Positions 1-63,660 of a DNA stretch of 63,660 nucleotides are shown in pieces. The stretch lies in NCBI GenBank assembly GCA_027449865.1, contig DAIDKV010000089.1, positions 1 to 63,660 of the forward strand, written 5' to 3'. Below the pieces are notes generated by a model. That model saw only the letters and a program-made list of their open reading frames with translations. It made no database searches and was not told where the DNA came from. The DNA is from Planctomycetales bacterium (GTDB lineage: Bacteria; Planctomycetota; Planctomycetia; Isosphaerales; Isosphaeraceae). The number at the start of each line of letters is the position of its first letter. The stretch's first letter is position 1. The translations under genes were made by a program, and so were the position numbers.

Positions 1-3000
1 GCTGTTGGTCGAGGTCGAGAGGCTGACGGAAGTGCCCTGGTCGTTGGTCCCCGTGAGGGCGATTGTCACGCCGGAGACACCTGGTTCGCCGGTGTTGACC
101 ACTCCGTTGTTGTTGGAGTCGGAGAAGACGAGTCCGGCGATCGAGGCAGGGAGCAGCTCGGCGAAGTTGTAACCGGCGCCCGCTACGTTGGTGCCGAGTG
201 GAATCGCGATTCCGGAAAGGAGATTAGGAGACGGGCTCGATCCGGCGAAGGGCGTGCCGATCACGTCGATGCCGTTGAGGTATCCGGCCGGTGGCGTGAT
301 CGAGACGGCATACGTTCCCGGTCGGAGGGAGCTGAAGTGATACGAACCGTTGGCGGCGGTCGTGGTCGTCAGGCTGACGGAATTACCGAGGTTGTCCCGG
401 CCGGTCAGCAGGACCGAAACGGAGGGCAGGCCCGGCTCGCCCGTCTGCTGGATACCGTCGTTGTTGACGTCGTTGAAGACGACTCCCGCGATTGTGTTGG
501 TGTTAACGGTCACCGAGACGCTGGCCGAGGTTGCGTAGGTATTCGAGGCACCGCCGGGGTCGGAAGTATTGCCGTCCCGCGGGGTTGAGAGTGCGTTATA
601 GGTCGATTCGGGCGAGATGACTCCGCCCGGTAGGCTCGCGTAGGTCAATGAGACGCCGTCGGAGACAACCTGGCCAGGGCTGGTGCTGCCCGACAGAACG
701 GCCTGGAATTGCAGGGTGCTGGTCGCGCCCGGCGAGAGGTCGGCGAAGGTCGCCGACATCGTCCTGTTCGCGTCGGAGAGGGCCGTTGGGGCCGTGCCGG
801 CGGTGTTGCTCAGCGTGTTGCTGACATAGGTGTAGCCGGATGGAAGCACATCCGCCACGTTGACACCGTAGGCATCGGCTCCGGTCGCGGTACTCGCCGT
901 GACGACGATCGTGAACGTGATCGCCGAACCACCAGCGTCTCCGGTGGCCGCCGATCGGGCGAGGCTTACGCCGACGTGGGGCTCGACGACCGAGACCGAG
1001 GTCGAGGCCGGCTCCGAGCCGCCGTTGCCGGCATAGCTGATCGCATCCGTCAGCGCCGTGCCCGCGGTGTTCGTCGCGACGTTAAACACCACGCCGGTGA
1101 AGTCGAGAACGAGGGTTTGCGTCAGGGCGGTGTTGGTGTTCGAGTTGGTGATCGTACCGAGGTTGATCGCGAAGGTGCCGCCCGAGGCGCCCACGGTTGC
1201 CGACGAGAGGGCACCCGCGAACCCACCCGAGATCGAGGTGCTCAGGGGCGCCGAGGCCGTGATCCCGTCGAGGCTAACGAGCGCCAGCCCGGCAGGGAAC
1301 GCCTCGTTGATCGAGGCGTTGCTCGTTGTCCCGTCGGGAACCGTCACCGTAAGCTGGTAGTGAACCAACTCTCCGATCGCCACACTGGTTCCCGCGGTTG
1401 TGGAGAGACTGGTGCTGGTGATCGTCTCGACCAGGGCCGGGAGTTTTGTCGTCACCGGGGCCGATGCGGTGGTTCCCAGGTTATCCACTGTGCTCGCATT
1501 CACATAGGTTCGGCCGGTCGAGGCGGTATTGTAGGTCGATTGCTGTGTCGTCGGGTTGGTGGGGAGCGACGTGTACGTCGCGGCGGCCGCGGCCGAAAGG
1601 GTTTGATAGGGGCCGGTCGAGCCCTGCACCGTGGCCTGGAAGGTGAATGTGCTGGTCTGACCCAGGGCGAGGTCGTTGAAGGTAAAGACGGGTGAGCCGC
1701 TGGTATCGGTGCTGGTGGTTGGCGCCGTGCCCGAGGTGTTCGCGATCGAGCCGGTAACATAGCTCAGGCCCGCCGGGAAGCTCGTCGAGATGTTGAGGTT
1801 ATACGCATCGGCCCCGCTGCCGCCGGTCGTGGTGTTGGAGACGACGAGGGTGTAGGTGATCGTGTCGCCAGCCTGTACCGTGGAAAGACTCGGTTTCATC
1901 GTCATTGAGACAAGCGGGACGACGATCGTTGTCGCCGGAGCGTTCCCGCTCACCGAACCGCCCGTGACGGCGAGACCGGCCGAGGCCGTCAGGCTTGTCG
2001 ATTCCTGGTTGCCGATCACGTCGAGCGCGATCGCCGTCCATTCCACGGAAATGGTTTGGGTCGGTGTGTCGGTGGTGCTGGAGTTGGTGATGTTGCCGAG
2101 CGGGATCGAGGCCGAGCCGCCGCCGGTGGCGACAGTCGCCGCGGAGAAGGCCGCGCTGAAGCCGCCGGTATACGAGGTGCTCAGGGCCGAGGTCGTTGTG
2201 ATGTTGTCAAGACTCACGATGGCCAGGCCGGTCGGAAGGGTCAGTGAGAGCACGGCCGCGGGCGAGACGCCGTTCGGGATCGTCACAGTGGTCAAATACT
2301 GCACCGTCTCGCCGATCGCCAGGTTGTTGCCGGTTGTGGTGGGGAGATCGGTGTTGACGATCGTTGTGGTGATTGCTGGTGTGACACTGCTGAAGGTTAC
2401 GTTCTTCGAGGTGGTCAGATTGTTCGCCGTTCCGCCGGGATCAGACGTGTTCCCGTCGCGCTGGGTGGAAACTGTACTGTAGGTCGATTGTGGAGTGGTG
2501 ATATTTCCCGGGATCGAGGCCCAGGTTGCCTGGGCCGAGTCGGTCCAGGTCTGGTACGGCTGAACCGTCCCATTCACGGTCGCCTGGAGAGTATAGGTGC
2601 TGGTGGCGCCGACGGCCAGCGAGCTGTAGGTGAGCGTCGCGGTGCTCCCCGAGACACTTGCCGACGTGGCGGCCGTGCCTCCGGTGTTTGTCAGCGAATT
2701 GGCAACGTAGGTGACGCTCGTCGGGAGTAGGTCGGAGAGGCTGACGTTGTAGGCGTCGGAGCCGGTTGCCCCCGTCGGGTTCGAGACGGTGATCGTGTAG
2801 GTTTCGGTATCGCCGGCCTGGGCCTTCGGCTGGCTCGCCGCGACCGCGACACTCAACTTGGGAACGACCACCGTGGCCGTGGCCGAGGCCGTGACCGAGC
2901 CGCCGGTGTAGGTGAAGTCGGCGGAGTTGGTCAGCTTCGTCCCCTGCTGGTTGCTGGAGACGTTCAGCACCACGACATCGTAGGCGATCGTGACGCTATC

Positions 3001-6000
3001 AACGTTGGTCTTGGTGCGGTCGGAATTCGTGATTGTCCCGAGATTGAACGTCACCGACGAGCCGTTCGCGGCGATCGTCGAGGTCGAACTGGACGTCGTC
3101 ACGTTCGCCGAGGGCGTGATCGAATCGACCTGCACAATCGCGAGCCCGGCCGGAAGCGTATCGACGAGCTGGGCCGATGGCGTGATGCCCTCGGGGATCG
3201 CGATCGTGACGTTGTAGGTCGCGATCTCGCCGATCGCCAGGTTGTTCCCGGTAGTGAACGACTGATTGGTCGAGGCGATCACCTTTGTCATCGTCACGGC
3301 GGGGGTGGTCGCCATCGCCGTCGCCGTCGCCGGGGTCGAGACAAAGTTGGGACCTCCCTCCGACGCCGCGAATCCGTTCAGGCTCGCCTGGACCGGAATC
3401 GACTCGGTCGGTGTGATCGTGCTGGCGGCCTGAAGGTCATACGTGACGACCATCAGGTTCGTGCCGCTGGTGGCGCTGTACGCGGAGAGCGTGCCAAGCG
3501 CGGGGTTGGAATTCTTGACCTCGATCCCCTGGCCGAACAGGCCCGAGCCGCCGCCGACGTTCGTCACCGAGAGCGCAGCGCCGGTTCCGTCGGTGACACT
3601 CAGGTTCAGGCCGGTCGTCGGGATAACGAAGCCCGCTGGCAGCGAGTCGCCGAGTATCACGTCGAAGGCACCGTTGAGACCCGATCCATTGTTCTGCACG
3701 ACGATCGCGAATGTGACGAGGTCTCCGGCCTGAAGGCCCGTGAGCCCTCCGTTGATCGGGTTGGCCGCCAGATCGGCCGAGGTGATCGTTCCGGTGAATC
3801 GGGTGCCGGTCGAGCCTGGAGCGCTGAAGGTGTAGGGAGAGGTCGCGACGGTCGATGTGCTGTCGTTGGTGGCGACGATCCCGTGGGTGATCGCCAGGGA
3901 GGGCTCGGTCAACTGAAGCTGAACGATCGACTGCGCCGTCGCGGTCCCGCCGTTGGTCGAGCTCTCGACCTCCTGCGCCTCATTGGTCAGGATCAGGCCA
4001 TCGGCAAACGGCAGATTGCTCACGGAGACGGTGAAGAGAATGTCGACGACCGTGGCGTCCTGGTTCGGGTCGTGATAGGAACCGTAGTTGAAGCTCACGC
4101 TGTTGGCCGTGTTGCTCGAGGTGAGCGTCGGCGTGATCCCGGAGAGGGCGAAGAAGGTGTCGGACGGTCCAAACTGGGCGTTACCCACAGCCGGGGCGGT
4201 CGCGCTTTTGGTTGCGTTGAAGGTGGTGATCGAGGTGGCGTTGTGGATCGGAAGCGGGAGGAAGCTTGAGAGCGTCATCAAGTCGACGTTGCTCGTCGGC
4301 AGGGCATACTTTAGCTCGTAGGTAATGGTGTCGCCGGCGGCGATCTTCGGTGTCGCGCCAACCGTCGTGTTGCCGTTGATCGCGTAGATCGATTCAGAGA
4401 GCACCCCGCGCGGGATGGTCACCTGGGTCCCGCTACCGTCGGTCTGTGTGGTTCCTGTCGTCGCGAGGTTGGAATAGGAGAGAATATTCCCCGTCGCCGA
4501 GACGCTGCTGTTGAGAACGTCGCCCTCGACCACGTAGGGCTGACCGGTCGGATAATTGTAATTGAACTGCTGCTGGATGGTCGTCTCGTAGACGATGGTG
4601 CCGATGGTGCCGGATGTCGAGGGTGTGGCCGCGGGAACGGTTCCGCCGGTTCCGCCGGCCGGAATCGAGGCGCCGAGAAGGTTGCCGCCGGAGATCCCCA
4701 GCGCGGCGAGTTCGCTGGAGATGTTGAATGTGATGGGCGTCGAGCCGTTGGACGGACTGGTGTTCTGTGGGCCGACGGTGTCATTCGCCGCCAGGAATGC
4801 CGCGCTTGAGGTCGAGCCGCCCTGAGTGAAGCTCAGGGTCGGTGCGAAGGACGAATTGAACGCCTGACCATCGGAAAAACTTCCGTTGGCGATCAGCCCC
4901 GAGAGGGCGAAGAAGTCGGAGACCTGGAACTGGATGGTGTATTGAAGGACGTCGCCCGAGCGGGGCGAGGTGGGGTTGGTCTGGTCGACGACCGTTTGCT
5001 GGACAGCGATCGACTTGGCGGTGATCGTGTCGGTCGCGGTGGCGCTGGTGACCGAGACCGCGGATGTCCCGCCGACCGGGGTCCACGAGCCGTTGGCGTT
5101 GGCCTGATCCTGAAGCGTGGTGAAGGCGCCGGTGCTCAGGTTGAGAACAGGGTTATTCGTCGAATCGTTCTGCGGGACATAGAACGTGAAGATCATCGAG
5201 GCATCGCTGGTGCCGCCCGTTCCGACGATCTTGTCGAACTTCACGGAGAGCGTTCCGCCGGGCGTCGTGGTGGGGGGCGCCGAGACGGTGCTGTGCGAGG
5301 TCGAGCCGTTTCCCAGAACGGTCCCGAGCGAGACGAACTGCATCCCGGCCGGTAGGATGTCGTTCAACTGGAGATTATTGATGGTCTGGCCGGGCGCCAC
5401 GGAGGCAGTGATCTGGTACTGCTGCTGGAAGTTCGGCCCAGTGGCGGTCTCCTGCTCGGGTCCGAGGTAGGTCGCCTTGACGCCCACCAGCGTCGGCGTG
5501 ACCGAGGCCGAGGTCGAGGCGCCAAGGATCGACGGGTCCGTGGTCGGATTGTTGAGCGGGTCGTTGCCAAACTCGAAACCGCCGACGGCCGAGATGTTCA
5601 GCGGCGTTCCGAGCGTCGCCTGGTTGCTCACGTTCGCATTGATCGTGACGACGGTCGTGGGCTGGCCCGGAGTCACGCTGCCGAACGGAAGCGTCAGGAT
5701 GACAAGCTGGTCGCCGGGCGTCCCCGTGATCACGACGGGATTCCCCGACGAGTCGAAGGACATCGGATTGGTCGCGTGACCCGTCGCGTCGAATGTCTCG
5801 ACCGTCGCCTTGACCGGAGAGCCAAGGTACGTCGCCCCGGTGAACGTCAGACCATTGCTCGTCCCGGTGCCAACGGTCGGTAGCTCCAGGTCGATGATCG
5901 GCCCATATCCAGTCTGGGTCGCCGAGGAATTCTGGAAGCTGGCCGTGAACTGCACCGTCGAACCGATCAGCGCCTGCGGCGGCACGGTGAGTCCAACCGT

Positions 6001-6126
6001 TGGAATCGCGCTGGCCGGCATAATTCGAGGCTCCATCGCCTCAACGTGCCACCGGCCCCGGCCTCGCATCCCTCGCCCTGCTCGCCTCGTCCTCGAGGAG
6101 CGACTCTTCTTCGAGTGGTCCGGCAC
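1..6126 (-). CDS. Giant LEPR-motif surface protein with DUF11/isopeptide-type repeats and SdrD-B-like domains (partial, 3' end outside window)
   Basis: The minus strand is open from 6126 to the window edge (2042 codons, no stop met). It starts best at GTG 6126, with GAGGGG eight bases upstream; ATG 6069 and 6036 are alternatives. A basic leader leads into VEAMEPRIMP, the planctomycete LEPR-XLL motif of large exported proteins. What follows is Thr/Ser/Asn/Gly-rich and almost free of Cys: beta-rich modules of the DUF11/fimbrial-isopeptide style. Near 3250, 2320 and 1385 the phrase 'AIGE...PAGLAIV..D.IT' recurs, so at least three diverged units of about 310 residues exist. Near 480-560 and 80-120 the protein reads FNDVNNDGIQQTGEPG and FSDSNNNGVVNTGEPG, typical of SdrD-B/Cna-B modules. 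It is probably a cell-surface or matrix adhesin. A -10-like TATAGT lies at 6177-6182 on the minus strand, without a convincing -35. The C-terminal anchor is not visible. Confidence 0.85.
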   Translation of the reverse strand, partial: MPDHSKKSRSSRTRRAGRGMRGRGRWHVEAMEPRIMPASAIPTVGLTVPPQALIGSTVQFTASFQNSSATQTGYGPIIDLELPTVGTGTSNGLTFTGATYLGSPVKATVETFDATGHATNPMSFDSSGNPVVITGTPGDQLVILTLPFGSVTPGQPTTVVTINANVSNQATLGTPLNISAVGGFEFGNDPLNNPTTDPSILGASTSASVTPTLVGVKATYLGPEQETATGPNFQQQYQITASVAPGQTINNLQLNDILPAGMQFVSLGTVLGNGSTSHSTVSAPPTTTPGGTLSVKFDKIVGTGGTSDASMIFTFYVPQNDSTNNPVLNLSTGAFTTLQDQANANGSWTPVGGTSAVSVTSATATDTITAKSIAVQQTVVDQTNPTSPRSGDVLQYTIQFQVSDFFALSGLIANGSFSDGQAFNSSFAPTLSFTQGGSTSSAAFLAANDTVGPQNTSPSNGSTPITFNISSELAALGISGGNLLGASIPAGGTGGTVPAATPSTSGTIGTIVYETTIQQQFNYNYPTGQPYVVEGDVLNSSVSATGNILSYSNLATTGTTQTDGSGTQVTIPRGVLSESIYAINGNTTVGATPKIAAGDTITYELKYALPTSNVDLMTLSSFLPLPIHNATSITTFNATKSATAPAVGNAQFGPSDTFFALSGITPTLTSSNTANSVSFNYGSYHDPNQDATVVDILFTVSVSNLPFADGLILTNEAQEVESSTNGGTATAQSIVQLQLTEPSLAITHGIVATNDSTSTVATSPYTFSAPGSTGTRFTGTITSADLAANPINGGLTGLQAGDLVTFAIVVQNNGSGLNGAFDVILGDSLPAGFVIPTTGLNLSVTDGTGAALSVTNVGGGSGLFGQGIEVKNSNPALGTLSAYSATSGTNLMVVTYDLQAASTITPTESIPVQASLNGFAASEGGPNFVSTPATATAMATTPAVTMTKVIASTNQSFTTGNNLAIGEIATYNVTIAIPEGITPSAQLVDTLPAGLAIVQVDSITPSANVTTSSSTSTIAANGSSVTFNLGTITNSDRTKTNVDSVTIAYDVVVLNVSSNQQGTKLTNSADFTYTGGSVTASATATVVVPKLSVAVAASQPKAQAGDTETYTITVSNPTGATGSDAYNVSLSDLLPTSVTYVANSLTNTGGTAATSASVSGSTATLTYSSLAVGATSTYTLQATVNGTVQPYQTWTDSAQATWASIPGNITTPQSTYSTVSTQRDGNTSDPGGTANNLTTSKNVTFSSVTPAITTTIVNTDLPTTTGNNLAIGETVQYLTTVTIPNGVSPAAVLSLTLPTGLAIVSLDNITTTSALSTSYTGGFSAAFSAATVATGGGSASIPLGNITNSSTTDTPTQTISVEWTAIALDVIGNQESTSLTASAGLAVTGGSVSGNAPATTIVVPLVSMTMKPSLSTVQAGDTITYTLVVSNTTTGGSGADAYNLNISTSFPAGLSYVTGSIANTSGTAPTTSTDTSGSPVFTFNDLALGQTSTFTFQATVQGSTGPYQTLSAAAAATYTSLPTNPTTQQSTYNTASTGRTYVNASTVDNLGTTASAPVTTKLPALVETITSTSLSTTAGTSVAIGELVHYQLTVTVPDGTTSNASINEAFPAGLALVSLDGITASAPLSTSISGGFAGALSSATVGASGGTFAINLGTITNSNTNTALTQTLVLDFTGVVFNVATNTAGTALTDAISYAGNGGSEPASTSVSVVEPHVGVSLARSAATGDAGGSAITFTIVVTASTATGADAYGVNVADVLPSGYTYVSNTLSNTAGTAPTALSDANRTMSATFADLSPGATSTLQFQAVLSGSTSPGQVVSDGVSLTYASLPGGVISPESTYNALSTPRDGNTSDPGGASNTYATSASVSVTVNTNTIAGVVFNDVNNDGIQQTGEPGLPSVSVLLTGRDNLGNSVSLTTTTAANGSYHFSSLRPGTYAVSITPPAGYLNGIDVIGTPFAGSSPSPNLLSGIAIPLGTNVAGAGYNFAELLPASIAGLVFSDSNNNGVVNTGEPGVSGVTIALTGTNDQGTSVSLSTSTNS

Positions 6127-6275
6127 GTTCGCATCCCCTCAGGCCACCGATGGAAATTCAAAACGCATCCGGTGGTACTATAGAATGCGGTTCATGGCGG
6201 CGAGAAAGGGCCGAGAGTGTTCAAAGAAGCAGGACACAAAAGACGACGGTGAGGGATGCGAAGAGTCGTTGAGTC

Positions 6276-8819
6276 TCACAAACCTCCCTTGACAGGAAGC
6301 TCGCCCAGGGTATCACCGTTCGGCTGGAAGCCGCCGCCATCAACATCCACGAAGATCGGGTTCGAAACCGCGACCGGACGATCGTCGGTGTGTTCCGGCC
6401 CCATCACGGCGCCGAGGCGAGAGTGCTCGCCGATCGCCACGACGATCACGTGTGCGTCGCGATCCAGCTTCAAGGGAATCTCCTGGTCGAATTTGATTGT
6501 CTGAGTCGAGAAAAATTGTGGCGTGTTCTTTCGCGTAAAGTTGAGTTTGTCGGCCGGTCGACCATTGAGGAAGACCTGCACTCGGTCGATGTCGAACCAG
6601 TTTGGGCATTGCACCTTCACCCGAAGCGTTGCCCGGCCGTCCTGGGCCTTGACGTTCTCTCCGGGGATCGCTTTCGATCCGTTTTCCTCACCGGTACGAA
6701 GTCCGACCTCCAAAAATGGTCCGCTCGACATGACCAGGTTCCCGCGCTCCGAGGCGCGGACCACGTCGAGCGTCTGGACCTGTGCCGGATCATCGGTGGG
6801 GCTCTTGACGTAGTTCCTCAGCCACCCGGATCCGTGGAAGTTGTAGTGGGCGTCGGTGTTCACGACGCCGGGGATGCGGAACCCTCGATTGAGCAATTGC
6901 AGCCAGTTGACGACCGTGTTGTTCCGGGTTGCACGGCCCGGTCGGCTTGTGGGCGGCTCGAAGATCGTGTGGAGGGGGTGGACCTCGACGACGTCCATCT
7001 TGCCGTGCATCCCCGAGAAGCCGGCGTCTGGACGGCTGTCGCCGTTGCGGTCGCCGAACATCCAGCCCATATCGGGGTGGTTGACCTGAACGAGCTTCTC
7101 GCTCCCGCCGTCCCAGAGCGCGAGCCGCTCGATCTGGACCTCGGGATCGTTGTCGGACGTCGGCCCACCGTTGTCCTGGGTGTGAGGCCGGATGATCATC
7201 GGGAAGGCATTCTGGTGGTTCAGAGGGAGCGGCTGCCCGGTCAGCTCGATGCCGACACAGGTCGCCATCCGGGCCTCGGCGCCCAGGCGGCGCAGATGAG
7301 GCTCGTAGGTCGACAGGCGATTGTGCTCGGTGCAGGGAGCAAACTCCACCTGCTCGCAGAGCAGGTTCAAAACCCGGCCGAGCTGGCTCGAGGTGTTGTC
7401 GCCTGATGGGCTCGAATGGCTGTGATAATCCGTACTGATCCAGCCCTCCGACTTCACCGAGCGAACCAGCTTCGCCTTGAGGGCCGACTCCTGGCCCCGC
7501 TCGACATGAAGCTGGGTGAAGACCGCGTCGTACTCCGGCCCGTAACTGACGATCACGTCATAGAAACCCGGCTCCAGCTTGCGGCGGAACCGGCCGTCGT
7601 GGCTGTAATAGACGTTTTTGATCGCGTGCTCGCCGCTGTCGGGGCCGAAGTCGGGGCTTTTCGTTCCGTCTCGGCCGAGGAACTGGACCTTGCAGGGGAT
7701 CGGTCCTCCCTTTTCATCCGTGATCTGCGCCACAATGGTGCCGGCCGCGGGAAGCTCGACGGCAAGCGAGTCTCCGACCTCAGCGCCCAGGGGCATCGAT
7801 CTCGAACCGTGTCCGAGGGCCGAGACAGTCAGCTCGCCGGCCTCGGCGCCGGTCGCGACCTGCAAGACTCCCTTTTCATCGGTGCGGCCCCAGGCCCAGG
7901 GCTTGCCGCCTTGCGAAACGACCACGTCGGCCTCGGCGATTGGATGACCGCCGGTCTCCTTGACGTTCAGCCGAATGAGCCGGCCTGGATCGCCGGCAAG
8001 GCGTGCGGCCACCTGCTGAATCTCGAAGAGATGGGCCCCGGGGATCACCCGACGTTCCAGGCGGTAGGTCTCTCCAGGAGCCAGCCGAACGGCCACCTTT
8101 CCCTCGCGATTCTGGTAGCGGAGAAGCATCTGCCGGCCGCTGGAACCCCGAATCTCGTGTCCCATGGCAGTGACGCCGTAGGCCTGGCCGAAATGCCGGT
8201 CGTAGGCCCAGAACAGGCGGCTCGATCCTTCGGGGCTGCGCTCGAACGAGCGATCGGCGCGCACCGCATCGATCAGCTCGGCATCGACGGGTGTCGTACC
8301 AGGGTTCGAGAAGGTCGTGGTCACCAGGACGTGGGGCCATCCGTCCTCGAGAGCGTAGGTCACCTCGACGTCGGGTGCCTTCTCGCGCGGAAGCGCGACC
8401 AACCGGAGGACAACCCGACGAGCCCGGACAAAGACGCGGTCCAGTTCGGCCGCCTCGTAGACCTTCGGAGCCTCGACCTCGATCCCGGCGAACCGAAGCT
8501 CACGAAGCTGTGCGCCCGGGTAGAAGGCCGAGAGCTGATCGCTCTGGCGATCCCGACGCGTCAGGTCGATCAAACAACCGCCGACCTCTCGAACCGTCAT
8601 GTTCGCGTTGCGGCCCCGTTTCGGGCTTGCGACGACCGAGACCAGCCGATCATTGACCAGCACGAAATCTCCGTAAATGGCATCCACTTCCTTGCCATGA
8701 GGAACATATCGCTCCCATGTTTGCGGCGAGAGCGCGACCAGATCCGCGGCCCAGGCAGGGGCCGCGCAACCGATCAGCAGGAGGAGTCCAAAAGCTCGAC
8801 GGGTCAGACCGCCATTCAT
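6276..8819 (-). CDS. Secreted CehA/McbA-family PHP-type metallohydrolase
   Basis: The protein is 847 aa. ATG 8819 has GGGAG nine bases upstream. The N-terminus MNGGLTRRAFGLLLLIGC ends in an APAWA-A cleavage site; the RRAFG segment is Tat-like. The first 430 residues are beta-rich and include carboxypeptidase-regulatory-like stretches (ADVVVSQGGKPWAWGRTDEKG). The catalytic half carries PHP-like metal ligands: STDYHSHSSPSGD, CTEHNRLSTYEPH, VNHPDMGWMFGD, DVVEVHPL and NTDAHYNFHGSG. These match the CehA/McbA branch, whose known members hydrolyse carbamate or phosphonate-type esters and amides. The natural substrate here is unknown and no xenobiotic role should be assumed. It stands alone, with the adhesin downstream on the same strand and the PQQ gene divergent upstream. 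Confidence 0.85.
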   Translation of the reverse strand: MNGGLTRRAFGLLLLIGCAAPAWAADLVALSPQTWERYVPHGKEVDAIYGDFVLVNDRLVSVVASPKRGRNANMTVREVGGCLIDLTRRDRQSDQLSAFYPGAQLRELRFAGIEVEAPKVYEAAELDRVFVRARRVVLRLVALPREKAPDVEVTYALEDGWPHVLVTTTFSNPGTTPVDAELIDAVRADRSFERSPEGSSRLFWAYDRHFGQAYGVTAMGHEIRGSSGRQMLLRYQNREGKVAVRLAPGETYRLERRVIPGAHLFEIQQVAARLAGDPGRLIRLNVKETGGHPIAEADVVVSQGGKPWAWGRTDEKGVLQVATGAEAGELTVSALGHGSRSMPLGAEVGDSLAVELPAAGTIVAQITDEKGGPIPCKVQFLGRDGTKSPDFGPDSGEHAIKNVYYSHDGRFRRKLEPGFYDVIVSYGPEYDAVFTQLHVERGQESALKAKLVRSVKSEGWISTDYHSHSSPSGDNTSSQLGRVLNLLCEQVEFAPCTEHNRLSTYEPHLRRLGAEARMATCVGIELTGQPLPLNHQNAFPMIIRPHTQDNGGPTSDNDPEVQIERLALWDGGSEKLVQVNHPDMGWMFGDRNGDSRPDAGFSGMHGKMDVVEVHPLHTIFEPPTSRPGRATRNNTVVNWLQLLNRGFRIPGVVNTDAHYNFHGSGWLRNYVKSPTDDPAQVQTLDVVRASERGNLVMSSGPFLEVGLRTGEENGSKAIPGENVKAQDGRATLRVKVQCPNWFDIDRVQVFLNGRPADKLNFTRKNTPQFFSTQTIKFDQEIPLKLDRDAHVIVVAIGEHSRLGAVMGPEHTDDRPVAVSNPIFVDVDGGGFQPNGDTLGELPVKGGL

Positions 8820-9169
8820 CGTCTGTTACTCCCGGATCGTTAGAGGTCTTGCATGGAACGGGGGCAGGCCCCTCGAAATTCGGGGCGAGGCCCCATGGAC
8901 CAGGGCTGGTTCTTGACGCCGACGACCGCCGCACAGGCAGCCCTCGACCACTTCCACGGGGTCTCATGCGACTCGGGCCGGCTTGGGAATTCTCGCTCGG
9001 TTCAACCCAGGCGTCCGGCTGGCGCTCCCCCTTGTAACACCAGGAGACCCCCGAAGAATAATGAATTTTGATGGAGGCCAGAGGAAGCGGGCGGTCCCTC
9101 GCTTCGATGAGTTCCGGCGATATACTGGAAGGCCACCGGTTTTCTCGCCTGCTCCCGGGGGGATCTCCC
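8820..9169. other. Divergent intergenic region
   Basis: This 350-base gap lies between two divergently transcribed genes and should hold both promoters. A -10-like TATACT is at 9121-9126 on the plus strand, but no good -35 stands 16-18 bases before it. No RNA gene or strong hairpin was seen. The open frame entering the PQQ gene from 9068 lacks a ribosome-binding site and encodes no export signal, so it is taken as non-coding. Confidence 0.4.
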
Positions 9170-11053
9170 ATGCGAATGACCCTGGCCGTTCTTGTCTGCC
9201 TGATCACAATTCCCGCGATGGCCTCGTCCCAATCCGGGCCAACGGTCGACTGGCCCCGCGTGGGGAACGACCCCGGCAACATGCGGTACTCGTCCCTCAA
9301 CCAGATTCATCGGGGGAACGTGCGGCGAATGAAGCCCGCGTGGACCTATCACACCGGCGAGCTTCGGGGGCGGACCGGCAAGACGATCGAATGCACGCCG
9401 ATCGTGGTCGATGGCGTGATGTACGTCACCACGGGTTATCTTCGCGCCGTCGCGCTCGACGCGGCGACAGGGCGAGAGCGCTGGCAGTTCGACCCGCTGC
9501 GCGACCACCCGTTCGAGCATCAACCGGCCTCGGGCGGGGTCAACCGCGGCTGCGCTTACTGGTCCGACGGCCGCCCCGGTGGTGCCCGTCGGATCCTTCA
9601 TGGGACTTCGGACGGACGGCTCTTCTCGATCGACGCGGCGACCGGCCGGCTTGATCCCGCCTTCGCCCGGGGCGGGGTGCTGAACCTTCGCGAGCGGCTC
9701 GGGCCGAAGGTCGCCCGACTGGGATACGGGCCCACCTCCGCGCCGGCCATCTGGAAGGACACGGTGATCGTCGGCCTCTCCTGCGGCGAGGGCCCCGGTA
9801 TCGCCGCGCCCGGGGATATCCTCGCGTTCGACGTACGGACCGGCGCTCGCGCCTGGGTGTTTCAAACGGTCCCCAGTCCCGGCGCGTTCGGCTCGGAGAC
9901 CTGGCGAGGCGAGTCATGGAAGGATCGAGGCGGCGCCAATGCCTGGGGCGGGCTCAGTGTCGATGTCGATTGCGGGATGGTCTTCGCCGGACTGGGCTCG
10001 GCGGCCTTTGACTTCTACGGCGGCGACCGCCCTGGCGCCAACCTCTTCGCCAACTGCACGGTCGCCCTTGATGCCCGGACCGGCCAGCGCCTCTGGCACT
10101 TCCAGACACTGCACCACGACCTCTGGGACCATGACTTGCCAGTCTATCCCAACCTCGTCGCCGTCCGCCGCGACGGCAAGAAGGTCGACGCCGTGGCCCA
10201 GGTGACCAAGACAGGATATGTCTTCCTGTTCGACCGGAAGACAGGCAAGCCGCTGTTCGACGTCGAGGAGCGGCCGGTTCCAGCCTCGGACATCCCTGGC
10301 GAGGAAGCCTCGCCGACGCAACCGATCCCCGTCAAGCCACCGCCGTTCGTGGCGCAGTCGCTCGACGAGTCGAACCTCACGAACATCGGCGAGGCCAACC
10401 GGGCCTCGGCCCTCGCCCAGCTCCGGAAGATCCGGAGCGGGCCGGCCTTCAACCCACCGAGCCGGCAGGGAACCGTTGTGATCCCGGGCTTCCACGGTGG
10501 CGCGAACTGGTCCGGAGCGTCGTTCGACCCGACAACGGGCCGGCTTTACGTCAACGCGAACAATGTTCCGAACATCCTCACTCTCATCCCCTCCAGGGAA
10601 TCCGACCGGCCGACCCTCGGTCCATACGGGCACGCGGGTTACGTGAAGTTCCTCGATCACGAGGGCTATCCGGCGATCCGGCCGCCCTGGGGCGTTCTCA
10701 CGGCGATCGACCTCAACAGGGGAGAGATCGCCTGGCAGGTCCCGCTGGGCGAGCATCCCGAGCTGTCTTCCCGCGGAATCCCGAGGACCGGCACCGAGAC
10801 CTTCGGCGGATCGATCGTGACCGCTGGCGGCCTCGTCTTCATCGCCGGGACAAAGGATGAACGGATTCACGCCTTCGACAAGCAAACGGGCGAACTTCTG
10901 TGGGAACATCCGCTCCCGGCCGGCGGCTACGCGACTCCCGCGACCTATCAGGTGGACGGCCGACAATTCGTCGTGATCGCCGCCGGAGGAGCCGGCAAGC
11001 TCCAGACAAGGGCCGGCGATGCCTTCGTCGCCTTCTGCCTGGCGGACGAGTGA
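9170..11053 (+). CDS. Secreted PQQ-binding-type beta-propeller dehydrogenase
   Basis: The protein is 627 aa. ATG 9170 follows GGGGGGATCTCCC and opens a clear signal peptide (MRMTLAVLVCLITIPAMASS); longer in-frame starts would bury that signal. Repeated eight-bladed-propeller phrases are visible: VDWPRVGNDPGNMRYSSL, IVVDGVMYVTTGYLRAVALD, LDARTGQRLWHFQ, TKTGYVFLFDRKTGKPLFD, FDPTTGRLYVNANN, AIDLNRGEIAWQVPLGEHPE and THDK-like repeats near the end (ERIHAFDKQTGELLWEH). This is the pattern of membrane or periplasmic quinoprotein glucose/alcohol dehydrogenases, which pass electrons from a sugar or alcohol to quinone. No C-terminal haem domain or N-terminal membrane bundle is present, so it resembles the soluble single-domain form. 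The substrate is not deducible. It converges with the response regulator at 11120. Confidence 0.85.
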   Translation: MRMTLAVLVCLITIPAMASSQSGPTVDWPRVGNDPGNMRYSSLNQIHRGNVRRMKPAWTYHTGELRGRTGKTIECTPIVVDGVMYVTTGYLRAVALDAATGRERWQFDPLRDHPFEHQPASGGVNRGCAYWSDGRPGGARRILHGTSDGRLFSIDAATGRLDPAFARGGVLNLRERLGPKVARLGYGPTSAPAIWKDTVIVGLSCGEGPGIAAPGDILAFDVRTGARAWVFQTVPSPGAFGSETWRGESWKDRGGANAWGGLSVDVDCGMVFAGLGSAAFDFYGGDRPGANLFANCTVALDARTGQRLWHFQTLHHDLWDHDLPVYPNLVAVRRDGKKVDAVAQVTKTGYVFLFDRKTGKPLFDVEERPVPASDIPGEEASPTQPIPVKPPPFVAQSLDESNLTNIGEANRASALAQLRKIRSGPAFNPPSRQGTVVIPGFHGGANWSGASFDPTTGRLYVNANNVPNILTLIPSRESDRPTLGPYGHAGYVKFLDHEGYPAIRPPWGVLTAIDLNRGEIAWQVPLGEHPELSSRGIPRTGTETFGGSIVTAGGLVFIAGTKDERIHAFDKQTGELLWEHPLPAGGYATPATYQVDGRQFVVIAAGGAGKLQTRAGDAFVAFCLADE

Positions 11054-11119
11054 GGCGAGTGGATGCGACGCCCGGCAGGCTCTCTTGCCAGCGATCGACA
11101 ACCTTCCTCGCGATCGGCT

Positions 11120-11791
11120 CTACTCCTGCTTCAACACCCACTCCGTGGCGAGGCGGACCAGTTCCACACCGCTCCCGATGTTGAGCTTCTTCCGTATCCG
11201 ATCGCGGTATGTTTCGATCGTCTTGATGCTCAGGTGAAGTTGTTCGGCGATCTCGGCGGTCTTCAGTCCCTGGCCGATCTGGCGGAAGACCTCCAGCTCG
11301 CGATCGGCCAGGATGTCCAGCGGCGAACCCGTGTCCTCAGCCCGCGCCGGTCCAACGGCCCGTCGGAGCATCCGATCGGCCATCGTCTCGCTCAGCCAGA
11401 CCTTGCCCTCCAGCACCCGCCGAATGGCCTCGATGATCGTCCCCGTGGCCTGGTCCTTGTTCACGTAGCCCATCGCACCAGCCCGGAGGGCTCGCTCGGC
11501 ATACAGGGACTCACTATGCATCGACCAGACGAGTATCCGAATCTGTTGGTTGCGGTCCTTGATCCGTTTGATCAGGTCCAGGCCATCGCCCGATTTCAGC
11601 GAGAGGTCCACCACCGCCACGTCGGGCTGGGTTTCCTCGATGATTCGGAGAGCCTCGCCCGCGTCGGCGGCCTCACCGCAAACATCCAGATCCGGATGCC
11701 GGCTGATTCGAAGTGTCAACGCTTCCCTCAACGCGGGGTGATCATCGACGATCAGGACACGAGCAGGATGTCCCGTCTTGCTCTGTTTCAT
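11120..11791 (-). CDS. NarL/FixJ-type response regulator (REC + LuxR HTH)
   Basis: The protein is 223 aa. ATG 11791 has GAGGAG just upstream and overlaps the 3' end of the histidine kinase by 50 bases, so the two are translationally coupled. The receiver (residues ~10-125) has VLIVDDHPALREAL for the acidic pocket, VAVVDLSLKSGDG with the phospho-acceptor Asp, and MGYVNKD with the conserved Lys. The C-terminal LuxR-type helix-turn-helix (~155-215) reads LADRELEVFRQIGQGLKT, AEIAEQLHLSIKTIETYRDR. It is the likely partner of the HisKA_3-type kinase encoded immediately upstream and probably works as a DNA-binding regulator. Target genes are unknown. Confidence 0.93.
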   Translation of the reverse strand: MKQSKTGHPARVLIVDDHPALREALTLRISRHPDLDVCGEAADAGEALRIIEETQPDVAVVDLSLKSGDGLDLIKRIKDRNQQIRILVWSMHSESLYAERALRAGAMGYVNKDQATGTIIEAIRRVLEGKVWLSETMADRMLRRAVGPARAEDTGSPLDILADRELEVFRQIGQGLKTAEIAEQLHLSIKTIETYRDRIRKKLNIGSGVELVRLATEWVLKQE

Positions 11792-14510
11792 GATCTCTCC
11801 TCGGCAGCGTGCAGGTCACCAGGGTGCCGCGTGGCTGCGCCGCCTCGACGGTGAGGGTGGCGCCGATGACCGCGGCACGGTTGCGCATGATTCGAAGGCC
11901 CAGGCCCTGACCTTCCGGGGGCCTGGCCGACAGACCGGTCCCGTCGTCCTTCACTTGCAGGACCAGGCGGTGATTCGACCGCAGGATGATCCGGATCTCC
12001 CTGGGCCGGGCGTGCTTCACCGCATTGTGAACGGCTTCCAGGGCGATCAGGTAGAGCTGGGTTGCGACGACGTTGTCTCCAACGGTCACCGGTTCCGGGC
12101 AATCGAAGGTGCAGGCGGCCTTTCCTTGCTGGCGGACGGTCGAGGCCAGGTCGGCCAGTGCGGCCATCAGCCCCAGAGTGTCGACGGAGACGGGGACCAG
12201 CCCGCGGAGGACGGTGCGCAACTCTTTCTGGATACGTCGCAGTCCCTGTCTCATCCGCTCGACCTGTAGCGCGGCGGTGCGAGGGTCGTTCGCCAGGATC
12301 TCGGCCAGGTCGTCGGCCAGCAGATTCAGGGCGGTGACCTCCTGGCCGACACTATCGTGCAGGTCCTGGCCGATGCGTCTTTGCTCCAGGGACGCAATTT
12401 CCACGACCTCGCGTTCGAGCATTCTCCTCTGCGAGATGTCCCGAATGATACTCGTGTAGAGCCGCCCGGGCTCGACCTCGCTGACGGCCAGCTCGACCGG
12501 GAAGAGATGCCCGTCCTTGTGACGGGCCTCGACCTCCCGCTCGAACCCTGTCATGCGGCGGCGGTCGGTCTGATGATACCGGGCGAGGTGGTCGTCGTGC
12601 TCGTCGCGATAGGAGCTGGGCATGATCATGTTTACATTCTTAGCTTCCATCTCGGCGGCCGAGTAGCCGAACATCCGTTCGGCGGCCGGATTGACCCACT
12701 CAATGAGGCCCCGCTGATCGATGCCGATGACGGCGTCCATGGCGGTTTCGAGGATGGCGAGGGTGCGGGCCTCGCTGCGCCGGAGCGACTCCTCGGCCTG
12801 TTTTTGATCGGTGATGTCGCGGGCAATCGTGGCGATCCCGAGAACCTTGCCCGACGCGTCCTGGATCGGCGAATGGGCGACCGAGACGAAGCTGGTCCGG
12901 CCGTTCTTGCAGAGCCGGCGCGTCTCGTACGGCGGGATGCCCCCTCCCCGCTTGAGCCGCTGGTTTTTCTCGGCCTCCTTGTCGCGGCAATCGAGCGGGA
13001 CCAGCATCAGGTACGACCGGTCCAGGGCTTCCCGAACGCTGTAGCCGTAGAGCCGTTCTGCCCCCGGGTTCCAGGTCTTGATGATGCCTTCGGGCGTTCG
13101 GGTGTAGATGGCGTCCTGACTGGTCTCGATCAGGGTGACCAGCCGGCGGATGTCCTGTGTGCGCTCGGCAACCCGGCGTTCCAGTTCGGCGTTGAGTTGC
13201 CGCAATTCCTCCTCGGCCTGCTTCCGCCGTGAGATATTCCAGAAGGCGACCATGACGCCCGCAAGCCGCTGGTCACCGGTACGGTAGGGCATGATGCGAC
13301 GGAGGAACGTCCGGCCGTCGCATGTCGAGACCTCGTCCTCGATTGGTGTTGGATCGATCAGCAGACGCCTGGCGATAGGCGCTAGATCGTTCGTGGTGAA
13401 GTCGTGGGCGATTTGCGCCAGAGGACGTCCGCGGTCGGATGGCACCAGTCGGAAGACCTGTCGGGCCGCGGGGGTATACCATCGGAGCGCCAGGCTGGGA
13501 TCCAGGCAGACGGCGGGCGCCTGAGTGGCGGCGACCAGATTGGCATACCGATCCTCCAGATCCTCGACGCTGAGGGCGAGCTCGCCGTTGACCGCGGCGA
13601 GTTCCTCGTTCAACGCCATCAATTCCTCCTTGCTGGTCTCCAACTCCTCGTTGACGGACTGCAATTCCTCGTTGACTCGTTTCAGCTCGTCGTCGGTCGT
13701 TTCCGGCTCGGCGGCCTCGGCCTCGCCCGCATCGAGAGGCGGTTGGCGTTGGCTCTCCCAGAGGTCGAGGAAGGCGCGGGTTCTGAGCCGCGGACGGACC
13801 CGGCCGCCAGGGCCGATCCGGCGGTAAATCCCCGATCGGGCATCAAGCGCCTCGAACTGGTCCAGACGGGGGCTGACCGTTTTCGAGCCGCCAAGGAACA
13901 GCGCACCACCTTCGTGCATCGCGTAGTGGAGCAACACGATGGCCTTTTCCTGCAACTCCAGCCGGATGGGGATAAGATGGTTCCGGCAACAGACTAGGTC
14001 GATCCGGGAGAAGGGCGGGTCGCCGAGCAGATCCTGCTCGGCAAACAGGACCGACTCGCGAAGCCGGTGGCTCACCCGGTAGGAATCGCTCTCCTCCTCG
14101 ACGGTGAAGAACGGCCCGAGCCGCCACGGCGCGACGTTGACCTCGATGCTCCGAGGATACCGGCCGGCGCGGGCGTGGTCGAGCGCCGTCCGGTCGATGT
14201 CGGTGGCGAAGATCCGGAACGGGCGATCCTTGCCGGTTCTTTGCAATTCTTCAAGAATCAGGATCGCCACGGAATACGGCTCCTCGCCGGTCCCGCAGCC
14301 GGGAACCCAGACCCGGATCGGGTCACCATGGGCACCGCCCGCGACGAGCGGCACCACGGCCAGTCGGCGGAAAGCCTCCCACGCCCGGGGATCGTCGAAG
14401 AAATCGGCGGCCGTGCTTCGCAGTTCACCGGCCAGACATTCGAATTCTTCCGGGTGCTGGCGCAGGTGCGTGGCATATCGATCGTAGTCGTCCAGGTTGA
14501 GCCGTTGCAT
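11742..14510 (-). CDS. CheR methyltransferase - PAS(x3) - HisKA_3 histidine kinase (3' part of a frameshifted CheB-CheR-kinase fusion)
   Basis: The frame is 922 aa from ATG 14510. The order is: CheR methyltransferase (~1-200; SAM motif VWVPGCGTGEEPYSVAI), a long coiled coil (NEELQSVNEELETSKEEL), three PAS domains (~320-430, 455-570, 580-700), a HisKA_3 dimerisation/phospho-acceptor segment (RRIGQDLHDSVGQEV, His present) and a HATPase domain (NAVKHA; DDGTGL; GQGLGLRIM). The N-terminal half of the CheR N-domain is missing here but is found in the CheB frame: GRVLSLLHEHAGV... continues in this frame as ARVRHRMQRLNLDDYDRY after a one-base shift near 14521-14529. The ancestral product was thus a CheB-CheR-PAS-kinase hybrid of about 1200 aa. 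Whether ATG 14510 is used in vivo is unclear, since no good ribosome-binding site precedes it. The partner regulator is the overlapping LuxR-type gene. Confidence 0.85.
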   Translation of the reverse strand: MQRLNLDDYDRYATHLRQHPEEFECLAGELRSTAADFFDDPRAWEAFRRLAVVPLVAGGAHGDPIRVWVPGCGTGEEPYSVAILILEELQRTGKDRPFRIFATDIDRTALDHARAGRYPRSIEVNVAPWRLGPFFTVEEESDSYRVSHRLRESVLFAEQDLLGDPPFSRIDLVCCRNHLIPIRLELQEKAIVLLHYAMHEGGALFLGGSKTVSPRLDQFEALDARSGIYRRIGPGGRVRPRLRTRAFLDLWESQRQPPLDAGEAEAAEPETTDDELKRVNEELQSVNEELETSKEELMALNEELAAVNGELALSVEDLEDRYANLVAATQAPAVCLDPSLALRWYTPAARQVFRLVPSDRGRPLAQIAHDFTTNDLAPIARRLLIDPTPIEDEVSTCDGRTFLRRIMPYRTGDQRLAGVMVAFWNISRRKQAEEELRQLNAELERRVAERTQDIRRLVTLIETSQDAIYTRTPEGIIKTWNPGAERLYGYSVREALDRSYLMLVPLDCRDKEAEKNQRLKRGGGIPPYETRRLCKNGRTSFVSVAHSPIQDASGKVLGIATIARDITDQKQAEESLRRSEARTLAILETAMDAVIGIDQRGLIEWVNPAAERMFGYSAAEMEAKNVNMIMPSSYRDEHDDHLARYHQTDRRRMTGFEREVEARHKDGHLFPVELAVSEVEPGRLYTSIIRDISQRRMLEREVVEIASLEQRRIGQDLHDSVGQEVTALNLLADDLAEILANDPRTAALQVERMRQGLRRIQKELRTVLRGLVPVSVDTLGLMAALADLASTVRQQGKAACTFDCPEPVTVGDNVVATQLYLIALEAVHNAVKHARPREIRIILRSNHRLVLQVKDDGTGLSARPPEGQGLGLRIMRNRAAVIGATLTVEAAQPRGTLVTCTLPRRDHETEQDGTSCSCPDRR

Positions 14511-15351
14511 CCGGTGGCGGACCCGGGCCGATCACGGCCGCCTCCGTGTACCTACGGACCACCCCCGCGTGCTCATGGAGCAGTGAAAGGACACGGCCCG
14601 AACCGTTGGCCGCCAGCCCTTCGCCGGCACTGGCTTTTTCCATCGGTGGAAGGGGATGGCGGGCGAGAGAAACCAGGGTTCCTGCAATCTCCTCCGGGGT
14701 GAGGACTTGATCCACCACGCCGGCCTCCATCGCTGTCCGAGCCATGCTCGGTTGATCCGCGGTGGATGGGTCCTGAGCGATCACCAGACCGCCGGCGGCC
14801 CTGACCGCCCTGGCCCCCAGGGTTCCATCGCTGCCCGTCCCCGAGAGGATCACGGCAACCGGGTTGTTTGCCTCGCTTCGGGCCAGTGACCGCAGGAAGT
14901 GGTCAATCGCGAATCGGCCTCGCGTTCGTTCTGGCCCCGACGGACGCAGCACGCGATCGTCAAGACCCAGGTATCGGTCCGTCGGACTTAGGTAAACAAC
15001 ATTTGGCTCAACCCGGGGATGGTCCTCGACCCAGCAGACCTTCATCCGGGTCGAACCGAGGAAATGCTCGGGCGTCAGGTCGATCTCCGGACCGGATGAT
15101 TCGAGGTGCAGAACAATCACCAGTGCCACCCCTGGCTCGTCCGCGAGGGCCCCGAGCAGCCGGCGCATGGCCTCCAGCCCGCCAGCCGAGGCCCCAGCAC
15201 CCACCCCAACCACCGGGAAATGGCACGCCGAGGGGTCAGACAATCGTTGATCGCCCGCGTCCGCCGCGGCTTTTTCAGAAGGATTCGGCTGGCCGATTGC
15301 TTTGCTTTTCTCGGCGGCCATCGCCCCCCCTTTCTCGACTCGACTCACCAC
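14425..15351 (-). CDS. CheB-type protein-glutamate methylesterase domain (5' part of the frameshifted fusion)
   Basis: The open frame encodes 308 aa. CheB catalytic motifs are intact: VVGVGAGASAGGLEAMR (nucleophile Ser), VIVLHLESSG (His) and LSGTGSDGTLG (Asp). No receiver domain precedes it, as is usual for the CheB-CheR-kinase hybrids. True homology ends around residue 280, where the CheR N-domain begins (GRVLSLLHEHAGVVRRYTE). The last ~27 residues (PGPPPDATAQPGRLR...) are out of frame, Pro-rich and spurious. This frame overlaps the CheR frame by 86 bases. In related hybrids CheB and CheR reset a sensory state by methyl-ester turnover; no MCP gene is visible nearby. The start MVSRVEKGG is tentative; MAAEKSK at about residue 11 is also possible. 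Confidence 0.85.
   Translation of the reverse strand: MVSRVEKGGAMAAEKSKAIGQPNPSEKAAADAGDQRLSDPSACHFPVVGVGAGASAGGLEAMRRLLGALADEPGVALVIVLHLESSGPEIDLTPEHFLGSTRMKVCWVEDHPRVEPNVVYLSPTDRYLGLDDRVLRPSGPERTRGRFAIDHFLRSLARSEANNPVAVILSGTGSDGTLGARAVRAAGGLVIAQDPSTADQPSMARTAMEAGVVDQVLTPEEIAGTLVSLARHPLPPMEKASAGEGLAANGSGRVLSLLHEHAGVVRRYTEAAVIGPGPPPDATAQPGRLRSICHAPAPAPGRIRMSGR
14521..14529 (-). other. Frameshift site between CheB and CheR domains
   Basis: On the minus strand the CheB frame reads GTG ATC GGC CCG GGT CCG. Removing one C or G from the GGCCCGGGT run gives V-I-G-R-V-R-H-R-M, which joins the CheB frame to the CheR frame with a normal CheR N-domain (basic helix xRRIRRRM-like). The simplest explanation is a single-base insertion in a C/G run, either a mutation or a base-calling error. 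Confidence 0.75.
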
Positions 15352-15700
15352 CCCCCTACCAGTTCTCGCTCAAAGTTTAACCAGCGACAAGGCAAGTCAG
15401 GAACGCGTGTAAGGATTTCCCTGACAACATCTGTCTCAGGCGTTCCCGACTTTTTACCTCGATCCGGTTGGCTAACATGGAAAGGATAATCCGTTCGCCG
15501 CGGTCTCGCAATCGATAAGAGAAGGACATTTTAGGAATAAGAATGAATACTCCGGCATCGGTGTGAGATTCTCCGAGGGTATTTCCGCGACTACGTCCGG
15601 AATTCAGGGATGCATTCCTTTTTGTCGTCAGGAAGGCGGCGATCGACAGGTGACGTGGGGGGTCGGCCGGCTGAGTCTGGCCGAAAGGGGGATCCTGACA
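15352..15700. other. Divergent intergenic region between cheB-like and receiver genes
   Basis: This 349-base gap should hold the promoters for both flanking genes. An imperfect inverted repeat CCTGACA...TGTCTCAGG lies near 15421-15441 and GATAAT occurs at 15485-15490, but no complete -35/-10 pair is convincing. No coding sequence or RNA gene was recognised. Confidence 0.35.
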
Positions 15701-16135
15701 ATGCAAAACAAGACACCGCTTATTCTGATCGTCGATGACGATCCGGACATGTGCTGCAACATGTCGGACATCCTCGACGATTGGGGCTACGAGGTAGAGT
15801 CAGCGCCTGAGGGAATGACCGCGCTGCGGATGATGCGGCGGCGGCCCTATGACCTCGTCCTGCTCGACCTGCGTATGCCCGGCCCCAACGGTCTGACCCT
15901 CAGTCGCCACATGATCAGGATGCGACCCGAGACGGTGACCATGCTGATCACGGCCTACCCCTCGGAGGTGGGGCCGACCGAAGCCCGAGCGGCCGGGCTT
16001 CGCCACGTCATCGCCAAACCAGTCCACATTCCCAGGCTCCTGGATCAAATTCAAGAGGCTCTGGCCCAATCGTCCATGCTCCGGCAACAACGATCCGCCC
16101 CCGCAAATCAACTTTGCGTCGAGAGCGGGGTCTAA
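15701..16135 (+). CDS. Single-domain CheY-like response regulator
   Basis: The protein is 144 aa. ATG 15701 follows AAAGGGGGATCCTGACA; the upstream in-frame start at 15563 has no comparable site and adds a non-homologous leader. Receiver hallmarks: LILIVDDDPDMCCNM (acidic pocket), DLVLLDLRMPGPNG (phospho-Asp plus switch region), MLITAYPSEV (Thr-type switch residue) and HVIAKPVHIPRLL (conserved Lys). There is no output domain; the last ~20 residues are an unstructured tail. It sits divergently next to the CheB-CheR-kinase gene and is a likely phosphate acceptor in the same pathway, although that pairing is inferred from position only. Confidence 0.9.
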   Translation: MQNKTPLILIVDDDPDMCCNMSDILDDWGYEVESAPEGMTALRMMRRRPYDLVLLDLRMPGPNGLTLSRHMIRMRPETVTMLITAYPSEVGPTEARAAGLRHVIAKPVHIPRLLDQIQEALAQSSMLRQQRSAPANQLCVESGV

Positions 16136-16153
16136 CCCGACTCGGTGCCACCT

Positions 16154-16195
16154 CGATGTGCATCCCCGGGGCCGACCGACCGGGGACGCACATCG
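16154..16195 (+). terminator. Strong hairpin downstream of the receiver gene
   Basis: CGATGTGCATCCCCGG pairs with CCGGGGACGCACATCG: eight base pairs, one mismatch, then seven base pairs with a loop of about ten bases, starting 18 bases after the receiver stop codon. No T-run follows, so it may be a mRNA-end or processing hairpin rather than a classical intrinsic terminator. Confidence 0.45.
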
Positions 16196-16260
16196 ATCGC
16201 CAACAATACCCTGGTCATGTCCATTCCAGAAAAAGCCGATTCAGGAGAATATTCAAGTAT

Positions 16261-16282
16261 AACAAGGCTAATAAGCCTTGTT
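16261..16282 (+). terminator. Perfect 9-bp inverted repeat, possible terminator
   Basis: AACAAGGCT-AATA-AGCCTTGTT is a perfect nine-pair hairpin followed by TGGCGATTTTG, in an AT-rich stretch between the receiver and the GT4 gene. The weak trailing T-run makes termination possible but not certain. The remainder of 16136-16460 shows no gene. Confidence 0.35.
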
Positions 16283-16460
16283 TGGCGATTTTGTGGGGTT
16301 AGTTGATGCGACTTGGTGCGGCGACGGTTTCGGACGCGACGCGAGCGTGGCCGGACACCTGGGGACGTGGGATTCCGTTGGGATTGACCTCTGGCGATCG
16401 AGGGGTGGTTCGCTTATCCTCGGGCCGAGATGTTCACGGCCGGGCGGAGCGGAGTCACTC

Positions 16461-17693
16461 ATGCGGATCGCGATCCTCACAAACGAGTATCCGCCTCACA
16501 TTTACGGTGGGGCTGGTGTCCACGTCGAGAACCTCACCCGGGAGTTGGTGCGGGTGGACGACGGGAGCCACACCATCCGGGTGCTCTGCTTTGGCGACCA
16601 GTTGGAGTCGCACGGAAATCTGGATGTGCAGGGTATTCAGCCCGCCTGCACCCTGCCTCATCGCGATCCCAGGCACGCGCGATTCCAGGAGACGATGATT
16701 CGCAACCTCCAGATGGCCGGGCTGCTGGATGAGGTGGACATTGTCCACTGTCATACCTGGTACACCCACCTTGCCGGCTGTCTGGTCCGGCAGCTTACCG
16801 GGGCACGCCTGGTTTTGACCACCCACTCGCTCGAGCCGCATCGCCCGTGGAAGGTTGAGCAGCTTGGAACCGCCTATCAGGCCAGTACGTGGGTCGAGCG
16901 GACCGCCTACCAGAACGCCGACGGCGTCATTGCCGTCTCCGAATCGATGCGTCGCGACGTCCGGCAGCTTTATGGGGTCCCGGAAGAGAAGGTCCGCGTG
17001 ATCCACAACGGGATCGACCTGGATCGATATCGTCCGGCTCCCGATCCCTCCGTCCTGGATCGCCTGGGGATCGACCGGAAGGCGCCCTACATCCTTTTCG
17101 TCGGCCGGATCACCCGGCAGAAGGGGATCATTCATCTGGTCGATGCAATCAAGTCGGTTCGTCCGGGGGTTCAGGCGGTTCTGGTCGCCGGGGCGCCCGA
17201 TACTCCCGAGATCGGCCGCGAGCTGGCCGAGCACGTGGAGCATGCCCGGCGCGACTCGCCGAACCCCGTCCTCTGGATTCCCCAGGTGTTGCCGAAGGAC
17301 GAGGTGATCGCTCTTTATAGCCAGGCGAGCTTGTTTGTCTGCCCGTCGGTCTACGAGCCGTTCGGAATCATCAACCTGGAGGCGATGGCGTGCGGGACGC
17401 CGGTCGTCGCGTCGGCGGTGGGCGGCATCCCGGAGGTGGTTGTCCCGGGCGAAACGGGCTGGCTCGTTCCGATCGACGCGGTTGGGGGTGGAGACTTCGA
17501 ACCGAAAGTTCCCGCCCGGTATGCCGCCGACCTCGCCGGCGCGATCAACCGGCTTCTGGACGATCCGGCCGAGCTGCGCCGGATGGGAGCGCGGTCCCGC
17601 GAGCGGGTGGAGCAACTCTTCGGCTGGGACAGCATCGCCCGGCGTACAGTCGCATTCTACCGCGACCTCCTTTCGGACAGCGGCCCGAGCTAA
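16461..17693 (+). CDS. GT4 glycosyltransferase resembling actinobacterial-type glycogen synthase
   Basis: The protein is 410 aa. ATG 16461 is preceded by GGAG seven bases upstream; the longer open frame from 16278 has no ribosome-binding site. The N-terminus MRIAILTNEYPPHIYGGAG is the acceptor-side Rossmann motif of GlgA/GlgM proteins of the Corynebacterium type (HVENLTREL follows). The donor domain shows VGRITRQKG and the E-x7-E motif in YEPFGIINLEAMACGTPVV, followed by GGIPEVVVPGETGWL. It likely transfers glucose from ADP- or UDP-glucose to an alpha-glucan, or acts as a related GT4 in the neighbouring glycan cluster. The length fits the family. No glgC or glgB is adjacent, so the glycogen assignment rests on sequence likeness only. 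Confidence 0.8.
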   Translation: MRIAILTNEYPPHIYGGAGVHVENLTRELVRVDDGSHTIRVLCFGDQLESHGNLDVQGIQPACTLPHRDPRHARFQETMIRNLQMAGLLDEVDIVHCHTWYTHLAGCLVRQLTGARLVLTTHSLEPHRPWKVEQLGTAYQASTWVERTAYQNADGVIAVSESMRRDVRQLYGVPEEKVRVIHNGIDLDRYRPAPDPSVLDRLGIDRKAPYILFVGRITRQKGIIHLVDAIKSVRPGVQAVLVAGAPDTPEIGRELAEHVEHARRDSPNPVLWIPQVLPKDEVIALYSQASLFVCPSVYEPFGIINLEAMACGTPVVASAVGGIPEVVVPGETGWLVPIDAVGGGDFEPKVPARYAADLAGAINRLLDDPAELRRMGARSRERVEQLFGWDSIARRTVAFYRDLLSDSGPS

Positions 17694-18125
17694 AAAGGCC
17701 GCGCAAGGCCGACTGCTCCGAGGCGGAGGCCCCGACCGCGAGGCGCCCTGGGCCGGAGCAGCCGGACGGACTTTCCGGATAGAAGGGAGCGGGCTCTCAC
17801 CCTTTCGGCTCAAGTGCGAGGTGTCGGCCGACGATCCTAATCTGGACGTTGCAGGCGGCTTGGCCGTTCAGGAAGAACGGGGGCCGGTGACCGTCGAACC
17901 CGCAATTTGACGATCGATCCTGGGCCGCAAGGCACCACGATTCGACGAGAACGTGGGCGGTTTGGGAGCCGGAAATGGGCTCGACCGGAGCGAATGCGTT
18001 CGCTATGATTCCCGGCCGCCCCAGGAGTCTGCCGCCTCGCCCTCTCTGACCTCGAACCCGGGATCGAAGGGCCGCGCGAGGAAGTCAGGAACCTGGGCGC
18101 GAGGATCTTTAGCCAGGAGGGCAGG
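17694..18125. other. Intergenic region upstream of methyltransferase-like gene
   Basis: This is 432 bases without a gene. CTGCTCC near 17712 and GGAGCAG near 17755 can form a long-range stem just after the GT4 stop, without a T-run. Near 18003-18008, TATGAT follows TCGACC at 17 bases and could be a weak promoter for the gene at 18126. Nothing else was recognised. Confidence 0.35.
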
Positions 18126-19067
18126 ATGTCCGCTAATTCGTTGCACGCAGGATTGCTCGAAATTGCCGCGAGAGAACTCGACCGCAGCCTTCGCGCCCTG
18201 ACGCCGGGCGAGACCTTCCGAGCTGAGTACCTCCGCGATCACATCGGCCAGCTCCAGAATATTGCTCGGGTTAGTGATGGGGGCGTCGAGGTTCGAGGCC
18301 GCCTTGTGTGGCTGAAGCGAGCGGTCCGGCGCGTCCTGAGGCCCTACCTGGCCCACCTCTCACGGGTCGATCGGATGTTGATCGACCGGATGCACGACCT
18401 GACCGAGGCCCTGAATCAAACGAATGCGGCGCTCTCCGGGCTACGCGAGGAGATCCGAGCCGACCTCGACTACCAGGAGGATCGCCTGCGGAATCAATTC
18501 CTGCGGGGCCGGTTGATGGTCGAGGAGGGCGCCTCGGCAGGCCGGATTCGACTCGCGGGGTCGTCGGAGACGGCGGAGATCCCCGATGGAGCGCGGCTCT
18601 TGCTGGGTTCGACGCCCGTAGCTCAGCCAGGATACCTGCGGATCGCCCCCGAAGACGCCGCCGCCGACCTGTCGGCGCCGCTCGACGCGATCCCGGCTCG
18701 GGCCGGGAGTGTGTCGGAGATCGTTGTCGTGAACGTGCTGGAGGACTATCCGGTCGCCGAGGTCCGGCAGATCCTGCTGCCGCACTGGGCATCATTGCTG
18801 AGACCGGGCGGGCGTCTCGCGCTGGTGGCCGACGATCTCGGCGCCGCGGCGGACCGGCTCCGCGACGGCCAGATCGATCCCGAGCGATTCGCCGAGGCCC
18901 TCTTCGGAGACGGCAGTCGCCCTCGTCGCTCGGCGTATACCCCCGAGATGCTGAGGCGGATGGCCGAGGACGCAGGTCTGGTGCAGGTTCGCGTCTCCGA
19001 CCGCGCCCAGCGACCGGACGTTGGGCTGTACGGCTTCATGCTGACCGCCGCCGTCCCCGCCGCATGA
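18126..19067 (+). CDS. Methyltransferase-like protein of the glycan cluster
   Basis: The protein is 313 aa. ATG 18126 is preceded by AGGAGGGCAGG, a near-perfect ribosome-binding site. Residues 1-125 are helical (amphipathic and coiled-coil-like, including HDLTEALNQTNAALSGLREE). The second half looks like the C-terminal part of a class I SAM-dependent methyltransferase: SEIVVVNVLEDYPVAEVRQILL, then HWASLLRPGGRLALVADDLG (the typical post-motif 'LKPGG' strand) and YTPEMLRRMAEDAGLVQVRV. The glycine-rich SAM-binding motif I is not evident; a short degraded Rossmann core may be present. Similar proteins accompany GT2/GT4 genes in exopolysaccharide or glycoprotein clusters. Function beyond that is inference. 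Confidence 0.65.
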   Translation: MSANSLHAGLLEIAARELDRSLRALTPGETFRAEYLRDHIGQLQNIARVSDGGVEVRGRLVWLKRAVRRVLRPYLAHLSRVDRMLIDRMHDLTEALNQTNAALSGLREEIRADLDYQEDRLRNQFLRGRLMVEEGASAGRIRLAGSSETAEIPDGARLLLGSTPVAQPGYLRIAPEDAAADLSAPLDAIPARAGSVSEIVVVNVLEDYPVAEVRQILLPHWASLLRPGGRLALVADDLGAAADRLRDGQIDPERFAEALFGDGSRPRRSAYTPEMLRRMAEDAGLVQVRVSDRAQRPDVGLYGFMLTAAVPAA

Positions 19068-19196
19068 CGTCACCTCTCGCATTTCTATGGAACGAAAGGG
19101 ACGATGACCGCTGACCGAACCCCAGGCGGGGACCAGGGAGGCTTGTTCCTCGGACTTCCTCAGCACGATCGATCCTCACGCAAGGAAGGCGTATCC

Positions 19197-21503
19197 ATGT
19201 CGCTCAACGGTTCCGAGAGCCCCCGACGCCTTGCGGTCTCCGTCGTGATCGTGACCGCCGGCCGTCGGCAATGCCTGCCGAACTGCATCGCGGCCCTGCG
19301 GCGGCAGACGTATCGCCCCCTGGAGCTGGTCGTCGTTGTCGGCCCGTCCAACGATGGAACGCACGCCTATGCGATGGGACTCACCGACGCCAAGGTCGCA
19401 CAGGTCGACCGGCTTAACGTCTCGTTCGCCCGCAATACGGGCGTCCGGATGGCTTCCGGTGACATCATCGCGTTCATCGACGACGATGCCGTCGCCACCC
19501 CGACCTGGATCGAAGAACTGGTCTCGGTCTTCGAGGCCGAAGGGCGGACCTGCGGCGGGGTTGCCGGGCTGATCATTGACGAGAACTCTCCCGGGCGGCC
19601 GGTCCAGGCGCTGAACAACACGATTGACGACATCGGCGAGCCCATCGCCGTCCGCGTGACACCCTCACACTTCAACGACCCCGAGGGAAATGAGTTCATT
19701 TATTTCACCGGTGCTAATATGGCCATGAGCCGCGAGGCGATCCTCGCGGCCGGCGGGTACGACGAGAATTATCTGTATCCGTACGAGGACGCTGACCTCT
19801 GTGTCGCGATCATCAAGGCGGGTTACCGGCTTTTCCATCACCCCAAGGCCCTGGTACATCACTTCCCGGCGCCGAGCCACAACCGCCGGAGCCCGTATGA
19901 CCCGGGCTACTTCGCCTGCACGCGGCACCAGGTGTACTTCGCCCTGAAGTTTTCGCCGAGGACCACATGGGGCTGCGTGCGGGACATCGCCAGGGCGAAG
20001 CGATACTGGGTCCCACCGTTCCTGAAGCTGGCTCGCCAGCGCTTGATCAGCCATCGCGACGTGGCCCGGTTTACCTGGAACGTGGCGCGGGGCTTCGCCA
20101 GCGGGTTGAAGGTGGGGATGCGGTTCCGTCGCGAGGGGAGAATCCCGATACTCTCTCCCGACCAGCCGCGTCCAGAATTTTGCCCCATGACGATGGACCC
20201 CTTGCCCAGGCCGCCACGACGGCGCGATCGACAGTCGCTCCGCCTGGCTCTGCTCTGTGGCGAATTCGGCGGCCCGTCGATGGGCGGTGTCGGTGTCTAC
20301 ACCGGGCACCTGGCCGAGGCGCTGGCCGCTCGGGGACACGACGTCACCGTCTTTCGCTCGCGAATCGGCCCCTGCCTCGTCGAGCCGGCGGGATTCCGGA
20401 TTGTCGACGTTCCGACCGACCCAGACCCGATCCGCGATCGACACCAGTTCCTCATGGCGCTGCTCCGTCAAGCCGACCGACGCGAGTTCGATCTGGTCGA
20501 GACGCCGCTCTGGAACGGCAACGGAGCGGCCGTGGGCTCGGCGGCCCGGTGGCCGCTGGTCGTCCGGCTCGAAACCCCGTTCGCCCTGATCCGGGAACAG
20601 GCCGGGATCGAGTACAACTACCATGTCCAGACGCTGATGGCCGCCGAGAAACTCCAGCTCGCCTATGCGACCGGCGCCATCGGAATCAGCGAGGCCGTCG
20701 TCAAGACGGTCGAAGCGGCGTACCAGATTCCCCTCCCCTTCCATGGCCGACGGCTGGCGATCATTCCACTGGGATTGCCTTCCCTGGACCGGATCCCAAT
20801 GCAGCGGATCGAGATCCCGCCCACGGAGGGGACGAAGTTCCTCTACATCGGACGGTTCGAGGCGCGGAAGGGAATTCTCGACCTGGCCGCGGCCTTCGCG
20901 AGGGTCGCCCGGGAAGACCCAGCGGCGACACTCTGGTTGGTCGGGGCCGACAACAGCGCCAACGATGGATATGCGGCGCGGACCGGCCGGTCATACGGAC
21001 AGACGATCTGCGAGATGTGGGGCCCGGAAATCCTCTCTCGCGTCCGGATCTTCGGACGACTCGACGAGGGGATAAAGAACTACCTCCTCTCCACCTGCGA
21101 CGTGCTGGTGGCGCCCTCGATCTATGAGTCGTTCGGGCTGATGTACGTCGAGGCCATGCGCGCCGGCAAGCCCGTGATCGGGACGACCGCCGGGGGTATC
21201 CCCGAGGTCGTCGAGGACGGCAGAACCGGGCTGCTCGTACCGCCGGGCGACATCGAGGCGCTCGCCGGGGCGATGCTCCGACTCGGAGGCGACCCCGCAC
21301 TCAGGCGAGCCTTCTCTCATCGCGGACTGGAGCGGTTCGAGGAGCGGTTCAGCCTCTACAATTTCGGCCGGCAGTCCGAGAATTTCTACCGCGAGGTGCT
21401 GGAAGTCTGGCACGGCCGACGCGGCCAGGCCCCTTCCACGCCACCGGCTCTTTTCTCGGCGACCTCACCCACCGTCGAAAGGGCCACGCGATTCGTCGCT
21501 TGA
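19197..21503 (+). CDS. Bifunctional glycosyltransferase, GT2 domain fused to GT4 domain
   Basis: The protein is 768 aa. ATG 19197 has AAGGAAGG seven bases upstream; an earlier in-frame start at 19104 lacks such a site. The GT2 domain (~10-330) has SVVIVTAGRRQ, NVSFARNTGVRMASGD, AFIDDDAVATPTWIEE (DxD-like), YFTGANMAMSREA and YPYEDADLCVAIIKAGYR (ED motif), without membrane helices. The GT4 domain (~370-740) has LCGEFGGPSMGGVGVYTGHL, YIGRFEARKGILDLA and the E-x7-E motif in YESFGLMYVEAMRAGKPVIG, then GGIPEVVEDGRTGLLVPPGD. Two successive sugar transfers by one polypeptide are likely, probably on a surface polysaccharide or glycoprotein. It lies 129 bases after the methyltransferase-like gene and may be co-transcribed. 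Confidence 0.88.
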   Translation: MSLNGSESPRRLAVSVVIVTAGRRQCLPNCIAALRRQTYRPLELVVVVGPSNDGTHAYAMGLTDAKVAQVDRLNVSFARNTGVRMASGDIIAFIDDDAVATPTWIEELVSVFEAEGRTCGGVAGLIIDENSPGRPVQALNNTIDDIGEPIAVRVTPSHFNDPEGNEFIYFTGANMAMSREAILAAGGYDENYLYPYEDADLCVAIIKAGYRLFHHPKALVHHFPAPSHNRRSPYDPGYFACTRHQVYFALKFSPRTTWGCVRDIARAKRYWVPPFLKLARQRLISHRDVARFTWNVARGFASGLKVGMRFRREGRIPILSPDQPRPEFCPMTMDPLPRPPRRRDRQSLRLALLCGEFGGPSMGGVGVYTGHLAEALAARGHDVTVFRSRIGPCLVEPAGFRIVDVPTDPDPIRDRHQFLMALLRQADRREFDLVETPLWNGNGAAVGSAARWPLVVRLETPFALIREQAGIEYNYHVQTLMAAEKLQLAYATGAIGISEAVVKTVEAAYQIPLPFHGRRLAIIPLGLPSLDRIPMQRIEIPPTEGTKFLYIGRFEARKGILDLAAAFARVAREDPAATLWLVGADNSANDGYAARTGRSYGQTICEMWGPEILSRVRIFGRLDEGIKNYLLSTCDVLVAPSIYESFGLMYVEAMRAGKPVIGTTAGGIPEVVEDGRTGLLVPPGDIEALAGAMLRLGGDPALRRAFSHRGLERFEERFSLYNFGRQSENFYREVLEVWHGRRGQAPSTPPALFSATSPTVERATRFVA

Positions 21504-21700
21504 GCGAGAGTGAAAGTTTCGATGAATCGCCAATTGATCGCAAAGAATTCTAGATAAAAAATACGTATTAAATTAAAGATATTTGATATTCGATCTGCCG
21601 TTCGCTTCCTTCACATCCTCTGAGAGCACGATCTCTCCGCCCCCGATCACGGCCTGCGCGTTTTTCAACGACGCACGCCCACGGATTAAGGAGTCTCGAA
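21504..21700. other. AT-rich spacer before GT4 gene
   Basis: The stretch 21530-21600 is strikingly AT-rich compared with the surrounding GC-rich DNA (TAGATAAAAAATACGTATTA and onward). It probably holds the promoter of the gene at 21701, but no -35/-10 pair with 16-18-base spacing stands out. Confidence 0.35.
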
Positions 21701-23653
21701 GTGGGAAAAACAGAGGGTGTCCCGCTACGGATCGGCATTGAGGTGTTTGGGACTCAGACCGCCAGTCGCCTTCGGGGGATTGGTCGATACAGCCGCGACC
21801 TGCTCATGGCTCTGCTGGCCGGTGATCCGGTCAACGAGTACATTCTCTACGGTCAGGCTGGACTTCCCGACGACCAGGTTCCCACTGCCCCGAACGCCGA
21901 GACCCGGATGCTCCGGCCGGGCGCCTGCGGGCCGACGTTGGCCCACGCCATGGAGCGGTTGGTTGAGGAGAATCCCGATCGACTCGATATCCTGCTGTTG
22001 CTCAACCCGCTGGAGATGGCACCGGGCTACGACCTGCCGGCGCGGCCGCTGGGCGGGCTGAAGATGGCCGCCGTCGTTTACGACCTGATCCCGCTTCTTT
22101 TTCAGGAAGCGTACTTTTCCCGGTGGCCGGGGCCCGAGTTCATCCGCCGCTACGCTCAGGGCCTCGAGCGACTGAAGGAGTACGACGCCCTGCTGGCGAT
22201 CTCGGAGTCCACCCGGCGCGACGTGATCGAGCGACTCGGGCTCGCCCAGGAGCGAGTCGTGACCATCGGGACGGCCAGCGACGGCCGCTTCTTCGTGCCG
22301 GATTGGTCTGAGCCGATGCCGGAGACTTCGCGGACGCTTCTCTCACGGCTTGGGATTGATGGCCCCTTCGTTTTCTCCGTCGGCTCGATGGAGTATCGCA
22401 AGAACCTCTGGGGATTGATCGATGGCTTCTCCCAGTTGCCGATGGAACTGGGACGCACCCATCAACTGGTCCTGACTTACAATCTCTCGGGTCCCGAGCG
22501 TGATCGGGTCCGGCACTACGCCCGAGACCGTGAGGTCGAGCACGCGCTGGTGCTGACCGACCGGCTCGAGGAACCGGCACTGCGCACTCTCTACCAGCGC
22601 TGCTCGGCGTTTGTTTTCCCGTCGGCTTACGAGGGCTTCGGTCTCCCGGTTCTTGAGGCGATGCACTGCGGGGCGCCAGTGATCGCCGGCAACAACTCGT
22701 CGCAAATCGAGGCCGTTGGCGATGCGGGCTTGCTCTTCGACGTCTCCGATGCCGGAAAGCTTGCCGAGTGCCTGACGCGCGTCCTCTCCGACCGCAACCT
22801 GTCGCGGGGGATGGGTGAGCGGGCGGCGGCCCGGGCCCGTCGATTCCGTTGGGAAGATTCGGCCGAAAAGACCCTGGAAGCCCTCGGCTCTGCCGTAACC
22901 CGTCCGCCGACGCCGTCGCTCCGACGCGCCGGAAGCGGGCGTACCCCCCGACGCCGGGTGGCCTTCTTCTCGCCCCTGCCGCCGCTGAAATCGACGGTCG
23001 CAGAGTATTCCGATCGGCTTCTGGAGGAGCTGGGTCGACGGTATGCGATCGACCTGTACCACGACATCGACTACCTGCCACACATTGGGCTGAAATCGGA
23101 TGAGTACGGCTGCCACGACCACCGGCTCTTCCCCCGGAATTCCAGGGTTCTGGGCTATCACGCCGTGATTTACCAGATGGCGAATTGCCCCTATCACTCC
23201 TATATCACGGCGGCGTTTCGCCAGCATCCAGGGATCGTGGTGTTGCACGGTCCGAGCCTGGCCAGTCTCCCCCTCGATGCGGGCCTGCTCCATCAGGCTG
23301 AGGCAGTGATACTACCGTCGTCGAGTTGGGTCAGGTCTCTGCGCGAGCGGTTCACGGATCATCGCGGCGAGGCAACGGTCATCGCGATCGGGGAGTCAGC
23401 GTCGGAGGGCGACTGGGCCGCTGTGTGTGATGCCTACGAGGCGATCATCGAGCGGGTTGCGGCCCAGCGTGCCCGCAAGGCACGCGACCGGTCCTCATCG
23501 ACGCGGCCCAGGCTTCGGTCCGCGAACATAATTGGGTCTCTCGCGTTCACCTCTTCACTGGTTCCGGCCACCCGCTCGCCGGGTCACTTTGTCGGCCGCG
23601 GCCTCAAAGCGGACCATTTCTTATCCTCCAGTTCGCCCGGTGGTGAATCATGA
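21701..23653 (+). CDS. GT4 glycosyltransferase with a shortened second GT-like domain
   Basis: The protein is 650 aa and starts with GTG 21701; AAGGAG lies seven bases upstream. The first domain (~8-405) is a complete GT4: RIGIEVFGTQTASRLRGIGR, VFSVGSMEYRKNLWGLIDGF and YEGFGLPVLEAMHCGAPVIA, then GLLFDVSDAGKLAECL. The region ~425-560 restarts as another GT4 N-terminal Rossmann half (RRRVAFFSPLPPLKSTVAEY, SDRLLEELGRRYAIDLYHD). The nucleotide-sugar-binding half is then missing: the chain jumps to a typical GT4 C-terminal helix (EGDWAAVCDAYEAIIERV) and a low-complexity tail. It looks like a former double GT4 in which about 200-250 residues of the second unit were lost. Its stop overlaps the next start (ATGA). 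Confidence 0.82.
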   Translation: MGKTEGVPLRIGIEVFGTQTASRLRGIGRYSRDLLMALLAGDPVNEYILYGQAGLPDDQVPTAPNAETRMLRPGACGPTLAHAMERLVEENPDRLDILLLLNPLEMAPGYDLPARPLGGLKMAAVVYDLIPLLFQEAYFSRWPGPEFIRRYAQGLERLKEYDALLAISESTRRDVIERLGLAQERVVTIGTASDGRFFVPDWSEPMPETSRTLLSRLGIDGPFVFSVGSMEYRKNLWGLIDGFSQLPMELGRTHQLVLTYNLSGPERDRVRHYARDREVEHALVLTDRLEEPALRTLYQRCSAFVFPSAYEGFGLPVLEAMHCGAPVIAGNNSSQIEAVGDAGLLFDVSDAGKLAECLTRVLSDRNLSRGMGERAAARARRFRWEDSAEKTLEALGSAVTRPPTPSLRRAGSGRTPRRRVAFFSPLPPLKSTVAEYSDRLLEELGRRYAIDLYHDIDYLPHIGLKSDEYGCHDHRLFPRNSRVLGYHAVIYQMANCPYHSYITAAFRQHPGIVVLHGPSLASLPLDAGLLHQAEAVILPSSSWVRSLRERFTDHRGEATVIAIGESASEGDWAAVCDAYEAIIERVAAQRARKARDRSSSTRPRLRSANIIGSLAFTSSLVPATRSPGHFVGRGLKADHFLSSSSPGGES

Positions 23654-23955
23654 ATCGTTTGATCCGGAAGGTGATCCGCCCTTTCTGGCGGATGACAGGT
23701 CCGATCCGTCGACCTCTCGTGAGCAGATTTGATCAGCACTTTCTCGGGCTGCTTCGCCAGAGCCAGCCGCCGATGCCGCCTGGCCCCCCGGCCGACCTCG
23801 ACCTGGTACTGAACAGCGTCGTCCGCGAGCTGGCCCGGCTTCGAGCCCAGGTCGAGTCGCTCCAGGTGCAGATCGACGCGCTCGAGTCGTCCGACCGGGA
23901 CCACGACAACGAATGCGACGCCTGCCGGCTCTCCATCGTCGCGGATATCGGCTGA
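23650..23955 (+). CDS. Small coiled-coil protein of unknown function
   Basis: The protein is 101 aa. Its ATG overlaps the stop codon of the GT4 gene (ATGA), which suggests translational coupling. The N-terminus is basic (MNRLIRKVIRPFWRMTGPIRR), followed by a Pro-rich spacer (PPMPPGPPADLD) and a leucine-heptad coiled coil (LARLRAQVESLQVQIDALES). The C-terminus is acidic with two Cys (NECDACRLS). It resembles short coiled-coil appendages found between glycosyltransferase genes, but no family is recognised. It may dimerise or tether the upstream enzyme; that is inference. Confidence 0.65.
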   Translation: MNRLIRKVIRPFWRMTGPIRRPLVSRFDQHFLGLLRQSQPPMPPGPPADLDLVLNSVVRELARLRAQVESLQVQIDALESSDRDHDNECDACRLSIVADIG

Positions 23956-23980
23956 TCGGATTCGGTGCGGGCCGCGCGAG

Positions 23981-24010
23981 AAAAAAGGCCGGGGCATCCT
24001 GTTCCCCCGG
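23981..24010 (-). terminator. Intrinsic terminator of the frameshifted FkbM gene
   Basis: Read on the minus strand, CCGGGG and CCCCGG form a stem around a ten-base loop, followed by CC and TTTTTT. It lies about 30 bases after the FkbM stop, in the convergent gap with the small coiled-coil gene, and fits a Rho-independent terminator. Confidence 0.7.
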
Positions 24011-24038
24011 ATCTTGATCGGATGGTCGTTGGCGGCGA

Positions 24039-25087
24039 TCAGAATCGCGGATTCCACCAGACCTGGGTCCCGTCCACGTAGGTCATGGCTTCCAGCGAGG
24101 CGACGGACGGAAGGTAGCGAAAGCGGGTCGGTTTTTCGTTTTCCAGAATCCAGCTGTGGCGGAAGAACAGGTCGATCAGGTCGCCGTCGATCTTTCGCGA
24201 GTGCAGGCCGATGACCAGCCAGCGGACGCGCTGATTGAGCTTCTCAATCGAGGCGGAGCAGAGCTCGCCCTCTCCCCCCTGCACGTCGATGTGGACCAGG
24301 TCCCATGTGGGCTCGCGATCCAGAACGCTGTCGAAGGCCAGCATCTCGACGTCGATATGCTCCTGGAAGACCAGGCCCCGGTAGTCCGAGTCCTTGGCGC
24401 CGGGGCCGAATCCGCCGTCCGCGCCGGAGCAGGCGAGCGGGCGTCCGCCCCAGTCGGCGCTCGGGGCAGCCATCTTGGGCCAGCGGGCGCGGCCGGGCCG
24501 GACGCCAATCACCGCATTGTCCAGGCGATGGGCTGTCGGATCAAAGCCGCTATCGCGGAAGTGTGTTTGCGTATGATCGAAGTGCTCGGGATCGCCCTCG
24601 ATGCCGTGGAGCCGGATCTCGCGGATACCGCGGCGTCGTGCGGCCGTGCCGCCGCTGATCAGCCAGGGGCCCCAGCCGGCGTCGAGTTCCAGGGCGACGT
24701 AGCTCTCCTTCGCGGTCAGGACGCTCTTCAGCAGGCCGACGTACTCGATCGTCTCGGCATGAACCAGTCGCCGACCGGTACCGGTGTGCCGAAGACCTGG
24801 CCGTCGAACTGCGCGAAGGGGGTCGCGTAGGCAACGCGGGTCCAGACCTCGAGAAAGTCGGCGATGAACCCGGACCGAGGTTGGTTCGGCACGGGAGGGA
24901 ACGGCTCGAAGACCGAGAGATCCTCGTCGGAGTAGCCGCGATACCACTGGCTCTCCGGCGGTTCGGGCGCCGAGCTGACAGGCGGATCGTTCCCCTCCAC
25001 GGGGACGCCCAGGTCTCGCCGCCAGCGGCCGGACAATCGGCGATGGATCGTCGAGGTGATCCCGGTCGTCTTGGACTCGATTGACAT
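24039..25087 (-). pseudogene. FkbM-type methyltransferase interrupted by a frameshift
   Basis: The 5' part (start MSIESKTTG at 25087, preceded by GGGAAGGA) reads correctly to PVGDWF near 24763. The remainder of the protein continues in another frame from HAETIEYVGLLKSVLTAKES to the stop at 24039. Inserting one base in TTC|ATGCC restores WFHAETIEYV, so a one-base deletion at about 24758-24764 is the likely lesion. The C-terminal part has FkbM features: AKESYVALELDAGWGPWLIS (SAM-binding strand and Gly motif), LHGIEGDPEHF, WDLVHIDVQGGEGELC and WLVIGLHSRKIDGDL. The family methylates hydroxyls of sugars or macrolides. It is either a pseudogene or a sequence error. Confidence 0.75.
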
Positions 25088-25276
25088 CGGGCATCCTTCC
25101 CATTCAATCGCGAGATTGGTAGGAACCTATCGTGGAATGGCTACCGATTCGGGCGCAGGCTGCGTCCCAGGGTCACCAGATAACAGACCCCTCCATTCCT
25201 GTCCAGTTTAACCGAGGCCGATCCCACTCTGAGCCGGTCGATCGACACCAGGACAGGGAGAGACGGCCGTGGGGAT

Positions 25277-26356
25277 TCAGCCTTCCGGCAAGGAGACCCG
25301 GAGACGTGGCTGCACATGCCGGATCATCCACTTGCTCATCGCCGCGAGCCGCGGTGCCCGGGTCGAAAGGCGACGCAGGCCGCGGGCCACTTCGATGGCG
25401 ATGGGCCCCAGCTCGCGGAAGGGAGCCAGTTCGGCCGCGGTGTGGTCGAGGCGTGACCAGGCGGCATGAAGCTCCGCCTGCGATTCCTCCCACTCCTTGC
25501 GCTGCGCGGCCAGGGCGGCCCGGGTTTCCTCCAGGCCAGCCTGCGCGCGGAAGCGAGCCGCCTCGACCTCGACCAGCGACTGGCGCGTACGCTCCAGTTC
25601 CGAGCGTAATCCGTCGATTTGCCCGCGGAATCCGTCGATCTGCTCGCGGCATCCATCGATCTGACTTCGATATTCGTGCATTTCGAAATCGTCGAAGACA
25701 TTCGCCGGCACGGCGAGCCGGGGAATCAACTCGCGATCCTCGGCGCGAACGTAATAGCGGTTGAGGCCGTCGAAGAACGCGAAGAGATAATCGGCCGCGA
25801 GTAGAATCGGCTCCCATTCCTCGTGGCAGGGAATGTTCGTACTCGGCCGCGTGGCCTCGACCAGGACGATCCTCGGTCGATAGCGGCTCCAGTCGGCCCC
25901 GGCCAGAACCTCGCGCTCAAAGCTTTCGACGTCGACCTTGAGAAACTCGATCGTCCGGTGGACGTGCCGCTCGCAGACGCTCGCCAGGGTCGTGACGGGA
26001 ATTTCGTGGTCGACAATCGCGAGCCCGCTTCGCCGAAGGCCCTCCGCCTGTTCGTCGGAGAAGGTGGACAGCTCGGCGAGGTTTATGCATTCATGGAAAT
26101 TGAGTATCCCCTCGCGGTCGGAGAGTCCCACGCACAGGTTGAGATCGCGCGGACGGTCCTGGGCCAGGGCCTCGCACATCGCCGGGATCGGCTCAATGTT
26201 GATCCCGTCCCAACCCCGTTCGTAAAAGTGCTTTGTGACCGAATGCGTTACGGGATGGCAGGCCCCGACATCGATGTAGAGGCCGCGGGAGGAGTCGGAG
26301 AGGACGCGATGAAGGAGAACGTCCTCCCGGTTCTGGGCGTATGAGATAATCGCCAT
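25277..26356 (-). CDS. FkbM family methyltransferase with C-terminal coiled coil
   Basis: The protein is 359 aa. ATG 26356 is preceded by GAGAAGGGAAACGC; the frame is open 101 codons further upstream, but that extension has no homology or ribosome-binding site. The methyltransferase (~1-235) shows ISYAQNREDVLLHRVL, GLYIDVGACHPVTHSVTKHF (motif I), GINIEPIPAMCEAL and IEFLKVDVESFEREVLAGAD (the typical FkbM DVE motif). From residue ~240 comes a coiled coil with a seven-residue repeat, QIDGCREQIDGFRGQIDGLR, then a long heptad region and a basic end. It probably O-methylates a sugar made by the nearby glycosyltransferases; the coiled coil may bring it into a complex. The substrate is unknown. Confidence 0.87.
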   Translation of the reverse strand: MAIISYAQNREDVLLHRVLSDSSRGLYIDVGACHPVTHSVTKHFYERGWDGINIEPIPAMCEALAQDRPRDLNLCVGLSDREGILNFHECINLAELSTFSDEQAEGLRRSGLAIVDHEIPVTTLASVCERHVHRTIEFLKVDVESFEREVLAGADWSRYRPRIVLVEATRPSTNIPCHEEWEPILLAADYLFAFFDGLNRYYVRAEDRELIPRLAVPANVFDDFEMHEYRSQIDGCREQIDGFRGQIDGLRSELERTRQSLVEVEAARFRAQAGLEETRAALAAQRKEWEESQAELHAAWSRLDHTAAELAPFRELGPIAIEVARGLRRLSTRAPRLAAMSKWMIRHVQPRLRVSLPEG

Positions 26357-26869
26357 GCGTTTCCCTTCTCCCACGAAACCGGGTTGGAGCGTGTAGACCG
26401 CCGTGGTGTCGCCGATCATCGCGACGATGTGGATTTCTGGCCCGATGGTATCAGTCCGCGGTCGACAAACGCGGGCCTGACTATCAGGGGCGTTCCGGCC
26501 AGCCTCCAGGGCGGCGACGAGGCAAGCCGACTTCCTACCAGGAAGCCCGCTAGCGGTCAATTTCAAACCCACCGGTTGAACGTCCCAACGCCCCACCAGC
26601 AGCGAGCCGTCTCCGCGGGCGCCACCAGGGACGGTCACGCGGGTTGTGAGCCAGAACACGACCCTGGTCCGTGGCCTCTGCTCCAGGAACCGGAGCCACG
26701 TTTTCGCAGGGGCTCTCTTTCAGAATCGGCGCCTGCGCCGGCCGGCTTTATCCCGAGAGGCTCATCGCCGGTCCGGCGGACATCAACACCGTTCCGCTGG
26801 CTCCAAGGTCTCCCGGAACGATCTCCTCAGGCCAGGGTTCCGGGAAGACCGATGGAGCCACCGCGACGA
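26357..26869. other. Intergenic region without recognised features
   Basis: These 513 bases lie between a cytochrome-like gene and the FkbM gene, both on the minus strand. Open frames exist on both strands, but none has a good start or recognisable protein. They are shadows of GC-rich sequence. No clear terminator or promoter pair was found. Confidence 0.4.
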
Positions 26870-28285
26870 TCAATGCGTTCTGTCAAGCAATCGCCCCGTC
26901 TTGCTGCTTGACTCTGGGTGGAGCAACAATTCCCTGAGACCCGCGGGAGACCGGGCGTAAATCTGACCAGGATCCTGCCCGGTAAACTTCGCCCAGAGTG
27001 GAAGGGCCTTGAACGCGAGGTTCATGTGATAGTCGAGTGGTTGCGTCCCGGAATCCTGGGGCTCTGTGCCCGGACGATCCTGGAACCACTGCAAGAACGC
27101 GACCGAACCGGGCTTGTCGAGATACATCAGGTCACCCTGGGCCGTCGGTGAGATACCTCCCTGCGCGTTCGAGATGCCGGGGCCGGGAAGCAAGAAGGAC
27201 CTCATCGGATTCTCGGCAACCCCATGGCAACTCATGCAACTCGATACGGTAACCCGAGGCACAAGGTCTCCGTCGATGATGGCGTCCTGCACAATCGCCC
27301 CGTCATTTGGTCCCGACAATCGCCCACCATATCCGAGCGTCTCCGTGGCGTAGAGAGGAGCCATCGGATTGATGACGTTTTCCTTCAGCGGGACATTGGG
27401 GTTGATCGCGGAGTTCACGTCGGGATCGTTCCCCCACATGGCACCGAGCGGTATCATCTTATCCCAGGCATCTCCTCGAGCGTTTTTATCATAGACGAGC
27501 GTGGAAAATACCCATGTCGTCCTCGGCGCTGTTTTGGAATCCTTGACGATGATGTCAAACTGGAAGAATGCGGCCTTAGACGGGTTGGGACCCCCATCAC
27601 CGATATCCCAGGTCGCCGCCCCTTCCATCGGTGCCCACTCCTCCTTCGTGGCCGTCGTGAGGGCCACCTTGACGATGATCGCGCCCTCCTGATACTGAGC
27701 CCTGGACAGATCAGGCTTCATGGCGTCCTTTCCCCAGATCTGTCCAATCGTGTATCCCGCCGTCCTGTCATAATAAACGACGACAAGAGTCGTCATATCC
27801 TTCTTCAATCCGGACAGTGGGAACATGGTGTGAGGGAAAGACGAGCCGACATAGGTGCCATGGATCGGCTCGGTGATCGAGAAGAGCCAGGGCATGTTAT
27901 ACCAGCCAGCCTGATCCGCGTTCCAGTTCGCATAATCGAGGATCAGCTTCCGCATGTCGGCGGCGATGTAGTCCTTCAATGCCTTCACGTAGGCGAGGGC
28001 GTTGTCCTGTGAAATGGGCTTTCCGCCAAGGGCCTTGATCCATGGCGGATCGACCGGCGGGTCTGGCCTGGCCGTCGGATAATCATGGCTCAGGTGAAAG
28101 ATGGGCCCCTTGTAGTTCGCGGGCACTGGCCTATCCGAATTCTTGAACGGGTCGACCTTCTCAGTGGTCTGGCCCATGGCCATACCCGCAAAAATGAAAA
28201 TGGGGCCGAGCCAGATCCACCCCTTTCGAGCGAGCAGAACGCACAGGCCGGGGCGACCTGGAGAGACCTCAAACGGCAAGGACAT
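26870..28285 (-). CDS. Secreted single-CxxCH (cytochrome c-like) protein, function unknown
   Basis: The protein is 471 aa. ATG 28285 is preceded by GGAGG at five bases; an upstream ATG at 28321 is weaker. The N-terminus has a long signal/anchor segment (GWIWLGPIFIFAGMAMGQ). The only haem motif is CMSCHGVAENPM near residue 370, in the second half. The first half has no known domain, but has aromatic-rich patches (HLSHDYP; WYNMPWLFSITEPIHGTYVG). Met/His residues that could be the sixth haem ligand are present but not assignable. Related proteins occur as lone secreted haem proteins. A candidate promoter is at 28339-28366. Codon and base use look like those of its neighbours, apart from a slightly lower GC content. 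Confidence 0.75.
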   Translation of the reverse strand: MSLPFEVSPGRPGLCVLLARKGWIWLGPIFIFAGMAMGQTTEKVDPFKNSDRPVPANYKGPIFHLSHDYPTARPDPPVDPPWIKALGGKPISQDNALAYVKALKDYIAADMRKLILDYANWNADQAGWYNMPWLFSITEPIHGTYVGSSFPHTMFPLSGLKKDMTTLVVVYYDRTAGYTIGQIWGKDAMKPDLSRAQYQEGAIIVKVALTTATKEEWAPMEGAATWDIGDGGPNPSKAAFFQFDIIVKDSKTAPRTTWVFSTLVYDKNARGDAWDKMIPLGAMWGNDPDVNSAINPNVPLKENVINPMAPLYATETLGYGGRLSGPNDGAIVQDAIIDGDLVPRVTVSSCMSCHGVAENPMRSFLLPGPGISNAQGGISPTAQGDLMYLDKPGSVAFLQWFQDRPGTEPQDSGTQPLDYHMNLAFKALPLWAKFTGQDPGQIYARSPAGLRELLLHPESSSKTGRLLDRTH

Positions 28286-28338
28286 GACTGCCTCCAGTCT
28301 CACGATGGGTCCAGGGTGCAAACGAGTCCGCTCGTCTG

Positions 28339-28366
28339 AGTATCGCTAAACCAGGCGTCCGGTCAA
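28339..28366 (-). promoter_or_regulatory. Candidate sigma70-type promoter for the cytochrome-like gene
   Basis: On the minus strand TTGACC (28366-28361) and GATACT (28344-28339) are separated by 16 bases, about 55 bases before the chosen start codon at 28285. The upstream flank toward 28500 is AT-rich. The match is moderate. Confidence 0.45.
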
Positions 28367-28515
28367 AGAAAATCCCACGGTCTTTTTAGGCGATTAGTTG
28401 TATTCGTGTTGAATGATTTTGTGGATTCGACAGATTTCATATTGAAATCCAGATATTGTAGATTCGGATTTTTTATTGTTTGGTCTGTGCTTCCAGGTTG
28501 GATCATTTCTGGCCT

Positions 28516-29958
28516 TTACGCCCAGTTGGCGAGGAGCCGTTCCAGCGCGGCCCGCCAGCTTGCCAGCGCTTCTTCCGAATCGGGTTCGAGGACGGCCGGC
28601 GGTTCTTCGCCCGAGGTGAATGCCGGGCGAGGTCGGTCGAGTCGAAGGCTTGCGACCGACACTCCTTCGGCCATGATCCGGCGGTCGGAGGTCGCGACGA
28701 TCAGGGCCTGACAGAGGCTCCGCCGCGATCGCGCCAGGCAACGAGCGGCTAGCTGGTCCTCGTTGATCGCCTCGGTGAACGCGGTGCCATGGGCGATCGC
28801 CTCACGGAGGACCATCTCCACCAGCGCCCGCTCGGCGGCCATTGGCTCGACCTCGCCCTGGCGGACGAAGAGGAACTCGAAGACGATCGCCTCGTCGCTC
28901 AGCCACTCGGTGAGCCGGCGCAGCAGTGCCACCAGAAGCCCCAGCGCGAGCACCACTCGCTGACGCGGCAGCTCGATATCCTTGACCCGTGCGAGGGCCA
29001 GGTCGGGGTAGAGGGCGATCGCGTACGTCCGGCGGCGGCGGAGGAACCGGTTCTCGTCGCGTGAGTAATAGAGCAACTCGTCGCGGAGGAACTTGATGTC
29101 GAAAAGGTCGGGACTCTCGTCGGGCTCCATGTACGCGAGCTGCGAATGAAGGAGGCTTTCGATGTTCCCCCGAGTCGAGATCGAGGAGAACCCGCCGACC
29201 GGGTAGGTATCCTCGTCGAGGATGCGGGTGGCGACGTCGTGCCGGCGGACCTGGAGCCTGGGGCGCATTGCGGGGGCGGCGGCCTCGAAGTCGGCCGCGG
29301 CTTGCAGGACCTGTCTCAGTCCGACTCGCTGGCCGAAGGCCGCCAGGGCGGTCCCGTGCTCCAGCTCGAAAACATCCTCCGGCCCGAGAGCGTCGTGCAT
29401 CTCTCGGATCGCTTCGACCCACCGCTCGTAGAGCGCTGGCAGGATCGGAATGGGTCCGTCGTGAACGAGCGATTTCCAGCCATCTGCCAGCAACTCCTCG
29501 GGAGAGACCTCCAGGGTTGACTTCAGCGCGGCGGGATTCAGCAGCACCCCGCCGAGACCGGCGCGTCGGCCAAGCTGGTCCAGGACGAACGCGAGTCCAC
29601 GGTCGCGGTCGCGTCCTCGGTAGCGCGCGAGGGCATCCGAGGCGCGGGCGATCGAGCTGTCGGCGTCGAGCTTGCCGAGGAGGATGTCCTCGTATCGCCT
29701 GGCCAGGCCGGGGGGCCAGCCGGGTACATCGGGCGCCGTTCGGACGTCGGCACGGAACTCATCACTCAGGACAAGGTGTCCGACGTCGGCGACGATCCCG
29801 ACCGGCGGGATCGGCTCGCCGCCGGTCGCGGCTTCGAACGCCCACCGGAGGGCCGGGCCGACCGCTGCCGCCGAGGGCGCCGCGAGTCGCTGGAGCCAGA
29901 GCCCTTGCGACAGGAACCGGCGGGCCTCCGTGGCGTCGTGGATCTCATGGATGCTCAC
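28516..29958 (-). CDS. vWA-like protein without MIDAS, partner of the MoxR ATPase
   Basis: The protein is 480 aa from GTG 29958, which has GAGGAG nine bases upstream; a TTG at 29982 overlapping the MoxR stop is the alternative. Residues ~300-470 alternate strands and helices as a von Willebrand A fold would: TYAIALYPDLALARVKD, a hydrophobic helix (RQRVVLALGLLVALLRRL), IVFEFLFVRQGEV, a second helix and QALIVATSDRRI. The metal-site signature DxSxS is absent (ALYPDLA sits where it would be), so metal binding is unlikely. The first 280 residues are helical and unrecognised. Position directly after MoxR is the classic MoxR-vWA arrangement and is the main support. It is the last gene of the long operon. 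Confidence 0.6.
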   Translation of the reverse strand: MSIHEIHDATEARRFLSQGLWLQRLAAPSAAAVGPALRWAFEAATGGEPIPPVGIVADVGHLVLSDEFRADVRTAPDVPGWPPGLARRYEDILLGKLDADSSIARASDALARYRGRDRDRGLAFVLDQLGRRAGLGGVLLNPAALKSTLEVSPEELLADGWKSLVHDGPIPILPALYERWVEAIREMHDALGPEDVFELEHGTALAAFGQRVGLRQVLQAAADFEAAAPAMRPRLQVRRHDVATRILDEDTYPVGGFSSISTRGNIESLLHSQLAYMEPDESPDLFDIKFLRDELLYYSRDENRFLRRRRTYAIALYPDLALARVKDIELPRQRVVLALGLLVALLRRLTEWLSDEAIVFEFLFVRQGEVEPMAAERALVEMVLREAIAHGTAFTEAINEDQLAARCLARSRRSLCQALIVATSDRRIMAEGVSVASLRLDRPRPAFTSGEEPPAVLEPDSEEALASWRAALERLLANWA

Positions 29959-29978
29959 CGGGCCGGACTCCTCACGAA

Positions 29979-31019
29979 TCAAAGATCGCCGAGCAGAGCC
30001 GGCACCTTCTCGCGGAGGAGCGCCATCTCCTGGTGTGTCTCTCCGAGGTAGGCGAGGAGCCGCAGGTCGTCACGTCCCACGACACCGCCGGAGAACAGCC
30101 AGGCGCGGATGCGGAGCAGCTTGTAGAGCTTCACGAGCTTGCGGTCGCTGACGAAGATCCGATCCTCGCGGACGAGGGTCTTGATCAGTCGCTGGAACTC
30201 GCGGAACTCCTCGGCCGGGAAGAATGCCGCGCGGTCGGCCGAGACGCCCCGACCCTCGTCGTCGTCGCCGTCGGCCCGGGCGCGGGCGAACTGGAGGGTC
30301 AGGTAGCGGTTGGCTCTTAGCAGGTCGTCGAGCGAGCAATGGCCCTCGGCCCAGGGCTTTTGATTCAGGCCCCGGTAAGCCTCGCCGCGGACGCCCGCGT
30401 CGATCAGCTCCTCGAAATGCTCGTCCTGCACCGGCAGGCTCTCGGCTTTGAGCACGAACCGATCCTTCAGCGCGGCCAGTTCGCCCTGTTCGGGGACCTC
30501 GTTGGTCGCGGCGAATAGGACCCGGAGCCGGACGGCCTGCGGGACGCCGTCCTGGTAGAACTTCCGCTCGTTGACGATGGTGAGCAGGATGTTGAGGATC
30601 GCCGAGTTCGACTTGAAGATCTCGTCGAGGAACGCCAGTCGAGCAGTCGGCAGCTTCCCCTGCTCCCGGCGGATGTAGCGGCCCTCGCGGAGCCGGTTGA
30701 TGTCGATCGGGCCGATCACCTCGGAGGGCTCGGTGAATCGGGTGAGCATGTACTCGAAATAATCGTCGTCGGCGAGGCCGAGGGCGTCCTTGAACTTGAG
30801 GACGAGGTCGCTCTTGGCGGTCCCCGGCGGGCCGACCAGCAGCAGCGGCTCCTGGGCCACCGCCGCGACGACCATCAGGTCGATCAGTTCCTGCTTGGCG
30901 ACGAGGAATCGCCCGAGTGAGACGCGGAATCGATTGATCCGCCCGCGCAGGGCCTCGGCCTCGTCTCGGAGATCCTCGTACGCCCAATCCTCGGCGGGCG
31001 TGGTTCTGGCGGTCGCCAT
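29979..31019 (-). CDS. MoxR-family AAA+ ATPase
   Basis: The protein is 346 aa. ATG 31019 lies two bases after the WD40 stop and has AAAGG eight bases upstream; a TTG at 31025 overlapping that stop is also possible. The AAA+ core has Walker A VGPPGTAKSDL, the MoxR insert before Walker B (LTRFTEPSEVIGPIDINRL), Walker B ARLAFLDEIFKSNSA, sensor 1 RVLFAATNEVPEQ and an arginine-rich sensor 2 region. This is the RavA/MoxR branch, which acts as a chaperone-like remodeler together with vWA-domain proteins. In this locus it would power assembly or triggering of the ternary system that includes the vWA-like, propeller and FtsH-like proteins. Confidence 0.92.
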   Translation of the reverse strand: MATARTTPAEDWAYEDLRDEAEALRGRINRFRVSLGRFLVAKQELIDLMVVAAVAQEPLLLVGPPGTAKSDLVLKFKDALGLADDDYFEYMLTRFTEPSEVIGPIDINRLREGRYIRREQGKLPTARLAFLDEIFKSNSAILNILLTIVNERKFYQDGVPQAVRLRVLFAATNEVPEQGELAALKDRFVLKAESLPVQDEHFEELIDAGVRGEAYRGLNQKPWAEGHCSLDDLLRANRYLTLQFARARADGDDDEGRGVSADRAAFFPAEEFREFQRLIKTLVREDRIFVSDRKLVKLYKLLRIRAWLFSGGVVGRDDLRLLAYLGETHQEMALLREKVPALLGDL

Positions 31020-31021
31020 GT

Positions 31022-32059
31022 TCAAGGCCTTTCATCCAGATCAAGGATCGTAACCTCACCGCTCTCTCCGCCGACGGCGACGGTCATGCCGTCGGGAGCG
31101 AGGGCCATGCAGTGGAGCGGCCCGATGCCGGGATCGAGGCAAGACCGCTCGAAGGTCTCGCGGGCGTCCCAGATCCGGAGCGTCCCGTCGAGTGAGGCGG
31201 TAACAATCGTCCGGCCATCGGGGGAGAATGCCAGGGATTGCACGGCATCGGTGTGGCCGCGGATCTGCCGGCGCCTCGAGACGACCGGGAGCTTCTCGTC
31301 GACGTGCCGATAGTCCCAGAGGTCGACGACGCTCCCGATGGCCGCGGCCAGGGTCGTACCGTCGGGGGAGAAGGCGATCCGCCGCACCGGGTCGTCGCCG
31401 CCGGCCCTAACTTCCACCATGCGCGATCGCCGGAGATGCCGATCACGCTCGACCCGGTCCTCCCCGCGGAGGTGTTTCCAGGGGATGGCGTAAGGCCAGA
31501 GCACGATCATGCCGCGTGAGGTGCCCAGGGCGATGGTGCGGCCGTCGGAGGAGTAGGTCGCCGTGAGCGTGTCATGGTCCCTCAGGTCCAGCGAGTCGAG
31601 GCGCGTAGGGGGATTGTGCTGTTGTCGGCCCCTCCTGAACGCCGTGACCTGCCAGAGGATCGCCCGTGCCACCGAGCCGGAGACGGCGCCAACGCTCACA
31701 AGATACTGCCCGTCGGGAGAGAAGGCGATCGACGAGACTCCAGGGCCCCACATATTTCCGAGGAGAGGGTCGCCCGTGTCTCTGGCGAGCGCCCCGGCCA
31801 GAGGCCCGTCCCGCAGGCCATCGCGATCGCAGACGATCACCATCGGACGGCCCGTCGCGAGCGCCAGGAGCCGCCCGTCGGGGCTGAACATCAGGTCTTC
31901 GATCACCGGGAAATCGTGCCGGATGTCCGCTCGCCGATCGCCCGTCACCGCATCCCAGACGAAGAGTGCCTGGTCGTCTCCGCCGGAGACGAGTATTGCG
32001 CCATCGGGGGAGTAACCGAGAGCCCGGACGAAACGGCCATGCGCCGTCCACTGGATCAT
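31022..32059 (-). CDS. WD40 beta-propeller protein
   Basis: The protein is 345 aa. ATG 32059 overlaps the stop of the large upstream gene (ATGA) and follows GGAGGGGCC. The longer frame to 32269 lies inside that upstream gene and is rejected. At least six WD40-type blades are visible: GYSPDGAILVSGGDDQALFV, LMFSPDGRLLALATGRP, IAFSPDGQYLVSVGAVSG, TYSSDGRTIALGTSRGMI, IAFSPDGTTLAAAIGSVVDL and LAFSPDGRTIVTASLDGTLR. A last blade closes at MALAPDGMTVAVGGESGEV. It is cytoplasmic, without a signal peptide. In the MoxR-vWA-beta-propeller class of conflict systems, propellers of this kind are thought to sense or scaffold. Confidence 0.88.
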   Translation of the reverse strand: MIQWTAHGRFVRALGYSPDGAILVSGGDDQALFVWDAVTGDRRADIRHDFPVIEDLMFSPDGRLLALATGRPMVIVCDRDGLRDGPLAGALARDTGDPLLGNMWGPGVSSIAFSPDGQYLVSVGAVSGSVARAILWQVTAFRRGRQQHNPPTRLDSLDLRDHDTLTATYSSDGRTIALGTSRGMIVLWPYAIPWKHLRGEDRVERDRHLRRSRMVEVRAGGDDPVRRIAFSPDGTTLAAAIGSVVDLWDYRHVDEKLPVVSRRRQIRGHTDAVQSLAFSPDGRTIVTASLDGTLRIWDARETFERSCLDPGIGPLHCMALAPDGMTVAVGGESGEVTILDLDERP

Positions 32060-35000
32060 GGCCCCTCCCCCAGCGCCGCCCGCACTTCGCGGTGGAGGCG
32101 TCGGCGGACGAAATACTCGTCGTCTTCCAGCCACCGCCGGCCCGACTCGCCGAGGGTGAAATCGTCGCTGGCGAGGGCCAGAACGACCGCCTCGACCAGG
32201 GCGAGCCGAGCGGCCGAGTAGTGCGAGACAACTGTGTACGTGTCGTGAATCCGCTCCAGTTGGCTGCAAAGCTCGGCGAGCCGGGGCAGTGCTTCGGCCG
32301 GAGGAGCCTGGCCGAGCGTCCCGGCGTAGGCGACGGCCAGCGCGGTCTGGTCGATCGGGGGAAGGTCGCCGCGCAGGAGCAGCGCGCGGGCCTCGTCCAG
32401 GACCGGCCGGGCGCGGTCGGGCTGGCCGAAGTGGTACCAGCCCGCGGCGACGTGCAGCAGGAGCCGGAGCGACCTCGACCAGCCGATCGCCTCGGGCCCG
32501 GTCCGCTCGCCGGCGCCGGCAAGAGCACCGTCCGGGCCGACTCCCCTGCCCTTCAGGATCAGGTCGGCCATCCGGCCGAGTAGCCGGTCGATCTCGTCGC
32601 GGAGGCCCAGCTTGCGCAGGCCGCGGAACGCCTGGCCCAGCAGCGGCTCCAGGTCCGACGCCGAGCGTTCGTCGGCCTCGGCCAGCAGGTCCTCGAATCG
32701 GCCGACGTATTCCCGGACGGGCCCGAGCTGGTCGAAATGCGCCGCCACGTGGATCGCCCGATCCAGAAGGTCGGCCTGTCGAGGAAGCCGAGAACCGAGC
32801 CGGTCAACGGCCGGCAAAACCCGGGCGAAGAGCTCGCGGGCGAACGGCTCGCCGAGCCGGAACGAGACCTCGAGCGACGTGCGCAGAACGTCGGCCACGA
32901 CGATCGGTGTACGCTCACCCTCCGGACGGGCCGCGAGGAGACGGGTCATCCGTCGGGCCAGTTCGTCGCGGTCGACCAGGTCGACGACCGTCGTCAGCTC
33001 GCGAGAAACCACGTCGAGATTCCCGTGCCAGTGCCGGTAAGGGTCGATCTTCTCGTGAGGTTCAAGAATTCTCGATTGCTTGCGCAGTCGATCGATCTTG
33101 TACCGGTCGGTCTTCGCCTGCTTCTGCTCCGACGAAGTGCCCGACCGCCCCATCGTGTCGAGCTGTTCCATCAGTTCGACGGGAAGCGGGCCGGCGGCGC
33201 CCTTTCCCTCGCTCGCCTGCCAGACCCGATACTCGAACGCCTTGCCGAGCCACGAGACCACCGGGTCGAGCTGCGGCAGCGCATCGAGGCCCGAGGCCAG
33301 GAGCCCGACGCCCGCCTCGCCATCACCCAGCCGCGCCATCCCGTAGGCGAAGATCAAATCGGCCAGCGCGCCGGTGTGGGGACCGGTCCAGGAGCCCGTC
33401 CTGAGCCAGGCCCGGGCGGGCTCGTGCAGACGGATCAAATGATCGCGCGCCAGCCCAGCCCGGTCGCCACTCCCGCCGCCGGCGAAGCGAAGGAAATACG
33501 GCAAATCGAGGTCGCGACTCAACCCCTGCGCGTGCAGTCGTTCGAGAACCCGATCGCGCGCCCGGGCCAGCGTTAGCACGTCGCCCCGCGCCAACTTCGA
33601 GAGCGACGACCAGGCGATCCAGGTGATTCGCACCGGGACTGTGGCTTCATGCTGCACGAGGAAGTGCTGTACCCGGTCGAGCACGGCCCGGAGCCCGGCC
33701 GACCAGGCGGTCCGGTCGGGGGCGTGGGCGGCCAGCGCCAGGTTCGCGGTCAGCGTGCGGAGGGCGGCGACCGTCGGCTTTGTCTCGGCCAGGAGGCGGC
33801 CCGCGGCGTTGGCGTCGTCGAGCCTGAGTCCCGACGCCTTCGCCTCGGCTCGCGCCCAGGCTTCAAGCGCTTCGACGGGCGGCTCGACCTCTTCCCAGAA
33901 GGCATTGGCCCAGCAGACCGAGGCGTCGCCGACGCGGTCGAGTGCGACGTTGAGCGAGGCCATCTCGCGCCAGAGTTCCCGGCGCGGTTCGGCGTCGAGT
34001 GGGTCTTCCCTTGCCAGGAAATGCTTCTCGGCCTCGCCGAGCCGGCGCGCGGCCTCGCTCGGCTCGATCACCTCCACCTCGGGCAGGGCCTCGACCTGGC
34101 GCGCACGTCGAGGGCGTGAAGGCGACCGAGGGACCGCCGGCGCGACCGGTGCCGCCTCGGGCACGTCCTCCTCGTCCGGGCTTCGACGGCGCCCGCGTTT
34201 CGGGCCGCCCTTCGGGTCGTCTTGATCGTCTCCGCAGACGAACGGCTCGAAGTCGAACCGGGCCGAGCGGACCCAGGCTTCGAGCGGCCGGTGCTCGCGG
34301 TCGAGGACGTAATCAACCCACTGATCGAGTGGCCGGAACGACTCGTCGGGCAGGCTCTCTGGCACAATCCCGCCCCCTGGCGCAGGGGCGAGCCAGGTGA
34401 TCCGCGACGGGTCGGAGGCGAGTAGCCGGGCGACGGCGTCGCGACGCAGCGGAGGGTGCAGCCGCGTCCCGATCGGCAGGAACAGGTTCGGCAGGCGGAG
34501 ATACGATCGATACCCGACGCCGTCGAGCACGACCACCGGCGGTGCCTGTTTTGAGGGTCGCGTCCGGACCACCACGGTCGGCTCGCCCTCATCAATGCCC
34601 TCGGCCACAGCAAATGAGAGGCGAGCGACCAGCCGGCCGTCAGCGTGCCGCACCAACTCGTCGAGTTGTTCGACGGCGCGATCGCGGACGACCCACAATT
34701 CGGCCGCCTCGTTCGCCGCCCCGCGGGCCAGCCGGAGCGGGACGGTGATCCTTGCGGGATGGGCAACGTCGCGATGACGCACCTCGGCGGCGGGCAGTCG
34801 AAATTCGAGCGACTCGTAGACGTCGCGGAACGGACCATCGGCGAGGAAATCCCACCGCCGAGGGGGACCCATCAGCACGACCTGGCCCGGCGGCGGCCGG
34901 AGCCGGTCGAGCATCGGGTGGGTGTAGCCGGCCTCCACCAGCAGCCGGGGCGACCTTTCGACATACGCCCGAGGGCCGCCGAGGCGCTCGTCGCGGTCCA

Positions 35001-35469
35001 GGGCCCGGAGCATCGCATAATACGGCGGCCCGACCACTCGCAAAAGAGCGCGGGCCTCGCTGCCTTCGGCGTCGGCGTTTGCGAGCCATCGGAGGCCCTG
35101 GCGGTCGTTCCCCAGGCGGAGGATCTCGGCGACCAGCTCGGGGACCAGCCCGCCGGGCACCTCGAAGACGACGGGTGTCATCGGACCTGGGATTCCGCCC
35201 GAGGGGTCGCGCGTCAGTGGTAGGATCTGCGCCCAGCAGGCGACGGCCTCGCCCGGCCCATCATTTTCCGCGGAGGTCCGGCACTCGCGCACGCCCAGGT
35301 TGCGCAGCGCGGACTTCGCCGGCCGCGGCAGTGCCTTCGCCGGCCGGATCCGCACCGATCCGTCCGGCTCGAAGACGGCGACCGCCGGCGCCTCGGCGAT
35401 CTCGGGCGGGACGGCCGCCGAGGTGAGGGCCAGTCGGAGGGTGTCGAGGCTGGGGAACAGCAGGATCAT
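32056..35469 (-). CDS. Large (1137 aa) ternary-system component with N-terminal unknown domain and helical-repeat C-terminus
   Basis: ATG 35469 overlaps the previous stop (ATGA), and its own stop overlaps the WD40 start, so it is tightly coupled. Residues ~1-420 form an alpha/beta domain of unknown type (MILLFPSLDTLRLALTSAAV; LLRVVGPPYYAMLRALDRDE; PPGQVVLMGPPRRWDFLADG). A basic/acidic linker follows (~425-480, KGGPKRGRRRSPDEED). From ~480 to the end the chain is helical, with TPR-like regularity (SVCWANAFWEEVEPPVEAL; LADLIFAYGMARLGDGEAGV). No catalytic motif was found. I associate such proteins with unknown 'X' components of FtsH/MoxR/vWA systems, but I cannot assign an exact family from memory. 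It could be the sensor or scaffold. Confidence 0.75.
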   Translation of the reverse strand: MILLFPSLDTLRLALTSAAVPPEIAEAPAVAVFEPDGSVRIRPAKALPRPAKSALRNLGVRECRTSAENDGPGEAVACWAQILPLTRDPSGGIPGPMTPVVFEVPGGLVPELVAEILRLGNDRQGLRWLANADAEGSEARALLRVVGPPYYAMLRALDRDERLGGPRAYVERSPRLLVEAGYTHPMLDRLRPPPGQVVLMGPPRRWDFLADGPFRDVYESLEFRLPAAEVRHRDVAHPARITVPLRLARGAANEAAELWVVRDRAVEQLDELVRHADGRLVARLSFAVAEGIDEGEPTVVVRTRPSKQAPPVVVLDGVGYRSYLRLPNLFLPIGTRLHPPLRRDAVARLLASDPSRITWLAPAPGGGIVPESLPDESFRPLDQWVDYVLDREHRPLEAWVRSARFDFEPFVCGDDQDDPKGGPKRGRRRSPDEEDVPEAAPVAPAVPRSPSRPRRARQVEALPEVEVIEPSEAARRLGEAEKHFLAREDPLDAEPRRELWREMASLNVALDRVGDASVCWANAFWEEVEPPVEALEAWARAEAKASGLRLDDANAAGRLLAETKPTVAALRTLTANLALAAHAPDRTAWSAGLRAVLDRVQHFLVQHEATVPVRITWIAWSSLSKLARGDVLTLARARDRVLERLHAQGLSRDLDLPYFLRFAGGGSGDRAGLARDHLIRLHEPARAWLRTGSWTGPHTGALADLIFAYGMARLGDGEAGVGLLASGLDALPQLDPVVSWLGKAFEYRVWQASEGKGAAGPLPVELMEQLDTMGRSGTSSEQKQAKTDRYKIDRLRKQSRILEPHEKIDPYRHWHGNLDVVSRELTTVVDLVDRDELARRMTRLLAARPEGERTPIVVADVLRTSLEVSFRLGEPFARELFARVLPAVDRLGSRLPRQADLLDRAIHVAAHFDQLGPVREYVGRFEDLLAEADERSASDLEPLLGQAFRGLRKLGLRDEIDRLLGRMADLILKGRGVGPDGALAGAGERTGPEAIGWSRSLRLLLHVAAGWYHFGQPDRARPVLDEARALLLRGDLPPIDQTALAVAYAGTLGQAPPAEALPRLAELCSQLERIHDTYTVVSHYSAARLALVEAVVLALASDDFTLGESGRRWLEDDEYFVRRRLHREVRAALGEGP

Positions 35470-35738
35470 CCACGCCCCTCGGCCTGGGGCCGTCGCTCTT
35501 CGATTTCCGGGCGAGAGGCTGGGGCGGCCGGTTCGGCGACCTCCTGCTCGCGCTCGACCACAATTTGACCCAGCTCCTCCGCCTTGATCAGACCGCCCTC
35601 GATCAGCTTCTGCACCAACGCCCGGTGCTGTTGCTCGTGCTCGTGCGGCAGGGCGTCGCTCTCGGATTGGAGGTCGATGATGATGTCTTTCTTGCCGGTC
35701 GCCGGGTCGGTCCGGAGCCGGATCGTCATCTCGGCCAT
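35466..35738 (-). CDS. Small ternary-system protein (90 aa), unknown
   Basis: ATG 35738 is chosen because AGGGGACAACCATC precedes it and because upstream codons encode a run of Phe unlike the remainder. The first half, MTIRLRTDPATGKKDIIIDL, is a beta hairpin like those at the ends of the 190-aa protein encoded at 38056-38628. It is followed by a helix rich in Gln/Glu/His (PHEHEQQHRALVQKLIEGG) and an acidic Pro/Ala tail. It is translationally coupled to the large gene downstream. No function is recognised. Confidence 0.7.
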   Translation of the reverse strand: MAEMTIRLRTDPATGKKDIIIDLQSESDALPHEHEQQHRALVQKLIEGGLIKAEELGQIVVEREQEVAEPAAPASRPEIEERRPQAEGRG

Positions 35739-35767
35739 GATGGTTGTCCCCTGAAAGTATCCCTGAG

Positions 35768-35932
35768 TTTCACCCAGAAACGCAGAGAAGAAAAACATCA
35801 AACCATGGAAATAAGAAATCCAGAATCCTGCAGGATTCGCACGGTGTCTTCAGCTTGACCTGGCCGTTTGACATCTCTACGTCTCTGCGTGAAACTCCGA
35901 ATTTCCTCTCCTCTCGGCGTCTCTGCGTGAAA
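35768..35932. repeat. Direct and inverted short repeats with a 16-bp palindrome in the only sizeable operon gap
   Basis: CGTCTCTGCGTGAAA occurs at 35880-35894 and again at 35918-35932. A diverged inverse copy (TTTCACCCAGAAACGCAGAG) is at 35768-35787. Between them lies the perfect palindrome GAATCCTGCAGGATTC (35823-35838). The 201-base gap after the FtsH-like gene is otherwise empty. It looks like an intergenic repeat element. Confidence 0.6.
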
Positions 35933-35939
35933 TCGACGC

Positions 35940-38045
35940 TCACCTTCCCCCGAGGGTCGACAGCGCCTTCGCGTCGATCACCTTCTTCTCGACGAGCAGA
36001 TCGCGGAGCGCCTCGACGGAGGCTCGGTTCTCGGCCAGGATTCCGGCGGCCCGGCGGCGAGCCTCTTCCAGAATCTCGGAGATCCGGCGGTCGAGCAGTT
36101 CGAGACGGGCGGGCGAGAGCGGGCGCGACTTCTCGTCGGCCGCAAACCGGCCGACGCCAATCTCGTCGCCGCCGAGCCCGAACTCCTCGACGAGTGCCCG
36201 GGCGATCGCGGTGGCCCGGCGGAGATCCTCGGCGGCCCCGATCGAGAGGTCGTCCAGGAGCATTGCCTCGGCTTCTCGGCCTCCCATCAGCACGCAGAGA
36301 TCGTCGAGCAGTTCACCGCGGGTAACGATGTATCGATGGGCCTTGTCCTGATACCGGACGAACCCCAGGGCGCCGGCGGCGTCTCCCCGGATTGAGATCC
36401 GGTCGATCGTCGCCGCGTATGGACAGTGGAGGGAGCAGACCGCGTGCCCGGCCTCATGCGTCGCGACGGTCCATTCCTCGGCCCGGGTCATCTTCGGCCG
36501 CTCGATCCACTCCGTCATCGCGCGTTCGATCAGGTCCGGGTCGGTTGGGCCGGTGAGCCCCTCTCGAATCCGGATCCGGGCGGTCGCCCGGCAGAGGGCG
36601 TTCAAATGATCGCCGCTGTGCAGCGTCCCGGGCGCCGCTCCTTCGACCGGGCCAGCCGTCTGCCGGACGGCGAACTCCAGGGCCTCGGGAGTGAGCTGCA
36701 ATCCCATTGCGCGGTCGTGGATCTGGATGATCGCGCGGCGGTCGTCGGCGTCGGGATACGGGATCTGGAGGTGGAACTCGAACCGACCAGGCCGCAGGAG
36801 CGCGGGGTCGAGCGCCTCGACGAAGTTGGTGGTGCCGACGACGAAGACCATCTCCTCGCGGTGGAAGCCGTCCATCTCGGTGAGGAGCTGGTTGACCATC
36901 GAGTGCTCGACGCCCGAGCCCGTGTACATCCCGCGGGCCGAGGCGAACGAGTCGAGCTCGTCGAAGACGATCACCGACGGGGCCGACTGCCGGGCGCGAC
37001 GGAAGATCTGGCGGAGGTTCTCCTCGCTCTCACCGACCCACCGACTCTTCAACTCCGGCCCCGAGACGATGGTCACCGCCGCGCCCAGGGACGCGGCCAT
37101 CGCCTTGGCGAACAGGGTCTTTCCCGTGCCGGGCGGTCCCCAGAAGATCAGGCCGCGGGGGATCAGGGCTTCGAGGCGAGCGGCCTCGTCGGCGTCGGTC
37201 GCGCCGTCCTTGCGGGCGAGCAGGTCGAGGATCTCGGCGCGAAGGCGGTCCTTCACGCGGGTGTAACCGCCGATGTCGCGGTCGAGGTCGGTCTCGGGCA
37301 CTTCCAGCGTCCCGACCAGTGTGGCCTGGCGGAGTTGCCGGTAGGCGTGCTTCGGGTCTTCGGGGTAGTCCTCGCCTTCGAGCGTCGAGAGGAGCCGGCG
37401 GAGCCGGACGGCGTTCACACCCGAAACATACTTGTAGAGCCCCCAGGCGTGGAACCGCCGGCCGAACTTGCGGGCCTCCTTCTGCGTGACCAGGTGTCCG
37501 AGCCGGTCGCGCGGGATCCCGAGCAAGCTCGCCCGGTGCGGGAAGAGGTTCTCGATCACCCTGGGGAGCGGGAACGACGGATCCTTGAATCCGAGCCAGA
37601 CCAGCTCGGGGTTCTCGTAGAGGAGCGGGATAACCTCGCGCGCCTCGGCGGTCAAACCGCCCTGGCTGGTGGTTAGCAGATCCAGGTGAGGGAGCACGAC
37701 CACCCTGCGCTCGACCGACCCGCGCACGGCGTCGCGGAGTTGGTTGAGCATGTTCCCGACGAAGCCGGTCGCCATCGCCCCGCCGCCGGCCGGATCGGCC
37801 GTCGCGCGAGGGCGGCCGTCGAGGTAGAGGCACTGGATTCCCGACGGCTTCAATCGGCCCCGGACGTTCGCAAAGGCGTAGGGCGAGAGCTCCTTGTCGC
37901 ACTCGACCAGCACCGGGAGCCCGCGCGCCAGGCGCGAGGCGACCTCGGCGAGCGGGCCGGCGTAGGCGGCCTCGACGGCCAGCTCGGGCGAAAGCTCGCG
38001 CGGCAGGTCGGCCTCGGGGATCAGGGTCGATGGGTGCGCGCTCAT
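35940..38045 (-). CDS. Soluble FtsH-like AAA+ zinc metalloprotease with an N-terminal degenerate AAA-like domain
   Basis: The protein is 701 aa. ATG 38045 is preceded by GAGGA at seven bases. The AAA module (~260-450) has Walker A GPPGTGKT (303-310), Walker B SVIVFDELDSF, sensor VVGTTNFVEALDPALLRPGR (SRH). The M41-type protease part has THEAGHAVCSL (zinc ligands H530 and H534, catalytic E531) and a third-ligand candidate D607 in SIGAAEDLRRAT. Unlike housekeeping FtsH it has no transmembrane helices. Residues ~25-190 look like an inactive AAA core (LPVLVECDKELSPYAFANVR; RRVVVLPHLDLLTT). This suggests a cytoplasmic, locus-specific protease working with the MoxR/vWA/propeller proteins. Confidence 0.9.
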   Translation of the reverse strand: MSAHPSTLIPEADLPRELSPELAVEAAYAGPLAEVASRLARGLPVLVECDKELSPYAFANVRGRLKPSGIQCLYLDGRPRATADPAGGGAMATGFVGNMLNQLRDAVRGSVERRVVVLPHLDLLTTSQGGLTAEAREVIPLLYENPELVWLGFKDPSFPLPRVIENLFPHRASLLGIPRDRLGHLVTQKEARKFGRRFHAWGLYKYVSGVNAVRLRRLLSTLEGEDYPEDPKHAYRQLRQATLVGTLEVPETDLDRDIGGYTRVKDRLRAEILDLLARKDGATDADEAARLEALIPRGLIFWGPPGTGKTLFAKAMAASLGAAVTIVSGPELKSRWVGESEENLRQIFRRARQSAPSVIVFDELDSFASARGMYTGSGVEHSMVNQLLTEMDGFHREEMVFVVGTTNFVEALDPALLRPGRFEFHLQIPYPDADDRRAIIQIHDRAMGLQLTPEALEFAVRQTAGPVEGAAPGTLHSGDHLNALCRATARIRIREGLTGPTDPDLIERAMTEWIERPKMTRAEEWTVATHEAGHAVCSLHCPYAATIDRISIRGDAAGALGFVRYQDKAHRYIVTRGELLDDLCVLMGGREAEAMLLDDLSIGAAEDLRRATAIARALVEEFGLGGDEIGVGRFAADEKSRPLSPARLELLDRRISEILEEARRRAAGILAENRASVEALRDLLVEKKVIDAKALSTLGGR

Positions 38046-38055
38046 GGCTGGGTCC

Positions 38056-38628
38056 TCAGACCTCCAGGACGATCGTGAGCGAGCCGGACTCGGTATCCTC
38101 GGTCATCTCCTTGATCTGGCCGAGGCGGGCGGCCTTCCGCTTGAGGGCCTCGGCCGTGACCCGGTTGACGACCCGATCAAGCTCGCCGCGCAGGTCGACC
38201 AGGGCACCTTCGAGGCGGTCAGTCACTTCCTTCTGGGCGCGCTCCGAACCCTGATCGGCCCTGGACTTCAACTCCTCACGAAGCTCTTCGCGCAGGGCGG
38301 CCTCGGTCCTCTTGCGGCCGGATGTCCCCCAGTCGGTATCGGCGATCCCGATGCGCTCGCCGTGGTGCTCGACCTCCTCGGCGATCTCGACGCGGGCTGT
38401 GACCGAGCCCGTCGCCGAGTCGACCTCGATCGTCAGGCCGTCGCCCCGGCGGACGAGGAGTTGACCCTCCTCCCGGAAACCCCGGCCGATCAGCTCCTGG
38501 CGGAGCAGATCCGCCATCTCCTCCGGCGGGAGGATTTCCAGCAATTCCAGCGCGGTGCTGACGTGGTCCTCCGCCCGGACGGTGTGGCGGACCGACTCGC
38601 GGACCCGGACCCGGTAGGCTCGGCTCAT
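38056..38628 (-). CDS. 190-aa ternary-system protein, unknown
   Basis: ATG 38628 overlaps the upstream stop (ATGA) and follows GGAGG at seven bases. The N-terminus MSRAYRVRVRESVRHTVRAE is a beta strand with basic character, followed by a helical segment (LLEILPPEEMADLLRQELI), a ferredoxin-like strand pair (LTIEVDSATGSVTARVEIA) and a long amphipathic helix with many Arg/Glu. It ends in a beta strand (SGSLTIVLEV). The strand hairpins resemble the 90-aa protein at 35466. It lies ten bases before the FtsH-like gene and is probably a dedicated partner or substrate adaptor; that is inference from coupling. Confidence 0.72.
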   Translation of the reverse strand: MSRAYRVRVRESVRHTVRAEDHVSTALELLEILPPEEMADLLRQELIGRGFREEGQLLVRRGDGLTIEVDSATGSVTARVEIAEEVEHHGERIGIADTDWGTSGRKRTEAALREELREELKSRADQGSERAQKEVTDRLEGALVDLRGELDRVVNRVTAEALKRKAARLGQIKEMTEDTESGSLTIVLEV

Positions 38629-39155
38629 CGATTGTCCTCCGCGTGAGACGACCCGTCCCCGATCGGCAGCGCCGGCTCGGGTTCGGAGAAAGTCGTCTCG
38701 ACCACGTAGAAAAATTTCAGTGTGAAGAGCTCGGCGATCTTCCGCATCTGCTCGTCGGTGACAGGGCCGTCCACGAGCGGTTCTCCCGTCGGGTCGAAAT
38801 CGTCTTCGTCTGGCAGTTCGAAGGGTCGCCCGAGGATCTCCGAGATCCGTCGGGACAGCTCGGCGGCGGGATGGGGCGTGACGTCCTTGAGCTGGTAGCA
38901 GTATTCGAGGATGTTATTCTCGCGGTGCCAGCGAGCGTTCCGGTCGGCGGCGGCTTTTTCGGCCTCGGCCCGCTCGAGAAACGCCCATTTTGGGGCGCCC
39001 GAGAGGTCAGGACGCATAATCTCGTCGTTGTACTCGGCGCCGCGCTCCATCACGACGTAGACCGTTCGCCCGCGGCCGACCGCCCGGAGCAGCTCGGCCG
39101 ATCGGGCGAACCCCCGTTCCTCGCAGAAATCGGAGCAGATCAGGTCTTCGCTCAC
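38625..39155 (-). CDS. 176-aa ternary-system protein, paralogue of the next upstream gene
   Basis: It starts with GTG 39155, overlapping the upstream stop (GTGA), with GGAG eight bases before. The sequence is acidic. Shared features with the 167-aa neighbour: an N-terminal helix with CEERGFARSAELLRAVGR (neighbour CEEYGFARQADVLRSVAR), a central segment ending RRISEILGRPFELPDEDDFD (neighbour KISEILGTDYKLPDPDTH) and a final FFYVVETTF (neighbour FFYVAELEF) strand. The pair arose by tandem duplication. No known fold is recognised. The small helical start resembles bacterial TIGR02996-type beginnings, but the likeness is weak. Confidence 0.72.
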   Translation of the reverse strand: MSEDLICSDFCEERGFARSAELLRAVGRGRTVYVVMERGAEYNDEIMRPDLSGAPKWAFLERAEAEKAAADRNARWHRENNILEYCYQLKDVTPHPAAELSRRISEILGRPFELPDEDDFDPTGEPLVDGPVTDEQMRKIAELFTLKFFYVVETTFSEPEPALPIGDGSSHAEDNR

Positions 39156-39655
39156 GATGAAGACTCCGTGGAAGGCAGCAGGTTCGCTCCGTCAACGAAT
39201 TCCAGTTCGGCGACGTAGAAGAAGTCAACGTCGAAGAGGCTTGATAGAGCCCACATCTGCTGGTCAGTGGTGTCGGCCGGGAAAAAGGAGCCCGCGTGGG
39301 TGTCGGGATCCGGCAGCTTGTAGTCGGTGCCGAGGATCTCGGAAATCTTCTGTTCCAGGTCCTCGGTTGGGTCCGAGATAAAAGTGATATCCCGATTGAT
39401 CCCAGTATATTCGTAGAGGTTGAGCGTGCGAAAGGCGAGCAATTCCCGCCGCCGGGCCTCGCTCTCGGCGGCCGCGCGGTCAAGAAAGAGTGCTACGGGA
39501 ACACCTCCCTCCTCTTCGAGGTAATCGCCGTCGCCCAACCTCGCGCAAACCGCGAAAGCGTGAAGCCCCCCGCGGGCGACCGATCGCAGCACATCTGCTT
39601 GACGGGCGAAGCCATACTCCTCGCAAACCTCGGCGCATCGTTCGTGGTCGCTCAT
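39152..39655 (-). CDS. 167-aa ternary-system protein, paralogue of the next downstream gene
   Basis: ATG 39655 follows GGGGGG at nine bases, four bases after the DUF6915-like stop. Its stop overlaps the start of its paralogue. Features are the conserved CEEYGFARQADVLRSVAR helix, a short beta region, KISEILGTDYKLPDPDTH, TTDQQMWALSSLFDVDFFYV and an acidic tail. Divergence between the two copies is large (about a third of positions alike by eye), so the duplication is old and both copies are probably kept for distinct roles. Function unknown. Confidence 0.72.
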   Translation of the reverse strand: MSDHERCAEVCEEYGFARQADVLRSVARGGLHAFAVCARLGDGDYLEEEGGVPVALFLDRAAAESEARRRELLAFRTLNLYEYTGINRDITFISDPTEDLEQKISEILGTDYKLPDPDTHAGSFFPADTTDQQMWALSSLFDVDFFYVAELEFVDGANLLPSTESSS

Positions 39656-39659
39656 GCGA

Positions 39660-40043
39660 TCAATCCCCCCTTTCCGCGGTCGTCGCTGCGTTCCGGCGTG
39701 ACGGCGGGTCGCCCAGGCCGTTCATCCAGGGTTTGTACGATAATTCGCAGAGGAAATCCTGAAGCGTGGGAATAAATCCGCCGAAGTCCTCCAGAACGTG
39801 CTGCTCGGCGATGCTTCGGACCGGCACCTTGCGGCCGTCGCTGTTGGTGAGGGCCGGACCGAAGGCGCGCTCGAGCGGCCCGTCCGGCCCGATGTACCAG
39901 GCGTTATGGGTGATCGTCCGATGTCGATTGTCGGCAAAGGCGCCCTTGGTCGAATCCAGGTGATTGTGGATTTCCAGGTAATCCTCGGGCTTCCCGCCGA
40001 ACTTGCGGGCCGATGACTCGGCATGGATCCAGGGCTTCGCCAT
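39660..40043 (-). CDS. DUF6915-like small protein
   Basis: The protein is 127 aa from the second of two consecutive ATGs (40046 and 40043), with GGGAGG seven bases before 40043. The core reads AKPWIHAESSARKFGGKPED, HNHLDSTKGAFADNRHRTIT, HNAWYIGPDGPLERAFGPAL, TNSDGRKVPVRSIAEQHVLE and DFGGFIPTLQDFLCEL. I recall this His-rich pattern (HLDSTK..F.D.RHR, SIAEQHVLEDFG) as the DUF6915 family; biochemical function is unknown. Many conserved His/Asp hint at metal binding. It starts next to the stop of the 357-aa gene. Confidence 0.75.
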   Translation of the reverse strand: MAKPWIHAESSARKFGGKPEDYLEIHNHLDSTKGAFADNRHRTITHNAWYIGPDGPLERAFGPALTNSDGRKVPVRSIAEQHVLEDFGGFIPTLQDFLCELSYKPWMNGLGDPPSRRNAATTAERGD

Positions 40044-40045
40044 CA

Positions 40046-41119
40046 TCAAGCCTCCCTCGCCGCGCCCGAGAGCGAACCGGGACCCAGCGGGTCAACCGCA
40101 CGCACAATCTGATCCGACTGTCCGCAGAGCCGCTCTCCGTCGTGGGCCTCCCAGAGTGTCTTCCAGAGCTGGCTCGCGGCGTAACCCTCGTCAAAATAGC
40201 CGACGCCCCGCGCCCGACGTTCCCACTCCTGCAACCGGCCGAACGCCCGCAGGAGAGTCAAGGCGGCCCGATAGGCCTCGGCGCGATCGGCCAACCGAAG
40301 CCCCTCGAACTCAAGAGCGCTGATCCAGGCCCGAGGGTCGCGTACTTCGCGGAGGAGCGTCGACACGGCGGCCAGGAGGAACCGGGCGAGGTCCGGCCGG
40401 TCGGCCCGGTCGATCGCGTCGAGGAAGGCGGTCAAGGTCGACTCCTGCGCGTGGCCCAGGACGATCATTCGCCTCGGCTCGGGGATCGCGAACTTCTGCC
40501 GATCGAGCGCAACCCATCGAGCCGCAAGGTACGGCTGGAAGGCCTCCAGGATGCAGGCGTCCGGGCCGGTCATCCATGGAGAGAAATCCAGCTCGGGCAA
40601 GCCGAGGAAGTCGTCCGGGAACGCGAGCCGGGCGAGCGCGTTGCGGGCGAACTGCGGGAGCTCGCGCACCTTCGCCTCTTCGGCCGGGCTGTTCCGCATC
40701 GCCTCATACGCGTAGAACAGCAGAAGCCGATCGCCGATGGTCAGGTCTCGCTCGCCCGCGTTCCAGCGCACGGGACGATCCGCGGGGTGGTCGGCGGTCA
40801 GCCAGATCAAAAAGCCGAGCGTGTCCCGCGAGAAATGCAGCCCCAACTCCTCGGGCGCGGTTCGTTCCCAGAGCCGACCGGAAACGACGCGATCGCCTCG
40901 GAGATAGCGATCGGCGAGCCAGCCGCCCTGGCTGGCAAGTCTCCAGACGCAGCCCTTCGCCAGCGTGTCCTGCACCAGCTCGACCGCGCCACGGCTGAGG
41001 CACGTCGGGCGTTCTCGGCGGGCGGCGATCAGCGGCCAGGCGCCCTCGATCGGCGATCGTCCGAGCAATGCGTGAAGGATGCGCAACAGATCGGCCTCGA
41101 ACCGGCTGACGGATCGCAT
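40046..41119 (-). CDS. 357-aa ternary-system protein, unknown
   Basis: ATG 41119 comes one base after the stop of the radical SAM gene; GGAG lies ten bases before. The frame stays open upstream, but only inside that gene. The sequence is mostly helical, without transmembrane segments: MRSVSRFEADLLRILHALLG, LSRGAVELVQDTLAKGCVWR, NAGERDLTIGDRLLLFYAYE and LARFLLAAVSTLLREVRD. It ends with WERRARGVGYFDEGYAASQL. No catalytic motif is seen. I recall this 'AVELV.DTLAKG' type of protein from FtsH-linked ternary loci, though not its formal name. It is likely a structural or sensing subunit. Confidence 0.72.
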   Translation of the reverse strand: MRSVSRFEADLLRILHALLGRSPIEGAWPLIAARRERPTCLSRGAVELVQDTLAKGCVWRLASQGGWLADRYLRGDRVVSGRLWERTAPEELGLHFSRDTLGFLIWLTADHPADRPVRWNAGERDLTIGDRLLLFYAYEAMRNSPAEEAKVRELPQFARNALARLAFPDDFLGLPELDFSPWMTGPDACILEAFQPYLAARWVALDRQKFAIPEPRRMIVLGHAQESTLTAFLDAIDRADRPDLARFLLAAVSTLLREVRDPRAWISALEFEGLRLADRAEAYRAALTLLRAFGRLQEWERRARGVGYFDEGYAASQLWKTLWEAHDGERLCGQSDQIVRAVDPLGPGSLSGAAREA

Positions 41120-41120
41120 C

Positions 41121-41771
41121 TCAGGAGGACTCCGCAGGCCGTGCTTCGCGGGGACGTCGCCAGATCCCAACCGCCGACGTCGCGGGGAAGCCGTTCACCC
41201 TCAACTCGCCGCCAGCGAGCCGCAATTCCAGCGTGTTCGGCCGCGACCAGCAGGTATCATCGATCCGGTAGCGATCAGTCAGCGCGTGGACCCGCTGGTT
41301 GCTGGAACCGATCCATCGTCGGTGAGACTCGGGCCGCTCGCGGAGATAGGGGCCGTCGACGAGCAGGTCGGTCTGGGCGAGCAGGTCGAGGGTGGCTGGG
41401 TCGGCCGAGGCGCGGATCTCCTCCAGTGTGAACCCGCTGAAGACCATGACCGAGAGCCCCGTCGCCCGAACCCGACGCGCCAGCTCCGAGGCGCCCGCCG
41501 CCTGCGCCGTCGGCTCGCCGCCGAGCAGTGTGATCCCCTCGATTCCGAGGGAAGTGGTGGCCTGCTCGACCTGACCGGCGATCGCGTCGACCTCGGCCTC
41601 CCAGCCCCCTTCAAACGGGAGCATCTCCGGGTTGCAACAACCCGGACAGCGGAGCGGACATCCCTGAAACCAGATCGCGAACCGGCGACCCGGGCCCTCG
41701 GCCTCGGTGCAGGGGACGACCTGTGCCAGCCTCAGCCGGGTCGTCTCGATCGAGACGCGCTGGGGACCCAT
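41121..41771 (-). CDS. Radical SAM protein of the activating-enzyme (single 4Fe-4S) type
   Basis: The protein is 216 aa. ATG 41771 is chosen because GGGAGG lies five bases upstream; a GTG at 41846 would add 25 residues but has no ribosome-binding site and lies at the start point of the candidate promoter. The cluster motif is QGCPLRCPGCCNPE (CX3CX2C). Also visible are GITLLGGEPTAQA (the GGEP SAM-ribose motif) and LLVDGPYLRERPE, as in NrdG/PflA-like activases. These enzymes cut SAM to make a 5'-deoxyadenosyl radical, often to install a glycyl radical on a partner. No glycyl-radical enzyme is nearby, so a peptide or protein in the locus may be the target. It has its own candidate promoter. Confidence 0.85.
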   Translation of the reverse strand: MGPQRVSIETTRLRLAQVVPCTEAEGPGRRFAIWFQGCPLRCPGCCNPEMLPFEGGWEAEVDAIAGQVEQATTSLGIEGITLLGGEPTAQAAGASELARRVRATGLSVMVFSGFTLEEIRASADPATLDLLAQTDLLVDGPYLRERPESHRRWIGSSNQRVHALTDRYRIDDTCWSRPNTLELRLAGGELRVNGFPATSAVGIWRRPREARPAESS

Positions 41772-41854
41772 GCCCACCTCCCGAAGATCGGGGAAACGCT
41801 CGCCCCACGCCCAGATCGTGATCGGCCGCCAGGGGTTCGCGTTCACATGGACTT

Positions 41855-41883
41855 ACTATACCAAAGCTCATCAGGTGTTCCAA
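41855..41883 (-). promoter_or_regulatory. Candidate sigma70-type promoter inside the operon
   Basis: On the minus strand TTGGAA (41883-41878) and TATAGT (41860-41855) are separated by exactly 17 bases, overlapping the end of the STM4011-type gene. The predicted start near 41848 gives a leader of about 75 bases to ATG 41771. It would let the FtsH/MoxR half be transcribed apart from the STM401x half. Confidence 0.55.
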
Positions 41884-42767
41884 GCAAATTCCGGACTTTC
41901 TCGCACCCAGATCGCCCCGGCCGGAATACGCTCGAGGAGCCCTTCTTCGAAGACCGGGTAGAGACGCAGGTGGTCGAGGTGGACGTAGCCGATGTGGCAC
42001 GAGCAGGTGGCGTTGGTGCAGGGCCTTTCGATCAGGGCGGCCTCGAAGCCGGGCTCGTAGAGGTTCGCGATCGGGTCGCGGATGAAGTGGCAGCGGCGAA
42101 TGGTTCCATCGCCATCCACCGAGATCACCGATCGGCCGGCTCGACAGGCGCGGCCGAAGCTTGCGTGCCGTTGGGTGTTGATGGGATAGAGCGGGTCGAT
42201 GGCTTCGAAGCGATGGGACTCGTCGGCGGTCAGGTCGCCAAGGCCCGGCTTGTAGGCGTTGATCCAGAGGTAGACGTGCCGCGGAAGCTCGCGTCGGAGG
42301 GTCTCGGCCTCAGCCAGTTGCTCCTTCAAACCAACTACCCCAACGCTAAATCGAACGCCCCGGCGGTCGAGCTCTCGGCATCGGGCGAGGAAGTCGTCTC
42401 GCCGGATCTGCGAGGGGTGGTACGTCGCCCAAAGCGCGAGCCGCGATTTGTCGCAGCGCTCGACCCATTCCAGACCGCAGGATAGATTGGTTTGAATGGC
42501 GGCTCGATCGACGGGTGGCAGGTTTGTCAGCCGGATCAGCGCCTCGCGATACCATCGGCGGGTGAGCGCCTCGCCCCAGGGCGTGAACAGGACCGAGATC
42601 CGGTCGCCGTTACGGCCTGCGACCCAGTCGACGAAGCGATTCAGCGCGAGGCGATCGTGATCCAGTTCGGCGACGGTCTCCCGATGCTTGGCGAACGGGC
42701 AGTAATCGCAGCCGTAGTTGCAGCTTGAAAGCGGGCCTCGGTAGAGGATCGAGAGGTTCAGCGCCAC
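41871..42767 (-). CDS. STM4011 family radical SAM protein
   Basis: The protein is 298 aa. GTG 42767 has GGAGG seven bases upstream and overlaps the STM4012-type gene by ten bases; the much longer upstream frame lies inside that gene. The cluster motif is SSCNYGCDYCPFAKH (CX3CX2C), followed by FTPWGEAL in the place of the usual GGE, and later QTNLSC, ATYHPSQ and WINAYKPG. Additional C-terminal cysteines (CRAG...RRCHF; CTNATCSCH) suggest an auxiliary Fe-S cluster of SPASM/Twitch style. It belongs to the conserved STM4011-STM4015 cassette first numbered in Salmonella. The reaction is unknown; modification of a peptide or small molecule is the general expectation. Confidence 0.88.
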   Translation of the reverse strand: MALNLSILYRGPLSSCNYGCDYCPFAKHRETVAELDHDRLALNRFVDWVAGRNGDRISVLFTPWGEALTRRWYREALIRLTNLPPVDRAAIQTNLSCGLEWVERCDKSRLALWATYHPSQIRRDDFLARCRELDRRGVRFSVGVVGLKEQLAEAETLRRELPRHVYLWINAYKPGLGDLTADESHRFEAIDPLYPINTQRHASFGRACRAGRSVISVDGDGTIRRCHFIRDPIANLYEPGFEAALIERPCTNATCSCHIGYVHLDHLRLYPVFEEGLLERIPAGAIWVRESPEFAWNT

Positions 42768-44092
42768 TCGTAGTCCTCCATCGCGCGTCGGACCGCGTCG
42801 GAATAGAGCCAGGGGCCAATGACGTCGGATCGCTCGATTCCGGCGGCGGTGAGAGCCAGCACATCGCCCTGACGCTCGGCCAGCGCGAGGTCGATCAACG
42901 TCGACAGCTCGGGCAGGTCTTCCCCCAGGTCTGTCTCGAACCGGCGGGCGTAGTGCCCCAGTGAGAGCCCCGAACACTGAAGCAGCGACTGGATGACGAA
43001 CCTTCGGCGCTGGTCTTCACCGTCGAGGTGTCGGCCGTAGCTGGCCACACCGAACGATTCGACCTCGCGCGCTGAGTACGCCTCGATCAACGCGCGGACT
43101 CCATGAGCCCCCACAGCGTACTCGGTGCTGTAGTGAAGCGCGTGGGTGTACGACCTCGCCCCGCAGCCCAGGCCGACCATGCCGTCGTCCTGACAGCAGT
43201 AGACGATGCCGGACTCCGATGGTCCTGCACGTCGGAACATGCGCATCGAGACCTGCTCGTACCCGAGGCCGACGAGCAGGTCACGAGCCTCTCGATAGCA
43301 GGCGAGACGGAGGTCATCCCACGAGCGGCCTGATCGGCCCAGACCGGTCAGCGGGCGGACATAGAGCGGATAGAAGTACAGCTCTTCGGGCTCATAACGC
43401 AGGGCCTCGCGGACCGAGCGAAGCCAGCTCTCGACCGTCTGACCCGGCAGGCCGTAGATCAGGTCGATGTTCAGGGTTCGAGGGCCGGCCTCTCGGATCG
43501 ATCTCAGGGCGTGATGAACCTCGGCCGACTCTTGCGGCCGGTAGACCGCGGCGGCCTCGGCCTCGTCGAACGACTCGACCCCGATACTGATCCGGTCGAC
43601 CCCTCGGCCGACCAGCATCGACAGCTTCTCGACGTCGACCGTCCCGGGCGAGACCTCGACCGACGTCGGGACCTTTGCGGCATCGAGCCCCATGATCCCC
43701 TCGGCCACTTCGAAGAGGGTCTCCAGACCGGAGTGGCTCAAATAGGTCGGGGTGCCTCCACCGATCGCGAACCGCCCGAAAGTGACCTCGCCGATCGCCT
43801 CGCGAACCGTTCCCGCCTCACGACGCAACGCTTCCAGGTAGCGTGCGACCGTCGCCTCGTCTCCACCAGCTCGCGTGAAAAGATTGCAGAACCCGCATCG
43901 CATTCCACAGAACGGGACGTGGATGTAGAGGAATGGCGCGTAATGGCACTCCATGGTCCAGATGGAAGCGAGCGATACCGAAGTATCAAGAGGTCTATAT
44001 GATGTTTTGTGTGGATATGAATAAGCGTATGATTGATACGGCGAGCCGTCGAGCGGCGATTTTTTGGCGGTTCTGGCGGCGATTCCGCTCAC
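42758..44092 (-). CDS. STM4012 family radical SAM (HemN-like) protein
   Basis: The protein is 444 aa. GTG 44092 overlaps the stop of the STM4013-type gene and has GGAG eight bases upstream. The family-specific N-terminus is present (DGSPYQSYAYSYPHKTSYRP). The HemN-type cluster motif is YIHVPFCGMRCGFCNLF (CX3CX2C), followed by IGGGTPTYLS, SVEVSPGTVD, RISIGVESFD, NIDLIYGLPGQT and YFYPLYVRPLTGLG. It has the HemN/coproporphyrinogen-dehydrogenase fold but is a separate subfamily that always travels with STM4011 and STM4013. It may transfer methyl or adenosyl groups, or act as an oxidase; the substrate is unknown. Confidence 0.92.
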   Translation of the reverse strand: MSGIAARTAKKSPLDGSPYQSYAYSYPHKTSYRPLDTSVSLASIWTMECHYAPFLYIHVPFCGMRCGFCNLFTRAGGDEATVARYLEALRREAGTVREAIGEVTFGRFAIGGGTPTYLSHSGLETLFEVAEGIMGLDAAKVPTSVEVSPGTVDVEKLSMLVGRGVDRISIGVESFDEAEAAAVYRPQESAEVHHALRSIREAGPRTLNIDLIYGLPGQTVESWLRSVREALRYEPEELYFYPLYVRPLTGLGRSGRSWDDLRLACYREARDLLVGLGYEQVSMRMFRRAGPSESGIVYCCQDDGMVGLGCGARSYTHALHYSTEYAVGAHGVRALIEAYSAREVESFGVASYGRHLDGEDQRRRFVIQSLLQCSGLSLGHYARRFETDLGEDLPELSTLIDLALAERQGDVLALTAAGIERSDVIGPWLYSDAVRRAMEDYEWR

Positions 44093-44898
44093 TTCGACGA
44101 CTCCGGCAAGAGGAACTCGGCGTAGGGGACGGTCCAGACGACCTCGTGGGCGAGGCGGTGGCCCTGGTAGCCGTCCTCGCCGTAGGCTGTGCCATGATCG
44201 GAGCAGGCGATGACCAAGCTCGGACCCCGGCGCTGCAAGGCGGCGAACAGCCGGGGCAACTGGCGGTCGACATACGCCAGTGCCTCGGCGTGCGACTCAA
44301 TCGTGTCGTGGGTTGCGCCTTCCAGGTAGAACCGGTTCGGCTGGTGGACGGCCGAGATGTTCAGGAACAGGAAGACGCGCCGGTCGCGCGGCAGGCCGCT
44401 CATAATTCGATCGATCAGGGCGACCTGGTTCTCGGTCGATCGCGGGTCGGTCACGCCCAGCTCGGGGCTCCAGTGGCTTTCGGCGAAGAGATTCGGCAGC
44501 GTCGACCCGAGCGGCGTGAGCTTGTTGAAGAAGCCGACCCCGCCGACGCAGACGGTGTGATACCCGAGCCAGGCCAGGCCGGAGACGATCTCCGGCGCGT
44601 CGAGAACGCAAGTCGTCTCGGTGGTTGTCTCGCTCCCGGGGAACGCGACAGCGAACGGCCGGGGATGCCGGCCGGGTCCGATCGGCGTGGGCAGGAAGCC
44701 GGCGAAGAAGGCGTGATGCGCGGCGTAGGTGAAGCTCCCGGGCGAGTGCCGCTCCTCCCAGACCCCACCCGGCAGGACGGCCGCGAAGTTCGGAGTCTGG
44801 CCCCGCGCCAGGGCGTCGCGGGCGACGTCGAATCGCAGGGTGTCGATCGTGATGAGGACGATGTCGTGCGTGCCGATCATCGACCGGACGTCGGTCAT
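44089..44898 (-). CDS. STM4013/SEN3800 family hydrolase (alkaline phosphatase/sulfatase superfamily)
   Basis: The protein is 269 aa. ATG 44898 overlaps the HAD gene stop (ATGA) after GGGGG-type spacing. Metal-site motifs of the superfamily are VLITIDTLRFDVA near the start and VIACSDHGTAYGEDGYQGH near the end; HQPNRFY lies between. The chain is shorter than true sulfatases (about 270 versus 450-550 residues) and has no signal peptide, so it acts in the cytoplasm on a phospho- or sulfo-ester or on the cassette's product. It belongs to the STM401x set by sequence and position. Confidence 0.9.
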   Translation of the reverse strand: MTDVRSMIGTHDIVLITIDTLRFDVARDALARGQTPNFAAVLPGGVWEERHSPGSFTYAAHHAFFAGFLPTPIGPGRHPRPFAVAFPGSETTTETTCVLDAPEIVSGLAWLGYHTVCVGGVGFFNKLTPLGSTLPNLFAESHWSPELGVTDPRSTENQVALIDRIMSGLPRDRRVFLFLNISAVHQPNRFYLEGATHDTIESHAEALAYVDRQLPRLFAALQRRGPSLVIACSDHGTAYGEDGYQGHRLAHEVVWTVPYAEFLLPESSK

Positions 44899-45551
44899 GG
44901 CAGCACCCCCGGGAGGTCGAGCACGCGGTCGATCCGGAACTCGGGTCGCGGCCAGCTTTCATGGTAGTCAGCACCGACCGCACAGGTCCGGAGCCCGGCC
45001 CGTTGCCCGCCCTGGATATCTTCGTGGGGGTGATTGCCCACGATCAGGGCCTCGTCGGCCGCGACCCCCGCCCATTCGAGGGCCCGGCGGAAGATTGCGG
45101 GGTCCGGCTTGCGGACGCCCATCTCACCCGAAAGGAAGACGCGGCCCACCGCGCCCTTCAAACCGGCGCGCTCGATCTTGGCCCGCTGGACTCGTCGCGA
45201 TCCGTTGGAGACGATCGCCGTTTTGTATCGGACGGAGAGCTCGCCGAGCATCTGCACGACGGCCGGATCGGGCTCGATGCACCCGGGCAGCCGCGCGGCG
45301 AGTTCGGCCGCGATCGCGAGTTGCGAGAGACCGACGTCTGGGTGGCAATCGGTGACAACCCAGGCCACAAGGTGTCGTTCCAGGTGGCGGCCGTCGCACC
45401 CCTCATACGTCAGGTCTCGGTGCAGCCTGGCCCGCGCCTCCGGCGAAAGGACTCGCAGGCGGCTTTCCATGAACCCTTCGACGCATCGTAGCCAGGGACC
45501 CCTCAGGTCGATCAGCGTGCCGTCGAGGTCGAAGAAGAGGGCGCGGATCAT
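44895..45551 (-). CDS. HAD-superfamily phosphatase
   Basis: The protein is 218 aa. ATG 45551 overlaps the STM4014-type stop and follows GGAGGGTCCGC. HAD motifs: I, ALFFDLDGTLIDL; II, AIVSNGSRRVQRAKIE; III, GVRKPDPAIF (Lys); IV, ALIVGNHPHEDIQGGQRAG. The helical cap lies between motifs I and II, as in class-I-cap HADs of the phosphoglycolate phosphatase/YjjG kind. In motif IV the usual GD is GN with a following ED, which is still a plausible Mg site. It is inserted within the STM401x gene order and probably removes phosphate from a cassette intermediate; that is inferred from position. Confidence 0.9.
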   Translation of the reverse strand: MIRALFFDLDGTLIDLRGPWLRCVEGFMESRLRVLSPEARARLHRDLTYEGCDGRHLERHLVAWVVTDCHPDVGLSQLAIAAELAARLPGCIEPDPAVVQMLGELSVRYKTAIVSNGSRRVQRAKIERAGLKGAVGRVFLSGEMGVRKPDPAIFRRALEWAGVAADEALIVGNHPHEDIQGGQRAGLRTCAVGADYHESWPRPEFRIDRVLDLPGVLP

Positions 45552-46762
45552 GCGGACCCTCCCCCGGCCGCGACGCCCAGCGCGGCCAGTTCGGCGGCGT
45601 AGGTGTCCAGGCCGTCGAAGAGGACGCCCGGCAAGAGGTCGCCGAACGCGTTGATTTCCAGGACCGCGTGCCGGCGGAAGCCCGGCGAGACGACCACATC
45701 AACGCCCGCGTAAAGACTCCCGGGCACGATGCCCGCGGCCCGCTCGCAGGATCGCATCAGCGCCTCCCACGCGGCGTCCCCCATCCGGGCGCGGACGAGG
45801 TCCGCGTCGGCGCGCCGATTTTTTAGGTGGAGGTTTGTCATCGGGCCACGGCCAACCCGGGCGATGGCGTGCCTCGCCCGACCCCCGATCACGACCACCC
45901 GCAGGTCGAACGGCCCGCCGGCCAGGCTCTCCTTCGGCACCCATCGCTCGGCTTGCGCCCGCTCTCGACAGAGCGCATCGACCACCTCGGCGATCCGCGG
46001 CTCGTCGGTCAGGCGGCGGATGGCCCTCGAGTTGTAGAGCTTCAAACCGGAGGCGGATTCGACTGCCTCGACGGTTGTGGTCGCCTGCACGCGTCGGCCG
46101 TCGGTCTCGAACGCGACGACCCCGGAGGCCGACGATCCGTGTGCCAGCTTCACGAAGACCCGGTTCATCCCGGCTCGATCCATTCGATCGCGGAGATCGT
46201 CATAATCGTGCGGTGTCCCCAGCCCGGTCGGGCACGGAACGTTCTGGGCCTCAAAAAGGGCGTGACAAGTCGGCTTGTCGAACATGATCGAGATGTCGTC
46301 GGGCCGGTTCATCACGATATGCGGCGGGCAGGCTTCCCGATCCCGATCGAGCTGGCGGAGCAGTCCGCGGAAGCCGAGATACCACTGTCTCGGATGCAGA
46401 ATCTGCCCGCGGTCGAATTCGAGCTGCAACGCCTCGGCACGTCCGATCCGAGACGCCCAGGCAGACTCGTCGTCCTCGTCGGCCCCGGCGGCGATCAGGG
46501 CGCGTTCAACGTCGAAGTCGCGATCGGGCGACTCGAACCGGAGGATGGTCCCCTCGGTCACGAACGCTTCGAGCGCGACCCGGCCGGCGAGGAGATCCGC
46601 ATAAGGAACGACCACCGCCGGCGCGAGCCCGAGCGCGGCCATCGACTCCTGAAAGAGCGAGACGCGACGGCCGCCGGGATTGCCGACGATCACGACCCTC
46701 GGGCCCGCCTCGCTTCGGAAATCTCCCCTAACCCGCGGGGTGCCCGTGGTTATCTCGATCAT
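45548..46762 (-). CDS. STM4014 family ATP-grasp-like protein
   Basis: The protein is 404 aa from ATG 46762, 20 bases after the first LRR gene. The N-terminal segment RVVIVGNPGGRRVSLFQESM is a pre-ATP-grasp Rossmann-like strand. The grasp part shows FDKPTCHALFEAQNVPCPTG, NRVFVKLAHGSSASGVVAF (ATP-binding Lys/Ser loop), FDLRVVVIGGRARHAIARVG, NLHLKNRRADADLV and DVVVSPGFRRHAVLEINAFG (the E-x-N metal site). It therefore resembles carboxylate-amine/thiol ligases that join carboxylates to amines. In this cassette it may ligate an amino acid or modify a peptide end. Assigned by motif order and its neighbours STM4011-13 and STM4015. Confidence 0.87.
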   Translation of the reverse strand: MIEITTGTPRVRGDFRSEAGPRVVIVGNPGGRRVSLFQESMAALGLAPAVVVPYADLLAGRVALEAFVTEGTILRFESPDRDFDVERALIAAGADEDDESAWASRIGRAEALQLEFDRGQILHPRQWYLGFRGLLRQLDRDREACPPHIVMNRPDDISIMFDKPTCHALFEAQNVPCPTGLGTPHDYDDLRDRMDRAGMNRVFVKLAHGSSASGVVAFETDGRRVQATTTVEAVESASGLKLYNSRAIRRLTDEPRIAEVVDALCRERAQAERWVPKESLAGGPFDLRVVVIGGRARHAIARVGRGPMTNLHLKNRRADADLVRARMGDAAWEALMRSCERAAGIVPGSLYAGVDVVVSPGFRRHAVLEINAFGDLLPGVLFDGLDTYAAELAALGVAAGGGSA

Positions 46763-46782
46763 TGTCCTGCCCCGAGCTTGCC

Positions 46783-47760
46783 CTATTCCGAGACGGCGAT
46801 ATACCGACCGTCGTCGTCGGACTCGTCTCGGGCGTCCTCGGCGTTCAGGTCGACGCCGGTGTCCTTGAGGCCGTCGATGACTTCGGCCGAGACGTAGTGG
46901 TGATGGATATCGAGCCGCTTCAGGCCCGAGAGATTGCCGCCGGAGATCAGGGCGACGGCGCCCTCGTCGCCCAGGTTGCCGAGTGAGAGGTCAAGCGTCT
47001 CGATCCGGCGGAGGATCGGGGCATCGGCGAGCGCGGTGGCGAGGGCGTCGGCCCACTCGCAGTCGCGCAGGCCGAGGTACTTGAGCCGAGGGAACGCCGT
47101 CCCGGAGAGGATCGGCGCCAGGTCATCGATCGTCGCGTCGCCTCCGTAGTACCCGCTGCCGAGCCAGAGTTCCAGGTGCTCCAGGTTCGGGAGTTCGGCG
47201 GCGGAAACGGAGCGGACGATCGATTTCGGCAGCCCGCCCGACTCGAAAATCAGCGTCTTGAGGCCGCCGTGGTGGATCTCCCCGCGCGCTCGGAGTTGTT
47301 CCGCGACCTCCGACGGCGTGGTGGCGCTCACGCCTTCCACATCCGCTCCCCCGCGCACGCGGAGATGTTCCAGGTGCGGATAGGCCTCAAGGATCGGCGT
47401 GACGTCGGTCTGGCGGATCCAGGAGATCTCGCACTCGTCGTAGGTGATATCACCGAAGAACAGGGCTTTCAGACCGGTCAGGCGATCGCTGCCGGCGGCC
47501 AGAGCGGCGATGATCTCCGCGGCCCCCGACTCGTTTTCGATCGGGTTCCAGTTGCCAATCACCAGCGCCTCAACCTGCCCGCAGGCCGGGTCTTCAAGCA
47601 TCCGGTCGAGCAGGGCGTTCATGGTCGCCCCGTCCTCGGCAGCGTCGTAAGTCAGGGCGAGCCGATAAGCGGTCTTGGCCGGATCGGTGAGGCCCTCGTC
47701 GGGGTCGAAATCCCGAACCGGTCGCCCCGCGAACTCCTCGATGTGCTCCGAGATCGCCAT
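46783..47760 (-). CDS. STM4015 family leucine-rich-repeat protein, copy A
   Basis: The protein is 325 aa; ATG 47760 follows GGAG at seven bases. The N-terminus MAISEHIEEFAGRPVRDFDP is conserved in the second copy. The body has RNase-inhibitor-type leucine-rich repeats: LKALFFGDITYDECEISWIR, LEHLRVRGGADVEGV, LEHLELWLGSGYYGGDATID, LKYLGLRDCEWADALATAL, IETLDLSLGNLGDEGAVALI and LKRLDIHHHYVSAEVIDGL. It has no signal peptide. The STM4015 family always accompanies STM4011-STM4014; the LRR may bind a partner or be the substrate of the radical SAM enzymes. The acidic C-terminus (DARDESDDDGRYIAVSE) is shared with copy B. Confidence 0.88.
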   Translation of the reverse strand: MAISEHIEEFAGRPVRDFDPDEGLTDPAKTAYRLALTYDAAEDGATMNALLDRMLEDPACGQVEALVIGNWNPIENESGAAEIIAALAAGSDRLTGLKALFFGDITYDECEISWIRQTDVTPILEAYPHLEHLRVRGGADVEGVSATTPSEVAEQLRARGEIHHGGLKTLIFESGGLPKSIVRSVSAAELPNLEHLELWLGSGYYGGDATIDDLAPILSGTAFPRLKYLGLRDCEWADALATALADAPILRRIETLDLSLGNLGDEGAVALISGGNLSGLKRLDIHHHYVSAEVIDGLKDTGVDLNAEDARDESDDDGRYIAVSE

Positions 47761-47824
47761 GCGATGTCTCCACTCCCCAGGCCCACGACCGAGACGCCGA
47801 CCGAAGACGCCCGAACCGGACCGG

Positions 47825-47854
47825 ACTCTACCAGCGCCCGATGCCTTCGTGCAA
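47825..47854 (-). promoter_or_regulatory. Promoter-like block conserved between the two STM4015 copies (copy A)
   Basis: On the minus strand TTGCAC (47854-47849) and TAGAGT (47830-47825) are 18 bases apart. The intervening GAAGGCATCGGGCG is nearly identical in the second copy (49058-49087) although the flanks diverge, which suggests function. Confidence 0.45.
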
Positions 47855-47968
47855 TTGTCCGATACCTGAACTCACGCAATCGATCAACTAGCGCCCCGCT
47901 CCGCAAGCCTGCTTCTCGCCCGGTTCGATCGAACGAGCCCCTCCGGCAGAGATAGGGAACGGACGGTC

Positions 47969-48012
47969 ACTCGCGACGTGGCCGTGGTCGTCTCGATTTT
48001 CGTCCTGCCCCG
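47969..48012 (-). repeat. Relic of the STM4014 gene start
   Basis: Read on the minus strand, CGGGGCAGGAC..ATCGAGA..ACCACGG.CAC..CGCG.GT matches the ribosome-binding site and first codons of the intact STM4014-type gene (46735-46775), except that its ATG is replaced. It marks the downstream edge of the duplicated unit. Confidence 0.65.
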
Positions 48013-48031
48013 ACGCCGATCCCGCGCCGGT

Positions 48032-48997
48032 TCATTCCGCGACGGCGATGTACCGTTCGTCGTCGTCGGTCAACTCCCGCCGCTCATCCGCAATGAGTTC
48101 GACGCCGGTGTCCTTCAGGCCGTCGATGACCTCGTCTGAGACGTAGTGGTGGTGGATGTCGAGCCGCTTCAGGCCCGAGAGGTTCCCGCCGGAGATCAGG
48201 GCGACGGCACCCTCGTCGCCCAGGTTTCCGAGCGAGAGGTCGAGCGTCTCGATCCGGCGGAGGATGGGAGCGTCTGCCAGCGCGGTGGCGACGGCGTCGG
48301 CCTGCTCGGAGTCGCGCAGGCCGAGATATTTGAGCCGGGGGAAGGCTGCGCCGGAGAGGATGGGCGCCAGGTCGTCGATTGTCGCGTCGCCGCCGTAGTT
48401 CTCGCTTCCGAGCCAGAGTTCCAGGTGCTCCAGGTTCGGAAAATCGGCGGAGCCGACGGAGCGGACGACCGACCCCGGTAATCCGCCCGACTCGATGATG
48501 AGCGTCTTGAGGCTCTCGTGGTGGACCTTACCGAGCGCCAGTCCATCCGCCCCGCGGAGGCGGAGATGCTCCAGGCGCGGATAGGCTTCGAGGAGTGGTG
48601 TGACGTCCGCCTGGCGGATCCAGGAGATCTCGCATTCCTCGAAGGTGATGTCGCCGAGGAACAGGGCCTTCAGGGCGGGCAGGCGATCGCGCGCGGCAAT
48701 CAGGGCGTTGGCGATCTGCTGAGAGCCCAGGTCGTGGTCGATCTGGTCCCAGGCGCCGATGACGATCGCGACGACCTCTCGGCTTGCTGGGTCGTCGAGC
48801 AACCGGCTCAGGGGGCCGGCGAAGGTCGCTCCGCCCTGCGCTCTGCCGAAGAACCGGCCAAGAATCGCGGTGAAGTTCGACGCGCCCTGCATCGTCAGCC
48901 GGTAAGCCGTGCCGGTCGGATCGGTCACGCCCTCGTCTGGGTCGAAATCCCGGACGGGAAGGCCCGCGAACTCCTCGACGTGTTCCGAGATCGACAT
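48032..48997 (-). CDS. STM4015 family leucine-rich-repeat protein, copy B
   Basis: The protein is 321 aa; ATG 48997 follows GGGGGG at eight bases (a GTG at 49006 is an alternative). It is the paralogue of copy A and nearly identical in the C-terminal LRR region (IETLDLSLGNLGDEGAVALI and the next repeats), also at nucleotide level. Differences gather in residues ~20-60, where copy B has an extra segment (MQGASNFTAILGRFFGRAQG), and in ~110-150, where copy A carries a longer loop (EGVSATTPSEVAEQLRARGE). So the ligand-facing variable part evolves while the repeats are conserved, possibly by gene conversion. It is the first gene of the long minus-strand locus. Confidence 0.87.
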   Translation of the reverse strand: MSISEHVEEFAGLPVRDFDPDEGVTDPTGTAYRLTMQGASNFTAILGRFFGRAQGGATFAGPLSRLLDDPASREVVAIVIGAWDQIDHDLGSQQIANALIAARDRLPALKALFLGDITFEECEISWIRQADVTPLLEAYPRLEHLRLRGADGLALGKVHHESLKTLIIESGGLPGSVVRSVGSADFPNLEHLELWLGSENYGGDATIDDLAPILSGAAFPRLKYLGLRDSEQADAVATALADAPILRRIETLDLSLGNLGDEGAVALISGGNLSGLKRLDIHHHYVSDEVIDGLKDTGVELIADERRELTDDDERYIAVAE

Positions 48998-49321
48998 GAG
49001 GCGCACCCCCCTGGTCCACGACCCGGGCGCCGACCGGTGGCGCCCGATTTCGCCCGGACTCTACCATCGCCCGATGCCTTCGTGCCATTGGCCGCGGTCG
49101 GAAGTCATGCCATCGATCGAGCGAAGATCGGCTTTGGGGGTATGGCTCCAGCCGGCGATCTTCACCTCCCCTTGGCTTCGTCCGGGGCCCATCGAACCCA
49201 TCCATCCGGCAAGGATGTTCTACGCCTGACGGTCATTTGTTAAACAACTATTGTAGGTCGGTGCCAGGTCGGTTAAGCTTCTGCAAGGATTTCGTCCGCA
49301 GCACCCACGGGGCCCGATGCC
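48998..49321. other. Divergent intergenic region between the 20-kb locus and the DUF1501 array
   Basis: It holds the promoter-like block listed at 49058-49087 for the minus strand. For the plus strand CTGACG (near 49209) and TATTGT (near 49232) are 17 bases apart, a weak promoter candidate, overlapping the small palindrome TTGTTAAACAA. No gene was recognised. Confidence 0.4.
49058..49087 (-). promoter_or_regulatory. Promoter-like block conserved between the two STM4015 copies (copy B)
   Basis: TGGCAC (49087-49082) and TAGAGT (49063-49058) are 18 bases apart on the minus strand, about 60 bases before ATG 48997. Sequence between them equals copy A except for one base. It is probably the first promoter of the 20-kb locus. 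Confidence 0.45.
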
Positions 49322-50644
49322 ATGTTCCGCTTTTTGCACGGCTCGACTCGCGATTGTGACGGGATCTCGCGGCGGGAGTTCCTCCGCGTGGGAGGGCTTG
49401 GGCTGGCGGGCCTGACGCTGGCCGACGCGATCCGGTTGGAGGCCCAGGCGGGCTCGTCGGCGCCGGCCCGAAACGTGATTTTGCTCTGGATGCAGGGCGG
49501 GGCCAGCCACATCGATACGTTTGACCCGAAGCCCGACGCTCCCGCCGAGATCCGCGGCGAGTTCGGGACGATCCCCACGGCGCTTCCTGGCGTCCGGATC
49601 TGCGAGCACCTGCCCCGTCTCGCCCAGCACCTCGACAAGCTGACGATCATCCGGTCGGGCTACTCGTACAACGCCGGGCACGGAATCGCCGACGCGTACA
49701 TGCTCTCCGGCTGGCGGTTCACGCCGGCCACGGTCTATCCCGCGATGGGCTCGGTCATCGCGAAGGAGCGGCCGGCGGAGCCTGGAATGCCGCCCTACAT
49801 TCAGCTTGGTCGGTATGTCGACCAGAAGACAGGCGGCGGGCTGGCCGGTTACCTCGGCAATGAGCATAACCCGTTCGTCATGACGTCGGACCCGAACGCG
49901 AAGTCGTTCAGCGTCGACGGGATCACCCTCCCCGGCGGGCTCTCGGCCTCTCGGTTCGACCGCCGCCGACGGATGCTCGATCACTTTGACCAGTGGCAGG
50001 ATCGCCTCGAGTCGCAGGTGAGCGACTCCGGCGCGATGGATCATTTCTATGAAAAAGCTTTCGGAATCGTGACCTCGCCCCGGGCCAAGCGCGCCTTCGA
50101 CCTCTCCGAGGAAGACACGCACCTGCGCGACCAGTACGGCCGGAACACGTTCGGCCAGTCGTGCCTGCTCGCCCGCCGGCTGGTCGAGTCCGGCGTGCGG
50201 TTCGTCACGGTCTCGTTCGGAGGCTGGGACACCCACCAGAACAACTTCGTGAGCCTCAAGGACCGACTCCTCCCCCGGCTCGACACCGGCTATTCGGCCC
50301 TTCTGGCCGATCTGAAGGCGCGCGGACTGCTCGACCAGACGATCGTCCTCTGGTCGGGCGACTTCGGCCGGACGCCCAAGGTCAACTCGGCGGCCGGGCG
50401 CGACCACTGGGCTGGCTCGATGGCCTTCGGCATCGGCGGCGGCGGTATCCGGGTGGGCGAGGTTTATGGCGCGAGCGATCGATACGCCGAGCAGCCGACC
50501 AATCGGATGGTCCAGGCCGAGGATCTGGTCACCACCATTTACTCGCAACTGGGCATCCCGCTCGATATCCAGTACACCGCGCCCGACGGACGGCCCTTCC
50601 CAATCAGGCCGCGCGGGAATGTGCTCTCGGATCTGGTCGGCTAG
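49322..50644 (+). CDS. Tat-exported DUF1501 protein (1 of 3)
   Basis: The protein is 440 aa from ATG 49322. The twin-arginine signal is CDGISRREFLRVGGLGLAGL. Typical DUF1501 phrases: VILLWMQGGASHIDTFDPKP, EHLPRLAQHLDKLTIIRS, NTFGQSCLLARRLVESGVRF, GWDTHQNNF, VLWSGDFGRTPKVN and GRDHWAGSMAFGIGGGGIR. The fold is that of alkaline-phosphatase/sulfatase-like proteins, but the catalytic residue set is not established. Planctomycetes carry dozens of copies next to DUF1549/DUF1553 cytochromes, as here; a role in breakdown or handling of sulfated or complex carbohydrates has been proposed. The gene ends with TAG, showing that TAG works as a normal stop in this genome. Confidence 0.93.
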   Translation: MFRFLHGSTRDCDGISRREFLRVGGLGLAGLTLADAIRLEAQAGSSAPARNVILLWMQGGASHIDTFDPKPDAPAEIRGEFGTIPTALPGVRICEHLPRLAQHLDKLTIIRSGYSYNAGHGIADAYMLSGWRFTPATVYPAMGSVIAKERPAEPGMPPYIQLGRYVDQKTGGGLAGYLGNEHNPFVMTSDPNAKSFSVDGITLPGGLSASRFDRRRRMLDHFDQWQDRLESQVSDSGAMDHFYEKAFGIVTSPRAKRAFDLSEEDTHLRDQYGRNTFGQSCLLARRLVESGVRFVTVSFGGWDTHQNNFVSLKDRLLPRLDTGYSALLADLKARGLLDQTIVLWSGDFGRTPKVNSAAGRDHWAGSMAFGIGGGGIRVGEVYGASDRYAEQPTNRMVQAEDLVTTIYSQLGIPLDIQYTAPDGRPFPIRPRGNVLSDLVG

Positions 50645-50663
50645 GGGCTCCTTCGGAATCTTA

Positions 50664-50782
50664 TCCGGATTCCGGATTCCAAATTCCGGATTCCGGATTC
50701 CAGATTGAAGAATCAGTGAGAAATGACAATTGTCTGGAATCTGGAATCCAGAATCTGGAATTCGAGAGTCTTCTAGAGACTC
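50664..50782. repeat. Inverted and tandem short repeats between DUF1501 and DUF1549 genes
   Basis: TTCCGGATTCCGGATTCC is repeated (50676-50700), followed by GGATTCCAGATT near 50695 and its inverse AATCTGGAATCC near 50739, which can form a 12-bp stem around about 32 bases. A second small hairpin, GAGTCT-TCTAG-AGACTC, is at 50766-50782. The sequence is much lower in GC than its flanks and looks like an intergenic repeat element, possibly also acting as a terminator. Confidence 0.6.
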
Positions 50783-50831
50783 TGACCGCGCTTCATTCGC
50801 ATCGCCCCGTGGGCACTCGGGAGGGGATCGC

Positions 50832-53003
50832 ATGAGAGGGTCGATTCGCATCCTGGCCATCGTCGCGATCATCGGCCAGGCGCCGGGACGCGCCGGTGCC
50901 GCTGACGGGCGGGTCTCGTTCGCGACCGATGTGCAGCCCATCCTGACGAGACTTGGCTGCAACCAGGGGACCTGCCACGGCGCCCAGTACGGCAAGGGAA
51001 ATTTCAAGCTTTCCTTGAAGGGCTTCGATGACGAGTCGGACTACCGCGAGATCGTCCGCGCGGCCTTTGGACGCCGGATCTCGACGAGCGACCCCGTGGC
51101 GAGTCTTCTGCTGCGGAAGCCGACCCTTCGGATGGCGCATGAGGGCGGCCGTCGCCTCGTCGAGGGCTCGCCAGCTTACAAAACCCTCCTCAAATGGCTC
51201 CAGCAGGGCGCGCCTGGCCCGGCCGCCACCGACCGAAGGCTCAAAGCGCTGGTCGTCGAGCCGAAGGAGATCGTCCTCCAGCCCGGCGCGAGCGCAAAAA
51301 TCACGGCGAAGGCCATCTACGAGGACGGCTCGAGCGAACTCCTGAGCGAGAAGGCACTGTTCGAGAGCCAGTCGCCGATGGTCGCCCAGATCCGCGACGA
51401 CGGTGCTGTCAAGGCGGCCGGGGCACGCGGCGAGTCGGCCGTGATGGTCCGCTATCTCAGCTCGGTCGCCGCGACGCGGGTGATCGTTCCTTATGGTTCC
51501 ACCGTCTCGCTCAACGGCTTTCGGCCGAACAACCTGATTGACACCCTCTGGGTCGAAACCTGGCGCAAGGTGGGATTGTCGCCTACATCCACCTGCGACG
51601 ACGCCGAGTTCTTCCGCCGGATTCACCTCAATACCCTGTCGACACTCCCCCGGCCGGAGGATCTCCGAGCGTTCCTCGCCGATACGAGCCCCGATAAACG
51701 AGAGAAGGCGATCGAGGCGGTTTTGAAGCGTCCCGAGTATGTCTCGGCATGGGCTCACAAGTGGGGCGACCTCTTGCTCAACAGCCGAGAGGCGGCCGGC
51801 AAGAAGGGAATGTGGTCGCTGCACAACTGGCTCCGGGAATCCTTCCGCGCCAACAAGCCGATGGACGTCATGATCTCCGAGCTGATCACCGCGATCGGGA
51901 GCCCGTACCAGAACGGCCCGGCCAACTTCTACAAGATCGGGACGCCCGAGCAGTGGACCGAGAGTACAGCGCAGGTGTTTCTCGGCGTCCGGCTTCAGTG
52001 CGCCCGATGCCATAACCACCCGTATGAGAGCCTGTTGCAGGCCGACTATTACGCGATGAAGGCGTTCTTCAGCCGGGTCGGGAAGAAGACCAGCCAGGAG
52101 TTCGGCCTGGCCGGCGGCGACACGGTCATCTTCGTCCGCGAATCGGGCGAGGTCAGCCATCCGCGGACCGGGCAGTTGTTGAAGCCGAGACCCGTCGGCG
52201 GGGCGCCCGTGGACGACCCGATCGACCGCCGCAGGGCCCTCGCGGCCTGGATCTCGTCGCGCGAGAATCGGGCGCTGGCACGCAACCTGGTCAATCGATA
52301 CTGGGGCTACTACTTCGGCCGCGGGCTCGTGAATCCGATCGACGACCTGCGCGCGACCAACCCGCCCTCGAATCCCGAACTGCTCGACGCCCTGGCCGAC
52401 GACCTGGTCGCGCACCATTACGACATCAAGCACCTTCTGCGGACGATCATGCGATCGAGGGTCTACCAGCTTGGTTCCGTGGCAAGGCCCGAGAGCCGGG
52501 CCGACGCCGAGAATCGCTACGTGACCCACTTCGCCCCCACCCGGATCGGTGCCGAGGCCCTGCTCGACGCCGTGGACCTCGCCTGCGGAACACAGGAGAA
52601 GTTCAAGGGCCTGCCGTCGGGCTATCGGGCGATCGATCTCCCCGATTCCGGTTACGATTCGGAGTTCCTCGACACGTTCGGTCGGCCCCGCCGGGCTGTC
52701 CCGTGCGAGTGCGAGCGGAGCGATGCCCCAACGATGACTCAGGCTCTGCTGATGATCAGCGGCGGCCTGCTCAACCGCAAGGTCTCCGATTCGAAGGGAA
52801 GGGTCGCCCGGCTGGTCGCGGCCAAAACACCGCCGGAAAAGGCCATCGAGGAACTTTTTCTCGGCACCCTCTCGCGCCTGCCGACCCCCGACGAGAGCCG
52901 CGAGGCGGTCGCGGATGTCAAGGCCGCGCCCACACTGAAGGAGGGGCTCGAAGACATGCTCTGGACACTCCTCAACACGCGGGAATTTCAGTTTAACCAT
53001 TGA
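50832..53003 (+). CDS. Secreted cytochrome-type DUF1549/DUF1553 protein with a bacterial Ig-like domain
   Basis: The protein is 723 aa. ATG 50832 is preceded by GGGAGGGG at five bases; upstream in-frame codons derive from the repeat element. A signal peptide ends at GRAGA-ADG. A cytochrome-like domain has GCNQGTCHGAQYGKG (CX4CH at 43-49), unlike the classical CXXCH. A Big-2-type Ig-like domain follows (~135-225; VEPKEIVLQPGASAKITAKA). DUF1549 (~230-440) shows FFRRIHLNTLSTLPRPEDLR and LQCARCHNHPYE (a second CXXCH). DUF1553 (~475-720) shows RRALAAWISSRENRALARNL and VNRYWGYYFGRGLVNPIDD. Such proteins are probably periplasmic redox partners of the DUF1501 proteins; function is unproven. Confidence 0.92.
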   Translation: MRGSIRILAIVAIIGQAPGRAGAADGRVSFATDVQPILTRLGCNQGTCHGAQYGKGNFKLSLKGFDDESDYREIVRAAFGRRISTSDPVASLLLRKPTLRMAHEGGRRLVEGSPAYKTLLKWLQQGAPGPAATDRRLKALVVEPKEIVLQPGASAKITAKAIYEDGSSELLSEKALFESQSPMVAQIRDDGAVKAAGARGESAVMVRYLSSVAATRVIVPYGSTVSLNGFRPNNLIDTLWVETWRKVGLSPTSTCDDAEFFRRIHLNTLSTLPRPEDLRAFLADTSPDKREKAIEAVLKRPEYVSAWAHKWGDLLLNSREAAGKKGMWSLHNWLRESFRANKPMDVMISELITAIGSPYQNGPANFYKIGTPEQWTESTAQVFLGVRLQCARCHNHPYESLLQADYYAMKAFFSRVGKKTSQEFGLAGGDTVIFVRESGEVSHPRTGQLLKPRPVGGAPVDDPIDRRRALAAWISSRENRALARNLVNRYWGYYFGRGLVNPIDDLRATNPPSNPELLDALADDLVAHHYDIKHLLRTIMRSRVYQLGSVARPESRADAENRYVTHFAPTRIGAEALLDAVDLACGTQEKFKGLPSGYRAIDLPDSGYDSEFLDTFGRPRRAVPCECERSDAPTMTQALLMISGGLLNRKVSDSKGRVARLVAAKTPPEKAIEELFLGTLSRLPTPDESREAVADVKAAPTLKEGLEDMLWTLLNTREFQFNH

Positions 53004-53125
53004 TGGAAAATCCTTCGGGTTCCGGGAGGTCGAGGCTCTGTCCGAGCCGCGCGCGTCGGCGACGTGATCCTTGCCCTCCCGACGCGAACCGGCCGCCTCC
53101 GCGAACCTGAGACGAGGACGACACC

Positions 53126-55213
53126 ATGTGCATCCCCTGGCTTCGGATTGTCCCGGTCCTGATCCTGCTCGCGGGCCAGGCCGCCGCCGAGACGCCCAAC
53201 CCGGAGATCACCTACATCGTCCCGGGCGCGGTTCGTCGAGGGGCCACGAGCGAGGTGACGGTCGTCGCGCGGCAGGCTCGTCGCGGGTTTGAGACCGCCT
53301 CGCGGGTCTTCTTCAGTGGCGAAGGTCTGCGCGGCGAGGTTCTGCCACGCGCCCCGAAGGAACCGGTCGAGCGGCGGCGGCTCAAGATCACCGTCGCCCC
53401 CGACGCCGCCCCGGGCCTGCGCGAGGTCCGCGTGACGACGGAGAGCGGGATCTCCTCTCTCGGCGAACTCCTCATCGTCGACGACCCCGTGATCGTTGAG
53501 GAGCCCAAATCCCACGCGACGCCGACAACGGCTCAACCGGTCGAGGTCAACCACGTGATCGCCGGCGCCATCAGCGCCAAGGAAGAGGTCGACACCTACC
53601 GATTCCGGGCAAAGGCCGGTCAGGAGATCACCTTCAGCCTGATGGCCCAGCGCCTCGATTTCAAGCGGCATTATCAGGAGGCGGGCAGCTCCGACCCCAT
53701 TTTGATCCTCACGTAGGAATCGGGCGAGGAACTCGCCTCAAATGATGACTATTTCTTCGCCGATCCCCTGCTCCATCATCGGTTCGAAAAAGAAGGAAAT
53801 TACATCATCGCGGTTCGCGACGTCGATTATGGCGGTGCGGCTCACTTCACCTATTCGCTCACGATGACGGACCGGCCGTTCGTCACGGCGGTCTCGCCGC
53901 TCGCGATTTCGACGACCGGTCCGTGGACGGCTCGCGGCACCGGGTTTGGGATTCCGGAGGGGGCGCTCCGGCTCGCGGGACTGCCCAGCCCGACCTCGCC
54001 TGGCATCCATCCCGCCCGGCTGATCGTCAACGGCCAGGAAACCAATGCGGCGACGTTCGAGGTCACCGACCGGCCGATCCACGCGGAGACCGAACCGAAC
54101 GACGACCCAAAACAGGCCACCCGGGTGCCGGGCCTCGGCGTGGTCGTCAATGGCCGCTCGGATCGGCCGAATGATCTCGATCACTTTGTCTTTTCGCTCA
54201 GGGCGAAACGGCCCGTAAGGTTCGAGGTCACCGCGCGTCGAGCCGGGTCGAGCCTCGACTCGTACCTGCGACTGCTCGACGAGAAGGGGAAGGTGGTCGC
54301 CTCGGGCGACGACACCCGCCGATCGAAGGACGCCGTTTTGAACTACACGCCGCCGGCCGACGGCCCGTACACGCTGGAAGTGCGCGACCTGCTCTATCGG
54401 GGCGGGCCGACCTACCCCTACGCGATCGAGGCCGTCGAAGACGAGCCGGATTTCGAGGTTACCTGCGACGACGACCGGGCGGGCGTCGGACCCGGCGGCG
54501 CGGTCCCCTGGTTCCTTCGGGTGACCCGGCTCGCCGGCTTCGACGGCCCGATCGAGGTCCGGGTCGAGGGACTACCGCCCGGCCTGACCGCCCAGCCGGT
54601 GACCATACCGGCCGCCATGACCGACGGCTGCCTGATCCTCCAGGCCGCACCCGACGCGAAGCCCGCGGCGGCGCCGGTGAAGGTCGTCGCCCGGGCGAAG
54701 GTGAAGGGCCTCAACGGCCAGACACGCACGATCGAGCGCCGGGTCCAGCCGCTCCAGGAACTGTACATGGGCGGCGGCGGCCGGAACGTCTGGCCCGTCG
54801 AAACGCAGATCGCACAGGTTGTCTCGCGCGACGACATCGCGACCGTGCGCGTTTCCCCCGCCTCCCTCTCGCTCAAGCCCGGCGAGCAGGTGACCCTGAA
54901 CGTCGAGGTCGTCCGCCGGCCGAACTGCCACGACCGGGTGACGCTCGACGTCAAGCTCCGCCACCTCGGCTCGGTCTACGGCAATACACTGCCGCCCGGG
55001 GTGACACTCGTCGAGGCCGGAAGCAAGACCTCGCTCGCGCCCGGGGAGTCGAGCGGACGCATCATCCTGAAGGCCGCGCCTGATGCGAAGCCGGTGGAGG
55101 GCGTCTCGATCGCGGTCGTGGCCTTCGTCTCGATCGACTTCGTGGTCAAACGGCCCTACGCGAGCGCCCCCATCCCGACGAGGATCGTGGCCCCCGCAAT
55201 TGCCAATCGTTGA
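53126..55213 (+). pseudogene. PPC-domain (pre-peptidase C-terminal) protein with an in-frame TAG
   Basis: ATG 53126 opens a signal peptide (MCIPWLRIVPVLILLAGQAA). The frame runs to TAG at 53714-53716 (GSSDPILILT*ESGEELASND) and then continues without another stop to 55213, so the full-length product would be about 695 aa. The text on both sides of the stop is one PPC domain (EVDTYRFRAKAGQEITFSLM before; DDYFFADPLLHHRFEKEGNY after). A second PPC domain is at DDPKQATRVPGLGVVVNGRS and following, then Ig-like beta domains (GGAVPWFLRVTRLAGFDGPI). It sits within the DUF1501/DUF1553 set. It is either a one-base nonsense mutation (such as TAC to TAG) or a sequence error. ATG 53864 could restart the distal part without a signal peptide. 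Confidence 0.8.
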
Positions 55214-55259
55214 TAGAGATGTTCCCATAAGGGTCGCGATTCTGGCCGGAGAAACTGGC

Positions 55260-56699
55260 ATGTTCCGCATCGAAGGCCATCCCCGACAAGCCTGCGACGG
55301 GATCTCTCGGCGGACCTTGCTGGAGGCAGCCGGGGCCGGCCTGTTCGGGCTCAGCCTTCCCGGTCTGCTTGCCGACGAGGCGAGGGCGAAGCCGGCGGCT
55401 CCTCGGGCTCGATCGGTGATTTTCCTGTTCCTGTTCGGCGGGCCGAGTCAGCTCGAGACCTTCGACCTCAAGCCCGAAGCCCCCGAGAAGATCCGGGGCC
55501 CATTCCGCCCGATCGCCTCGCGTACCCCCGGGCTTCTGATCGGCGAGCACCTGCCGAGACTTGCCGAGATCTCCGACCGTTTCTGCGTCGTGCGGACCAT
55601 GACGCACCCGTACAACGACCACAGCGGCGCCGCTCATTATATTCAGACAGGAAAGATTTGGCATGTGCCAATCGGTGGCGGGTTCAATCCGACGCCGAGA
55701 GACTGGCCGTCGATGGGGTCGGTGGTCGAGTATCTCGCCCGCCGCGAGCCGGGCGGGATGGATCGGCCGGCACCGGCCTATGTCGTCGTCCCCAATTCGC
55801 TGGGACGGCTTCAGGAGTCGGGCCAGTATCTCCGGCCTGGTGAACATGCCGGCTGGCTCGGCCGCCGATACGAGCCGCTGACCACGGTCGTCGACAAGAA
55901 GGACCGGACCGATAATCCCTACTGGCGCGCCTGCGAGGACGCCGAGCTGACGTTCGCGATCGAGGGACTCGACCCCGCGCAGGGCGTCCGGCTGGACCGG
56001 ACGAATCGTCGCCTCTCGCTGCTGGAACAGTTCGACGATCGGCGTCGGGCCCTCGATCGAGCCATCCCGCTGCGCGACTTCGACCAGTTTCGACGGCGAG
56101 CCCTGGCGATGGTGACTTCCGAGGCGACCCGTCGGGCCCTGGACATCCGCCAGGAGCCGGACCGGATTCGCGATCGATACGGCCGGCACCTGTTCGGCCA
56201 GTCCACCCTCATCGCCCGTCGGCTGATCGAGGCCGGGACCCGGTTTGTCACGGTCCATTACGACGCATGCGACGGCTACGGTTGGGATTCGCACGTGCAC
56301 AGCGATGATGTGAAAGACCATCTCTTGCCGACGTTCGACCAGGCTCTCTCCGCACTTCTCGACGACCTGGCCGCCCGGGGATTGCTCGACGAGACCCTTG
56401 TGGTGGCGATGGGCGAGATGGGACGGACGCCTCAACCGACGCCCCGATGGGGCCGAGGTCACTGGAGCCGGCTCTTTCCCGCGGTGCTGGCCGGCGCGGG
56501 CATCCGCGGCGGGACCGTTTTTGGTCATTCCGACAAGGATGCGGCCAACGTGGTCGACCACCCGGTCACTCCCGAGTCGCTCGCCGCGACGATCCACCAC
56601 GCCCTGGGAATTGACCACGAGATGCGCCTGATCGATCCGCTCGGACGTCCCGTTCCCCTCGTCGACGGCGGCCGTCCCCTCGTCGAACTCTTCGGCTGA
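55260..56699 (+). CDS. Tat-exported DUF1501 protein (2 of 3)
   Basis: The protein is 479 aa. ATG 55260 is preceded by GGAG at eight bases; the frame is open upstream only inside the end of the PPC gene. The Tat signal is CDGISRRTLLEAAGAGLFGL. Family phrases: SVIFLFLFGGPSQLETFDLK, HLPRLAEISDRFCVVRTMTH, PYNDHSGAAHYIQTGK, HLFGQSTLIARRLIEAGTRF and VVAMGEMGRTPQPTPRWGRG. It belongs to the branch with long inserts after the YNDHSGA motif. It starts 46 bases after the PPC gene and is probably co-transcribed with it and with the cytochrome gene that follows. Confidence 0.93.
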   Translation: MFRIEGHPRQACDGISRRTLLEAAGAGLFGLSLPGLLADEARAKPAAPRARSVIFLFLFGGPSQLETFDLKPEAPEKIRGPFRPIASRTPGLLIGEHLPRLAEISDRFCVVRTMTHPYNDHSGAAHYIQTGKIWHVPIGGGFNPTPRDWPSMGSVVEYLARREPGGMDRPAPAYVVVPNSLGRLQESGQYLRPGEHAGWLGRRYEPLTTVVDKKDRTDNPYWRACEDAELTFAIEGLDPAQGVRLDRTNRRLSLLEQFDDRRRALDRAIPLRDFDQFRRRALAMVTSEATRRALDIRQEPDRIRDRYGRHLFGQSTLIARRLIEAGTRFVTVHYDACDGYGWDSHVHSDDVKDHLLPTFDQALSALLDDLAARGLLDETLVVAMGEMGRTPQPTPRWGRGHWSRLFPAVLAGAGIRGGTVFGHSDKDAANVVDHPVTPESLAATIHHALGIDHEMRLIDPLGRPVPLVDGGRPLVELFG

Positions 56700-56815
56700 A
56701 CGACGATCTGCGGAGATGCTCCTCGCCCCGAAGCCGGGCCACCTCGCCCTTGACAGCGACCGTCCCTCTCGAAGATTTTAACAAGAGTTGAACGCACTCG
56801 AGAGCGAGGAGAACG

Positions 56816-59800
56816 ATGAGACCTCGGATGATCCTTCGCGGCTTGCTGATCGCGACGTTTCTCGTCGTTCCTGGTGCCTCTGTTCGGGCCGCCGACGACG
56901 CCGAGGCGTTCGAGACGTGGGTTCGTCCGCTGCTCGTCGAGAACTGCCGGAAATGTCACGGCCCTGAGAAGCAGAAGGGCGGGCTACGGGTCGACTCGCG
57001 AAAGTCGCTGATCGAAGGGGGCGAGAACGGACCGGCCATCGAGCCCGGGCGGCCGGAACGAAGTCTCCTGATCCAGGCCGTCCGGCGCAGGGGCGAGCTC
57101 AAGATGCCGCCGAACCGGAAGCTTCGCGACGACCAGATCGCCGCCCTGGAACGCTGGATCGCCTCGGGTGCCCACTGGCCGGCCGGAGACAAGGTGGCCG
57201 ATCGCCCCGACGAAGCCCAGCGCAGGCACTGGGCCTTCCAGACCGTCCGCGATCCCGCCCCGCCGAGCGTTCGACGTGAAGCCTGGTGCCGGAACCCCAT
57301 CGACGCGTTTATCCTGGCCCGACTCGAAGCGGCCGGACTGGAGCCCTCGCCTCCGGCCGATCGTCGGACACTCCTCCGTCGTCTCACCTACGACCTGACC
57401 GGCCTGCCTCCGACCCCCGAGGACGTCGCGGCCTTTCTCGACGATCCCGATCCGGATGCCTACGTCAAGCGGGTCGATCGCCTGCTCGCCTCGCCTCATT
57501 TCGGCGAGCATTGGGGACGCCACTGGCTCGACGTGGCCCGATACTCCGACACCAAGGGCTACGTCTACGCCCGAGAGGAGCGGTTCTTCGTCCACGCGCC
57601 CGCGTATCGCGACTGGGTGGTCAAGGCCATGAACGATGACCTTCCCTACAACCTTTTTCTCCTGCAACAGATCGCCGCCGACCGCGCCGTGACCGACGAC
57701 CCGCGGGCACTCGCGGCGCTCGGATTCCTGACGATCGGCCGGCGGTTCCTCGGCGTGACCCACGATATCATCGACGACCGGATCGACGTCGTGACCCGTG
57801 GAACGATGGGTCTGACCGTGGCCTGCGCCCGGTGCCACGATCACAAGTTCGACCCGATCCCCACCCGCGATTATTACTCGCTCCACGGCGTCTTTCTCAA
57901 CGGGACCGAGCGGCTGGTCCCGCTCGTTCCTCCCGAGAGCCGATCGAAGGCATTTCGCGACGAGTTTGAGAAGCGGCAAAAGGCCCTCCGCGAGGGCATG
58001 GCCGCGAGCCGGGCCGAGGCATCCGGCCGGGTCCGTGCTCGCCTGGCCGATTACCTGATGGCCCAGCGGCAACTCGCCTCGTTCCCGCAAGAGGGTTTCG
58101 ACATTGTCATCGGCAAGGACGACCTGAACCCGGCGTTCGTCCGGCGATGGGCCGCCTACCTCGAAGCCTCCGCCAGGTCCGACGACCCAATCTTCCGCCC
58201 CTGGCGGCGATTCGCCTCGCTCGGCGACGAGGAGTTCTCCGCCCGTGCCCCCGCGGTCACGAGCGAACTTCGAGAGTCGGGGCCCCCTGCCCTGAATCCC
58301 GCCGTCGCGAGGGCTTTTGCAACGGCGCCTGCCTCACTCCAGGAGGTCGCGGCGCGTTATTCCAGGCTGTTCACCGAGGCCGACCGAGACCGAGAGACCG
58401 ACGAGAACCGACCGCTTCGCCAGGTCATCCACGGTCCCGGTTCCCCCTGCGAGATCCCCGACGAGCCGATCGTCACCACGGAATGGTATTTCGACAGCGA
58501 TACCGTCAATCATCTCTGGAAACTTCAAGGTGACTTCGATCGGTGGCTGATCCAGGCACCCGATGCCCCGCCGTTTGCCCTGGCGGTTCTCGATCGAGCC
58601 GAGATCCGCGAGCCGCGTGTCCTCCGGCGCGGCAACCCGGCGAACCCGGGCGATCCGGTATCTCGCCACTTCCTCTCCGCCATCGCCGGACCAAACCCCA
58701 GGCCGTTCGCGATCGGGAGCGGTCGCCTGGAACTGGCCCAGGCCATCATCGACCCCGCCAACCCACTGACGGCCCGCGTCTGGATCAACCGGGTCTGGAT
58801 GCACCACTTCGGCGCTGGGCTCGTTCGCACGCCGAGCGACTTCGGCCTTCGCGCCGAACCGCCCAGCCATCCCAAACTGCTCGACTGGCTCGCCAGCCGC
58901 CTGGTCGATGAAGGCTGGAGCACCAAAGCCATTCATCGAATGATTTTGCTATCTTCTGTTTATCAGCAGTCCTCGACTCCACCCGACGACCCTCCGCGTC
59001 GCGAGCGCGTCCAGCGCATCGATCCGGGGAATCGGCTTCTCTGGCGGATGAATCCACATCGACTGACGTTTGAGGAGACCCGCGATTCGATGCTGTCGGC
59101 CTCCGGCGAGCTGGAGACCCGGATCGGAGGCCGGGCCTCGGATTTGTTCCCCGGTGGGGCGGCCAATCTCCGACGGACCCTCTACGGCCTGGTCGATCGC
59201 CAGTTCCTCCCGACCGTGCTCCGGGTCTTCGACTTCGCCAACCCGGACCTGCACATCCCGGCGCGGGTCGAGACGACAGACCCACAGCAGGCCCTTTTCG
59301 CGCTCAATCACCCGTTTGTCGCGGCGAGGGCGCGGAGGCTGGCCGCACGCGTGGCCAGACTCGAACCTGACGAGGCGGTTCGCCGCCTCTACCTCGTCGC
59401 CTATCAGCGCGAGCCCACGGATTCGCAACGTCGCGCGGCGGTCGCCTTTCTGGCCTCGGCCGAGGCCGAGCCGAGGCCATCGCCCTCGCCGGAAAGTCTC
59501 GCCTGGAGCTACGGCTTCGGCGCCATCGACCCCGAAACGGGCCGTCTCTCGGGCTTCCACCGGCTCCCGCATTTCGACGGATCCGCGTGGGGCGGCGGTC
59601 CGCAATGGCCCGATCCCGTACTGGGCTGGGTCCGATTGACCGCCGACGGCGGCCACCCCGGCAACGATCCGAATCATGCCGCGGTCCGTCGATGGACGGC
59701 TCCTCGAAAATCGACCGTGACCATCCGGTCCACCGCGATCCACGATGTCGCCGCCGGCGACGGCATCCGTTGCTGGATCCTTTCGAGTCGTCAGGGCGTC

Positions 59801-60073
59801 TTGAAGTCGTTGGTGCTCCACAACGCCAGGGCCAACCTGGATCTCGATCGACTCGACGTCGAGCCCGGCGAGACCATCGACTTCGTGGTCGACATCCGAA
59901 ACAATCTCAACAGCGATCAGTTCCTCTGGGCTCCCACGATCCGAGGCTCCCGCCCGGAAACCTCGTGGGAGGCGAGGCGCGACTTCGTCGGCCCTCCCAC
60001 GCCAACGCTCTCGCCCATCGAGCAGCTCGCCCAGGTTCTCCTGATGACGAATGAATTTTTGTTTGTGGATTAA
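56816..60073 (+). CDS. Secreted PSCyt1-DUF1549-DUF1553 cytochrome protein
   Basis: The protein is 1085 aa. ATG 56816 follows GAGGAG at four bases and opens a signal peptide (ILRGLLIATFLVVPGASVRA). The planctomycete cytochrome C domain (PSCyt1) carries ENCRKCHGPEKQKGGLR (haem Cys 44/47, His 48), with KMPP as the likely Met ligand motif. DUF1549 (~135-350) includes DRRTLLRRLTYDLTGLPPTP and ACARCHDHKFDPIPTRDYY (a second CXXCH). A long middle part (~350-620) precedes DUF1553 (~630-860; PANPLTARVWINRVWMHHFG). The final ~200 residues add a beta-rich, PA14/jelly-roll-like module (VRLTADGGHPGNDPNHAAVR). Together with DUF1501 partners it forms the standard planctomycete secreted redox pair. Confidence 0.93.
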   Translation: MRPRMILRGLLIATFLVVPGASVRAADDAEAFETWVRPLLVENCRKCHGPEKQKGGLRVDSRKSLIEGGENGPAIEPGRPERSLLIQAVRRRGELKMPPNRKLRDDQIAALERWIASGAHWPAGDKVADRPDEAQRRHWAFQTVRDPAPPSVRREAWCRNPIDAFILARLEAAGLEPSPPADRRTLLRRLTYDLTGLPPTPEDVAAFLDDPDPDAYVKRVDRLLASPHFGEHWGRHWLDVARYSDTKGYVYAREERFFVHAPAYRDWVVKAMNDDLPYNLFLLQQIAADRAVTDDPRALAALGFLTIGRRFLGVTHDIIDDRIDVVTRGTMGLTVACARCHDHKFDPIPTRDYYSLHGVFLNGTERLVPLVPPESRSKAFRDEFEKRQKALREGMAASRAEASGRVRARLADYLMAQRQLASFPQEGFDIVIGKDDLNPAFVRRWAAYLEASARSDDPIFRPWRRFASLGDEEFSARAPAVTSELRESGPPALNPAVARAFATAPASLQEVAARYSRLFTEADRDRETDENRPLRQVIHGPGSPCEIPDEPIVTTEWYFDSDTVNHLWKLQGDFDRWLIQAPDAPPFALAVLDRAEIREPRVLRRGNPANPGDPVSRHFLSAIAGPNPRPFAIGSGRLELAQAIIDPANPLTARVWINRVWMHHFGAGLVRTPSDFGLRAEPPSHPKLLDWLASRLVDEGWSTKAIHRMILLSSVYQQSSTPPDDPPRRERVQRIDPGNRLLWRMNPHRLTFEETRDSMLSASGELETRIGGRASDLFPGGAANLRRTLYGLVDRQFLPTVLRVFDFANPDLHIPARVETTDPQQALFALNHPFVAARARRLAARVARLEPDEAVRRLYLVAYQREPTDSQRRAAVAFLASAEAEPRPSPSPESLAWSYGFGAIDPETGRLSGFHRLPHFDGSAWGGGPQWPDPVLGWVRLTADGGHPGNDPNHAAVRRWTAPRKSTVTIRSTAIHDVAAGDGIRCWILSSRQGVLKSLVLHNARANLDLDRLDVEPGETIDFVVDIRNNLNSDQFLWAPTIRGSRPETSWEARRDFVGPPTPTLSPIEQLAQVLLMTNEFLFVD

Positions 60074-60088
60074 ACGGAGTGGCGGCCG

Positions 60089-61504
60089 ATGAGTATGTAT
60101 CCCTTGAGTCGGCGGTCTCTCCTGCAACGATCGGCGCTCGGGCTCGGAGCGCTGGCGCTCGGCGATCTCCTGGCCGAACAGGGCGCGATGGCCGGTCTCG
60201 GCGAGAGCCGAGAAGACGACCCGATGGGCGCGAGGCCGCCGCATTTTCCGGCACGGGCGCGCCGGGTCGTACATTTCTTTCTCAATGGCGGTCCGTCGCA
60301 CGTCGACACCTTCGACCCGAAGCCGGCGCTGGCGAGGTATGCCGGTCGATCGGTCTCACAAAATCCGACCACCGAGCGCAAGACGGGAGCGGCCTTCCCC
60401 TCGCCGTTCCGGTTCGCTCGGTACGGCGAGAGCGGGATCGAGGTGAGCGAGCTCTTCGAGCGGACGGCTCAGCACATCGACGAGATCGCCGTGATTCGAT
60501 CGATGTATGCCCAGGTCCCGAACCACGAGCCCTCGCTGATGCTGATGAACTGCGGCAACTCGGTCCTGCCGAGGCCGAGCGTCGGATCGTGGGTGACCTA
60601 CGGCCTGGGATCGGAAAACCGCGACCTGCCCGGGTTCATCGCCATGTGCCCCGGCGGTTATCCGATCAAGGATGCCGAGAACTGGCAGTCCGCCTTCTTG
60701 CCGGGCGTCTACCAGGGGACGTTCATCGACCCGCGCCACACCGAGATCGACCGCCTGATCGAGAATATCCGGAGCCCGCACGCCTCGCGAACCGCCCAGC
60801 GCCGGCAGCTCGACCTGCTGAATGTCCTGAACGCCGAGCATCGATCCGGCAGGTTGGACGGACGGCTCGAGGCGCGGATTCAGTCGTTCGAGATGGCGTT
60901 TCGGATGCAGACCGAGGCGGCCGAGGCGTTCGACATCTCCCGGGAGCCGAAGATGGTCCGCGAGCTTTATGGAGAGGGTGTTCACGGTCGACAAACCCTG
61001 ATCGCGCGCCGATTGCTGGAGCGAGGCGTGCGATATGTCCAGCTTTGGCATGGAGCGGGGCAGCCGTGGGATAACCACTCGGCGATCGAGCCCAACCACC
61101 GCCGCCTGGCGGGCGAGCTGGACCGCCCGATCGCGGCACTCCTGACCGACCTGAAGCGGCTCGGATTGCTGGAGGAAACGCTGGTGATCTGGGGCGGCGA
61201 GTTTGGCCGAACGCCCACCGTCGAACTGAACGGCAACGGCAAATCCCTGCTCGGCCGCGACCACAACCACTACGGTTTCACCGTCTGGATGGCCGGAGGT
61301 GGGATCAAGGGCGGAACGGTCCATGGCGCGACCGACGAACTGGGCTTCAAGGCTGTCGAGAATCCGGTCAGCGTCAACGACCTTCATGCGACGATCCTGC
61401 ACCTCCTCGGCCTCGATCACGAACGGCTCACCTATCGATATGCCGGCCGCGACTTCCGGTTGACCGATGTCGCGGGCAAGGTCCTCAAGGACATCGTGGC
61501 CTGA
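60089..61504 (+). CDS. Tat-exported DUF1501 protein (3 of 3)
   Basis: The protein is 471 aa. ATG 60089 lies 15 bases after the cytochrome stop, with GGAG about ten bases before; the two genes are certainly one unit. The Tat signal is PLSRRSLLQRSALGLGALAL. Diagnostic phrases: VVHFFLNGGPSHVDTFDPKP, ELFERTAQHIDEIAVIRSMY, AQVPNHEPSLMLMNCGNS, GSWVTYGLGSENRDLPGF, HGAGQPWDNHSAIEPNHR, VIWGGEFGRTPTVELNGNGK and GRDHNHYGFTVWMAGGGIKG. This subtype regularly follows PSCyt1/DUF1549/DUF1553 proteins. Confidence 0.94.
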   Translation: MSMYPLSRRSLLQRSALGLGALALGDLLAEQGAMAGLGESREDDPMGARPPHFPARARRVVHFFLNGGPSHVDTFDPKPALARYAGRSVSQNPTTERKTGAAFPSPFRFARYGESGIEVSELFERTAQHIDEIAVIRSMYAQVPNHEPSLMLMNCGNSVLPRPSVGSWVTYGLGSENRDLPGFIAMCPGGYPIKDAENWQSAFLPGVYQGTFIDPRHTEIDRLIENIRSPHASRTAQRRQLDLLNVLNAEHRSGRLDGRLEARIQSFEMAFRMQTEAAEAFDISREPKMVRELYGEGVHGRQTLIARRLLERGVRYVQLWHGAGQPWDNHSAIEPNHRRLAGELDRPIAALLTDLKRLGLLEETLVIWGGEFGRTPTVELNGNGKSLLGRDHNHYGFTVWMAGGGIKGGTVHGATDELGFKAVENPVSVNDLHATILHLLGLDHERLTYRYAGRDFRLTDVAGKVLKDIVA

Positions 61505-61871
61505 CCGAACTCAGGTTTCATCGTATACCGTTCTGGAAAGCCCGATGAATTCGGCGAGCCGTGATTTCGCAGGCAGCGCGGAGAGAAGCGCCCAGGTCCA
61601 CTCGATGGTTCGTGAGGCCGATATTTGACGGGTGGTCTGGAGAAGCTGTCTGAGGTCTGGAAGTGCCCGGAACCAGTAATTGTGTCTGGAAAACGTATCT
61701 GAAACCGATCTTGACTTTGGTCCCCGTTTCCCTGCCCCGGGCGACCCGGCCCGATCGGCCGCGCGGGCTCGAGCCCCCGCGTGCGGAGCCCTCGCCGTAG
61801 GTTTCACACGGATAGCCATTGGATATAAATAAAGAGATATAATATTATAAGAATTAATATTGTTTAACCTC

Positions 61872-61900
61872 TTGACATCCTGATTCGGCCTGTCTAGAAT
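61872..61900 (+). promoter_or_regulatory. Near-consensus sigma70 promoter with AT-rich upstream element
   Basis: TTGACA (61872-61877) and TAGAAT (61895-61900) are 17 bases apart: a perfect -35 and five of six -10 bases. The 50 bases before it are almost only A and T (61818-61868), resembling an UP element. It is the best promoter in the window. Predicted start is 61906-61908. Confidence 0.75.
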
Positions 61901-61906
61901 TCCGGA

Positions 61907-61989
61907 TAGATGGTGATCTGCTCTCGGCGGGCGGGCCACCACGGTCTCGAAGGCCCCGACGTGCGAACCCCGCATGGACGGGGTTTTTT
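61907..61989 (+). ncRNA. Candidate small RNA or attenuated leader
   Basis: The segment between the strong promoter and the intrinsic terminator would give an RNA of about 83 bases. It is GC-rich and can fold: GGGCC and GGCCC around a 14-base loop near 61932-61957, then the terminator hairpin. No start codon with ribosome-binding site is inside. It matches no RNA family I recognise (not tRNA, SRP or 6S). It could also be a leader in which termination controls the SGNH hydrolase gene 220 bases downstream. Confidence 0.45.
61966..61989 (+). terminator. Intrinsic terminator
   Basis: AACCCCG-CATGGA-CGGGGTT is a perfect seven-pair stem with a six-base loop, running into TTTTTT (61984-61989). It is a textbook Rho-independent terminator on the plus strand. 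Confidence 0.85.
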
Positions 61990-62125
61990 GTTGTCCCCGG
62001 CGGGCAACTGAGTCTCGGCTACGGCAGCCATTGCGTGCCATCGCTACTCACGCCTCGTGAGCGAGCAAGGTCCCATTTTCCGTTCATGCGGAAACAGCAT
62101 AACTCCCTAAACGGAGAGCACGAAC

Positions 62126-63415
62126 ATGCTGCACACTGTTTCGAGTCGGTCTGCCCTGGCCTCCTTGATCCTCCTCGGCTTGGCCTCGCTCTTGCCCGCC
62201 GTCGCCCACGGTGGGGAGGAGGGTCGCACTTACATCGCTCTCGGCGACTCGATTGCCTGGGGGCAAACCAACGTCGTACCGGTTTCCTACGGTGACCAGG
62301 GCTACGTCAAGCTATACGCCGACTGGCTGGCGACGCAGGACGACGGAGATCGCCCCAAGGTGATCAACCTGGCGATCCCGGGGGAGACTTCGGACAGCTT
62401 CTTCACTGGGACGATGCCCTTGTGGTACAGCCGTAAAGTACTGTGTAACCACAACTACCGGAGCACCGCGGACAGACAGTTCGCCAAGTTCTTGGAGGTC
62501 GTGGCGACGGAGAAGGCCGCGGGCCGCCGGATCGAGGTCGTCAGCTTTTGCCTGGGGATCAACGACGTGGGTGCGCTGCTCTCGAGCCCCGAGTGGAACG
62601 CCCCCGGCGCTGACCAGCAGGCGCTGTTGGATAAGACCCTGCAGACGATACACAACAATTGGGTCACGTTCTTGACTCGCCTCCGCGTCGAGCTGCCTCA
62701 CGCTCGGCTTCTGCTGTTGAACTACTACAACCCGTACGAAGTTTTCGGCACGGCCAGCCCGGTCAACAACGTTTTTAGATACGTTAGTGACGTCGTCTCT
62801 GCCTCCGATCAAGAGCTGGCGAAGCAGTACAAGGGTCACTTCGTGGATATCCACACACCGTTCATCGGCCACGCGGCGGAGTACACCTATATTCTCGCGG
62901 GCGACATTCACCCGAATGCGTCCGGCTACAGCATCATCGCCGAGCAGATGGTTGCCGGCGACCAGATCGCCCAGCAGATGGTTGCCGGCAACCAGCTTCT
63001 TGACGCACTGCTGGTCCCGGGCGAGGCGGTCGAGCTTGGCAACGACGAGGAGGGCCTTGATCCGCCGGGCGTGGCGGAGGGCCGTGTTGAGTTCGGGCCG
63101 GTCATTGTCGCCGCCGGACTCGTGCTAGACGAAGACCTGGTCGACGTCGCAGGCGTTGCGGCAGGCGATGTCGCGGAGGCGTTCCTCCTGGGCGTGGATG
63201 CCTGGGGGCTGGTCGTCGGTGCTGGTGCGGAGGTAGCCGACGATCCGGGTGAGGGGGATACTGGGCATGGGGCGGGGGTCGGAAAGAAAGGGGTCGGCAG
63301 AAAGAAAGGGGCCAAGGAAAAGAAAGGGGTCAGATACTCTGCCAGAGGGCAGTATTCTAAGGACAAGAAACGGACAAGAAACGGGGACGGGACAGAATGT
63401 CATGTAGACCGCTAA
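62126..63415 (+). CDS. Secreted SGNH/GDSL-family hydrolase with an aberrant C-terminal extension
   Basis: The open frame encodes 429 aa. A signal peptide is clear (ALASLILLGLASLLPAVAHG). SGNH blocks: I, TYIALGDSIAWGQ (nucleophile Ser); II, INLAIPGETSDSFF (Gly); III, SFCLGINDVGALL (Gly-x-Asn-Asp); V, AGDIHPNASGYSIIAEQMV (catalytic Asp-x-x-His). The hydrolase is complete by residue ~275. From ~300 to the end the frame crosses a recombinase fragment in antisense and Lys/Gly-rich tandem repeats (KKGVGRKKGAKEKKG), so the natural C-terminus has been replaced. A 30-bp tandem duplication (AEQMVAGDQIAQQMVAGNQ) lies at the junction. It is probably a secreted esterase or lipase-like enzyme; the substrate is unknown. 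Confidence 0.8.
   Translation: MLHTVSSRSALASLILLGLASLLPAVAHGGEEGRTYIALGDSIAWGQTNVVPVSYGDQGYVKLYADWLATQDDGDRPKVINLAIPGETSDSFFTGTMPLWYSRKVLCNHNYRSTADRQFAKFLEVVATEKAAGRRIEVVSFCLGINDVGALLSSPEWNAPGADQQALLDKTLQTIHNNWVTFLTRLRVELPHARLLLLNYYNPYEVFGTASPVNNVFRYVSDVVSASDQELAKQYKGHFVDIHTPFIGHAAEYTYILAGDIHPNASGYSIIAEQMVAGDQIAQQMVAGNQLLDALLVPGEAVELGNDEEGLDPPGVAEGRVEFGPVIVAAGLVLDEDLVDVAGVAAGDVAEAFLLGVDAWGLVVGAGAEVADDPGEGDTGHGAGVGKKGVGRKKGAKEKKGVRYSARGQYSKDKKRTRNGDGTECHVDR
62943..62995 (+). repeat. 30-bp tandem duplication at the hydrolase/recombinase junction
   Basis: AGCAGATGGTTGCCGGC(G/A)ACCAG occurs at 62943-62965 and 62973-62995, a period of 30 bases, exactly where SGNH homology stops and recombinase homology begins on the other strand. 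Confidence 0.8.
63013..63268 (-). pseudogene. Truncated serine recombinase (resolvase N-terminal fragment) with an in-frame TAG
   Basis: On the minus strand ATG 63268 begins MPSIPLTRIVGYLRTSTDDQ, the resolvase catalytic Ser motif (YxRxS), then HAQEERLRDIACRNACDVDQ and VFV followed by TAG. The frame goes on after the stop as HESGGDNDRPELNTALRHAR and VVAKLDRLARD, both typical of the resolvase domain. Homology ends near 63013. Only about 85 of the normal 190-500 residues remain. It is a dead remnant of a mobile element overlapping the end of the hydrolase gene on the opposite strand. Confidence 0.78.
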
Positions 63416-63479
63416 GTCGAATGGCCACGGCGAAAAGGGGGACGCGGCGAAAAGGGGGACGGCGGCGAAAAGGGGGACG
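63283..63479 (+). repeat. G-rich tandem repeats at a mobile-element boundary
   Basis: AAAGAAAGGGG occurs three times (63283-63293, 63301-63311, 63319-63329), and GGCGAAAAGGGGGACG three times (63429-63444, 63446-63461, 63464-63479). Such A4-6G4-5 arrays often flank transposase genes in planctomycete genomes, as I recall. The region 63416-63610 holds no other feature. Confidence 0.7.
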
Positions 63480-63610
63480 TAGCGCTTTAACTCGACTTGC
63501 CAGAGTCTGCATTCGTCGCAACTTAGGAATAGGCCGAGGATAACTTCCCGGTCTCGGTTCGAGTATGATAGCCGGCCTCGGGCCAGGTCGGGATCATCAG
63601 GGAGGGCCGA

Positions 63611-63660
63611 ATGGACGCCTACACACCGGAAGTCGAAGCGAAGATGAAGCGGCTGTTCGA
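63611..63660 (+). CDS. Start of a probable transposase (partial)
   Basis: ATG 63611 follows GGGAGGGCCGA, a good ribosome-binding site. The visible 16 codons, MDAYTPEVEAKMKRLF, resemble the N-terminus of ISAzo13-type transposases, which continue with a '..LSEKDRRRYAA' segment beyond the window. The neighbourhood (recombinase remnant, G-rich repeats) supports a mobile element. So few residues cannot prove the family. Confidence 0.5.
   Translation, partial: MDAYTPEVEAKMKRLF

What the first reader, a model, noticed from the sequence alone, without database searches (positions are those of the whole stretch)
28516..48997. 20-kb composite operon joining an FtsH-MoxR-vWA-WD40 ternary system to a complete STM4011-4015 radical SAM cassette
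Nineteen minus-strand genes are packed with ATGA/GTGA overlaps. One half has a MoxR ATPase, a vWA-like protein, a propeller, a soluble FtsH-like protease and several unknown proteins. The other has two radical SAM enzymes, a phosphatase-superfamily hydrolase, a HAD phosphatase, an ATP-grasp-like protein and two LRR proteins. MoxR-vWA ternary systems are known from comparative genomics as candidate immunity systems of multicellular bacteria, and STM401x is a known but uncharacterised cassette; I am not aware of the two being described as one system. A modified product or LRR sensor could feed a MoxR/FtsH proteolytic switch.
Basis: partly seen in the sequence, partly recalled or inferred. Interest (0 to 1): 0.88.

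Follow-up and report, generated by a model that had tools for sequence, protein, structure and literature searches.

The report
FtsH ternary system plus STM401x cassette
Two uncharacterised bacterial gene modules, a predicted immunity-type protein-remodelling machine (the FtsH ternary system) and a radical-enzyme cassette also found in Salmonella (STM4011-4015), sit side by side here and again, in different layouts, in myxobacteria and another planctomycete, so they probably work together, which gives the Salmonella cassette its first functional lead.

Summary
In detail: 19 minus-strand genes at 28516-49006. Genes 1-12 are a 'simple' FtsH ternary system (Kaur et al. 2020, PMC7159879). It has an inactive vWA with helical N-terminus, MoxR, WD40, fvmX7, fvmX3-analog, FtsH, fvmX5, three lineage-specific small genes, fvmX6 and its own radical SAM enzyme. 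Genes 13-19 are a complete STM4011-4015 cassette (plus a HAD and a second LRR); all five families score above NCBIfam cut-offs. So there are three radical SAM enzymes, not two.

The junction is not private to this genome. STM401x genes lie beside FtsH ternary genes in Myxococcus, Kofleriaceae, other Myxococcota lineages and another planctomycete, in several layouts. In several the LRR gene starts 24-92 nt after vWA; in one, STM4011 overlaps the ternary radical SAM gene (GTGA). The neighbours outside the block are not conserved. In 193 Myxococcota genomes the two co-occur 39 times (odds ratio 17). I found no published mention of the link.

Both halves also occur alone, most planctomycete ternary systems lack the cassette, and a promoter-like site separates them here. 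The likely reading is a recruited partner module, not one obligate operon. The biochemical mechanism is untested.

The parts
28516..29982 (-). ivWA protein (helical N-terminus + inactive vWA), 480-488 aa
   Evidence: Pfam ivWA 8e-43, ivWA-helical_N 5e-32
29979..31019 (-). MoxR AAA+ ATPase, P-loop GPPGTAKS
   Evidence: Pfam bpMoxR 1e-58; closest solved relative RavA; GXXXTAKS P-loop seen
31022..32059 (-). stand-alone WD40 propeller, 345 aa
   Evidence: Pfam WD40; start chosen
32056..35469 (-). fvmX7 protein, 1137 aa
   Evidence: Pfam fvmX7 1e-95
35466..35738 (-). fvmX3-analog small protein
   Evidence: Pfam fvmX3-analog 6e-33; alignment A8
35940..38045 (-). soluble FtsH-like protease: degenerate N-terminal part without a P-loop, active AAA (GPPGTGKT), M41 HEAGH
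   Evidence: Pfam AAA 2e-40, Peptidase_M41 2e-33; alignments
38056..38628 (-). fvmX5
   Evidence: Pfam 1e-50; predicted fold pLDDT 89, no PDB match
38625..39155 (-). accessory gene, 176 aa, similar to the next gene, no family
   Evidence: among the related loci only in L041
39152..39655 (-). accessory gene, 167 aa, similar to the previous gene, no family
   Evidence: among the related loci only in L041
39660..40043 (-). DUF6915 accessory gene
   Evidence: Pfam 1e-37; among the related loci only in L041
40046..41119 (-). fvmX6, all-helical
   Evidence: Pfam 4e-92; predicted fold pLDDT 91, no PDB match
41121..41771 (-). ternary-system radical SAM enzyme (NrdG/PflA-like, CxxxCxxC)
   Evidence: Pfam Fer4_12 6e-32, NrdG 6e-28 below cut-off; paired with fvmX6 in most of the related loci in which fvmX6 was found
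41855..41883 (-). promoter-like site TTGGAA-17-TATAGT (extended TG) at the junction
   Evidence: -10 and surroundings conserved in L041
41871..42767 (-). STM4011 radical SAM, CxxxCxxC plus five conserved C-terminal Cys
   Evidence: NF038073 398 bits, cut-off 200; alignment A3
42758..44092 (-). STM4012 HemN/HemW-like radical SAM
   Evidence: NF006067 579 bits, cut-off 380
44089..44898 (-). STM4013 alkaline-phosphatase-superfamily hydrolase
   Evidence: NF038075 413 bits, cut-off 250; predicted metal-site residues invariant
44895..45551 (-). HAD phosphatase
   Evidence: Pfam HAD_2 3e-18
45548..46762 (-). STM4014 ATP-grasp
   Evidence: NF038074 398 bits, cut-off 175; E369/N371 conserved; weakly LysX/RimK-like
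46783..47760 (-). STM4015-family LRR protein b
   Evidence: NF038076 329 bits, cut-off 275
48032..49006 (-). STM4015-family LRR protein a (GTG 49006 or ATG 48997)
   Evidence: NF038076 345 bits, cut-off 275

Best explanation
The region is a 'simple'-type FtsH ternary system to which a complete STM4011-4015 cassette has been coupled as a functional partner. SHOWN by sequence: both modules are complete, their catalytic residues are intact, and the two recur next to each other in unrelated lineages in different layouts. INFERRED mechanism: the STM enzymes (two radical SAM proteins, an ATP-grasp ligase, an alkaline-phosphatase-type hydrolase and a HAD phosphatase) install a modification on, or make a small product carried by, the STM4015 LRR proteins. 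The LRR proteins act as the recognition or effector element. The MoxR-vWA pair holds and remodels the complex (with fvmX5/X6/X7, WD40 and the system's own radical SAM), and the soluble FtsH protease unfolds and cleaves the released component, so a response fires only above a threshold. I put about 0.8 on functional coupling of the modules and about 0.3 on the LRR-modification mechanism.
For: Family membership above curated cut-offs. STM401x next to ternary genes in several layouts: upstream same strand (window; L075/L128), downstream same strand with 4011-4013-HAD convergent (Myxococcus, Kofleriaceae L125, L124, L126), all downstream on one strand (L127), divergent from rSAM-fvmX6 (L135). LRR starts 24-92 nt after the vWA stop in L124, L126, L133, L134. 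STM4011 stop overlaps the rSAM start as GTGA in L128. In 193 Myxococcota genomes fvmX5 is in 52, STM4014 in 60, both in 39 (odds ratio 17, p 7e-15, not phylogeny-corrected); 26 of 26 same-contig pairs have STM4014 9.5-19 kb downstream on the same strand. Genes outside the block are not shared between deep lineages. Given both present, 7 of 20 lineages are adjacent, chance p below 2e-8. FtsH-tree labels are scattered (10 changes). Catalytic residues conserved.
Against: Both modules occur alone: STM cassettes without a ternary system in planctomycetes and 21 Myxococcota genomes, and STM cassettes with no ternary genes alongside in Streptomyces, Deinococcus, Paenibacillus, Salmonella; ternary systems without the cassette nearby in most planctomycetes, and without STM4014 in 13 of 52 Myxococcota genomes. 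A promoter-like site splits the halves here. The nearest relative (L041) carries a deletion fusing STM4014 to STM4011, so the cassette may be dispensable, or this is an assembly error. No substrate, product or phenotype is known. Myxococcaceae synteny is partly one inherited event.
Confidence: 0.55

Rival explanations
1. Two independent accessory modules that share an integration hotspot or defence-type island; adjacency reflects where such genes accumulate, not a joint biochemical function.
For: Both modules are patchy and each occurs alone. In Myxococcus the distance between STM4014 and STM4012 varies from about 2 to 25 kb, so other cargo inserts here. A promoter-like site separates the halves in the window.
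Against: The LRR gene is within 24-92 nt of vWA in four loci, and STM4011 overlaps rSAM in L128. The same two modules pair in both phyla, while the flanking genes are not shared.
Confidence: 0.28
2. The STM401x cassette is a metabolic or cofactor pathway (for example a tetrapyrrole-like or amino-acyl-carrier product; HemW-like radical SAM, LysX/RimK-like ATP-grasp), and the ternary system is a MoxR/FtsH maturation chaperone for its enzymes, not an immunity system.
For: STM4012 is HemN/HemW-like. STM4014 is weakly LysX/RimK-like. MoxR-vWA pairs such as NorQ-NorD are established metalloenzyme-maturation chaperones (PMC9976466, abstract). The ternary MoxR's only PDB relatives are RavA.
Against: The STM cassette occurs in many taxa without MoxR or FtsH nearby, so its enzymes do not seem to need this chaperone; and the ternary system usually occurs without the cassette next to it.
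Confidence: 0.15
3. Chance adjacency confined to this genome and its near relative.
For: Most planctomycete ternary loci with 10-kb flanks show no STM genes.
Against: Adjacency recurs in several Myxococcota lineages and in G394; chance p below 2e-8.
Confidence: 0.02

Closest known systems
FtsH ternary system, simple type (Kaur, Burroughs, Iyer, Aravind 2020, PMC7159879)
   Same: Helical-N + inactive vWA, MoxR with GXXXTAKS P-loop, FtsH with degenerate N-terminal part, adjacent radical SAM gene; Pfam families built for this system (fvmX3-analog, X5, X6, X7) all match.
   Different: Adds a complete STM4011-4015 cassette, a stand-alone WD40 protein and three lineage-specific genes (DUF6915, two similar small proteins). 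The paper's main text names only NEFF1 and one radical SAM as effectors of this type and mentions no ATP-grasp, HemN-like protein or STM401x.
STM4011-4015 cassette (NCBIfam NF038073, NF006067, NF038075, NF038074, NF038076; Salmonella and many other taxa)
   Same: Same genes in the same order (4015-4014-[HAD]-4013-4012-4011), all above curated cut-offs.
   Different: Two LRR copies (also seen in Streptomyces and Deinococcus) and adjacency to a ternary system; no function is known for the cassette.
Peptide-processing systems linked to ternary systems (Kaur et al. 2020)
   Same: An independent radical-SAM-containing module coupled to a MoxR-vWA ternary system.
   Different: No zincin metallopeptidase was found and no FxSxx-type peptide gene was recognised; the module here is STM401x with ATP-grasp, phosphatases and LRR.
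beta-propeller ternary systems (Kaur subsystem 4)
   Same: Same MoxR subfamily (bpMoxR) and a WD40 protein.
   Different: The vWA protein carries no propeller, and FtsH is present.

Membership tests
FtsH ternary system (simple type) | vWA domain fused to a large all-helical N-terminal domain | tested here: met
   ivWA-helical_N and ivWA above cut-off in 28516-29982
FtsH ternary system (simple type) | MoxR partner with GXXXTAKS P-loop | tested here: met
   bpMoxR 198 bits; sequence GPPGTAKS
FtsH ternary system (simple type) | FtsH with inactive N-terminal and active C-terminal AAA | tested here: inconclusive
   Active AAA and HEAGH M41 present, N-terminal 280 residues lack a P-loop; the fold of the N-terminal part was not tested
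FtsH ternary system (simple type) | Adjacent stand-alone radical SAM gene | tested here: met
   41121-41771, next to fvmX6 as in related loci
FtsH ternary system (simple type) | NEFF1 effector | not tested
   No model named NEFF1 was at hand
FtsH ternary system (complex type) | Propeller fused to vWA plus Ubl/E1/E2/JAB genes | tested here: not met
   None of these domains among the 20 proteins scanned
STM4011-4015 cassette | All five families above NCBIfam cut-offs in the conserved order | tested here: met
   398/200, 579/380, 413/250, 398/175, 329 and 345/275 bits; order as
Known anti-phage defence system (PADLOC) | Match to a catalogued defence protein across the system | tested here: not met
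   Of ten proteins scanned, only generic AAA similarity (IetA, TRIP13) of FtsH and a weak partial hit of STM4012
Biological conflict / immunity function | Protection against phage or other invader | not testable with these tools
   Needs phage challenge

The most novel reading that the evidence does not exclude
STM4011-4015 is a protein-modification system whose substrate is its own LRR protein. Wherever it occurs, including Salmonella, it makes a modified LRR sensor or effector; in myxobacteria and some planctomycetes that sensor is wired into a MoxR/FtsH proteolytic switch, defining a new class of modification-gated bacterial immunity.
Probability: 0.15. Interest if true: 0.9.

Novelty: new variant of a known kind. 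Interest (0 to 1): 0.6.

Why it matters
The STM401x cassette has been known only by locus tag, yet occurs from Salmonella to Streptomyces; its repeated pairing with a predicted immunity-type chaperone/protease system is the first functional lead I could find for it. It also adds a multi-enzyme module to the FtsH ternary systems, whose effector arm in the simple type was described as essentially one radical SAM and NEFF1. Myxococcus, a genetic model with the block in one place, makes both modules testable with ordinary knockouts.

Tried and rejected
(1) PADLOC scan: no defence system matched. (2) STM4012 and STM4013 trees to date the linkage: deep branches unresolved; linked copies are not one clade, so the number of recruitments is undecided. 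(3) AlphaFold of fvmX6 and fvmX5: confident folds but no PDB match below E 0.001, so no mechanism from structure. (4) Idea that fvmX5 is DUF1257-like and fvmX3-analog DUF2997-like (Ycf46 module): profile comparisons not significant; left as a note. (5) STM4014 against PDB: only weak LysX/RimK and biotin-carboxylase-type matches. (6) A Deinococcus vWA gene beside an STM cassette is an ordinary VWA/PPC protein, not ivWA. (7) G428 was not counted as linked: its second fvmX5 is 24 kb from STM4012 but no FtsH was found beside it. (8) Literature: no paper in the library joins the two modules; one of these searches returned nothing at all and is uninformative. The supplementary data of Kaur et al. 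could not be read.
Full report
WHAT IS THERE. The window holds 19 consecutive minus-strand genes from 49006 down to 28516. Upstream lie ordinary planctomycete genes on the other strand (DUF1501 at 49322-50644, PSCyt2/PSD1 at 50730-53003), so the block starts at a divergent intergenic region; downstream is a gene with a weak cytochrome P460-like match. Nine of 18 junctions overlap. The three gaps over 20 nt are LRR-a/LRR-b (271), FtsH/fvmX3-analog (201) and STM4011/radical SAM (99).

THE TERNARY HALF (28516-41771). Pfam assigns ivWA-helical_N + ivWA, bpMoxR, WD40, fvmX7, fvmX3-analog, AAA + Peptidase_M41, fvmX5, DUF6915, fvmX6 and a Fer4_12 radical SAM domain. These include the families built for the FtsH ternary systems of Kaur et al. 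2020 (PMC7159879). The described 'simple' type has vWA fused to a helical domain, an adjacent radical SAM gene, a double-AAA FtsH and MoxR with GXXXTAKS. The window matches: MoxR reads GPPGTAKS; FtsH has GPPGTGKT, DELDS and HEAGH in the second half and no P-loop in the first 280 residues. The two similar 176/167-aa genes and DUF6915 occur, among the loci examined, only here and in the near relative L041.

THE STM401x HALF (41871-49006). NCBIfam names STM4011, 4012, 4013, 4014 and two STM4015 proteins, all above curated cut-offs, with a HAD phosphatase between 4014 and 4013. The order matches Methylobacterium, Streptomyces, Deinococcus, Paenibacillus and Salmonella cassettes. Residues consistent with activity are conserved: CxxxCxxC and five further cysteines in STM4011, the ATP-grasp E-x-N in STM4014, and the likely metal-site residues in STM4013; the family-level reading of these residues is from general knowledge. 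Library searches found only two passing mentions of these locus tags, in gene lists.

IS THE JOIN MORE THAN CHANCE? The first part is true: complete STM cassettes without a ternary system, and ternary systems without STM genes nearby, are common in Planctomycetota. The second part is false. A scan for the ternary FtsH gave 80 loci, and STM genes flank it repeatedly. Genome searches of 50 of those genomes found STM4012 and STM4014 above cut-off in 24, several on the same contig as fvmX5.

DIFFERENT LAYOUTS. (i) Window and L075/L128: 4013-4012-4011 then rSAM-fvmX6, same strand; in L128 the STM4011 stop and rSAM start overlap as GTGA. L128 lacks 4014 at the site; its copy is elsewhere in that genome. 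(ii) Myxococcus-type, Kofleriaceae L125, L124, L126...MoxR-vWA-LRR-4014 on one strand, meeting 4011-4012 (in most with 4013 and HAD) from the other; LRR starts 24-92 nt after the vWA stop in L124, L126, L133, L134 but 666 nt after it in L125. (iii) L127: vWA, 4014, LRR, 4013, 4012, 4011 on one strand. (iv) L135, a second planctomycete: 4013-4012 divergent from rSAM-fvmX6 in a genome whose fvmX5 and FtsH sit on other contigs. A variation on (ii) is Myxococcus genomes with extra DNA between 4014 and 4012 (2-25 kb).

STATISTICS AND THEIR LIMITS. In 193 Myxococcota genomes fvmX5 is in 52, STM4014 in 60, both in 39 (odds ratio 17, p 7e-15); all 26 same-contig pairs have STM4014 9.5-19 kb downstream on the same strand. 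These counts are not corrected for phylogeny, and Myxococcaceae seem to dominate. Three facts limit that worry. Genes just outside the block are shared only between two Myxococcus species, apart from a few weak partial matches, and not between deeper lineages, so general synteny has decayed while the block has not. The layouts differ. Counting the Myxococcus clade once, 7 of 20 lineages that have both modules have them adjacent, against about 1% expected (p below 2e-8), although that list was assembled by me and some contigs are short. In Planctomycetota co-occurrence is weaker (3 of 11 versus 8 of 381; p 0.02 without the window's genome). On the FtsH tree the linked state needs 10 changes, though rows with truncated contigs were scored as unlinked; STM4012 and STM4013 trees are too poorly resolved to count recruitments.

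ONE OPERON? Not shown. At the join is the best promoter-like site of the region, TTGGAA-17-TATAGT with extended TG (4 such sites found, 1.3 expected). The -10 and its surroundings are unchanged in L041 while the bases just after it differ and the alternative GTG start is lost, which favours the ATG at 41771 and a short leader. The ternary half can probably be transcribed alone here; in L128 it looks translationally coupled.

HOW IT PROBABLY WORKS. Shown: intact ligase, radical SAM, phosphatase, AAA and protease motifs, and conserved neighbourhood. Inferred from family knowledge: MoxR-vWA pairs remodel bound proteins (RavA-ViaA, NorQ-NorD; PMC9976466); soluble FtsH degrades what is released; LRR proteins bind other macromolecules; ATP-grasp plus radical SAM modules commonly modify peptides or proteins. 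In Myxococcus-type loci the LRR and ATP-grasp genes are the ones placed directly behind vWA. The simplest reading is that the LRR protein is the point of contact, modified by the STM enzymes and handled by the ternary machine. The immunity role of the ternary system is itself a prediction.

COMPARISON AND NOVELTY. Kaur et al. describe independent modules (peptide processing, DGRs, DUF397-type) coupled to ternary systems; in the main text STM401x, ATP-grasp and HemN are absent. This is therefore a new variant of a known kind: an FtsH ternary system with a known but uncharacterised cassette as partner. The supplementary gene lists of that paper could not be read, so prior depiction there is not excluded.

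Noticed in passing
L041:3560-3760 versus window 42675-45566: In the 96%-identical relative (a MAG), about 2.9 kb is missing so that STM4014 runs in frame into STM4011; 4012, 4013 and HAD are absent. Real decay of the cassette or an assembly error.
   Followed up: partly
L150:60-680 and 1917-3290; L146: A relative of the ternary radical SAM enzyme (42% identity) sits with a Ycf46-like AAA ATPase and a DUF1257-type gene; L146 has AAA-DUF1257 with a small protein that looks DUF2997-like. The FtsH ternary core may be an elaboration of this module, but fvmX5/DUF1257 and fvmX3-analog/DUF2997 profile comparisons were not significant.
   Followed up: partly
G394 (L135, L046), L045, L052: In some planctomycetes ternary genes appear scattered over several contigs or sites (FtsH without fvmX5, fvmX5 alone), yet rSAM-fvmX6 stays beside STM4013-4012 in G394.
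   Followed up: partly
L121/L122 and other Myxococcus loci: The stretch between STM4014 and STM4012 varies from about 2 to 25 kb, suggesting insertion of variable cargo between the convergent transcripts.
   Followed up: no
L141:3804-4826, L142:2168-3235, L143:10012-11013: Genes annotated DUF6745, each beside a small hypothetical gene, flank STM cassettes in Methylobacterium, Streptomyces and Deinococcus; a possible further cassette member.
   Followed up: no
window 38625-40043: Two similar 176/167-aa proteins without any family plus DUF6915 are inserted between fvmX6 and fvmX5 only in this lineage; other loci carry inserts of up to about 2 kb at the same place, a possible variable-effector slot.
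   Followed up: no
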